Origin: a bacterium | Lineage (GTDB): Bacteria; Elusimicrobiota; Elusimicrobia; UBA1565; UBA9628 | Assembly (NCBI GenBank): GCA_021819565.1 | Contig: JAKAQV010000003.1 | Coordinates: forward strand, 1 to 34,823 | DNA length: 34,823 nucleotides | Reading direction: 5' to 3' | Program-made: the position numbers and the translations under genes | The notes under the pieces: generated by a model | What the model saw: the letters and a program-made list of their open reading frames with translations, nothing else | Told to the model about the DNA's origin: nothing | The model's database searches: none | Shown here: piece by piece, positions 1-34,823 of the stretch | How the letters are laid out: every line of letters starts with the position of its first letter | Position numbering within the stretch: position 1 is the stretch's first letter

Positions 1-127
1 GATCTGCCGGGTTTTCAGCGAGAAAGTCCACCGTCGCTTCGGGGAAATTTTTTTTGAGTTCCTTGACCGCGGGAGTTGTCAGAAGAGCGTCTCCAATGCG
101 GTAGAGCTGTATGACCAAAATTTTCAA
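1..127 (-). CDS. Glycosyltransferase family 9 (heptosyltransferase-like), N-terminal part only
   Basis: Only the first 42 codons lie in the window; the gene runs off the left edge. Read on the minus strand it begins KILVIQLYRIGDALLTTPA after a TTG start at 127-125. This is the classic opening of GT9 ADP-heptose transferases: a beta strand, then the (I/L)GD loop and a helix that begins the N-terminal GT-B lobe. The TTG overlaps the TGA stop of the deacetylase gene in a TTGA junction, the same 4-bp overlap style used throughout this cluster. I therefore prefer TTG although no ATG is available. GT9 enzymes transfer heptose or related sugars to growing LPS core at the inner membrane face. The acceptor and donor cannot be told from this fragment. 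Confidence 0.82.
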   Translation of the reverse strand, partial: MKILVIQLYRIGDALLTTPAVKELKKNFPEATVDFLAENPAD

Positions 128-936
128 AGTCGGGCTCTTCCGCGCGTGAGATTGAGATGGAAATCGAGCATGAAATCGTCTCCGCGAATAAAAAGCCGCC
201 GAATCGGAGAAGCTGCCTGTTTCCACGGAAAGGGACTTAAGCCTTGCTTGACGCTGAAATCGTAGAGGTATCCCGCATCCAGAGCGGCTTGGCGAACCTT
301 GGGGTTAAAGGCTCCCGAGCCGTAGGGATAGGCAAAGGCCTCGACGGTCCTTCCCAAAAGCTCTTCAAGGCGTTTTTTGCTTTCGGTGAGTTCCCAGACA
401 ACATCCGGCATGGGCGCGTTATCGAGATTGCGATGGCGCATGGTGTGAGAGCCAAACTCAACGAGTCCCGACTCCTGCATTTGCAGAATCTCTTCTTTTT
501 TCAGCATCGGAATGCGGATTTCAGTTTCCGGCTCATGCCAGACATTGTCTTTTCCGATGGTCTCAAAGACAAGAAAAATATTTCCCTTCATTCCGAAATT
601 CTTGAGAATGGGAAACGCTTCTTTATAGTTATTGGCGTAGCCGTCATCAAAAGTGATTAAAACCGGTTTTTGGGGAAACCCTTTTTCCTGCGCTTCAAAT
701 TTCTGGATTTCAGAAAATAGAATAGGCGTATATTGATGGGCCCTTAAATAGGCCAACTGTTGGCGGAACTGCGCGGGGCTGACCCAAAGTTTTTTGAGTT
801 TGGATCCCTGTGGCGGGATTCCTATTTTGTGATACATCAAGACCGGAACTCCTTTGGCCCGAGGCCGCCACCAATTCCAGCGCGCGCTGATTCCAGTCGC
901 CGCTCCCATTCCGATTCCGATAAGCCCCGCGATCAT
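124..936 (-). CDS. Polysaccharide deacetylase (NodB/CE4 family)
   Basis: This 270-residue protein has the carbohydrate esterase 4 motifs in order: the MYHKIG strand near residue 35, LITFDDGYANNY near residue 93 (the FDDG pair binds metal and acts in catalysis), SHTMRHRNL near residue 163 (HxxxH metal ligands) and AYPYGSG near residue 202. The first 20 residues are hydrophobic and glycine-rich, so the protein may be membrane-anchored. CE4 enzymes remove N- or O-acetyl groups from sugar polymers. Here the gene sits between glycosyltransferases, so the likely substrate is an envelope glycan precursor rather than chitin (inference). The ATG at 936-934 overlaps the stop of the upstream GT2 gene by 4 bp (ATGA). 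The stop overlaps the TTG of the next gene. Confidence 0.9.
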   Translation of the reverse strand: MIAGLIGIGMGAATGISARWNWWRPRAKGVPVLMYHKIGIPPQGSKLKKLWVSPAQFRQQLAYLRAHQYTPILFSEIQKFEAQEKGFPQKPVLITFDDGYANNYKEAFPILKNFGMKGNIFLVFETIGKDNVWHEPETEIRIPMLKKEEILQMQESGLVEFGSHTMRHRNLDNAPMPDVVWELTESKKRLEELLGRTVEAFAYPYGSGAFNPKVRQAALDAGYLYDFSVKQGLSPFPWKQAASPIRRLFIRGDDFMLDFHLNLTRGRARL

Positions 937-1703
937 CGTTGATTCTCCTTGATTTCTAATTCTTTTAGTTTGACATATTTAAGCCAATGGTGAAATGCCG
1001 ACAACGCCGCCCAGATAATTCCCGGATTTCCGTCTAAAATTCCGAATTTAAGAAACAGGCGCGAGAATATTTCCCAGGGCAATATCAGGTGATGCCAAAA
1101 ATAAAAACGCTTTCCCTGCGCGCGCCCTTTGCGAGTTGAGAAATCCAGATAAGACGTCATCTTGTTTAAATATTCCCCGAGGTCTTTATAGGGCTTGTGA
1201 GAGACAAAGCCGGAAAAAAGAAGCGCTTTGCGGCCGGAGATCTCAAGTCCCTCGTGAATGAGGCCTCCCGCGAAGCGGCCCTTTAAACGCTTAAATAATC
1301 TCAGATGCTTTTCGTGTCCAACTCCGCCAAATCTTAAAGCGCGTCCCATGAATTCGATTTGAAAGCGCAAGATGATTCCGTCAATTTCGCCGGGGCCAGA
1401 GATAAAGCGGAGAATCTCTTCTTTTAAAAGCGGGCTAATGCGTTCATCGGCATCGATGGATAAAATCCAATCCGCGGTCGCCAGTTCCAAAGCCGCCTGC
1501 TTTTGTTCGGCATATGAAGTGAAAACTCTCTTGAGAATCTTGCAGCCATGTTCGCGGGCGATGTCTTCGGTTTTGTCGGAGCTTTCGGCGTCTATGACGA
1601 CGACGATTTCTTCCGCCAAGCCTTTGAGGCTCAATAAGCACCCCGGTAAATCCTCTTCTTCGTTTTTGGCGATGATAATCGCGCCGAGAGAACGCGGGCT
1701 CAA
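933..1703 (-). CDS. Glycosyltransferase family 2, LPS core type (WaaE/KdtX-like)
   Basis: This 256-residue protein opens with the GT2 nucleotide-sugar fold: GAIIIAKNEEEDLPGCLLSL at residues 7-26, VVVIDAESSDKT near 35, and the DxD metal/nucleotide site in SIDADERI near residue 82. This arrangement, including the KNEE and DxDE signatures, is typical of the LPS core beta-1,4-glucosyltransferase group. The C-terminal third contains hydrophobic aromatic stretches (WHHLILPWEIF, IIWAALSAFHHW) that could lie on the membrane. The start is TTG at 1703-1701 (TTGA overlap with the preceding GT4 stop). It is preceded by a good GGGAG ribosome-binding site inside the upstream gene, which supports the non-ATG start. 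The exact sugar and linkage are unknown. Confidence 0.88.
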   Translation of the reverse strand: MSPRSLGAIIIAKNEEEDLPGCLLSLKGLAEEIVVVIDAESSDKTEDIAREHGCKILKRVFTSYAEQKQAALELATADWILSIDADERISPLLKEEILRFISGPGEIDGIILRFQIEFMGRALRFGGVGHEKHLRLFKRLKGRFAGGLIHEGLEISGRKALLFSGFVSHKPYKDLGEYLNKMTSYLDFSTRKGRAQGKRFYFWHHLILPWEIFSRLFLKFGILDGNPGIIWAALSAFHHWLKYVKLKELEIKENQR

Positions 1704-2743
1704 GAATTTTCTCCCAGTATTTTTTTAAACACCTGTTCGGATTTCTCCCCGAATTTTTCGAGGCTCAATAAAGTCTCAAAACGCTTTTTGGATTCTTGCC
1801 CCATTCTTTGGGCTTCCTGAGGAAAGTCAATCAGTTTTTTGACGCCGGATGCCAATTCATCGGCATTTCCAGGCGCGAATAAGAGCCCATTTTCTCCCTC
1901 GCGAATTAAATCCGGAAGACCGCCGACGCGGCTTGAAATGACCGGGCGCCCGGCCGACATCCATTCTAGAGTCGCGCGCGAGACTGCTTCAGAACCCAAG
2001 GATGAGACGATCCCAATCCGGCAGCTGGAAATAAATTCCCAAATGTCCTCAACTCGCCCCAAAAATTCGACGGAACTTCCCAATTCCAGCTGGCGAACTT
2101 TATTTTGGAGAACCCCCAGCCTCTCGGGGCTGGATTCTCCGGCGATTAAAAATTTTATGTTGGATAAGCGGGTTTTCAGAATCGAGGCCGCCTCAATAAA
2201 GGTTTCATGCCCCTTGATTTTATCTAAGCGGCCCAGGATTCCTATCGCGCCTTCAGGCTCCCAGGGAATTTCCCGCGGCGGGCCTTCTGTTCCCTGAAAG
2301 ACCAGATCAATGGAGGCGGAGGGAGAAGCGGCCTTAAGGCTTTCTCGGATCGCCGTATTGGCGGCGATAAAATGAGAAATCGTTTTAAGACCGAGTCTTG
2401 ACAGGAAATTTCTTCCCGGCAGCCGCGCGTCGGCAAAGGTGCGAATGAGAACGGCTTTTCCGCGAACAGCCAGCCCGAGGCTTTGGGCGGAACCGGTCAA
2501 AGCGTCGATAATCGAAATTTGGTCTTCTGCTATTTTCCGCCTTAATTGAGGCAGGGAAAGCCAAGGCCTTTTAAGCGGCAAATAATCCATGGATAACCGC
2601 TTACATTCTTTTTCGGCAAAAGACCTTTCCCTGCACCAAAATTGTACCGCGTGTCCGCGCCGTTTCATCTCGGAAGCGAGCGTCAGGCCGTAAGAGAGAA
2701 TGCCGGAGTCCCAAGGTTCATCGTGCAGGAAGAGGATATTCAT
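1700..2743 (-). CDS. Glycosyltransferase family 4 (GT-B, retaining)
   Basis: This 347-residue GT-B enzyme starts MNILFLHDEPWDSGILSYG, where the glycine-rich loop contacts the acceptor side. The C-terminal Rossmann lobe starts near residue 186 (GILGRLDKIKGHETFIEA). The diagnostic E-x7-E donor-binding motif is seen as SEAVSRATLEWMSAGRPV near residue 250, followed by VGGLPDLIREGENGLLF. These residues place it in GT4, which transfers sugars from nucleotide donors onto lipid-linked or LPS acceptors in the cytoplasm. The ATG at 2743 overlaps the GT9 stop (ATGA). Together with its neighbours it forms a tight operon for envelope glycan synthesis. Confidence 0.9.
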   Translation of the reverse strand: MNILFLHDEPWDSGILSYGLTLASEMKRRGHAVQFWCRERSFAEKECKRLSMDYLPLKRPWLSLPQLRRKIAEDQISIIDALTGSAQSLGLAVRGKAVLIRTFADARLPGRNFLSRLGLKTISHFIAANTAIRESLKAASPSASIDLVFQGTEGPPREIPWEPEGAIGILGRLDKIKGHETFIEAASILKTRLSNIKFLIAGESSPERLGVLQNKVRQLELGSSVEFLGRVEDIWEFISSCRIGIVSSLGSEAVSRATLEWMSAGRPVISSRVGGLPDLIREGENGLLFAPGNADELASGVKKLIDFPQEAQRMGQESKKRFETLLSLEKFGEKSEQVFKKILGENS

Positions 2744-4194
2744 CGCGACTCATTTCCGAGCATGGCTTGGGCGGTTTTCTCCACTTCCTGAACGCTGGTC
2801 AGTTCCATACAGAGAAAATGTCCGCGCGGGCATTTCTTTTTTCCATGGAGCCCGCAAGGCCGACAAGGCAATTCTTTTTCGATGACCTTGTGCCTTGGGC
2901 CATATGGGAAAAAACCCAATTCCTTGGTCGTGGCCCCAAAGAGAGCCAAGGTGGGAATTCCAAGGCCGGTGGCGATATGCATGGGGCCGGAATCGTTCGT
3001 GATAAACAGAGAAAGAAGGCTGATTAAAGCTTTTAATTCTCCGAGATCGGTTTTCCCCGCCCAGTTAAGAGTATCGCTTCCCTTTGAGATTTCTTCGCAC
3101 AGCTCTTGGTCTTGGGGACCGCCGACCAAGATTGGCTTGTATCCTGATTGGCTCAGCCCAAGACACAAGGCCTTGAATTTTCTCGCGGGCCAGCGCTTGG
3201 TCGGCCAAACCGATCCCGGGTGAACGCCGATGAGTTCAAGAGGTTTTCCCTGGGTTTCTTGCCTCAGGCGTTTGAGAACTTTTTCGACGGCCTGGGGATC
3301 GGCGTAGAGATAAGCCGCTTGCGGGTTTAACGCCGCATTCGGCGCGAACGCCGAAAGAAGCGAGAGATTTCTTTCCAGATCATGGGTCTTCCAATCAAAA
3401 GGGAGGGCGTGGGTCAAAAATATTTTTCCGGCGCTTTTTTGAAACCCAATTCTCCGGGGAATTTGAGCCCAAAACCCTAAAAGCGCGCTTCTCAGAGAGC
3501 GGTGGGGGATAAAGGCGCAATCGTAATTTTTTTCCTTAAGCGCCCGCGATGTTTTAAAAAGTCCCCAGGTTTTATTGAGAAAACCCTTTTTTTCTTCCAC
3601 CCAAACCCGATCCACCCAGCCGGAATCTTGAAACAGGGAAGCGGAGTTTTTGAGAGTGACGACGTCAAGCGTCGCGTTGGGCCAGCGCGATTTGATTTCG
3701 CGGGCCAAGGGAATCGTCAGAACCGAATCCCCCAGAAAAGAGCTTTGCAAAATGACGGCTCTTCGGGGTTCGGGAAGCCCGGTCCAAGGATAAAGCGCTT
3801 CGAGATATTTTTCCGAGACATGTTTTCTTAGTCCGGAAGAATTTTTTCTAAAAAAGACGAAGAGGCGACGAGCCCAGGCGTCCTTGCGGTAGACGGAAGT
3901 TTTGGGAACTCCGCTTAAACGGCGCAAAAACAAGGAGCGAAGGTTATTGTGAAGATCGAGGAGATAAGTAAATTTCTTTGAGCGAATCAACCGCAGAGTC
4001 TTCCAAAGCCCGCCAAAAGAAATCACCTGTGTTATATGGGGGTTTCCCGCGAGGGCCTCTAGATAGGCGGGCTTGACGAGAACCCAAATCTCCGCTTCCG
4101 GCCAGGTCTGTTTGATTCTTTCATAAACGGGGGCCGTTAAAACGATGTCTCCCAACGAGGAGAGGCGAATGACCAATATTCTAGGAGCGGGCAT
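2740..4194 (-). CDS. Glycosyltransferase family 9 with duplicated N-terminal domain
   Basis: At 484 residues this is about 130 longer than ordinary heptosyltransferases (about 350). The extra length is a second N-terminal lobe. Residues 1-145 begin RILVIRLSSLGDIVLTAP and look like a GT9 N-domain. Residues 146 onward begin again with VILQSSFLGDSVLTIPLA and continue through a full enzyme: the GVHPGSVWPTKRWP loop near 325, a second Rossmann lobe (PILVGGPQDQELCEEI), and the donor-site signature FITNDSGPMHIATGLGIPTL near 400. The C-terminus has a Cys cluster (CRPCGLHGKKKCPRG) often seen in GT9 proteins. It is the first gene of the minus-strand cluster and has an extended -10 promoter just upstream. 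The enzyme likely adds heptose or a similar sugar to LPS core. The role of the spare N-domain is unknown. Confidence 0.88.
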   Translation of the reverse strand: MPAPRILVIRLSSLGDIVLTAPVYERIKQTWPEAEIWVLVKPAYLEALAGNPHITQVISFGGLWKTLRLIRSKKFTYLLDLHNNLRSLFLRRLSGVPKTSVYRKDAWARRLFVFFRKNSSGLRKHVSEKYLEALYPWTGLPEPRRAVILQSSFLGDSVLTIPLAREIKSRWPNATLDVVTLKNSASLFQDSGWVDRVWVEEKKGFLNKTWGLFKTSRALKEKNYDCAFIPHRSLRSALLGFWAQIPRRIGFQKSAGKIFLTHALPFDWKTHDLERNLSLLSAFAPNAALNPQAAYLYADPQAVEKVLKRLRQETQGKPLELIGVHPGSVWPTKRWPARKFKALCLGLSQSGYKPILVGGPQDQELCEEISKGSDTLNWAGKTDLGELKALISLLSLFITNDSGPMHIATGLGIPTLALFGATTKELGFFPYGPRHKVIEKELPCRPCGLHGKKKCPRGHFLCMELTSVQEVEKTAQAMLGNESR

Positions 4195-4208
4195 GGATGG
4201 GACACATT

Positions 4209-4217
4209 ATTATACCA
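4209..4217 (-). promoter_or_regulatory. Extended -10 promoter for the minus-strand glycosyltransferase operon
   Basis: Read on the minus strand this is TGGTATAAT: a perfect TATAAT hexamer with the TGn extension that compensates for a weak -35. No good -35 is visible 17 bp upstream. Initiation about 7 nt downstream would fall near 4202, only about 8 nt before the ATG at 4194. That gives a near-leaderless mRNA with no room for a Shine-Dalgarno sequence, and none is seen. Confidence 0.6.
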
Positions 4218-4234
4218 TCTGAGAAACGGCGAAA

Positions 4235-4963
4235 ATGCAAAGAAAAGAATTTGTGGCGCGCATCTGGTCTAAATTGGCCTTGGCCCAGAAAAAAGAAGGG
4301 CTGGTGGAAAAGGGAAAAGGAATTTTGGCGGCGGTCTCGGGCGGTCCCGATTCCACCTGCCTGGCCCATTATTTAGTTTCGCTGAGGCGGCGGCTTTCTT
4401 TTCCATTGGAGTTGGCATATATCGATCATGGCCTGAGAAAAGAGGCTTTAAAAGAGGCCGCCTTTGTGCGTTCGCTGGGCAGAAAATGGAGCGTTCCGGT
4501 TTCGGTTTTAAAGGTTGACGCCCGCGCCGCGCGAAAAGCCCGGGGCTTGGGATTAGAAGAGGCGTGCCGAAAATTGCGCTATGAGGCCTTGGCGGCGCGG
4601 GCAAAACGCCTTCAGTTTTCCGCGGTGGCGGTGGGACATCAAATGGATGATCAGGCGGAAACCGTGCTTTTAAATCTATTGCGCGGCCTCAGCCTCAAGG
4701 CCTTGGGGGCGATGCCGCCGCGGCGTTTTTTATCTTCCGGAGTGGAGCTGATTCGTCCGCTTTTGTGTCTTAAGCACTCGGAGATTTTAGATTATCTCAA
4801 GATTCACCAGCTCGATTATAAAATTGATGAGACAAATTATAATTTGGAATTGAGGAGAAACTGGATCCGCCACGAGGTCTTGCCGATCCTTGAGGCAAAA
4901 AATCCCAGAATTCGCGAACATCTGGCGGGAATTTCGGAACAAGTTCGAGTCCTTGGACTATGA
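4235..4963 (+). CDS. tilS: tRNA(Ile)-lysidine synthetase, short form
   Basis: TilS ligates lysine to C34 of the CAU anticodon of tRNA-Ile2, changing it to read AUA. The N-type ATP pyrophosphatase core is intact: PP-loop AVSGGPDSTCLAHYL near residue 33, YIDHGLR near 63, LEEACRKLRYEAL near 107, GHQMDDQAETVLLNLLRG near 133, the RPLL turn near 173, and DETNYNLELRRNWIRHEVLP near 198. The protein stops at 242 residues, just after the catalytic domain. Typical TilS proteins are 310-440 residues and carry C-terminal tRNA-binding domains, so this is an unusually compact version. The stop overlaps the next ATG (ATGA, 4960-4963), so the short end looks genuine rather than a sequencing frameshift. No strong ribosome-binding site precedes the ATG. 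Confidence 0.9.
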   Translation: MQRKEFVARIWSKLALAQKKEGLVEKGKGILAAVSGGPDSTCLAHYLVSLRRRLSFPLELAYIDHGLRKEALKEAAFVRSLGRKWSVPVSVLKVDARAARKARGLGLEEACRKLRYEALAARAKRLQFSAVAVGHQMDDQAETVLLNLLRGLSLKALGAMPPRRFLSSGVELIRPLLCLKHSEILDYLKIHQLDYKIDETNYNLELRRNWIRHEVLPILEAKNPRIREHLAGISEQVRVLGL

Positions 4964-6036
4964 GAATCGCCCATTTAGACACCGAAATTTCCTGGAGGGG
5001 CGGGGAACAGCAGATTCTTTATCTGGCCGAGGTTCTCAGAGAAGCCGGGGATGAAAATTTGATTATCGCGCGTTCGGGCTCCGCGCTTGAACATCGGATG
5101 AAAGAGGGTGGTTTTAAGTGTTTCTCCGTTTCTCCCTGGATGGAGTGGGATTTTCTTTGCGCTCTTTCAATCAAGCGCTGCCTGCTTGAAGAACGCGTTG
5201 ACCTCTTGCACGCCCATACCGCCCATGCCGCGGCCTTGGGAGCTTTGGCGACTTTGCGCGCGAATATTCCGCTCATTGTCTCCCGCCGGGTCGATTTCCA
5301 TTTGTCGAAAAATTTTTTTTCGCGCTGGAAATACTCTCGCGCGGACAAGATTCTTGCGGTCTCATCCGCGATTAAGGAAATTCTGATTGAAGACGGCATT
5401 TCTCCCGAAAAAATCGAGGTGGTCTATAGCGGGGTTAATTTAAAACGCTTTGAGGGAGAGAAAAAAAGCCGCCAGGACTTGGGACTTCCTGATTCAAAAA
5501 TTCTCATCGGCCAGATCGCGGCTTTATCGGATCAGAAAGATCCGCTGAGCTTTGTTCGGGCGATGGCGCTCTTAGCCCAAAAGGGCGTTGATTTTCGCGC
5601 GCTGATGGTGGGAGAGGGGCCTTTAAAAACAAAGGTTGAGTCGGAGATTGCTCGTTTAAATCTCAAAGAGCGGATTTTTCTTTTGGGTTTTCGCGAAGAT
5701 GCGTTTCAAATTCTCCGGCATTTGGACGTTTTCGTTCTCTCTTCGCGCTTAGAGGGCCTGGGAACTTCGATTTTAGACGCCTTTGCCGCCGGCGTTCCCG
5801 TAGTCGCCAGCCGCACGGGGGGAATTCCGGAGATGATTGAAGAAGGGATTTCAGGACTGTTGGTTCCCGTAGGCGATCCCGCTTCCTTGTCTCGCGCTAT
5901 TGAGCGGATTTTATTGGATTTAGCGCTGCGCCAAAAGTTGATCGAGGGCGGGCGGAAAAAAGTTCAATTTTTTTCCGCTCAAAAAATGGCGGAGTCAACC
6001 CGAGATGTTTACCAGAAAATTTTATCCCAAGCCTAG
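4960..6036 (+). CDS. Glycosyltransferase family 4
   Basis: This 358-residue GT-B protein starts MRIAHLDTEISWRGGEQQ, with the WRGGEQ glycine loop typical of GT4 enzymes acting on lipid or LPS acceptors. The N-lobe contains LLHAHTAHAAALG near residue 82. The linker and second lobe follow (KIEVVYSGVNLKRF near 150, IGQIAALSDQKDP near 177). The donor-site motif reads SRLEGLGTSILDAFAAGVPV near residue 265, where the second acidic residue of E-x7-E is Asp instead of Glu. It is translationally coupled to tilS by an ATGA overlap, a pairing with no obvious functional logic. It ends convergently with asnB, the two stops sharing CTAG (6033-6036). It probably belongs functionally with the envelope glycan cluster on the opposite strand (inference). 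Confidence 0.88.
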   Translation: MRIAHLDTEISWRGGEQQILYLAEVLREAGDENLIIARSGSALEHRMKEGGFKCFSVSPWMEWDFLCALSIKRCLLEERVDLLHAHTAHAAALGALATLRANIPLIVSRRVDFHLSKNFFSRWKYSRADKILAVSSAIKEILIEDGISPEKIEVVYSGVNLKRFEGEKKSRQDLGLPDSKILIGQIAALSDQKDPLSFVRAMALLAQKGVDFRALMVGEGPLKTKVESEIARLNLKERIFLLGFREDAFQILRHLDVFVLSSRLEGLGTSILDAFAAGVPVVASRTGGIPEMIEEGISGLLVPVGDPASLSRAIERILLDLALRQKLIEGGRKKVQFFSAQKMAESTRDVYQKILSQA

Positions 6037-7847
6037 AGAGTTTTTAGGCTTTTAAGCCAAAGGGAAAAAAGAAGAACCCTAAAATAGACATCGACATCAG
6101 CGGAGCCTTCTCTGACGAGATGAGCCCCGGACTTAAGAGACTCTTTTTTAAATAACCCGGTTTCAAGAAGAAGAGGGTTTTGGAGAGCTTCTTCAAGAAA
6201 CGGATTTTGCGGCGCGCGCATCCAATTTTGAGTGCGTAAAATAAACCCGTGCTTTTTTCGGACGACGATTTCGCGCGGGAGCATTCGGGCCGCGACTTTT
6301 CTCAAAAGGTATTTCCCGCGAAAAAATTTGATTTTAAGCGGCGTGGGAAGGCGAAAAGCGTAATTGACAAGCCGAAGATCCAAAAGCGGCACGCGCGCCT
6401 CTAAAGACGCTTTCATCGTGGTCTTGTCGACTTTCATGAGGAGCTGATCGCGCATCGAGGTTTCAAGATCAAAGCGCAGAAGCCCGTTAAGGCCTTTTAA
6501 GTCTTTAAAGGGAGTGAGCCAGGGCCAATCCGTGGAAATAGGCGGTAAATCGAGCAAGTCCAAAGCGGCTTGAATGCGGCTTCCCGCCTCGGCTTGGGCC
6601 CAGCTTCTGGGACCGTCGAGAGGAATGGCTCGGAAATAGGCGCCAGAGCCGGTTTTTCGCGCGATCAAAACCGCCATCGGGCGCATCCAAGACGGAATTT
6701 TTTCCAGCGCTTCGCTAACATATGCCGCCTTGTGCCTTCCGTAGCCGGCAAAGACCTCGTCTCCGCCTTCGCCGGTTAAGACCACCTTGACTTCCCTTCG
6801 GGCTTCGGTCGAAAGATGCCAAGTCGGGAGAATGGCGGCGTCGGCGATGGGCTCGTCTAAACATTCAACCATCTTCGGAATTTGATTGAGAAGAGTGGAT
6901 GGAAGGCGAATGGTTTGATGCTTGGTTTTTAGAAATTTCGCGACGGTTTCGGCGTATTGGCTTTCATCTACGCTGTCTCCGTCAAAGCCGATGGAATAGC
7001 TGCAAACGGGCTTGGAAGAAGTCCGGGCCATTAAGGCGGTGACTACGCTTGAATCAATGCCGCCGGATAGAAAGACCCCCAAGGGAACATCGCTTTGCAT
7101 CTGATCTGAAACGGCTTTTGTGAGCAGCGCTTCCAACTCTTTTTCCGCCTGAAGGGGATCGATTTTTGAAAAACTCTCTTTTGGAAGGCTCCAAAAAGAG
7201 CGCGGCTTTGAGATTTGAAAATTTTTGATTTCAATCCAATGGCCGGCGGGAAATTTCTTGATGCCATTGATGATGGTGTCAGGGGCGTGAACGTATCCGT
7301 AAGCGAGATAGTCGAGTAGAGCGCCGGAATGAATAGAGGCGGGTACGCCGGCTTTCAGGAGAGCTTTAAGCTCAGATGAAAAATAAAAAAATTCTTCGTT
7401 CTGATAAAAATAAAGCGGCTTGATTCCCAAAGGGTCGCGGGCGAGGGTGAGGGTTTTTTCTTTCCGGTCCCAAACGGCGCAGGCGAACATCCCGTTGAGG
7501 CGGGAGAAAAAATCGCTTCCATGCCGGATAAAACCCTGGAGAATCGTTTCCGTGTCGGAATGGGTGTTAAATTTTATTTCCGGCCCCAGCTCCTTTCTGA
7601 GTTCGAGATGATTGTAGATTTCTCCGTTGAAAACAAGGGTCCAGCGGCCATCGGGGGAACTCATGGGCTGATGCCCGCGTTCAAGGTCTAAAATCGAAAG
7701 CCTTCTGAACGCGAGACCCACGGGGCCGTCGACAAATGTTCCAGAATCGTCGGGCCCGCGATGAGTGAGAGCTTCTTCTAAGGCCGTTAAACCCTTGGTA
7801 GGACAGGGATTATTTTTGAGGCTTAAAATTCCGGCGATGCCGCACAT
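6033..7847 (-). CDS. asnB: Asparagine synthase (glutamine-hydrolysing)
   Basis: This 604-residue protein has the two AsnB domains. The N-terminal class II glutamine amidotransferase starts MCGIAGILSL, with Cys2 as nucleophile after Met removal, followed by THRGPDDSG near 32, FNGEIYNHLELR near 73 and a typical DPLGIKPLYF turn near 138. The C-terminal synthetase carries the ATP-binding PP-loop GVFLSGGIDSSVVTAL near residue 257 and VVLTGEGGDEVFAGYGRH near 355. In biosynthesis it makes asparagine from aspartate, glutamine and ATP. Homologues close to sugar transferases can instead amidate envelope sugars, and the neighbouring GT genes leave that open. The ATG at 7847 lies about 10 nt past the 3' end of rnpB on the same strand, and no ribosome-binding site is visible in that gap. 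Confidence 0.93.
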   Translation of the reverse strand: MCGIAGILSLKNNPCPTKGLTALEEALTHRGPDDSGTFVDGPVGLAFRRLSILDLERGHQPMSSPDGRWTLVFNGEIYNHLELRKELGPEIKFNTHSDTETILQGFIRHGSDFFSRLNGMFACAVWDRKEKTLTLARDPLGIKPLYFYQNEEFFYFSSELKALLKAGVPASIHSGALLDYLAYGYVHAPDTIINGIKKFPAGHWIEIKNFQISKPRSFWSLPKESFSKIDPLQAEKELEALLTKAVSDQMQSDVPLGVFLSGGIDSSVVTALMARTSSKPVCSYSIGFDGDSVDESQYAETVAKFLKTKHQTIRLPSTLLNQIPKMVECLDEPIADAAILPTWHLSTEARREVKVVLTGEGGDEVFAGYGRHKAAYVSEALEKIPSWMRPMAVLIARKTGSGAYFRAIPLDGPRSWAQAEAGSRIQAALDLLDLPPISTDWPWLTPFKDLKGLNGLLRFDLETSMRDQLLMKVDKTTMKASLEARVPLLDLRLVNYAFRLPTPLKIKFFRGKYLLRKVAARMLPREIVVRKKHGFILRTQNWMRAPQNPFLEEALQNPLLLETGLFKKESLKSGAHLVREGSADVDVYFRVLLFSLWLKSLKTL

Positions 7848-7856
7848 GAAAATAGT

Positions 7857-8232
7857 TGGGAGGCGGCCGATACCCCGGATTCTGTTTCCGGCCCTTGCGA
7901 ACCGGAGGGAATCATTTTTCTCAAGCGGCTACCGGGCGACTTTCGCTTTCGCGAAAATGCGCAAGCGGCGCGTGTCGCCGTTTATTGCCTTGCTCCCGGC
8001 GGGGTTTGCCTAGCCTTGTCTCTCGCGAGACAAGCGGTGGGCTCTTACCCCACCTTTTCACCCTTACCCGCGAGGCGACAGCCTCGAAGGCGGTTTGTTT
8101 CTGTGGCGCTATCCATCGGCAAAAAGTCGCCTTTTCGCCGTCTTGCCTTTCGGCAAGCGCCGCGCTTTGTGGAGTCCGGAAGTTCCTCTCCCGGAAATTA
8201 AATCCCGGAAGCGATTCCCGGCCGCCCCCTCA
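7857..8232 (-). ncRNA. rnpB: RNase P RNA, bacterial class A-like
   Basis: This is the catalytic RNA of RNase P, which cuts 5' leaders from pre-tRNAs. On the minus strand it opens near 8231 with GGGGGCGGCC, which pairs perfectly with GGCCGCCTCC at the 3' end (P1). In order I see the conserved GAACTTCCGGACTCCACA near the 5' end (a variant of the usual GGAAAGTCCGGGCT), ACAGAAACAAACCGCC, GGTAAGGGTGAAAAGGTG, GTAAGAGCCCACCG, a GGTAG...GCTTGAG segment, and ACAGAAT before P1'. Order and spacing match bacterial RNase P RNA of about 375 nt. The ends are taken from P1 and could be off by a few bases. The 3' end is about 10 nt from the asnB start codon. Confidence 0.92.
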
Positions 8233-8236
8233 AATT

Positions 8237-8245
8237 ATTTTAGCA
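8237..8245 (-). promoter_or_regulatory. Extended -10 promoter of rnpB
   Basis: On the minus strand this reads TGCTAAAAT, an extended -10 element. Initiation 7 nt beyond it would fall at about 8230, which is where the P1 stem of rnpB begins. The -35 is weak. Confidence 0.55.
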
Positions 8246-8262
8246 AATAGTAGAATATTGCG

Positions 8263-9648
8263 ATGCCCTTAAAACTATTCAATACCCTGGGACGCTTGAA
8301 AGAAGAATTGAAGCCCCTCAAGTTTCCCGCGGTTGGAATGTACACCTGCGGCCCCACGGTTTATAATTATCAGCATATCGGAAATTACCGGACCTATATT
8401 TTCGAGGACGTTTTGAAGCGAACTCTCGGCTTTTTGGGCTTTAAACCCTTTCATATCATGAATATCACTGATGTCGGGCATCTGACCAGCCAGGGAGACG
8501 AGGGAGACGACAAGGTCGAGGTGATGGCCCAGCGGGAAGGAAAAAGCGCCTGGGATTTGGCGAAATTTTATACCGAGGCGTTTTTACAAGATTGCTCGTC
8601 TTTGAATATCTTGCCGCCGGATGTCTTGTGCCGGGCCACCGATCATATTCAAGAGCAGATCGATTTAACTCGCCGCCTTGAAAAAAAGGGCTTTCTGTAT
8701 TTGACTTCGGACGGAGTTTATTTTGAGACCGCAAAATTTCCCGATTACGACAAGCTCATGGGAAAATCCCATCTTTCCGGCATTCAATTTGGAGCCAGAG
8801 TATCGGCTAGTCCGGAAAAAAAATCTCCTTCCGATTTCGCGGTCTGGAAGTTTTCTCCGAAAAATCAAAAGCGGCAGATGGAGTGGGATTCTCCCTGGGG
8901 GAAAGGCTTTCCCGGCTGGCATATCGAGTGTTCCGCGATGGCGATGAAATATTTAGGCGAGACTTTCGACATCCATTGCGGCGGCGTCGATCATATTCCG
9001 ATTCATCATTCCAATGAAATCGCCCAATCGGAAGGCGCGACGGGAAAACCCTTCGCCCGCTATTGGCTCCATGGCGAATTTTTGCTGGTCAATAGCTCTA
9101 AAATGGCCAAATCGGACGGCACTTTTATTACGCTGGAAGATTTGAGAAAAAAAGGTTTTGATTCGCTGGATTATCGCTATCACTGTTTGACCGCGCACTA
9201 CCGAAAACAATTAGATTTTACTTGGGAGGCTTTGGAATCTTCCAAAACCGCGCGGCGAAAACTCAAGGATTTAATCGGACAAATTGGCCAAGCTTCGAAA
9301 AAACCCGCCTGCGCGGATTCCTTGAACGCCTTTAAAGCGGCTTTGTCCGATGACCTCAACATGCCGGAGGCGCTTTCAATTTTGTGGAGCGATTTAAAAA
9401 ACGGCGCTTTGCCGGAAGGCGCGCGCCTTCATTTCGCCGAAACCGCTGAGGAGGTTTTAGGTTTGGGCTTATTGGACGAGAAAACCGAAGAGGCCTTAAG
9501 CCCTGAAATTCTTGAGCTGATCGACGCCAGAGTGCTTGCGCGAAAAAACCGCGATTTTGCCCGCTCCGATGAAATTCGGCAAAAGCTTTTGTCTTTGGGA
9601 ATTCTAGTCGAGGACACTCCCTCCGGGCAAAAGTGGAGGCGCAGATGA
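8263..9648 (+). CDS. cysS: Cysteine-tRNA ligase
   Basis: This 461-residue class I aminoacyl-tRNA synthetase charges tRNA-Cys. Near the N-terminus it has [20 protein letters not shown], combining the zinc-binding Cys and the HIGH-like HIGN. Further zinc ligands lie in [10 protein letters not shown] near 220 and [18 protein letters not shown] near 242. The KMSKS loop is present as KMAKSDG near residue 281. The C-terminal anticodon-binding part ends with the typical [18 protein letters not shown] segment ([17 protein letters not shown]). The start ATG at 8263 has a TAGAAT hexamer at 8251-8256, about 7 nt upstream, which would make it leaderless, but no convincing -35 supports this. It diverges from rnpB and overlaps rlmB downstream. 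Confidence 0.96.
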
Positions 9649-10436
9649 GGCCTCAAAATCCGCGCCGGGTTTCGCCCGCGGTTTGGATTACCGGTTTTCA
9701 CTCGGTCAAGGAAACCTTGGGCTCCCGAGCGGAGGATGTGCTAGAGTTGTGGGTGGCGGCGGTCAAGAACCAAGATCTGGAAACTCAGGAAATCATCCGG
9801 CAGGCCCGAAGGCGCGGGATTCCGGTTCATTTTCGCGATCGAGACGAGATTGCGCGCGTGACGAAAACCGATCGCCATCAGGGCTTGGCCGCCCGGGCGA
9901 AAGAGAAAAGCGTTCTTTCTTTTTCCGATTTTTTAAGCCGCTGGGAGGAAAATGAGGATTTTAAAAGAGACCATTTTTTCTTGGTCGCCTTGGATCAAAT
10001 CCAGGATCCCCATAATTTGGGGGCCATTGCGCGCTCCGCTTCCGTTTTTGGCGCTCACGGGTTGATTATCTGCGACCGAAGATCCGCTTCCGCCTCGTTG
10101 GGGGCCTTGCGCTCTTCCGCCGGGGCTCTTGAAAAAATCGCCCTCTATGAGGCCGGAAATTTAGGGCAAGCCCTGGCGAGCGCCAAGAAAGCCGGGTTTT
10201 GGATTTATGGGGCCGCCGCGGGAGGCAGACCTGCGTGGCAGTCGGCGCTCAATAGTCCGATGATATTGGTCATCGGATCCGAAGGCGAGGGTCTGAGGAA
10301 ATCGACAGAAGAGTTCTGCGATGAGTTGGTCGGAATTCCAATTTCGGAATCCGGGGTTCCCAGCTTAAACGCCTCGGTCGCGGCGGGGATTTTACTCTAT
10401 GAAGTTTACCGGAGAGACAAAAGGGACAGTCCCTAA
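9645..10436 (+). CDS. rlmB: 23S rRNA (guanosine-2'-O-)-methyltransferase, TrmH/SpoU family
   Basis: This SPOUT methyltransferase starts at ATG 9645, overlapping the cysS stop (ATGA). I prefer it to an upstream in-frame start at 9633 because GGAGG at 9634-9638 is ideally spaced from 9645. The substrate-binding N-domain spans about residues 10-80 (WITGFHSVKETL, then THR/DRHQGLAA-like TDRHQGLAARAKE). The knotted catalytic domain carries motif 1 LDQIQDPHNLGAIARSA near 122, motif 2 ILVIGSEGEGL near 205 and motif 3 IPISESGVPSLNASVAAGI near 233. RlmB methylates G2251 in the peptidyl-transferase P-loop of 23S rRNA. The cysS-rlmB pairing is common in bacteria. A tRNA TrmH specificity cannot be excluded by motifs alone, but the N-domain favours RlmB. 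Confidence 0.92.
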   Translation: MRPQNPRRVSPAVWITGFHSVKETLGSRAEDVLELWVAAVKNQDLETQEIIRQARRRGIPVHFRDRDEIARVTKTDRHQGLAARAKEKSVLSFSDFLSRWEENEDFKRDHFFLVALDQIQDPHNLGAIARSASVFGAHGLIICDRRSASASLGALRSSAGALEKIALYEAGNLGQALASAKKAGFWIYGAAAGGRPAWQSALNSPMILVIGSEGEGLRKSTEEFCDELVGIPISESGVPSLNASVAAGILLYEVYRRDKRDSP

Positions 10437-10444
10437 TTATCGCT

Positions 10445-11305
10445 ATGCAATGTGAACGGGTGTTTGTTCAAGATCATCGGGCGGTCAAGCCCGCCGCCTG
10501 GGCTTTTGGCATTGCGTTTCCTTTTTTTCTCATCGAACTCTCGGGTGGAATTTATGTCGGCAGCTTGGCCTTGATCGCCGACGCGATGCATCTGCTGATG
10601 GATTTAATCGCCCTGGGAATGACCTTGTTTGTCGCTTTCGCTTCTCAAAGACCGCCGGATGAAAAACGCACCTTTGGATATGAGCGCCTCGAAGTATTAG
10701 CGGCCTTGGCCAACGGAATTTTGCTGTGGGTCGCGGTGGGAATTATTTTAAGGGAGGCTTATCAAAGATTTTCATTTCCCAAGCAGGTGTCCGGCGGTCC
10801 CATGGCCGCGATCGCGTTTTTAGGACTTTTATGCAACCTTTCTTCCGGCTGGATTCTTTATTCTTCCAGCCGAAAAAATATCAATCTCCGGGGAGCTTTT
10901 TTCCATGTGATGACCGACGCCTTCGGTTCGGCCTTGGTGATCATCGCGGGAATTGTCATCCTCAAAACCGGTTGGTATCAGGCGGACGCGGTCGCCAGCG
11001 TTTTGGTTTGTTTTGGCATCATTTTAAGCTCGGTGTGGCTGCTCAGGGATTCCATCCATATCTTGCTGGAGGGCGTTCCGGCCCATATCCATGTCGATGA
11101 AGTCCAAAAGGCTTTGTCGGAAATCCCCGGCGTTAAAGACGTCCATGACATCCATCTGTGGTCGTTGACCCAAGGTTCCGAATCGATGAGCGGGCATATC
11201 ATCGTCAATTCCGGATTTGATTCTGACCAAGCTCTTAAGGCCGCGACGACGGTTTTAAAAGAGCGCTTTGGTCTCTCGCATGTGACGCTTCAAATAGAAA
11301 AATGA
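10445..11305 (+). CDS. Cation diffusion facilitator (CDF) family metal transporter
   Basis: This 286-residue inner-membrane protein has about six predicted transmembrane helices followed by a cytoplasmic domain. The metal-binding signatures of CDF proteins are present: SLALIADAMHLLMDLIAL in TM2 (HxxxD type site) and FHVMTDAFGSALVI in TM5 (second HxxxD). The C-terminal ferredoxin-like domain begins about residue 205 (ILLEGVPAHIHVDEVQKAL) and includes VKDVHDIHLWSL. CDF transporters expel Zn2+, Co2+ or similar ions in exchange for protons. The HxxxD pair fits zinc, but the substrate is not certain. The gene starts 8 nt after rlmB with no visible ribosome-binding site, and its stop overlaps the thiN start (ATGA at 11302). 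Confidence 0.92.
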   Translation: MQCERVFVQDHRAVKPAAWAFGIAFPFFLIELSGGIYVGSLALIADAMHLLMDLIALGMTLFVAFASQRPPDEKRTFGYERLEVLAALANGILLWVAVGIILREAYQRFSFPKQVSGGPMAAIAFLGLLCNLSSGWILYSSSRKNINLRGAFFHVMTDAFGSALVIIAGIVILKTGWYQADAVASVLVCFGIILSSVWLLRDSIHILLEGVPAHIHVDEVQKALSEIPGVKDVHDIHLWSLTQGSESMSGHIIVNSGFDSDQALKAATTVLKERFGLSHVTLQIEK

Positions 11306-11967
11306 ACGGTTCTGCGTCTCTTTTTCCGCGGCCTTGTCTCATTTTTCTCAATGGCGAGATTGAGGACCCAAAACGAGTTCTTGAAGCGGCACAATTTTGC
11401 CGCTGCCAACACGGGGCCGTTCTTTGCGCCGATGGAGGACTTAAGCAGGCGTTGAAATTAAAAATCATTCCCGACATCGTCATCGGGGATATGGATTCTC
11501 TCCCAAAGCCCTTGCCGGCTCTCGGTTTTAAAAAACCGGTGTTTGTCTGTGACTTTGACGAGGACTCTTCCGATTTTGAAAAAACCCTTCTTTGGGCGCT
11601 TGAGCGCGGGTTTAAGACCGCCTTTGTCTGCGGGCTTCTCGGCGGAGGACTGGACCATGCCCTGGTCAATATTGCTATGATGGAGCGCTTCGGCCTTAAG
11701 ATGCGGGTTGTGGCCTTGGGCCGAGGCCAGGGAATTTTTTTGTCGAAAGGGCTTTATCAATTCGCGCTTAATAAAGGAGAGCGCTTTAGCCTTTTGGCTT
11801 TGAGAGAATCGGAAATCAGTCTTTTGGGCGCGCGTTACGAGTTGAAAGAAGAGACCTTGTCTTCTTCCAGTCGGGGCTTGGGAAACACGGCCGAAGGCCC
11901 GATTTCCGTTGAGTTGCATCGGGGAAATGCCTGGTTTTTGTTAGGACGCGGTCTGGGCCTAAAATAG
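11302..11967 (+). CDS. thiN: Thiamine pyrophosphokinase
   Basis: This 221-residue protein should convert thiamine plus ATP to thiamine pyrophosphate plus AMP in the cytoplasm. The catalytic domain shows CADGGLKQAL near residue 43, PDIVIGDMDSL near 57 (GDxDS, metal and phosphate binding), DFDEDSSDFEKTLLWAL near 80 (the usual D.D.TD..KA signature) and GLLGGGLDHALVN near 113. The family normally has GGRxDH, so Arg is Gly here, a possible oddity. The C-terminal thiamine-binding part ends TLSSSSRGLGNTAEGPISVE. It overlaps the CDF gene by 4 bp. Thiamine and metal transport have no clear link, so I read this as a shared operon only. Confidence 0.88.
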   Translation: MNGSASLFPRPCLIFLNGEIEDPKRVLEAAQFCRCQHGAVLCADGGLKQALKLKIIPDIVIGDMDSLPKPLPALGFKKPVFVCDFDEDSSDFEKTLLWALERGFKTAFVCGLLGGGLDHALVNIAMMERFGLKMRVVALGRGQGIFLSKGLYQFALNKGERFSLLALRESEISLLGARYELKEETLSSSSRGLGNTAEGPISVELHRGNAWFLLGRGLGLK

Positions 11968-11970
11968 GTC

Positions 11971-11998
11971 TTGACAGGAGATAAATGTCTGTTATACT
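11971..11998 (+). promoter_or_regulatory. Sigma70-type promoter upstream of the c-di-GMP riboswitch
   Basis: A consensus TTGACA (11971-11976), a 16-bp spacer and TATACT (11993-11998) make this the best promoter in the window. The predicted start is near 12005, a few bases before the riboswitch aptamer. It begins only 4 bp after the thiN stop, so the locus downstream has its own strong transcription start. Confidence 0.8.
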
Positions 11999-12010
11999 AA
12001 CTCTTGTAGT

Positions 12011-12107
12011 GCGGTCAGTGAGACCGAAAAGGCAAACCTTTCGAAAGAAAGGGGCGCAAAGCGCGGGGTCCCTTGTGGATTGCCCGGCTGCCGAAGGGAT
12101 CTGATTG
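12011..12107 (+). ncRNA. Cyclic di-GMP-I (GEMM-I) riboswitch
   Basis: The core matches the GEMM-I aptamer: GGCAAACC (12031-12038), a perfect CCTTTC-GAAA-GAAAGG stem with GNRA tetraloop, then GGCGCAAAG, a variable CGGG/CCCG helix, and a closing GGCTGCCGA (about 12087-12095). Aligning by hand to the Vibrio Vc2 aptamer puts a G at the ligand-contacting position 20 and an A at position 47. This favours c-di-GMP over 3',3'-cGAMP, whose riboswitches usually have A at position 20. A tentative closing helix pairs GGTCAG (12013-12018) with CTGATT (12101-12106), right beside the ATG at 12108. The only Shine-Dalgarno candidate, AAGGGA, lies between aptamer and ATG. No terminator hairpin with a U-run is seen, so control of translation is more likely than of transcription. 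Confidence 0.87.
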
Positions 12108-12626
12108 ATGGATTATTTTAAATTGTCTTTGACGCGGAGGCGGATCGCGGGCGTTTTGGCGGTCGCTTCCGCTTTTTTATTTCTTTCTGCGAGAGCTTTT
12201 GCCGAAGTTCCCATCGGTCTTGGGGCGCAAGGGGTGAGCGTTAGTTACGCCGTTGCTAACGCCCTTCATCTGGACGTTCGCGACGCCTTGGGACGGCCGG
12301 TTTCTCGCTCCCTTATCCAAAAAGAGCTGAAAATTTCAGAGGCAAGAGCGCGCAGCCGGACTTCTTTTTTCTCTTCTCTTCCCAAGGCGCGGGCGATTAG
12401 TTTTTTTATTGAATGTGTTTGGAAACTCCCCATTTTCTCTTGGGGCGCCTCTCTGTTTGAGGCCAGAGCGCGCGTTTGGGCTCTTCCCGTTTCCAGAAAG
12501 AGGCCCTTGTTGGCGCGGGGGCTCTTGAGATGGATTTCGATTTTTTCAGGCGTATTTTTTGTCTCTTGTCTGATTTCCTTCCATCGGGAAGTATCCTACC
12601 TTAACTTTTCTGTTCTCCGCTGTTGA
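12108..12626 (+). CDS. Unrecognised exported protein under the c-di-GMP riboswitch
   Basis: I do not recognise this 172-residue protein. The start is ATG 12108, with TTG 12105 as an alternative; it follows the riboswitch directly with AAGGGA as the likely ribosome-binding site. The N-terminus is a clear signal peptide: positive TRRRIAG, hydrophobic VLAVASAFLFLSA, and a probable cut after RAFA at about residue 32. The early mature part (VPIGLGAQGVSVSYAVANAL) has a low-complexity look. The rest is rich in Arg, Ser and Phe, and a second hydrophobic stretch (WISIFSGVFFVSCLISF) near the C-terminus could be a membrane anchor. The Arg/Ser/Phe-rich second half could also be a frameshifted or decayed remnant. 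Its position makes it the direct target of c-di-GMP control. Confidence 0.6.
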   Translation: MDYFKLSLTRRRIAGVLAVASAFLFLSARAFAEVPIGLGAQGVSVSYAVANALHLDVRDALGRPVSRSLIQKELKISEARARSRTSFFSSLPKARAISFFIECVWKLPIFSWGASLFEARARVWALPVSRKRPLLARGLLRWISIFSGVFFVSCLISFHREVSYLNFSVLRC

Positions 12627-12745
12627 TTCTTCTTTTCTCCCCCTCATAAATCAAGAAACGAACAAGCTTGTTGAGAAGTCGTTAAGTGTTTGCGCGTCGG
12701 GTCTTATAGCTTTGAGTTCTCGCGCGCGCGAAGTCAAAGGAGAAG

Positions 12746-13399
12746 ATGAACAAGAAAGCGGCCAAATTGATGATCCTGGTTTTGGGCGCGCTTGGGTGTC
12801 TGGGTTTTTCCAGGGCCTGGGCTCAAAACACAGCCCCTCAGGGCCAAGCCGAGATTGCGCGCCCTTGGGCAGAGGGTTTTAGCGTCAGTCAATCCTCGAT
12901 GTCCCGGCTTTTAGCGGTCAAATCGGTTTTTCAAGGTCCCAATAGAAGGGCGGCGAGCGCTTTAGAGGCGGCCTTTTTCCAAGAACCCCGGGCTTCTATC
13001 CGGGCCTGGATGGTGCGGGCGGAAAACCATTCCGCGCCGGGCAATATATCGTTTTTAGAAACCGCGCTTAAAGACCCCAATGTTTTTGTCCGCGAAGCCG
13101 CTATTGTCGCCTTGGGAGAGTCCAAAAAGCCTCAGGCAGTTAAGGATTTGGCTCCGCTTTTGGCCACCGAGCCCGAGCCCGGCGCGCGGATAACCATCGC
13201 TTTTTGGCTGGGTCAATTGGGGGGAAGTTCTTCGGTTGTGGCGCTTTCCCAGGCCTTGGCTCAAGATAAAGATGCCAATGTTCGCCTTCAGGCGGCGCAG
13301 TCGCTTAAGGAGATTGGGAGTAGCTCGGCTTTGAGCGCTTTAAAGCAGGCGGCCAATGACCCTAATCCCCGGGTAAGGGGGCTAGCGCAAGGAAAGTAA
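12746..13399 (+). CDS. Exported HEAT-repeat protein, probably truncated at its C-terminus
   Basis: This 217-residue protein starts at ATG 12746 with a good AAAGGAG site upstream. It has a signal peptide (KKAAKLMILVLGALGCLGF, cut likely after AWA near residue 26). Residues from about 98 to the end form three to four HEAT/PBS-lyase-type repeats with the signatures DPNVFVREAAIVALGE, GARITIAFWLGQLG, DANVRLQAAQSLKEIG and DPNPRVRGLAQ. Such repeats build a superhelical protein-binding scaffold. The last repeat is cut in the middle of its second helix. The final residues GK and the TAA stop come from the first 10-bp unit of hairpin repeat A, so the gene looks shortened by insertion of that element. 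The 119 bp between this gene and the previous one (12627-12745) hold only a short AACAAGCTTGTT palindrome, and I see no clear promoter or terminator there. Confidence 0.75.
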   Translation: MNKKAAKLMILVLGALGCLGFSRAWAQNTAPQGQAEIARPWAEGFSVSQSSMSRLLAVKSVFQGPNRRAASALEAAFFQEPRASIRAWMVRAENHSAPGNISFLETALKDPNVFVREAAIVALGESKKPQAVKDLAPLLATEPEPGARITIAFWLGQLGGSSSVVALSQALAQDKDANVRLQAAQSLKEIGSSSALSALKQAANDPNPRVRGLAQGK

Positions 13400-13607
13400 C
13401 AGAAAGAAAATGAAAGCAACGGAAAGAAACGGAAAGTTACAGAAAGTAACGGAAGGTAACGGAAAGTTTGGATTGCTTTCCTTGGCTTTCCATTTCTTGC
13501 CGTTGCCTTCCGTTTCTGTCCGTGACTTGCCGTGTCTTTCCGCTGCTTGCCGTGTCTTTCCGTTGCCTTCCGTTACTGGCTCTACGCCGGGCTTAGCGGT
13601 AAATTTC
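13391..13607. repeat. Decamer hairpin repeat, copy A
   Basis: The left arm is tandem 10-bp units of the form GGAAAGTAAC (variants AGAAAGTAAC, GGAAAGTTAC, GGAAGGTAAC). The centre is GGAAAGTTTGGATTG and the right arm is about nine units of the complementary type (GTTGCCTTCC, GTGTCTTTCC, GCTGCTTGCC). The arms are imperfect reverse complements and would fold into a long stem in DNA or RNA. The copy ends with GGCTCTACGCCGGGCTTAGC and GGTAAATTTC, which run into the end of toxin 1. The first unit supplies the stop codon of the HEAT gene. Unlike copies B and C it lacks the TA promoter flank on its left. Confidence 0.9.
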
Positions 13608-13865
13608 ATGAGTTCCAAGATCGTAGTAAATGACTTCGTCTTTTTGGATGAAGCGAAAAAGAATGCGCAGATGATAATTGACCGAATAAGACCAATAACC
13701 GTTCAACTCGCCTTTCAGGGGATGGGCCCTAAGGCGAGAGTCCATGGCATTAGCCCTAAACCATTGGTCCCTTTTTGCAACGAGTTTTCTCAGATTGACC
13801 GGAAGTTTGCCCAACCCTTTTTCGAAATCGGAAGTAATATGGATTTTACGGATGGGACGGAGCAT
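13593..13865 (-). CDS. RelE/YafQ-type toxin (TA pair 1)
   Basis: This protein of about 90 residues belongs to the RelE/ParE superfamily of small mRNA-cleaving toxins. Motifs: KIHITSDFEKGLGKLP at the N-terminus, HPLKGELNGYWSYSV in the middle (typical of the YafQ/RelE-StbE branch), RILFRFIQKDEVIYYDLG, and GTHEIYR at the C-terminus. These toxins cut mRNA on the ribosome. The start is ATG 13865, giving a TGATG junction with the antitoxin stop, or TTG 13868 with a 4-bp overlap. The last codons (EIYR plus stop) lie in sequence shared with the unrelated-looking toxin 2 cassette. It is encoded antisense to the surrounding exported-protein genes. Confidence 0.85.
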   Translation of the reverse strand: MLRPIRKIHITSDFEKGLGKLPVNLRKLVAKRDQWFRANAMDSRLRAHPLKGELNGYWSYSVNYHLRILFRFIQKDEVIYYDLGTHEIYR

Positions 13866-14068
13866 CAAGCGGCGCGAAGTTCCGCAAGCGACTTGAACGT
13901 AACTTTTGTCTTTCCGTTTTTAAGTTCTTTTTCCCCATGGGCAATTTTGGCTAAGGCGTCGCGCGCTTCCTCCAGGCGTTTCTGGAGCTTTTCATATTCC
14001 TTCCGAGGAAGCACAACGAGCTCGTCTCCATGGGTCAAATTTCTAGGTATGGTTAATGTGGTGAGCAT
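13865..14068 (-). CDS. Small antitoxin of TA pair 1 (AbrB/SpoVT-like)
   Basis: This 67-residue protein starts with a short beta-rich segment (TLTIPRNLTHGDELVVLPR) resembling the swapped-hairpin DNA-binding part of AbrB-like antitoxins. A charged helix follows (KEYEKLQKRLEEARDAL), then a basic tail that would wrap the toxin. It is coupled to toxin 1. The ATG at 14068 lies only 6 nt after a TACACT -10 element, so its mRNA is predicted to be leaderless. The family assignment is tentative, but the antitoxin role is strongly supported by size, order and overlap with a RelE-type toxin. Confidence 0.78.
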   Translation of the reverse strand: MLTTLTIPRNLTHGDELVVLPRKEYEKLQKRLEEARDALAKIAHGEKELKNGKTKVTFKSLAELRAA

Positions 14069-14347
14069 GAGCTTAGTGTAACATGAGACTCTTAAAAAGT
14101 CAAGGACGAACGGAGAGTCACGGAAAGTAACAGAAAGTAACAGAAAGAAAATGAAAGCAACGGAAAGTAACGGAAAGTTACAGAAAGTAACGGAAGGTAA
14201 CGGAAAGTTTGGATTGCTTTCCTTGGCTTTCCGTTTCTTGCCGTTGTCTTCCGTTTCTGTCCGTGACTTGCCGTGTCTTTCCGCTGCTTGCCGTGTCTTT
14301 CCGTTGCCTTCCGTTACTGGCTCTACGCCGGGCTTAGCGGTAAATTT
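14069..14347. repeat. Decamer hairpin repeat, copy B, with both TA flanks
   Basis: This is the complete form of the element. From left to right it holds the TA promoter flank for pair 1 (14069-14103), the linker GGACGAACGGAGAGTCAC, then left-arm decamers, the core with GGAAAGTTTGGATTG at 14202, the right arm, and the GGCTCTACGCCGGGCTTAGC flank that contains the toxin 2 stop. It differs from copies A and C by only a handful of bases across the core and right arm. It has one more AGAAAGTAAC unit on the left than they do. Confidence 0.9.
14075..14103 (-). promoter_or_regulatory. TA pair 1 promoter with overlapping palindrome
   Basis: On the minus strand: TTGACT (14103-14098), a 17-bp spacer and TACACT (14080-14075). 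The predicted start coincides with the A of the antitoxin ATG at 14068. An imperfect palindrome GACTCTTAAAAAGTC (14087-14101 on the plus strand) overlaps the -35 and spacer and could be an operator. The same promoter is present upstream of TA pair 2. Confidence 0.72.
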
Positions 14348-14588
14348 CTCTTCGGTGCCCTATGGAGAGAATGACCAGCAGTCGCTCAGAGTCATTGATC
14401 GCGTAGATGACGCGGTAATCTCCGATGCGGATCCGGTAGCGCTCGGTATGGCGAAGTTTTTGGGAGCCGTGGGGACGGGGCTCCATAGCCAAGGCCAAAA
14501 GGCGGGGTTCTATTCGGTTGCGAATGGAGAGGGGGAGACTCGCGAACTCGGACTGGGCGCTTCGGACAATCGAGACCCGATAACTCAC
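14334..14588 (-). CDS. RelE/ParE-type toxin (TA pair 2)
   Basis: This 84-residue toxin has the classical RelE/ParE pattern: YRVSIVRSAQSEFASLP at the N-terminus, the SQKLRHTERYRIRIGDYRV core near residue 42, then IYAINDSERLLVILSIGHR and the end REIYR. The basic residues around RYRIRIGDYRVIY correspond to the catalytic and RNA-binding face of RelE. The GTG start at 14588-14586 overlaps the antitoxin stop (GTGA). Apart from the shared superfamily fold and the last four residues it has little similarity to toxin 1. It ends inside the hairpin copy B flank. Confidence 0.88.
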   Translation of the reverse strand: MSYRVSIVRSAQSEFASLPLSIRNRIEPRLLALAMEPRPHGSQKLRHTERYRIRIGDYRVIYAINDSERLLVILSIGHRREIYR

Positions 14589-14797
14589 GGGGCGCGTTTT
14601 GTTTTTAGAGAGGAAAGAAATTGTTTGAGCGGGCGCGTCGGCTCTTTTAAGCGGCTTTCCGTGATGGCCAGATCAATAAGGTCTTCGCGGAGGCTTTCAT
14701 CTTGGACGATGTGGACGAAGACTTCATCTTGGACGCGCCGTGGCAATGCTCGAAAAGCCGTGAGGAACACATTGGCGGTCGCTTGTTCCGTGGTCAT
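14585..14797 (-). CDS. Antitoxin of TA pair 2 (helical, RelB-like)
   Basis: This 70-residue, probably all-helical protein has segments LTAFRALPRRVQDEVFVHIV and DESLREDLIDLAITESRL, a pattern often found in small proteins directly upstream of RelE toxins. It has no visible relation to the beta-rich antitoxin 1. The ATG at 14797 follows the same promoter as pair 1 with the same 6-nt gap after the -10, so it is also predicted to be leaderless. It overlaps the toxin GTG by 4 bp. Family naming is uncertain; the role follows from context. Confidence 0.75.
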   Translation of the reverse strand: MTTEQATANVFLTAFRALPRRVQDEVFVHIVQDESLREDLIDLAITESRLKEPTRPLKQFLSSLKTKRAP

Positions 14798-15046
14798 GAG
14801 CCTAGTGTAACATGAGACTCTTAAAAAGTCAAGGACGAACGGAGAGTCACGGAAAGCAGCAGAAAGAAGATGAAAGTAACAGAAAGTAACAGAAAGTTAC
14901 GGAAAGTAACGGAAGGTAACGGAAAGTTTGGATTGCTTTCCTTGGCTTTCCGTTACTTGCCGTTGCCTTCCGTTTCTGTCCGTGACTTGCCGTGTCTTTC
15001 CGCTGCTTGCCGTGTCTTTCCGTTGCCTTCCGTTGCCTTCTGTTTC
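14798..15046. repeat. Decamer hairpin repeat, copy C, fused to the giant gene
   Basis: The left side carries the TA promoter flank and linker as in copy B, then decamers, the core with GGAAAGTTTGGATTG at 14921 and the right arm. The right flank GGCTCTACGCC seen in A and B is missing. After two GTTGCCTTCC units the sequence degrades into TGTTTCCTTCTTTTCTCC and becomes the signal-peptide coding region of the giant gene. An ATG (14870) at the same relative place as in A and B opens the frame that continues into the giant protein. Confidence 0.88.
14804..14832 (-). promoter_or_regulatory. TA pair 2 promoter, near-identical to that of pair 1
   Basis: On the minus strand: TTGACT (14832-14827), a 17-bp spacer and TACACT (14809-14804), then 6 nt to the ATG at 14797. 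The GACTCTTAAAAAGTC palindrome is repeated. Promoter and putative operator are shared although the two antitoxins are of different types. Confidence 0.72.
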
Positions 15047-18000
15047 CTTCTTTTCTCCGTCCTCGCCTTTTTCCCCGGCAAAGCGGGGGCGCAGCAGTTG
15101 ATTTCCAATTTCACCACGGGAGATGTTTCATGGCCGGGCAGCCGGCACGTTTTTTATGATCACGGAATCGGGCAAGTTTTTGTCTTTTATTCCCAGCCCT
15201 ACGGCATCGCCTACCGCTCTTATAATTTCAGTTCCTGGTCGAATGAATCTGTTGTTATCTCAACAGGCCAAGCCCTGGCTCTTGACCCCACCACCACTGG
15301 TCCTGGCGGTAGCGCGCCCACGGACACAAACACGATGTATTCCAGCGTCTATTATGACCAAGCCTCAAGCTCGGTCTACGTTATCGCCTCGGATCCCAAC
15401 GCTCTCCTTGAGAATAAATCAGGCCCAGGATGCACCAATGGATATGCGAACAGCGTCTTTCTCATTCACGGAACTATTAATTCGAACGGGTCTATTTCCT
15501 GGGGGAGCCTTGTTCAAAAAGCTCCCTCGGCTCAGGTGGCCAACTCCAATTCAGGAGGAGGTGAATGCGCCCCCGGGAGAAGCGTCGGAATTACCTACAT
15601 GAAGGGCGCTCCGTCAGGCCTTATTTCCTTTGTCTGCGATGCCCAGGCGGTCAATGGCTGCGGAGCCGGAAACCCGACGTATAAAACTTCGATTATTGGC
15701 ATGTATGGATTAAGCACCGCGTTTTCCGGCGGAACCGCTTGGTCTGCCGACCACAATGATGGCAATAGAGCCAGCAACACGTCTCCCGCCGAACTTAATT
15801 ACGGAGAAATCGTTCCAGTCAATGACGTCTCCGGAGGCGGAAGTTATGACTTCATGGTGTCTCAGGAATTTCAATATGGATCAGCTGTTATCAACTCTTA
15901 TCAATACACGGGCACTTATAACTCTAATGAGTTGACCACGGGTGGAATAGCTTCTTTTAACGCTTTAGTGACCGACTCCATGGCGCCCCAGCCGGATAAT
16001 GTTTCTTCCCTGGCCGCTCTTGGCTATATAGATAGTTTGGGTGAGCTAAGCTATTACGAGCGCACGGGCTTTCAAACATGGGGGACTAAAGCCGTGATAG
16101 ATGGATGCGGGGCTTCAATTACCACTCCCTGCGGAAACCCCAGCACGGTTTACGTTGTCAATTCGCCCGTGGTTGGAGGCGATGCGGCGTACACGATTTA
16201 TCTTTCTAGTTTTGGCGCGGTCAATTATGCCTACGGCGCTATCGCCAACGGACCATTCACTATTTCTTCTAACTGGCAGCCGGCGGCTGCGGAAACGGTG
16301 CCTCAAGCTCCGGCATATATCGTCGCGCCAGACCCAATTCCAGTGGTCATGGACAATACCTCGGGCGGGCTTGATTTTGAGTTTATTCCCACGGATGCGC
16401 TTGGACCGCCGACGATCACTTCTATTTCTTCATCGCCGACCACCGCTCCATTTTCAACGAATGCTTACGATCTTGTCCTGACCGGAACGAATTTCATGCA
16501 GGAGAGTAGCATCCTTCAATCCCAGGTCGGGATTCTTCTTGGAGGAGGCGCTCAGGGCAATATCACGGTGACTTCCACGACCTATGTCAGTTCGACTCAA
16601 ATTAGGGCCTCCATCGTTATCAACAGCAATGGCGGCAGCCCCTATGATATCCAGGTCAGCAATCCCGATGGCAGAAGCTCTATTGATTCCAAGGCTCTTT
16701 CTTTGCCTCTCCCCGTGGTCACAAGCGTGTCCGAGGATTTTGCCAATCATCATTTGAGCAGTCCAAAATATGATCTTGTCATCAGCGGCTCCGGATTTGA
16801 GGATTGGGCAAGCCCCGGTCCCGTTTCGGTGACTCTTCTTAAAGGAGGGCTCACCCAAACGGAAATCAGCGTCACTTCTACTACTTATACGAGTCAGAAT
16901 CAGTTGCGCGCCTCTATCGTTTTAAACCCGCCCATTTCAGGCGGCCCTTATGACGTAAAAGTGACAAATTCTGACGGGCAAACCTATACCTTGAGCGCGG
17001 CTTATTCCATTCCCGCGCCGACATTGACGGGAATTGTGATCAATGGTGAAGCGGTTCCGTCGGGAGGAATTGAGCCCAATATTCCGGATTGCGCTGGGAA
17101 TAGTTGCCCTTCGACGCCATCTGGACGGCCGACAAGACAACTAGTGGTCTCGGGAGCCAATTTTGAAGACTGGACAAGCCCGATTGCCTCGGTCACGATC
17201 TCGGGCGTTTTTGTCGATTCGGTCACTTATTCCAATTCAGGACTTTTTACCGCCAATATCAACGTGACGACAGCGGCGGCATCGGGGCTTGAGAGCGTCA
17301 CGGTCATCAACGCCGACGGCCAAGCCTCAAGCACGATCGCTTCGACTTTTACCGTGACGGTTCCCACGGCGGCGGTGAGTTATCCGACCACTGTTTCCGG
17401 GACGATTTACAATCCCAACACCGCGATTTATTATTCATCGGGAGTTCCCAATATTTTGGGAACGGCGTCTTATTCTCCGGCTTCGGGGCAAACCTTCCTC
17501 TTGACGAGTCAAGCCGAAATCGAGCAATTGAGCGGAACCAACGCCGGTTATTTCTGGAACGGGGCCAATTTCCAGGCGGTTTCGGCTTTTACCGCTCCGG
17601 CTTCCGAAACGGAATGGCAGCCGGCCAGCGCGGCCACCCCGTGGAATTACAGCGGTTGGACTAACAACAACACCGATCAAGCCGATGGAACTTCTTATAA
17701 CATCGCTTGGCGGGGACTGACGGCGGATGAGGGCTGGAGCTATCCCATTTCAAGCTTTACCTTGACGATCGATAAATCCCCGCCGGTGTCGAGCGTTTTG
17801 ACGCCGGTCGGAGGCACTGTCGTCAATTCCCAGCCGGATATTCAAATTCAATCGGTGGACGCGGGCGTTGGCGTGTCTCAGATGTGGATCTTGGCCGAAG
17901 ACACCAATTCGTTTTCCTGGACCGGGTCTTCCTGGAGCGCGATTCCCGGAGCGATGTTTATTTCGACCAACGGCGCGGGCGGAGGATCGCCGAATATGGT

Positions 18001-21000
18001 TTTCTCTCCTCCGGAGGAAAATCCGGGGATTTTGACCTTTAACTCGGCTACGACCATTCAAGTTCCGGCTTGGAAAAATGGAGCCGAGTACAGCATTCAG
18101 GCCGCGGGACAAGACGCCTTGGGTCATTACCAAGCCGCGTCCGCGATCAACTTTTTTTATGATGTCAATAACCCCACGGCGACGATTATCTCTCCCGTCA
18201 TTAGCGCCAACTCCGCCAGTCCCACCTGGCTTAACTCTCTCACGAATATTTCAGGCTCTATTTCGGATTTAGACATCATCAGTGGAAACACGATTTTCTC
18301 GGTCAATAACACCGTCGCCATTCAGATTAAGGATTTGACGAATGGAAACTTTTTTAACGGTTCAAGCTCGTTAATTGAAGGCTCAAGCCAAACCTTCATC
18401 TCCACCTCGGCCGTTCCCTCCAACGAAAATGGCGCCGATCCCTTTATGTATTTTTATTACACGACCACCAACGGCTCTTGGGCCGACGCCATTTCCGGCA
18501 TTCCCTTTCAAAACGGGCATGACTATCGCATCGCGATGTATGCCTGTAACCCCACGGAGCCGATTGGCTCGCCAGCTTCTCCGGGTTGCGACGGCGGAGA
18601 CGGAACCACCGCTTCTGATTCGGATGGCAGCGCGACTTCCCAAGCCCCGGCTTTTATCGGCTATTTTAATTTCAATAATAATCCGCCGACTTCCGCGGTC
18701 ACTTTTCCGACGACTTTAGCCACCCCCAACGCTTTTGGCGATGATAATTCTCAAACGGCGTCTTCTTTGTCGATGCTATGGGGAACGGCTTCGGCGGCAA
18801 CGGACGTTTCCGGAATTTTCGCCGAAGAATACACGCTCCAAGACACGATTACCGGCGATTATTGGTGCAATCCCGCTTCCACCGCGCCCAATAGCTCTTG
18901 TTACGGGGCAGCCTCGGCCGGGTTTATCGCGATTGGCGTCGGCCAGACCGCGCCCTGGATTATTTCTCAAACGACGACGACCCCGTCTTGGGCAGGTTGG
19001 GAAATCAACAATATTCCGTTTCTTAACGGCCATTCTTTTCAACTGATTACCAAGGCGGTCGACACTGCGGGAAACGTTCAAGTCGTTTATTCGACGACCA
19101 ATTTTATCTATGACTCTTCCGCCCCAATTACGGCCGCGAAATATCCGTTAAACAATGACGCCTATTCCGTTCAGGTCGGAACCATCTCAGGAACAGCTCT
19201 GGACCAGCCGCAACCGTTTAACTCCGGAATTTTCGCGAACTTCTTGGGAATTCAAAGGCAATCGGACGGCTCCTGGTGGACGACCGGAGGCTGGACTCAA
19301 ACGCGCTCGGATATCGGGCAGCCTTCGGTCAACTTAAATACCTCGGCCAGCCCCAATACCTGGCTTTATTCTCTTCCCGCCGGTTTTTGGACCTCGATTA
19401 GTCTTGCGGATCGGTTCAAAATCTATTCCTGGAGCGAGGACGAAGTTCAAAACGAAACGCTGTCTTCGACTCCCTCGGTTGAAAATATCGAGTCCTCAAC
19501 GACGCTTAAGGATATTTTTAACTATGACACCGAGGCTCCGACTTCCACCATCGTTTCGCCCAGCGATCAAATTTGGTATTCCAATGTCGCGCCGACTAAT
19601 TTGCCCGATTTGACCGGAACCGCGACGGACAATCCGGCTTATCCGGGACCTCCGGCGGTCAGCTCCGCCGATGCCGCCGGAATGTCTTCCGTGAGCGTCG
19701 AGATCCGCGATGAAAACACCTGCCCGAATTGTCTTTACTGGGATGACGCGACGAAGTCTTGGGTGACAAGTTCCATTTTTAACCCGACCACGTTAACGAT
19801 CAATAATCCCAATCCATCAAATTGGAGCTTTCCAACTTCTAATTTAGAGCCGAATTTAACCAGCGGGCACACCTATCGCGTTCGAACGCAAGGCATTGAC
19901 GCGGCCTTGGATCAAAACGGAAATTCAGCCGGCAATACCGAAAATCCCGCTAATATCCTTCAAAGCCAACAAACTACGCCGCCCTATTCCGATACGCATT
20001 TCTTCTTCTGGGATTCGGAAGCCCCCAATTCCGTGATTACCGTTCCGAGTAATGGGCAGACCTTGAACAGTCTCACCACTATTTCAGGAACAGTTCAGGA
20101 TAACCCCCAGCCGTTTAATTCGGGTCTGGGCGGAGTCTTCGTCACGATGTGCGAGGATTCCGGCTCCGGAACTTGCGCGGCCAACACTTATTATGGCGGA
20201 AACCCCCTGACCGTGGACTTGGCGGGAGAGTGGCCGCTTAACGAGGGAACCGGCTCTACCGTGAAAGATATTTCGGGCAATGGAAATAACGGGACTATTT
20301 ATGGCGGATACACCTGGGTTTCGGGCGTCCCGGGGCTTGAAAGCGCGGCGGTCAACCTCAACGGAACCAGCGGCGACATCAGCACTCCCTATGTTCAAAA
20401 CAGCGTGACGGCTTATTCAATCTCTTTATGGGTCAATACCACCGATAGCGCCAGCAAATTGGCCCTTGTTCAAGACCGGGGATCGGGCGCGGGGCTTAGC
20501 TTGACCTTGGGAATGGGTACCGACGGCGGCGGAAACGGCGGTCCGGGTTTGCCCTTTTTTGAGTTAGACAGCAATGGGACCGATATCGGCATTGCGGCTT
20601 CGACTAAGACAATTGACGACGGGGTTTGGCACAATGTCATCGGAGTTTGGAGCGCGCCGAGCGGAACAGGGATTGCCGCCACGCAATTTACTCTCTATGT
20701 GGACGGGACCCAGGTGACGACGACGGCTGCGTCCATTGGATCTCAAAGTTCGCCTCTGACGGGTTCCGGAGGAACTCAAATTGGTTACGATGCCGCCTGG
20801 GGCACCTATGTCGCGGGAACCTTTGATGACGTTCGCATTTATACGCAAGCCCTTTCCCAGACCGACATTACCGCCTTGGCTAATAAGCAGACTTCTCTCG
20901 GAGCTTCTTTTAGCTCGGCCAGCCCCTATTGGATACTGGCGACGACGACTTCTTATTCCAATGGAGTTTACGACTGGATATTTCCCGTCGCCCAAAATAC

Positions 21001-24000
21001 GTTCTCAAATAACACGACCTACGACATTATCGTTCAATCATCGGACACGGTCAATAATTTAGAGACCGCGGTTTCAAATGCCGTCGCCAATTCGGATCAC
21101 ATTGAGTTCACTTTCGCGACTCCTCCGCCGACTTCTTCAATTGTCGTTCCGCCTTCCGGAATCCCCAATTACGCGAAAGACGGTTCCCTGGGATCGAGCC
21201 AGCTTTTAACCACTTTTTCCGGAGCGGCGGCCAACGCGACCAGCGTGCAACTTTTAGTTAACGAAATTAAAAATAATTACTATTGGACCGGATCATCATG
21301 GACGGTGAACAATCCCGGCGGTTGCGGAAATTGGGTCAATTCCAGTTCTTTGACGGGTTCGGGCGGCAGCCAAGGGTGGACTTATAATTGGCCGGCCTCA
21401 AGCGACTGGATTGGCAATTCCAGCTATACGGTAACCGTTTGCGCGATTCAAAACGCGACGCTCCAAAGCGGGACCTTAGCCTCGGCGGAATTCATCATTG
21501 AGTCCACCGCTCCGACGGTCGCGGTAGATTCCCCTCCTGGAACTTCAACCGACACCTTGACGAGCTTAAGCGGAACGGCGACCGAGGTTCCTCCCAGTTC
21601 CATCAGTCAAATCGCTTTTTCCGTGCAAAGAAATTTTGACGGGAAATACTGGGATGTCGACAAGGACACTTTTGATTTAACGAGTTATTCCACTTCGGCG
21701 GCCATTGTAGCCGTGACTTCAGACGGGCTTAATTTTTCATCCGCGACGGCTTTGGGAAATGCCATGTGGCAGGACGGATTTTCTTATACCATTCAAATGC
21801 ACGGAACCGATTTGGCCGGAAACATCGCCACGGTCAACAGCCGCTCTTTCCTTTATGACGTGTCCTTGCCCACCGCCGGGGTTCAAGAGCCCATTACCGG
21901 CGTTTACGCGAATTTGCTCAACACCTTAAACGGAACCGCCGTTGACCCCAATCCCAATCCCGGAAACGTCAACTCCGCGCCTTCCGGCATCGGCTCGGTT
22001 CAGTTTTCGCTTGAGTATTTAAACAGTGGATATTGTTATAACGGCGGGTCAAATTTTAACGCGATTTGTCCCTCTTGGAACAGCGCTTCCTTCTATCAAT
22101 CCTCTGTCGGGCAGGCGACCTGGAGCTTTACCTCTGCCGGGCTTAACTCCGCAGCTTTGGACGGAAATTATTTGATCTTGGTTCGGGCGCAAGACAACGC
22201 GGGAAATCTCCAAAACGGCTTCCAGGTCGGCATCTCGTCTTTGACTTTCCGCGTGGATAAAACCGCGCCCAATATCGTCATCACCCAGCCTTTTAGCTTT
22301 TACTATCAGCCCAATGGGGTCGGCATCAACACCGGAGGCGTTGGCATTCAAGGAACGGCGGTTGACCCGATTACCAATGGGGTCGCCTCCGGTCTTTTGA
22401 CCTCAGGCATCGACATTCAATTGTGGTATTTACAAGCCGGAACCAGTTATTACTGGCAGGGAAGCCCGGGGCAAGGCGCGGCCGGGTGGACGCCTTCGCC
22501 GTCCACTTTCACCGCCAATGGAACTTCTTGGAATTCTCCGTCCGCGCCCGATGCCGGAGATTATTTGGCGGTTGGGCCGCAAGAATTTTTCACCTGGGCC
22601 CAGGCCCATGACGCTTCCACCTTGGCCAACGGCCAGGTTTCTCCTTCCACCGGAAATCTCAGCGCGTTTACGCCCATTGACGCCTTTATCGTCGACGGCG
22701 TTCCGCCGGTGTCCTCCATGACGGTTCCGACCAACAACACCTTCGTCAATTCCTTGACTCAGATTTCCGGAACGGCGGAGGCGCAACTGGCCGGAATTTC
22801 AAATGTTCAGGTTCGCATTACGACTAATCCCGCGACCGGGCCGGACTGGAACGGGTCGGCCTGGACTTTTACGGGGGTTCCTATTTATAATGCGGCGAGT
22901 TTCACCGCTCAAACCGGACCCACGACTTCGACACTGACCTGGACTTATTCGAGCTTGACCGGCGCATTTCAAACCGGCACGGTCTATGATATTTTCTCGC
23001 AAGCGACCGATAATGCCGGAAACGTTCAGACAACGCCGACGGAATTTGTCATCACATATGACACCGAACCGCCCAATTTGGCGGTTAGTTTCCCCGCTCA
23101 GCCGCCGGCGGTGCCGCCCTACTCCAACAATTTTGAATCAACCCGCATTTCCACCTGCGTTTATGGGACAGTGTCTTCTCCCGGGACCAATCCTCCGGGA
23201 GTTTCCCAGGTCTGGATCGCGATTTCCTCCGGCTCCAACGATAACGTTTGGTGGAATGACGCGACCCAGGCTTTTGATCTGAATAATTCCGCCATTCAAT
23301 GGTCAACCCAGGTCTATCTTGGGGGAAATTCCTGGAGCTATTGCCCTGCGGGCTTTGAGCAATCCAAAAACACATTTTCAAGCGGCATTACCTATACGGT
23401 GTTTACCTACGCCAAAGACAATGCCGGAAATACCACAAACTTTGTCTCAAACCCGACTTCATCAAACGCTGGGCAAACCCAGGCTTTCCTTTATGACGCG
23501 TCTACTCCGACAGCGACGGTCAGTTTCCCAGCCAATAACACCAGCACCAATACCTGGGCCGCAATCTCGGGCAATGCGAGCGATCCCTTGCCGTCTCCTT
23601 CAGGGGTGTCTCAAGTTTGGCTGGCGGTTCAATGTCTTTCAGGTCCCGCTTGTGCGACGGGTTCTGCCTGGTGGGATTGGACGACGGGAGCCTTCAATAC
23701 TTCCTTGTCTAATCCCTCGCCGACGGCTCCGCCTTTTAACGCCGCCTGGACCTTGGTCTATTCGACGACGACCCAGGATTTGGGAAGCGTGGTTTGGTCA
23801 ACTCCCACGCCGGCGGGAATGGCAGTGTCGTCAAGCGTCTATCAGGCAACAGCCTTGGCTATTGACCAAGCAACCAACGTCCAGCAAAACGCCTCTGTCT
23901 TGGGCGCGGGTTCGCAATTTAGATTCGACAATCAGGCGCCTTTAATCGCCTCCACCGAACCGGTGACCGCAAGTTATCTCAATTTGGCCAATCTCGCTTT

Positions 24001-27000
24001 AATTGCCGGAACAGCCAATGACGCTACGACGGGAAATTCCGGGCTTCAATCGGTGCAGATTTTGCTCAAGGCGCAAAGCCTTCAGGCTTATTGGAACGGC
24101 TCTCGCACCGGAGTTTTCTCAAGCGATTGGGACACCAGCGGAACTAAATATAACGACTGGCAACCGGCGACGGGACTCCTCCAGTGGACGACGACGTATC
24201 CCCCGATGTCGGACGTAGACTCCATGCAGTTTAGTCTTTGGGTCCGGGCCAATGACAATGCTGGAAATGTCGGCACGATGCCCTCTGCTTCCGTCGGACT
24301 TCCCACGGATACCCAACTCGACAACAACCAAAATGCCGACGGTTCTCCGGTTCTCGAATTTATTTATGACAACACGCCGCCAATTTCCCGCGCGACCTAT
24401 CCACCGACTTATTTTAACGCAATCCCAACGACCATTTCCGGAACTGCGACCGACCCAGGTCTCTATCAGCCCTCGGGGGTTAATGATGTCGAGATTCTCT
24501 TAGAACGTTCTGATGGGAGCTATTGGAACATGGTGTCTCAATCCTGGCAAGGAACCAGCCCCGGGTTTACCAATGTCAGCCGCGTGGGATTGACGAACTG
24601 GACGTTCTCCAATTTCTCAGGCGCTTTTGCCGATGGATACCAATACGCGGTGAACCCTCAGGCGACTGATAACGCGACTAATGTCGAAACCGCTTATTCC
24701 ACTCATGATTTTATCGTGGACCTGTCGACGCCTATCTCCGCTCCCGTTTGGCCGCCCAATAACGGTTTTGCCAATAATGTCAGCTCCATTACCGGAACCG
24801 CGGATGATTTCTTCTGCGACCTTAACCCAACCCTGTGCCCTTCTTCCGGACGGGACTTTCAATCCGGAATTTCAACCATTGAGGTCGCCATTCAAGATTT
24901 AACTCAAGGAACCACTTGGTGGAACGGGACTTCTTTTGTGAGTTCGGCGGTTCCGATATGGTCAACCGCCACGTTTACCGGAGCCTCTTCCGGAACCTGG
25001 GTCTACAATTTGCCGGGCGGGGCGTTGACGAATGAACACAAATTCGCGTCCTCGGCCTACGCGATAGACAAGGCCGGAAACATCGAAGAAGTGAATTTAA
25101 CGACCAACACCTTTATTTATGACACAACACCTCCGGTTTCCATCGCGACTGCCCCGGCGGGTTCCATTACATCGGTGTCCGCCATCTCCGGAACGGCATA
25201 TGCGATTAGTCCCGATCAACTTCAAGTTGTCGGCGTGGCCCTTCAAGAAACCAGCGGATGCAACGGGGGCGGAACCCCGGCGCATTCTAACGAGTATTGG
25301 AACGGCTCTTCTTGGCAGACGGGGCAGGTGTATGTCGATTCCGGCGTCATCGGAGGCTTTGTCGCTTTGAGCAGCACATACGCCTGGGCGATGAACACCG
25401 CTGGAATCGCCTTTGACAATAACGCCAACTATCAGGTGACTTCCCGGGCCTTGGATAAGGCGGGCAACTTAGAGACCGCCCATATTACCTACGACACCAC
25501 TTTCTGCTTGGGGGTTCCGCCTTCCAATCCCACGATCACCCAGCCGGCGGTGGGCGGACAATATCAGACGCTGGCTTCCGCTGTCAACACTTTTTCCGGA
25601 GGCGGGTCTAATCTCGATTCCTCTAATCCCAACGGAATTGAAATTCAGCTTCAACGGCTGACGAGCCCCACGAGTTACTGGTATGACCCCACCGAACTTT
25701 GGTCCAATGACTCTTCTACTTATACGCCGACCGCTCCCATTAATGCGACGACCTGGAACTATGGATTAAGCACGCCGGGCGCGCCGTATCAGATTCAAAA
25801 CGCCTCTTATAGTTTGACGGTGATGGGATATAATAGCGCGGACTTGCCTGGAACTCCCGCTCAGGTGACCTTCGTCATTGATAATGTTAAACCCCAAAGC
25901 TTTATCGCGACTCCCGTTCCCAATTATTGCCCGGTCTCAGGAACCAACGCCTGCTTTAACACCATGCCCTTTATATCGGGAACATCCATTGACCCGGGAA
26001 ACGTCGCCCCTCCCTCGGTGACGCAATCTTTAGTCAATGTGCGCGTTAAAAATCTCTATAACAACGACTACTGGAATTCCCAGGCCTTCGTGGGTTCCGT
26101 TCAAGAATTTAACCCCGGGGTGTTTAGCTTCTCCGGTAATCCGCCCACTTATTCCTGGAGCACTTCGACATTAGCGGGCTTGGGCCTTCAAGATGGAATC
26201 ACCTACGAAATCTTGGCCCATGCGGCAGACCTGGCAGGAAACGACACCTTGACGGAATCCAATATGGCCAATTTTACTTTCCTTTATGATACAAGTCCGC
26301 CCACGGCTTATATCGCGACGCCGCAGGCGAGCCAGGTCTACCTAGGCGTGACGCCGATTACGGGGACCGCTTTTGATCCGGCCGGAGCTAACGGCAATCA
26401 TTTAAAATCCGATTTGGCCAAAGTTGAAATTTCGATTAAATCCATTTCCGGAAACGCGTGTTGGTCGGATTCCAATGATCAATTTAACGTCGCTTGCCCG
26501 AGTTTTACCGTCGTCAGCGGCACCGCCTCTTGGTCTTATAATAATCCCAATTTAAACGGGGCTTTAACTAATGACGAACAGTACGCGGTCACCGCTCAAG
26601 CGACCGACAACGCGGGCAACGTTCAAAGCGTCTACACGGTTCCGCTTTCAAGCCTGACTTTCGCTTTCGACAATGTCCCACCTAATGTGGGGATTGTGTT
26701 ACCTCAAAATAACGCCGCTTATTCTTGCGCGGCGGGAAGTCTCAACTGTTTGACCGGAGCTTCCGCCATCAACGGAACGGCCTCAAGCCCGGATGCCGCG
26801 CTTTATCCCGGAAATAATGCCCTTCAAGACGCCCAAGTGGTCATCTGGTTTTTGGCTGACCCGACCAACTACACTTTATCCGGCGGAACCAGCTATTACT
26901 ACACCGGAGTCGTCGGCTCCAACGGAACTAAATTTTCATCGAGCACCACCGAGGGAGCTTCTTGGCAGGCGGCCAATTCAACCGCGACCTGGGATTTCTT

Positions 27001-30000
27001 GTTTATTGGGACAGACTGGGTTAATGAAGAGCAGTATTATGTCAAGGCTCGCGCGACTGACAACGCTTTAAACGCGGCCGGAGTCATCACCGGAAACACG
27101 ACTTCCGTTTTTACCAACGGTCAAAATTTGATGAGTTTCATCATCCAAAACACTCCGCCGGTTTCTCAATTAATTACGCCGCCGCCGGGAAGCTACATTC
27201 AAGACTTTACTTCCATTTCCGGAACCGCCAATGTGGGCTTGGCCGGAGGCGATACCTATTATCTTTTCATCAGCACCCAGGACAGTTCCGGAAACGCCTA
27301 TTACTGGACCGGATCGGCCTGGGGCGCCGCCAATGTCTTCTACCAACTTCCGGTTCAGGTCACGGGTTCAACCGGAACGGTCAATTGGGCTTATCCCGGC
27401 TCCCCGGCTCTTCCAGGCGAAAACACGCCGACGACCAATCAACCCAATGGCACGGTTTTCTCTATCGCTTTTCAGGCTAAAGACAACGCCGGTAATTTAG
27501 AGACGCCGACGACCTCTCAGGTCATCTTGGATAAAACCGGCCCTAATGTCGCGATCTCAACTCCGATGGCCTCCGCGCCGGACTACGGCTCGACTAGGCT
27601 TTTGAGCGTGGTCAATGGGACCGCTTTTGAGTCGGTCGCCCCTGTGACCCAGGTCTTGGTTCAACTCAACGATATTTCCGATAGCCCGTCCTTAATGTGG
27701 GACGGTTCCACCTGGGGTGTCTATTCATCGACCTATCTTGTCGTCAGTGGAACTCAGCCATGGACCTTTAATTCTCCGCCCTGGATTAATAATAAGGAAT
27801 ATGTGGCATCGGTCGAAGCCTATGACGCGGCGGGAAATTTATCGCCGACCGGGCAAACCAATCAGCAGGTGACATTTATTTATGATGTCAACGCCCCAAC
27901 GTCTACCATTGCGGTTCCGTCTCTTCCTTTTTATCCATCAGGTCAACCTGCCATTCTAAACGGGCAGGCTTTCGACTGGGTCAGCTATCCCTCAACTCAA
28001 ACCATGTCGGGGCTCAATAATGTTCAAGTTTCCATCACTCAAAATAATGTCAACGGATGTTCTTTGGAATATTGGGATGGAACGGCTTGGCAGCCGACTG
28101 GCGGGCCTTATTGGCGCGTTGTCTCGACTAATACCGCCAACCCCGCGACCTGGAATTATCCACCGTCGAATCCCTCGGGAGATACGATTCCGACTTGGGC
28201 CAATGGCTGCAATTATACCGTTCAAACCCGCGCGACGGACAATTCTCAGAATGTCGAGGCTTTGTCTCATCAGCCAGCCAAGAGCTTTACCTACGACAAT
28301 CAGCCGCCGACATTCGCGATCTTAAGCCCCGCGTATTCATATGTCCAGGGCGTTTCTTCGATCAATGGGACTGCTAATGACCCCATCAGCTCGATGAATG
28401 GCGGGGAAGCGGCGGTCTATATGGCGGTTCAAAGACAAGACGGGAAATTCTGGGATGGGACAGGGTTTAATATTTCCTGCACCGGATCGGCGCTGTCTTC
28501 TTGCTCAAACGGTTCCGGCGGAACTTCGGATCCCTTTTTGAGCGCGGCTTTGACTTCCATCTTTGTTTCCTCGGCAAACTGGGCCTTAACCGGCAGCACG
28601 ATGACCAACCTCAGCGCTTATTTCAACACCACGGCGACTTCCCTTCAATTCTCGCTTTACGCTTCCGTCATTGACAATGCCGGAAACATCACGCGTTCGA
28701 CGACCACGGTTCCAGCTTTGGGCGCGGATTTCATCTTTACCGTTGATCACTTCCCACCAGTTTCAATTACGACATATCCCGCCGCGGCTTATTTGCAGGG
28801 AAATGTCGTTCCCGTCGCCGGAACCGCCGAGGATGATTTAAACGGAGCGGGGGTCGCTTCCGTTGGAATTGAAGCCCTTCAGGTCAATTCCGCCGGAACT
28901 ACTAATTACTGGAATTTCCTTGGTTCTTGGCAGACGACCGATCCGGGATATACCAGCGTTTCCTTGCTTGGAGGGGTTCCCGGCGGGACCCTGGCTTCCT
29001 GGAGCGCCTCAACCAATTCTCTTCCAAGTTCGGCCTTTGCGGATGGATATCTCTATCACATCGTTTCCCAGGCCGAAGATTTGTCCAATCCGCCCAATAT
29101 CCAGGTCAATTTAACGACTATCTCATTCATCGTGGACGATGACACGCCAACGGTTTCGATGGTGACGCCGACTCCTCCGCAAATTTATATCAGCACTTCT
29201 AATTTCGCGTTTTCCTCCGGCACCGTGGTTGATCCCTTAGTCGGCGGCGATATCCCTTCGGGCGTGGCTAATGTCTTCTTGACGGTTTATGATATTAGTT
29301 CCAATACCTGGTGGAACGGAAGCGGTTGGCAAACGGCTTCAAGCACGCAAACGGCTAATCTCTATCAAAGCTCATGGACATATACCCATTTCCCGACGGA
29401 TTGGACTCAAGGGTACTCTCCCTCGGACGGCGACCGCTATCGGGTGAACGTTTGGGCGGTGGACCGCGCGGGAAATAATGGTTCTCTCGCGTTTTCAACA
29501 TCCGTTGTCTTGACGATGGACGTGACGCCGCCCTTGGCGCAAGTGACTTCTCCCGCGGGAGGCTCGATTGCCTCAAGCCTGGATACGATTTCTGGAACCG
29601 CACAAGATTTCTTGGTCAACAATTCTTCTTCCGGCGTTCAATCCGTGGCGTTGAGCATTTTCGATAAAGGCGGCGGCACGGGAGATCCTAATATCAATAA
29701 ATACTGGAATCAGGCGAGCGGGGTTTGGTCTTCTAATCAGGTCTGGAACACGACCGCGTTTACGGCTCCGAATTGGGCGTTTAATTCGTCTAATCTCAAT
29801 TCAACGCTGACGGTTTATTCTCAATATGTTTTGACTTCGAGCGCGACCGATATCGCCGGAAATTCCCAAGCGGTCATTTCTTCGGGAGTTGTGACCTACG
29901 AGCCGCCTCCAGCGGTTACGGCAATTACCTATCCCGTGAGCTTGAATTATTACAGTTCGCTTCTGACAATTCAGGGAACTGCCAATGCCAACACCGAGTC

Positions 30001-33000
30001 AAACAATATTCAAATTGAACGTCTTGACACCGCTCAATGTTGGACCGGATCGGCCTGGGGATCTTGTCCCGATGCGCGTTCCATTAGCCCCTCTTCTCCG
30101 ACCTGGAGCTATCCCTCGGGGTCTGACATCATTCCGGCCTGGGTCAATAACACCAGTTACACGATTACTGAAACCGGGTTTAATACCGCCGGAATCGCCG
30201 AGAGCCCAAATCAGCAATTGGAATTTTATATCGATCAGTCTTCCCCGATTTCGCGCGTGAACTTCCCGGCGAACGCCTCTTATATCAACGCCGTTCCGAC
30301 TTTGTCCGGAACCGCCCAGGACGCCATCATTAATGGCATAGACTCCGGCATCAAAAACCCCGGCGGAATCAATATCACTTTGCAGAGAACCGATAATAAC
30401 GATTACTGGAATCAGGCGACCAGCACCTGGGTGGCTTCAATTACTCCTTTTACCGATACCGCGACTTATGACGCGGCATCGACCACCTGGAGTTTTGTCG
30501 CCTCTAGCCCGACACTGGCCTGGCAAGACGGCTTATCTTATAAGCTCTCGGTTAATTCCGAAGACAATGCCCAACCGACGCCCAATGTTGAGGCCATCAG
30601 CAGTCTTAATACCGTCAATTTCACATATGACACGACGCCTCCGGGAATTTTCGTTCAGTATCCAAACGCGGCGCGGGAGTCGAGTTTAGCGACTCTTTAC
30701 GGAACAGCCTCGGTGCCCAGTTTTGGCGCGCTCCAAAATGTCCAGGTGGCGATTTACTCCCAGGCCAATGCCGCTTGGGCTAATCCCGGAGGCAATCTTA
30801 ACTTTACCGAACCCACTGAAAATCTTGCTTTCTTTAGCGCGAACACAACCGGTGGTCCGACGAGTTTTAATTGGACGGTTTCAAGCGGCATTCCCTGGGT
30901 CGCGGGAGACACCTATACCGTGGTCGCTCGGGCCTTAGATGAGGCGGGGAATTATTCCGTTCCTTATTCCACCTCTCCTAATTTCGTCTACGACAATTTG
31001 CCTCCGATTACCGCCGTGATCTTGCCGGCCAATGGCGGCTTTATCAATTCCTTGCCGATCATCTCTGGAACCGCGGCCGATCAACCAAGCGTGAACCCCA
31101 GCGTTTTGAGCGAAACCGACGTTCAGATTAAGCGTTTGGATAACGGACAATACTGGAGCGGTTCGGGCTGGGTTTCGGCCGCCACTTTGCAATCAACCTT
31201 GGCTCAAATTGAAATCTGGCAGGATATTTATCCATCGACCTGGAACGTGACGCCTGCCGATATGCCAACCGTCGCCAATGGCGGCCTTGTCTCCGGAACC
31301 TCCTATTACATTACGGCGCGCTCGATAGACAGCGCAAGCCCCGCCAACACCGAGGCCTTTGGGAACGCTTTCTCTTCGACCTTTACCTTTAGCACGACGA
31401 CTCCCACTTCTTTTGTCGCGATCCCCAATCAGCCTTTTTATAATAATCTGACCTTTATCTCCGGATCCGGAAGCGCCGCTTTCCAGAATGTGGCTTTATC
31501 GACGATCGCGCTTGAAATTCAGGACGTGACGGGCTCCGCTTGTTATGACAGCTCTAACAATCTCTTCGATCTAAGTTGTCCCGTTTGGTTTGGGGCCCAA
31601 GGCTCCACAAATTCTTGGACTTATACCTTGCCGTCCAATCCCTGGACCCAGGCGCATCAATACATCGTCTATTCTTCCGCGACCGATGTCGCGGGAAACG
31701 TTCAGGCTTTAATTAGCTCTTCCACCTTCGCATATGACATAGAGGCGCCGACGGCGGCGGTGATTGTCGCTCATTATATCAACGCTTCGGTGGCATCCAT
31801 TGGCGGCACCGCTTTTGACAGCCCGGCCGGAGTGTCTACGCTTCAAATTGCGGTTTCATCGAATGCCGGCGCGGCGGGTTCTTGGCTGAGCGGAAAAAAT
31901 GGGACTTATACCGCCAACGGTCCCGTTTATCTCGCGACTTCGACTTTTGTTTTCGGAAGTCCCGACAACTGGACCGAGGCCACCGCGAATTTAAATCTCC
32001 TGACGGGAGACACCTACTATATCCAAATCTTCGAAGAAGACAATGCCGGAAATTCAAGGACTCAGGATTTCCTCAACGCTTTTGTCTATGACACGGCGAC
32101 GCCTTCTATCGCGATCACCCAGCCGGACAAACTTTACTACAACAATCCCATCTCCATTACGGGGACCTCGGGAGAAATTCCGCCGGGATATGTCACCGCG
32201 GTTCAAATCCGGATTTCAACCGCGACCCAGGATTGGACCGGGACGGCTTGGACGAATTCAACTCCTTATTGGCTGACAGTTCCGGGGAGTCTTAATTCCT
32301 GGGTTTATACTTCGACTCCGCCCTGGGTGAGCGGTCAAACCTATACCATCTATGCGCAGGCCACCGATGTCGCGGGAAACCCCTCTTCCCTTCAAACTTA
32401 TTCCTTTACATATGACGTCAGCAATCCCTTGGCCTCCATGGTTTTCCCATCATCAGCCCGAACCGGAATCGCGGGAAATAATCTCTTGAGCGTCCAGCAA
32501 TCGACGGGAACGGCGGTGGACCCGGCGGGCAACCCGTTGACCTTGGTCCAGGTTCGGGTCGAGCAGGTTTCCCCGACGCCGGCCGCTTTCTGGGATCCTT
32601 CCAACGGCACTTTTGACATTTTGCCGGCTAACGAAGACACGGCGTGGTTTGGAGCGGCGACTTCGGATAATTGGGCCAGTTGGTCGGTCTCAAGCGCGGC
32701 GGTTTTTGCCGCGTTAAATAGCGGAGGGCAGTATCAATTTAGTTCTCGCGCTTTTGACGCCGCCGGAAACGTCTCGACGGTTTATTCAACGATGACGACG
32801 ATTTACGATATCTATCCTCCCGAGACGGGCGTGACGGATCCAGCCAACGGAATTTCGACTAATTCCTGGGTCGCGCTCGTGGGAACAGCCGTTGATTTTA
32901 CCAATGTCCCCGGCCCGAATAATATTAATTTAGGAACAGTTCAGCGCGTTCAGGTTCAGATCGAGAGATTGGATACCAAGCAGTACTGGAATACCGGGTC

Positions 33001-34823
33001 CTGGGTTTCCGCCTATACCCTTGATTCAGCTAACGGCCAGGTCAATGTTTACCCTAGTTCTTGGACAATTTCTCCCTCCAATTTGCCCAGCGGAGCCAAC
33101 CTTCCGGCGGGAACTTCCTTCTATATAACCTCCTCAGGTTTTGATAACGCCTTCCCCGCGCCGGGCAACCAGGAATCTTTTAATAGTCCACGGGGTTCGA
33201 CCTTTACCTACAGCAATTCTGCCCCAACGACATCCATTTCTTCTCCCAACAAACCGTTTTACAATTCGCTCCTGACCTTGTCGGGAGCGTCTCAAGCCGT
33301 TTTCTCATATGTCCCCGTTTCCACGGTGGCCATTGAAATTGAAGATTCCGGGACTGGGCAGTATTATGATCTGGCGACCAGCACCTTTGATTTGAGCTCT
33401 CCAAATTGGTTTGCCGCCGGCGGAACGACCACGAGCTGGAATTATTCTTTCGCTTCTCAGCCTTGGGAACAGGCGCACACCTACGTCGTCTATTCATCCG
33501 CGACCGACGTCGCCGGAAATATCGAGACCGCCATTAGCTCTTATTCGTTTACCTACGCGGTCGAAGAGCCGACGATCACGATGAACTCTTCTCAATATAT
33601 CAACGCGACCGTCGCCAATCTCGCTTCCGGAGTTGGAGTCGACAGCCCGGCGGGAATTTCCGGAACGAATCTCCAGATTGCGGTTTCATCCGCCGCCGGA
33701 ATCGGCGGCTGGTGGAACGGGACCAGTTATACCGGAAGCGCGCCAAGCTATTATCCCGCGAGCTTCGTTCCCAATCCGGGAACTTCTATTTCTTGGAGTT
33801 TCTCAACCTCCACAATTCTCTTGGTTAATTCCCAGACCTATCTGATTCAAAGTCAGGCCACCAACCAAGCGGGAACTCTTCGAGTTCAAAATCTTGGAAA
33901 CGTTACCTACGACGATCAGCCGCCGGTGGCTGGGATTACTCTTCCGGTCAATGGAGACTATTACGACAGCCTCGGCACGATTTCAGGAACGAGCGCGGAT
34001 AATGTCGGAGTTTCGACGATTAGCTTGAGCATTCAAGATTTAACGGTAGGCGGCTGTTATAATCCCGCCAGCGGTTTTGGAGGAACATGCCCGGGATATT
34101 TCCCGGCTCAAGGAACTGTCGGGGCCTGGACTTATTCCGGAATTCCCTGGTCCAATGGCCACAGCTACTTAGTTGTTTCAGAAGCGACGGATTTGGCCGG
34201 AAACGTTCAAAATGTGTTTACCGTGGGAGTGAGCTCGAACTCATTTGAGTTTGACACCACGGGACCGACGACCAAGATTACCGTGCCAGGGACCTTAAAC
34301 AGCGATCAAAACGCGAGTTTGACGGAAATTCAAGGCACCGCGGCGGGGGCCAACGGCGTGCCTCTTCAAACCGTCTGGGTTAGATTCTTCAATAACGGGT
34401 TGGGAGATTATTGGGACAATGCGACGCAGGGCTGGGTCAGCCAAACGACTCTTCCGCCGGATCAGGCGTGGTTTCCTTCCAGCGCCACGGTTTCCAATTG
34501 GACGCAGTGGCATGCGACATTTACTTTCGCTACCGGAACTCAATATTCAGTCGAGGCGATGGCCCAAGATCAGGCGGGAAATTACTCTCTCGCAATCTCA
34601 ACCGTTAATTTCCTTTATGATGCCGTTCCGCCGGAGAGTTTTGTCGTGGCTCCGCCGGGAGGGTTCGTGAATTCTCTTTCTCAAATCAATGGAACCGCGA
34701 CCGACTCTCAAGCCCTGGGGCTGGGAGGTTCGGGAGTGGCTTCCGTGTCCTTGGCGGTTGAAGACCTCAAAAACGGAAAGTGGTGGGATGGAGGCTCGGG
34801 AGCTTTTGACGGGGGTAGCCCGC
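14870..34823 (+). CDS. Giant secreted multidomain Ig-like repeat protein, 3' end outside the window
   Basis: One reading frame runs from ATG 14870 to the window edge without a stop: 6,651 codons, still open. I translated it through to confirm the frame. Residues 1-74 come from hairpin copy C and end in a signal-peptide-like stretch (SVAFCFLLFSVLAFF, then PGKAGA and a probable cut before QQ at 75). Next come a propeller-like region (about 75-512), three IPT/TIG-like domains (about 513-832) and 43 Ig-like units. The mature protein is rich in Ser, Thr, Asn, Gly and Trp, as in extracellular adhesins. No catalytic domain is seen. The start is uncertain: TTG codons at 14987 and 15023 would give shorter leaders, and the true start may have been altered by the repeat insertion. 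No clear plus-strand promoter or strong ribosome-binding site is present. Likely role: surface adhesion or cell contact (inference). Confidence 0.88.
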   Translation, partial: MKVTESNRKLRKVTEGNGKFGLLSLAFRYLPLPSVSVRDLPCLSAACRVFPLPSVAFCFLLFSVLAFFPGKAGAQQLISNFTTGDVSWPGSRHVFYDHGIGQVFVFYSQPYGIAYRSYNFSSWSNESVVISTGQALALDPTTTGPGGSAPTDTNTMYSSVYYDQASSSVYVIASDPNALLENKSGPGCTNGYANSVFLIHGTINSNGSISWGSLVQKAPSAQVANSNSGGGECAPGRSVGITYMKGAPSGLISFVCDAQAVNGCGAGNPTYKTSIIGMYGLSTAFSGGTAWSADHNDGNRASNTSPAELNYGEIVPVNDVSGGGSYDFMVSQEFQYGSAVINSYQYTGTYNSNELTTGGIASFNALVTDSMAPQPDNVSSLAALGYIDSLGELSYYERTGFQTWGTKAVIDGCGASITTPCGNPSTVYVVNSPVVGGDAAYTIYLSSFGAVNYAYGAIANGPFTISSNWQPAAAETVPQAPAYIVAPDPIPVVMDNTSGGLDFEFIPTDALGPPTITSISSSPTTAPFSTNAYDLVLTGTNFMQESSILQSQVGILLGGGAQGNITVTSTTYVSSTQIRASIVINSNGGSPYDIQVSNPDGRSSIDSKALSLPLPVVTSVSEDFANHHLSSPKYDLVISGSGFEDWASPGPVSVTLLKGGLTQTEISVTSTTYTSQNQLRASIVLNPPISGGPYDVKVTNSDGQTYTLSAAYSIPAPTLTGIVINGEAVPSGGIEPNIPDCAGNSCPSTPSGRPTRQLVVSGANFEDWTSPIASVTISGVFVDSVTYSNSGLFTANINVTTAAASGLESVTVINADGQASSTIASTFTVTVPTAAVSYPTTVSGTIYNPNTAIYYSSGVPNILGTASYSPASGQTFLLTSQAEIEQLSGTNAGYFWNGANFQAVSAFTAPASETEWQPASAATPWNYSGWTNNNTDQADGTSYNIAWRGLTADEGWSYPISSFTLTIDKSPPVSSVLTPVGGTVVNSQPDIQIQSVDAGVGVSQMWILAEDTNSFSWTGSSWSAIPGAMFISTNGAGGGSPNMVFSPPEENPGILTFNSATTIQVPAWKNGAEYSIQAAGQDALGHYQAASAINFFYDVNNPTATIISPVISANSASPTWLNSLTNISGSISDLDIISGNTIFSVNNTVAIQIKDLTNGNFFNGSSSLIEGSSQTFISTSAVPSNENGADPFMYFYYTTTNGSWADAISGIPFQNGHDYRIAMYACNPTEPIGSPASPGCDGGDGTTASDSDGSATSQAPAFIGYFNFNNNPPTSAVTFPTTLATPNAFGDDNSQTASSLSMLWGTASAATDVSGIFAEEYTLQDTITGDYWCNPASTAPNSSCYGAASAGFIAIGVGQTAPWIISQTTTTPSWAGWEINNIPFLNGHSFQLITKAVDTAGNVQVVYSTTNFIYDSSAPITAAKYPLNNDAYSVQVGTISGTALDQPQPFNSGIFANFLGIQRQSDGSWWTTGGWTQTRSDIGQPSVNLNTSASPNTWLYSLPAGFWTSISLADRFKIYSWSEDEVQNETLSSTPSVENIESSTTLKDIFNYDTEAPTSTIVSPSDQIWYSNVAPTNLPDLTGTATDNPAYPGPPAVSSADAAGMSSVSVEIRDENTCPNCLYWDDATKSWVTSSIFNPTTLTINNPNPSNWSFPTSNLEPNLTSGHTYRVRTQGIDAALDQNGNSAGNTENPANILQSQQTTPPYSDTHFFFWDSEAPNSVITVPSNGQTLNSLTTISGTVQDNPQPFNSGLGGVFVTMCEDSGSGTCAANTYYGGNPLTVDLAGEWPLNEGTGSTVKDISGNGNNGTIYGGYTWVSGVPGLESAAVNLNGTSGDISTPYVQNSVTAYSISLWVNTTDSASKLALVQDRGSGAGLSLTLGMGTDGGGNGGPGLPFFELDSNGTDIGIAASTKTIDDGVWHNVIGVWSAPSGTGIAATQFTLYVDGTQVTTTAASIGSQSSPLTGSGGTQIGYDAAWGTYVAGTFDDVRIYTQALSQTDITALANKQTSLGASFSSASPYWILATTTSYSNGVYDWIFPVAQNTFSNNTTYDIIVQSSDTVNNLETAVSNAVANSDHIEFTFATPPPTSSIVVPPSGIPNYAKDGSLGSSQLLTTFSGAAANATSVQLLVNEIKNNYYWTGSSWTVNNPGGCGNWVNSSSLTGSGGSQGWTYNWPASSDWIGNSSYTVTVCAIQNATLQSGTLASAEFIIESTAPTVAVDSPPGTSTDTLTSLSGTATEVPPSSISQIAFSVQRNFDGKYWDVDKDTFDLTSYSTSAAIVAVTSDGLNFSSATALGNAMWQDGFSYTIQMHGTDLAGNIATVNSRSFLYDVSLPTAGVQEPITGVYANLLNTLNGTAVDPNPNPGNVNSAPSGIGSVQFSLEYLNSGYCYNGGSNFNAICPSWNSASFYQSSVGQATWSFTSAGLNSAALDGNYLILVRAQDNAGNLQNGFQVGISSLTFRVDKTAPNIVITQPFSFYYQPNGVGINTGGVGIQGTAVDPITNGVASGLLTSGIDIQLWYLQAGTSYYWQGSPGQGAAGWTPSPSTFTANGTSWNSPSAPDAGDYLAVGPQEFFTWAQAHDASTLANGQVSPSTGNLSAFTPIDAFIVDGVPPVSSMTVPTNNTFVNSLTQISGTAEAQLAGISNVQVRITTNPATGPDWNGSAWTFTGVPIYNAASFTAQTGPTTSTLTWTYSSLTGAFQTGTVYDIFSQATDNAGNVQTTPTEFVITYDTEPPNLAVSFPAQPPAVPPYSNNFESTRISTCVYGTVSSPGTNPPGVSQVWIAISSGSNDNVWWNDATQAFDLNNSAIQWSTQVYLGGNSWSYCPAGFEQSKNTFSSGITYTVFTYAKDNAGNTTNFVSNPTSSNAGQTQAFLYDASTPTATVSFPANNTSTNTWAAISGNASDPLPSPSGVSQVWLAVQCLSGPACATGSAWWDWTTGAFNTSLSNPSPTAPPFNAAWTLVYSTTTQDLGSVVWSTPTPAGMAVSSSVYQATALAIDQATNVQQNASVLGAGSQFRFDNQAPLIASTEPVTASYLNLANLALIAGTANDATTGNSGLQSVQILLKAQSLQAYWNGSRTGVFSSDWDTSGTKYNDWQPATGLLQWTTTYPPMSDVDSMQFSLWVRANDNAGNVGTMPSASVGLPTDTQLDNNQNADGSPVLEFIYDNTPPISRATYPPTYFNAIPTTISGTATDPGLYQPSGVNDVEILLERSDGSYWNMVSQSWQGTSPGFTNVSRVGLTNWTFSNFSGAFADGYQYAVNPQATDNATNVETAYSTHDFIVDLSTPISAPVWPPNNGFANNVSSITGTADDFFCDLNPTLCPSSGRDFQSGISTIEVAIQDLTQGTTWWNGTSFVSSAVPIWSTATFTGASSGTWVYNLPGGALTNEHKFASSAYAIDKAGNIEEVNLTTNTFIYDTTPPVSIATAPAGSITSVSAISGTAYAISPDQLQVVGVALQETSGCNGGGTPAHSNEYWNGSSWQTGQVYVDSGVIGGFVALSSTYAWAMNTAGIAFDNNANYQVTSRALDKAGNLETAHITYDTTFCLGVPPSNPTITQPAVGGQYQTLASAVNTFSGGGSNLDSSNPNGIEIQLQRLTSPTSYWYDPTELWSNDSSTYTPTAPINATTWNYGLSTPGAPYQIQNASYSLTVMGYNSADLPGTPAQVTFVIDNVKPQSFIATPVPNYCPVSGTNACFNTMPFISGTSIDPGNVAPPSVTQSLVNVRVKNLYNNDYWNSQAFVGSVQEFNPGVFSFSGNPPTYSWSTSTLAGLGLQDGITYEILAHAADLAGNDTLTESNMANFTFLYDTSPPTAYIATPQASQVYLGVTPITGTAFDPAGANGNHLKSDLAKVEISIKSISGNACWSDSNDQFNVACPSFTVVSGTASWSYNNPNLNGALTNDEQYAVTAQATDNAGNVQSVYTVPLSSLTFAFDNVPPNVGIVLPQNNAAYSCAAGSLNCLTGASAINGTASSPDAALYPGNNALQDAQVVIWFLADPTNYTLSGGTSYYYTGVVGSNGTKFSSSTTEGASWQAANSTATWDFLFIGTDWVNEEQYYVKARATDNALNAAGVITGNTTSVFTNGQNLMSFIIQNTPPVSQLITPPPGSYIQDFTSISGTANVGLAGGDTYYLFISTQDSSGNAYYWTGSAWGAANVFYQLPVQVTGSTGTVNWAYPGSPALPGENTPTTNQPNGTVFSIAFQAKDNAGNLETPTTSQVILDKTGPNVAISTPMASAPDYGSTRLLSVVNGTAFESVAPVTQVLVQLNDISDSPSLMWDGSTWGVYSSTYLVVSGTQPWTFNSPPWINNKEYVASVEAYDAAGNLSPTGQTNQQVTFIYDVNAPTSTIAVPSLPFYPSGQPAILNGQAFDWVSYPSTQTMSGLNNVQVSITQNNVNGCSLEYWDGTAWQPTGGPYWRVVSTNTANPATWNYPPSNPSGDTIPTWANGCNYTVQTRATDNSQNVEALSHQPAKSFTYDNQPPTFAILSPAYSYVQGVSSINGTANDPISSMNGGEAAVYMAVQRQDGKFWDGTGFNISCTGSALSSCSNGSGGTSDPFLSAALTSIFVSSANWALTGSTMTNLSAYFNTTATSLQFSLYASVIDNAGNITRSTTTVPALGADFIFTVDHFPPVSITTYPAAAYLQGNVVPVAGTAEDDLNGAGVASVGIEALQVNSAGTTNYWNFLGSWQTTDPGYTSVSLLGGVPGGTLASWSASTNSLPSSAFADGYLYHIVSQAEDLSNPPNIQVNLTTISFIVDDDTPTVSMVTPTPPQIYISTSNFAFSSGTVVDPLVGGDIPSGVANVFLTVYDISSNTWWNGSGWQTASSTQTANLYQSSWTYTHFPTDWTQGYSPSDGDRYRVNVWAVDRAGNNGSLAFSTSVVLTMDVTPPLAQVTSPAGGSIASSLDTISGTAQDFLVNNSSSGVQSVALSIFDKGGGTGDPNINKYWNQASGVWSSNQVWNTTAFTAPNWAFNSSNLNSTLTVYSQYVLTSSATDIAGNSQAVISSGVVTYEPPPAVTAITYPVSLNYYSSLLTIQGTANANTESNNIQIERLDTAQCWTGSAWGSCPDARSISPSSPTWSYPSGSDIIPAWVNNTSYTITETGFNTAGIAESPNQQLEFYIDQSSPISRVNFPANASYINAVPTLSGTAQDAIINGIDSGIKNPGGINITLQRTDNNDYWNQATSTWVASITPFTDTATYDAASTTWSFVASSPTLAWQDGLSYKLSVNSEDNAQPTPNVEAISSLNTVNFTYDTTPPGIFVQYPNAARESSLATLYGTASVPSFGALQNVQVAIYSQANAAWANPGGNLNFTEPTENLAFFSANTTGGPTSFNWTVSSGIPWVAGDTYTVVARALDEAGNYSVPYSTSPNFVYDNLPPITAVILPANGGFINSLPIISGTAADQPSVNPSVLSETDVQIKRLDNGQYWSGSGWVSAATLQSTLAQIEIWQDIYPSTWNVTPADMPTVANGGLVSGTSYYITARSIDSASPANTEAFGNAFSSTFTFSTTTPTSFVAIPNQPFYNNLTFISGSGSAAFQNVALSTIALEIQDVTGSACYDSSNNLFDLSCPVWFGAQGSTNSWTYTLPSNPWTQAHQYIVYSSATDVAGNVQALISSSTFAYDIEAPTAAVIVAHYINASVASIGGTAFDSPAGVSTLQIAVSSNAGAAGSWLSGKNGTYTANGPVYLATSTFVFGSPDNWTEATANLNLLTGDTYYIQIFEEDNAGNSRTQDFLNAFVYDTATPSIAITQPDKLYYNNPISITGTSGEIPPGYVTAVQIRISTATQDWTGTAWTNSTPYWLTVPGSLNSWVYTSTPPWVSGQTYTIYAQATDVAGNPSSLQTYSFTYDVSNPLASMVFPSSARTGIAGNNLLSVQQSTGTAVDPAGNPLTLVQVRVEQVSPTPAAFWDPSNGTFDILPANEDTAWFGAATSDNWASWSVSSAAVFAALNSGGQYQFSSRAFDAAGNVSTVYSTMTTIYDIYPPETGVTDPANGISTNSWVALVGTAVDFTNVPGPNNINLGTVQRVQVQIERLDTKQYWNTGSWVSAYTLDSANGQVNVYPSSWTISPSNLPSGANLPAGTSFYITSSGFDNAFPAPGNQESFNSPRGSTFTYSNSAPTTSISSPNKPFYNSLLTLSGASQAVFSYVPVSTVAIEIEDSGTGQYYDLATSTFDLSSPNWFAAGGTTTSWNYSFASQPWEQAHTYVVYSSATDVAGNIETAISSYSFTYAVEEPTITMNSSQYINATVANLASGVGVDSPAGISGTNLQIAVSSAAGIGGWWNGTSYTGSAPSYYPASFVPNPGTSISWSFSTSTILLVNSQTYLIQSQATNQAGTLRVQNLGNVTYDDQPPVAGITLPVNGDYYDSLGTISGTSADNVGVSTISLSIQDLTVGGCYNPASGFGGTCPGYFPAQGTVGAWTYSGIPWSNGHSYLVVSEATDLAGNVQNVFTVGVSSNSFEFDTTGPTTKITVPGTLNSDQNASLTEIQGTAAGANGVPLQTVWVRFFNNGLGDYWDNATQGWVSQTTLPPDQAWFPSSATVSNWTQWHATFTFATGTQYSVEAMAQDQAGNYSLAISTVNFLYDAVPPESFVVAPPGGFVNSLSQINGTATDSQALGLGGSGVASVSLAVEDLKNGKWWDGGSGAFDGGSP
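15092..16405 (+). other. Giant protein: N-terminal beta-propeller-like region
   Basis: This is about 438 residues directly after the signal peptide. Recurrent strand patterns such as RHVFYDHGIGQVFVFYSQ, GIAYRSYNFSSWS, YSSVYYDQASSSVYVIASD and NSVFLIHGTINSNGSISW resemble sialidase/BNR-type propeller blades. Cys-containing loops (GPGCTNGY, NGCGAGN, DGCGASITTPCGN) may form disulphides. I cannot name a family, and no Asp-box catalytic set is evident. Confidence 0.45.
16406..17365 (+). other. Giant protein: three IPT/TIG-like domains
   Basis: Three successive units start near 16406, 16712 and 17018. Each has the IPT/TIG order: P-x-(I/V/L)-T-S/G opening, a (L/V)V(L/I)(T/S)G(T/S/A)NF-type strand (DLVLTGTNF, DLVISGSGF, QLVVSGANF), and a closing YD(I/V)xV(S/T)N(P/S)DG strand, or VTVINADGQ in the third. 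Units 1 and 2 share the ITVTSTTYVSS / ISVTSTTYTSQ segment, so they arose by duplication. IPT domains are immunoglobulin-like and common in surface proteins. Confidence 0.75.
20213..20890 (+). other. Giant protein: LamG/concanavalin-like domain nested in Ig-like unit 7
   Basis: About 226 residues with the LamG-3 pattern: AGEWPLNEGTGSTVKDISGN at the start (usually WxFDEGSGxxxxDxSGN), NNGTIYGG, AVNLNGTSGDIS, YSISLWVNT, DDGVWHNVIGVW, FTLYVDGTQV and TFDDVRIYTQALSQTDI at the end. These domains bind carbohydrates or proteins. The Ig-like unit is interrupted before the domain and resumes after it (NNTTYDIIVQSSDTVNN). It is the only such domain in the window. Confidence 0.85.
30996..34628 (+). repeat. 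Five-unit super-repeat (two blocks of about 1.82 kb)
   Basis: Units 33-37 (30996-32814) and 38-42 (32815-34628) correspond one to one, with offsets of 1819, 1822, 1824, 1820 and 1843 bp. The match is strong for the first three pairs: VQIKRLDNGQYW versus VQIERLDTKQYW, HQYIVYSSATDVAGN versus HTYVVYSSATDVAGN, and FDSPAGVSTLQIAVSS versus VDSPAGISGTNLQIAVSS. It is weaker for the last two. This indicates duplication of a five-domain block. Confidence 0.7.

Follow-up and report, generated by a model that had tools for sequence, protein, structure and literature searches.

The locus raises the question of where a very large gene obtained its translation start and its predicted signal peptide. The window, i.e., the whole stretch of DNA analyzed (34,823 nt), is contig C193 of G000, a draft MAG of 1.8 Mb in 195 contigs (80.9% complete). 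It carries an ORF for a giant, putatively secreted protein with Laminin_G_3 and bacterial Ig-like domains (14870..34823, forward strand), which runs from ATG 14870 for 6,651 aa (19,953 nt) without a stop and is still open at the contig end. Huge proteins are reported to be abundant in Elusimicrobiota in the available part of a previous study (PMC11573180). The 5′ end of the gene overlaps a hairpin, copy C (14825..15050, forward strand), which consists of a purine arm (14825-14927) and a pyrimidine arm (14933-15050) with arm scores of 61.8 and 63.0. As RNA, copy C folds to -107.5 kcal/mol, compared to -64.3 ± 4.9 kcal/mol for 200 shuffled sequences (z = -8.8), none of which folded as well. A preliminary description had proposed that the frame opens at the ATG in the left arm of copy C and stays open across the hairpin. 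Both points were borne out, as ATG 14870 is supplied by copy C and is the first in-frame start of the giant ORF, and the span of copy C contains no stops in the coding frame versus three in each of the other frames. The nearest in-frame stop on the 5′ side is TAA at 14822, with no ATG, GTG or TTG in between.

Translation of the predicted leader (14870..15091, forward strand; 74 codons) gives MKVTESNRKLRKVTEGNGKFGLLSLAFRYLPLPSVSVRDLPCLSAACRVFPLPSVAFCFLLFSVLAFFPGKAGA, which ends in ...VAFCFLLFSVLAFFPGKAGA and is followed by QQ. The n-region corresponds to the purine arm and most of the h-region to the pyrimidine arm, while comparison with congener G001 (AVLALGVFAPKPARG) marks 15051..15091 (forward strand) as a native-like end of the h-region plus the c-region. 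The leader has a net charge of +4 over residues 1-25, and its most hydrophobic stretch ends nine residues before the putative cut. The right arm was thus correctly described as running into signal-peptide codons that end in AGA-QQ, with the cleavage between AGA and QQ being predicted only. The span given at the time, 14870-15095, covers only part of copy C, whose start is at ~14825. Two further candidate starts, 14987 and 15023, are poor ones, since both are TTG codons that lie behind pyrimidine-rich sequence and lack a visible ribosome-binding site; TTG 14933, which is preceded by GGAAAG, is a better alternative. Translation of the giant protein most likely starts at ATG 14870 or TTG 14933, although both translation and cleavage are inferred. 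No recognizable Shine-Dalgarno sequence precedes ATG 14870, which, together with the toxin-antitoxin cassettes lying between the giant gene and its upstream neighbor, would also suit a decaying pseudogene whose leader was overwritten and whose open frame is merely left over. We hold this to be very improbable given 19,953 nt of open frame without a stop and a copy C frame that is stop-free although the repeat unit carries TAA.

The same locus was compared in the four other members of the genus (G001-G004, draft quality; loci L043-L046). The order of a HEAT-repeat gene followed by the giant gene is kept in all four, with upstream HEAT orthologs that are 66-78% identical, and the N-terminal 540 aa of the giant protein share 64-65% identity in two congeners and 44% in the other two. 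Their giant-gene leaders are MRKRTSRLGLFLIFGAVLALGVFAPKPARG (G001), MTSGRKKALRRMSLALWALGFCGLFAFFPRPARA (G002 and G004) and a third kind in G003, and a ribosome-binding-site-like sequence precedes the gene in G001, G002 and G004. The likeness of the window leader to that of G001 resumes only at about VLA, and all window sequence upstream of VLA is hairpin. No 10-nt hairpin was found between the HEAT and giant genes of G001-G004, and genome-wide DNA searches with copy C returned five matches in G002, one in G003, seven in G004 and none in G001, with none at the giant-gene locus. The proposal that the element supplied the start of the downstream gene would have been refuted by the same start in element-free relatives, which was looked for and is absent from all four congeners with conserved gene order. 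Since other leaders and no such hairpin occur at this locus in all four, it is supported, as far as sequence comparison can tell, that the hairpin gave the giant gene its first in-frame start and most of its predicted signal peptide. A frame opened purely by chance is unlikely given the stops in the other frames and the relatives.

Between the HEAT-repeat gene (12746..13399, forward strand; PF13646, E = 3.8e-23) and the giant gene, the window is arranged as copy A, cassette 1, copy B, cassette 2 and copy C. The last codons and the stop of the HEAT gene lie at the start of copy A (13391..13577, forward strand), and copy B spans 14096..14318 (forward strand). Cassette 1 comprises a YafQ/RelE-like toxin (13593..13868, minus strand; PF15738, E = 1.5e-4, below the curated cut-off) and a putative antitoxin (13865..14068, minus strand), while cassette 2 comprises a ParE-type toxin (14334..14588, minus strand; PF05016, E = 5.4e-11) and a putative antitoxin (14585..14797, minus strand); both antitoxin genes overlap the start of their toxin gene and have no Pfam match. 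Look-alikes of both cassette 2 genes are present in the G003 array. Copies A and B had been said to carry the same ATG and frame as copy C, and alignment of the arms and of the three copies agrees, with ATG 13410 opening a 223-aa ORF and ATG 14151 a 219-aa ORF, both antisense to the toxin-antitoxin genes.

In the congeners, the HEAT-giant interval is filled by arrays of small minus-strand genes, of which several resemble toxin-antitoxin genes by eye. After the HEAT stop, G004 and G002 repeat the beginning of the giant gene (its start codon and ~15-20 codons), and the giant gene itself has a complete version of this leader in front; the cassettes therefore sit between leader copies. The leader repeat is present four times in G004, and a similar layout occurs at G002:C62, where a partial hairpin copy is followed by a small minus-strand gene (by eye) and a full copy before a signal-peptide gene. 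Given that this layout recurs in the congeners, each with leaders of its own, copies A and B are best read as putative relict leaders left behind by toxin-antitoxin cassettes entering the leader. The array layout is observed directly and the mode of cassette entry is inferred; integration of a circle through one crossover in the leader would yield this array. Arrays at three of the four congener loci also contain nine minus-strand tRNAs predicted by ARAGORN (Ser-GCT, Asp-GTC, Val-GAC and one odd Phe-AAA), but a tRNA hot spot as the cause of the hairpin was rejected as the window has no tRNA. The region before the giant gene (window 13391-14860, L043-L046) can be described in its own right as a hot spot for toxin-antitoxin-like cassettes bounded by leader copies. 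L045 has a HicA-like ORF (by eye) on the minus strand (5626-5883 and 6484-6741) that terminates within the reverse complement of a giant-gene leader copy, so that this copy also ends the cassette gene. Elsewhere in the window, a c-di-GMP-I-GGC riboswitch (12022-12096) lies 5′ of a small ORF and is present in all four congeners, and a bacterial class A RNase P RNA is found at 7855-8229 on the minus strand.

Copy C belongs to a family dispersed among several unrelated genes of G000. Copy C, a consensus and a pattern served as queries and together identified 23 places, all of which were read, and the multi-unit pattern occurs 149 times at ≤3 mismatches versus none for the reversed control. Both arms (local alignment score against the 10-nt unit of ≥24 for each) are present at 17 places, forming elements of 105-431 nt with a 10-nt period. 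When all frames were read outward from each element, twelve of these 17 continued in frame into a gene for a putatively exported protein, beginning at a start codon that lies within the element or immediately next to it. Besides the giant gene with copy C (C193), the leader elements belong to four FadL/PorV-like proteins of outer-membrane type (C61 and C144, with PorV above cut-off; C142 and C156a, with weak or other matches), two lipoproteins with a lipobox by eye (C48 and C20), a prepilin with the N_methyl motif above cut-off (C152), a TadE-like pilin with TadE just below cut-off (C34), a trypsin-like protease (C135), a T2SS-F family protein (C194; the leaders of its relatives resemble signal peptides) and a protein that is TPR-like by eye (C102). 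The leaders measured (n = 10) are 48-89 residues long; those of C20, C142, C194 and C34 depend on element-internal starts, and that of C156a is interrupted by a nested repeat from a different family. The remaining two-armed elements are copies A and B, one at the 3′ ends of convergent genes (C56) and two in intergenic DNA (C156c and C33). These classes were assigned by eye with no signal-peptide predictor behind them, and the count leaves out six of the 23 places in which one or both arms are weak (C156b, C28, C133, C67, C44 and C40), four of which also show signal peptides, possibly by chance. As a separate observation, two 10-nt hairpins at L076 (4029-4430 and 8493-8923) have a palindrome from another family (GTCATTCCGGCGACCGAGC...) nested between their arms.

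How far 12 of 17 departs from expectation depends on the null. A scripted signal-peptide rule, which is far too lax and served as an upper bound only, matched 124 of 284 ORFs on a relative's contig (44%). Gene starts under this rule make up 6% of the DNA, giving P = 1e-11 for random placement (a rough figure from the relative's contig); when insertion is limited to non-coding DNA and gene 5′ ends the share is 29% (P = 5e-4), and against the 44% base rate among genes alone the enrichment is weak (P = 0.025). An unrelated REP-like control palindrome on the same congener contig contributes leader codons at only four of 30 sites, in two genes (Fisher P = 2e-4 versus 12/17).

The different distribution of the control family bears on whether the element is an ordinary extragenic palindrome that sits in the 5′ UTR, with the gene starting downstream and the in-frame reading being incidental. 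Palindromes are frequent between genes, some copies are indeed intergenic and the pyrimidine arm offers TTG codons, so that this reading retains a small chance. It is opposed by the native ATG lying upstream of the element at C102 and C152 and by an h-region that is element sequence at most leader loci, where a downstream start would leave no signal peptide. The control palindrome, GGGGACWGTCCCC, was rejected as an instance of the same phenomenon since it is mostly extragenic, though it also occurs in the C142-ortholog leader of four congeners.

Orthologs without the element indicate in-frame insertion at C102, C152, C194 and C142, in addition to the giant gene (compared with four congeners). 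At C102, all four relatives have the mature sequence QQNLAAQ or QQNLALQ, preceded in three by the quite different native leaders MKNKIMKKTSIYLFLFIISPALLSNSLFA, MKRQIIKAITVSVPVFLWMMVIANSVFA and MKEKRFPTHSYFYLPFLLLLSASASA and cut by a contig end in the fourth. In G000 the ATG, overlapping the upstream stop, is kept and is followed by the hairpin-coded MREQKVMESHGKNKKSRKPDRSEGRSLLSILSVTFRCFQSLSVAFFFFPLLLLSIPAFA and then QQNLAAQ. Similarly, relatives of C152 have MK, MNVRS, MNARS or MRAR before GFTLIELL, while G000 keeps ATG-AAC, continues with a long hairpin-coded stretch and then resumes at GFTLIELL. At C194 (compared in three relatives, the G002 upstream sequence coming from a different stretch) and C142, the native start in G000 is in another frame, and an element-internal ATG is required because that frame terminates inside the element. 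The C142 orthologs of four congeners have leaders of their own that contain the other palindrome (MNKKRGQSPFS...KGTVPFF); the C142 leader position is thus occupied by two repeat families across L070 and L088-L091, the congener palindrome being AAAAGGGGACAGTCCCCTTTT-like. The hairpin leader of C144 is common to G000, G002 and G004; the G000 and G004 versions differ by a net 21 nt within the ORF and by 16 nt immediately upstream of it. Conservation of the frame, here and in the stop counts below, is the only support for translation of the inserts. Native export leaders therefore appear, from these alignments, to have been replaced by the hairpin while the mature N-terminus stayed the same.

The ability of the palindrome to serve as a leader may follow from its unit. 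The purine arm consists of TAACGGAAAG-like units and the pyrimidine arm of their complement. Because 10 and 3 are coprime, every frame yields the same peptide, i.e., *RKVTESNGK for (TAACGGAAAG)n and LSVTFRYFPL for (CTTTCCGTTA)n, so that each purine-arm frame gives a basic and each pyrimidine-arm frame a hydrophobic peptide. The TAA of the unit is lost in units with CAAC, GAAAC or TTAC. In a hand count over 17 leader elements (12 from G000 and five from relatives), the coding frame was stop-free across the whole element in 11, compared to six of 34 other frames (P = 0.0013), and the remaining six leader elements have their start inside the element, after the last stop. The palindrome would thus be a frame-independent signal-peptide module, with its translation inferred and not shown.

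The pattern was found at ≤2 mismatches in seven of 44 genomes of the family and at ≤1 mismatch in four of 340 genomes of the phylum, beyond which no search was made. In G002, G004, G012, G016 and G022, too, most copies lie at leaders, including a TadE-like gene in another genus (G016), although several are single arms and possibly chance; non-leader elements occur in relatives as well (G002:C34, G016:C199:1343 and G008:C2). In G004, a paralogous family (QVPGV.HYQGSLRDKSGNP; C7, C9, C12 and C42, i.e., L157, L158, L159 and L156) has related hairpin-type leaders at several copies. The arms are out of strict register, which excludes an exact inverted duplication, and a shift of 10 nt hardly alters how well they pair, so units have been gained and lost since. 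Such unit turnover would also be expected if pyrimidine-rich signal-peptide codons (e.g., TTTCTTTCCGTT) had grown locally, with slippage and template switching turning them into 10-nt arrays plus a complementary arm, without insertion from elsewhere. Short or one-armed forms at signal peptides (C40, C133 and C28; C8 in G003; C23 in G002) and the ~1.5 units in the n-region of the G004 ortholog of C194 are in keeping with local growth, which we consider unlikely. Loop sequence is common to unrelated genes (24 nt for C152/C135 and 15 nt for C194/C34), which favors copying between loci over independent growth, non-leader copies are known (C56, C156c and C33), and the native leaders of relatives at C102 and C142 do not resemble seeds of the full hairpin. 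Mobility of the repeat is inferred: the elements have inverted arms, one part of the MITE definition (terminal inverted repeats, target-site duplications and a parent transposase), and no transposase was linked to the repeat, with transposases and target-site duplications not having been systematically sought.

Overall, we think it likely that a dispersed family of 10-nt-unit repeats that spell export signals overtook the leader of the giant gene and that toxin-antitoxin cassettes later entered that leader. A repeat landing at the 5′ end of an exported-protein gene would be tolerated or even favored because, when read through, it spells an export signal. In any frame, a long, basic and polar n-region would come from the purine arm and a hydrophobic h-region from the pyrimidine arm, while the cleavage site would remain the host gene's own. 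At the giant gene, the repeat would have displaced the native ribosome-binding site and start together with the n-region and much the greater part of the h-region; two toxin-antitoxin cassettes may then have entered the leader, each leaving a copy (A and B) and an intact copy C before the gene. Repeat family, positions, open frames and native leaders of relatives are observed, whereas translation through the hairpin, export function and the order of events are deduced. The RNA hairpin counts against this explanation as it could block initiation. More broadly, selfish palindromes may persist by acting as a universal, frame-independent secretion leader for exported genes, often with the start codon included, and, within a single bacterial family, may have repeatedly seized the leaders of outer-membrane proteins, lipoproteins and pilins as well as that of a giant surface-type protein, after which the leader would form a seam for adding toxin-antitoxin cassettes without silencing the gene; for this wider proposal we see the chances as evenly balanced.

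If so, the family offers a repeated, concrete case of repeat DNA turning into protein whose function can be predicted. In a purine/pyrimidine palindrome, polarity of one side and hydrophobicity of the other come automatically, so that each of its frames is nearly a signal peptide already. This makes testable how new secretion signals originate, how much sequence is required for a signal peptide and what determines the places in which repeats settle. Gene callers may mis-start genes with hairpin leaders, and the cassette arrays suggest a route for adding toxin-antitoxin modules before a gene while restoring its start.

Several known systems share features with these elements. Integron cassette arrays carry serial small cassettes, often toxin-antitoxin modules, each bounded by a copy of one sequence. 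The window resembles them in its serial small cassettes bounded by copies of one sequence, but the boundary sequence is the leader of the resident gene and varies between species; attC sites were tentatively set aside since the boundary repeats are gene leaders (no integrase search was made). Within the open-licence literature on leader-forming palindromes and Elusimicrobiota repeats, as far as its accessible text extends, no leader-concentrated repeat family or frame-independent leader coding was found beyond the precedents cited here. REPs, described in the accessible text as small (20-40 bp) palindromes (PMC3733652), are likewise dispersed, and the REP-like GGGGACWGTCCCC family is present in the genus. 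However, REPs are mostly extragenic, whereas the 10-nt hairpin lacks the GGGGACWGTCCCC core and is concentrated in leaders; with 105-431 nt and 12 of 17 elements in coding leaders, it does not meet the REP criterion (20-40 bp, mainly extragenic), which also separates it from REP/RAYT systems. PARCELs (palindromic amphipathic repeat coding elements) are palindromic coding repeats tied to membrane proteins but, in the portion of the source at hand, form 25-residue amphipathic tandem domains and not leaders (PMC2996958). Yersinia RU-2/YPAL in YPO1552 is a precedent for a repeat-derived signal peptide, although the source, so far as available, gives one main case covering the first 30 residues of one protein, in contrast to the genome-wide family of G000, in which both arms are used and native leaders are known from relatives. 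Rickettsia palindromic elements (RPEs) and protein-coding palindromes of Wolbachia, ~100-150 bp long according to the available excerpts, are inserted in frame in protein genes, and one palindrome-bearing product of this type was shown to be translated (PMC2229807, PMC10969869). RPEs thus share with the G000 element the placement of palindromic repeats in frame within protein genes; they differ, in the same excerpts, in residing in unrelated and often metabolic genes with a conserved peptide, while the G000 element is built from 10-nt units and takes the place of the export leaders at which it sits. Dispersal over several unrelated genes and in-frame insertion relative to element-free orthologs, two criteria for protein-coding palindromic elements as a functional class, are fulfilled in G000. 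The Rickettsia palindromic elements and the single Yersinia RU-2 signal peptide are the nearest precedents.

Follow-up and report, generated by a model that had tools for sequence, protein, structure and literature searches.

A giant repeat protein gene of an Elusimicrobiota bacterium, with a predicted export leader that may largely derive from a proliferating hairpin

The window analyzed here is an entire contig (C193) of 34,823 nucleotides from the draft genome of an uncultured Elusimicrobia bacterium (phylum Elusimicrobiota). More than half of it is occupied by a giant open frame that runs off the contig end. Upstream on the same strand are a riboswitch preceded by a promoter-like sequence, a small gene of exported type and a gene for a HEAT-repeat protein. 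The stretch separating the HEAT gene from the giant gene contains two toxin-antitoxin units on the opposite strand and copies of a hairpin element, the last of which extends into the giant frame (Table 1).

Table 1. Features identified in the window, in order of position.
Feature	Positions	Strand	Basis
Promoter TTGACA-16-TATACT before the riboswitch	11971-11998	+	Consensus match only
c-di-GMP-I-GGC riboswitch	12022-12096	+	63.3 bits (Rfam gathering threshold 59)
Small exported-type ORF after the riboswitch, conserved in the genus	12105-12626	+	ORF reading, ortholog comparison
HEAT-repeat protein with signal peptide	12746-13399	+	ORF, domain search
Hairpin element copy 1	13392-13580	unstranded	Repeat search
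Toxin-antitoxin-like pair 1: RelE/YafQ-like toxin 13593-13868 (weak), small ORF 13865-14068	13593-14068	-	Domain search
Hairpin element copy 2	14109-14319	unstranded	Repeat search
Toxin-antitoxin pair 2: ParE toxin 14334-14588, small ORF 14585-14797	14334-14797	-	Domain search
Hairpin element copy 3, source of the giant gene's ATG and first ~55 codons	14841-15050	unstranded	Repeat search, folding
Giant open frame, 6,651 codons, running off the contig end	14870-34822	+	Frame reading, selection
Predicted leader, 74 residues, cut probably at GKAGA/QQ	14870-15091	+	Composition, comparison with G001 and G004
Variable head domain, all-beta by prediction	15092-16417	+	Prediction, species comparison
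About three IPT/TIG-like segments	16415-17389	+	By eye; no Pfam match
43 Ig-like units, the last partial (cut by the contig end)	17402-34816	+	Iterated HMM profile
LamG-like (Laminin_G_3) domain, inserted in an Ig-like unit	20360-20869	+	Pfam and profile

From its ATG to its last complete codon, one nucleotide before the contig end, the giant frame contains no stop, and at the local base composition the chance of such an open run is about 10^-116. A reading of this DNA from sequence alone (hereafter, the sequence-only reading) had described an uninterrupted frame of at least 6,651 codons whose end was not reached, and this frame is confirmed. Comparison with the sister genome G004 covers 6,030 codons at 93% identity (dN/dS 0.09), and comparison with G001 covers 2,102 codons at 88% identity (dN/dS 0.06). 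By this comparative evidence the frame is under strong purifying selection and behaves like a translated, selected gene.

Four genomes of the same genus hold the giant gene in a conserved neighborhood, and in G004 the ortholog is complete (14,077 aa). Residues 615-6651 encoded in the window align with residues 468-6508 of this protein at 92.6% identity. The C-terminus, which the sequence-only reading had placed beyond the window, has a counterpart in the same genome: a 436-residue C-terminal stretch at the end of contig C96 is 97% identical to G004 and, as in G004, is followed by a PAS-GGDEF gene. The join of C193 to C96 is based on synteny, and about 21 kb between them are absent from the draft genome. 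Given the complete ortholog and the C-terminal counterpart, the true protein is probably about 14,000-14,200 aa long. It was rightly placed among the very large bacterial proteins, but record size was rejected because giants of this order are already known, and the open frame of one relative reaches 14,108 codons. Related open frames of about 11,000-13,000 codons also occur elsewhere in the order, both in further genera of the family and in a different family (G034, G037 and G030).

Pfam matches in the giant frame are to LamG and to Big_13/Big_3. The iterated profile returned 44 Ig-like hits in the window, two of which are the halves of the unit split by LamG; this leaves 43 units, the number originally counted from the sequence. 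These units are spaced 132 residues apart and are about 30% identical to one another, and are therefore old. As the array is at the same time 93% identical to that of the sister gene, and the orthologs agree, misassembly is ruled out. For one Ig-like unit, AlphaFold gave a beta-sandwich (pLDDT 93 from a 41-row alignment), and Foldseek found generic beta-sandwich matches only (query-normalized TM-score of at most 0.53 among the matches listed). In the G004 protein, about 66 Ig-like units are followed by other sequence, fn3 and a FlgD_ig-like end. The head domain is about 41-64% identical between species versus 88-93% for the Ig body, as if it were diversifying or being exchanged. Its structure prediction (pLDDT 37) yielded no usable model, and its sequence had no match in the PDB.

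The export signal and domain mix had been taken to point to surface contact, predation or biofilm function. A giant exported repeat protein is consistent with the predicted signal peptide and the Ig-like array, and a surface role is likely; predation was set aside because nothing in the data supports it. That picture is partly supported, and it lacked two features, the c-di-GMP-I-type riboswitch that heads the cluster and an export signal apparently made largely by the hairpin. Elusimicrobiota have been reported to be rich in proteins of more than 5,000 aa (PMC11573180). The protein encoded here exceeds this size, is built of repeats and has a predicted export signal, and is thus a further example of the known giant surface proteins of this phylum. 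It shares with the huge proteins described from Elusimicrobiota and other bacteria the phylum, the size class and the repeat-built, extracellular type (PMC11573180); what it adds to them is a C-terminus known in full, a likely route of export, a riboswitch and an apparently hairpin-made leader.

The riboswitch lies 2.8 kb upstream of the giant gene and is kept in all five species of the genus (5/5). Beyond the giant gene, the GGDEF protein retains its GGDEF motif. To reach the giant gene, a transcript started at the riboswitch promoter would need to run through both antisense toxin-antitoxin units. We consider the riboswitch a candidate second-messenger switch, by which expression of the giant gene is probably tuned by a cyclic dinucleotide.

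The hairpin element consists of 10-bp units, with a purine-rich left arm and a pyrimidine-rich right arm. The copy at the giant gene folds far better than shuffled sequences (z -7.5). Unit pairs of the hairpin were matched 136 times in the genome versus once for a reversed control, and a search with the element gave 33 matches in this genome and three in G002; the other 30 relatives searched gave none. Both arms are present in 19 copies, 14 of which encode the N-terminal part of an exported or membrane protein, as judged by composition rather than by a trained signal peptide predictor. Along with the giant protein, these are PorV-like proteins (C142, C61, C144 and C156), a type IV pilin (C152), a TadE-like protein (C34), a T2SSF fusion (C194), lipoprotein-like proteins (C20, C48 and C67), other exported proteins (C102 and C28) and a trypsin-like protein (C135). 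Even 13 of 19 leader copies would have a probability near 10^-5 if, as assumed, one-fifth of gene starts belong to exported proteins. Partial copies form the leaders of two further exported genes (C133 and C40) and occur at two places outside leaders. On C156, other interspersed palindromic repeats are nested within the 10-bp-unit hairpin (L087:4034-4430 and L087:8506-8932).

In the giant gene the hairpin contains the ATG together with the charged region and some of the hydrophobic one, the n-region coming from the left arm and part of the h-region from the right arm. Copies 2 and 3 were read in all six frames. Throughout, the first half encodes 8-13 Lys/Arg and has a negative mean hydropathy, and the second half encodes 1-4 Lys/Arg and has a positive mean hydropathy. 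Since the residues encoded by purine-rich codons are mostly charged or polar and those encoded by pyrimidine-rich codons are mostly hydrophobic, such a hairpin could supply an export leader in any frame, and we propose that this charged-then-hydrophobic reading explains the concentration of hairpins at leaders. A perfect hairpin unit has TAA in every frame. In ten coding copies (596 codons), there are no stops in the used frame and 18 and 17 in the other two, a comparison in which the count for the left arm is biased because each start was set at the first start codon that follows the last stop in frame.

The leaders of the tested exported proteins are, by ortholog alignment, replaced between species. 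For all seven hairpin-led proteins tested, the G001-G004 orthologs can be aligned only from near the hairpin end onward and carry other leaders before that point; the pilin orthologs, for example, have leaders such as MKGFTLIELL in place of the hairpin leader. In the sister species, the leaders of the C142 PorV and TadE orthologs hold a different palindrome, AAAAGGGGACTGTCCCCTTTT, which is read as KGTVPFF or RGQSPF. Unrelated palindromes thus came to occupy the same spot.

The main alternative is that hairpins at leaders are purely tolerated: a selfish or slippage-grown repeat would survive where leaders are short, removable and beside intergenic DNA, and the old signal-peptide core would still do the exporting. 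This has close to an even chance of being correct. In the pilin and the TadE-like protein, the hairpin is followed by a hydrophobic segment of their own, so that the hairpin there would be only tolerated, and this explanation may account for both. The last leader residues of the giant protein (VLAFFPGKAGA) still resemble those of its sister (VFAPKPARG), and five of the 19 two-armed copies are not leaders (two in the toxin-antitoxin array of the window, one each on C56 and C33, and a second copy on C156). However, porin-like and lipoprotein-like genes draw their hydrophobic core from the right arm or from sequence running straight out of it, the used frame is kept open, and two unrelated palindrome families converge on one spot. 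We put forward, as a tentative proposal somewhat short of an even chance, that purine-pyrimidine hairpins are portable modules combining a start and a signal peptide, usable on either strand in any frame, and that lineage-specific palindromes have repeatedly replaced leaders across the genus.

The extended signal peptides (ESPR) of large autotransporters have a long n-region before the hydrophobic core. The leader of the giant protein shares this long n-region, but has no Pfam match to ESPR and differs in sequence and secretion route. The Rickettsia palindromic elements are protein-coding palindromes described as lying inside many conserved proteins (Ogata et al., 2000, as reported in PMC2229807). 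Like them, the hairpin is a many-copy palindromic repeat that is read in frame inside proteins and is absent from the same genes in relatives. As far as that account describes the Rickettsia elements, the hairpin differs in composition and in being concentrated at the leaders of exported proteins rather than inside many conserved proteins. For the Yersinia RU-2/YPAL repeat, one case is highlighted, in YPO1552 (Delihas, 2007; PMC2759123), compared with 14 of 19 copies at leaders here, a second palindrome family in the sister species and a frame-independent coding rationale. We found no report of systematic use of palindromes as leaders in the open-access literature. Hairpin leaders are a new version of protein-coding palindromes, and are more surprising than the giant gene itself.

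The C-terminus had been singled out as the place to look for a secretion domain, and it does hold one of FlgD/T9SS-type-A-like character, with both models just under their cut-offs (FlgD_ig, 21 of 27 bits; TIGR04183, 18.2 of 23 bits). As these scores are near misses, with no C-terminal sorting domain over a curated cut-off, we classify the giant protein only as T9SS-like. Another protein of the same genome carries TIGR04183 above the cut-off. Encoded elsewhere in the genome is a SprA/Sov-like protein of 1,918 aa, with an E-value of 4e-28 but 97 of 200 bits, below the curated cut-off; it has no sequence match in the PDB, and the family was matched in 36 of 38 relatives and in none of 14 controls. 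PorV-family proteins are also present, one of which scores well over the cut-off (NF033709, 157 bits versus 90) and matches the solved PorV (PDB 6h3i, E 8e-8). At four loci, a PorV-like gene is paired with a gene whose product has a C-terminal-domain-like end.

According to reviews, T9SS is confined to Bacteroidota (PMC7463736, PMC10202324). The giant protein resembles type A cargo in its Sec-type leader, its C-terminal FlgD/Por-tail-like domain and the PorV and candidate SprA homologs of the genome; it differs in that it occurs outside Bacteroidota, a GldM search with no positive control gave no match and two scores are below their cut-offs. From these likenesses, we propose that its export route resembles type IX secretion. 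Exit by another route, for example through the type II pathway or an outer-membrane channel of unknown kind, with the FlgD-like end as a structural cap, is unlikely: it would fit the sub-threshold scores of both C-terminal-domain models, the type II/IV-pilus-type genes of the genome, and the lack of a match to the type IX motor protein GldM in 18 genomes (the model was likewise silent in the controls, and the search had no positive control), but it leaves aside the SprA-like and PorV-like proteins, the pairing of C-terminal-domain-like ends with PorV-like genes and the one protein that exceeds the TIGR04183 cut-off.

It is very improbable that the giant protein starts downstream of the hairpin and that the hairpin is 5' untranslated region only, as in-frame TTG codons inside the right arm and the regulatory potential of hairpins in 5' regions might suggest, because there is no in-frame ATG or GTG between hairpin and mature part, later starts would lose the charged n-region, and the other coding copies too have an ATG in or at the left arm and an open frame.

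Overall, we consider it likely that the window holds the 5' half of a gene for a rod-like surface protein of about 14,000 residues, with T9SS-like export, tuning by a riboswitch and a leader largely written by the hairpin. Sec would carry the protein across the inner membrane by means of its N-terminal leader, which would then be cut off. The FlgD/T9SS-A-like C-terminal domain would route it through a SprA/Sov-like outer-membrane channel with PorV-type shuttles. Outside the cell, the Ig-like array may form a long stalk bearing the fast-changing head domain and the LamG module, which may serve in contact with surfaces, polymers or cells. A cyclic dinucleotide, acting on the riboswitch that heads the cluster, would tune expression. 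The leader would be largely the work of a proliferating purine-pyrimidine hairpin, which on either strand and in any frame would encode a Lys/Arg-rich stretch and then a Phe/Leu/Val/Ser-rich stretch. By landing at the start of an exported gene, it would leave a usable export signal, and copies within genes would be lost and those at leaders kept.

How new secretion signals originate is an old question. In this one genome about a dozen natural cases can be compared with sister genes that bear other leaders, allowing a direct test of whether export leaders arise from repeat DNA. Beyond this, the gene represents a giant surface protein of the Elusimicrobiota whose sequence is complete in a sister species, together with a proposed type IX-like export route outside Bacteroidota and a candidate second-messenger switch.

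The region from the HEAT gene to the giant gene (13392-14840; also L057, L060, L062 and L063) contains antisense cassettes whose content varies by species. These are ParE- and RelE-like pairs in the genome of the window, HicAB in G002 and G004, and tRNA genes in G001, G003 and G004. An integron origin of the toxin-antitoxin cassettes was rejected, as integron integrase gave no match over the cut-off in five genomes. Elsewhere in the window is a class A RNase P RNA (7855-8229, minus strand), and the mechanically called ORF opposite it (7856-8272) is probably spurious. Identical promoter-like sites (TTGACT-17-TACACT, minus strand) occur inside the repeat at 14832-14804 and 14103-14075, a few bases before each toxin-antitoxin pair, and mRNA from these sites would be nearly leaderless. 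In G004, HicAB is present in 858-bp tandem copies, and a copy of the 5' end of the giant gene itself forms part of the repeated segment.
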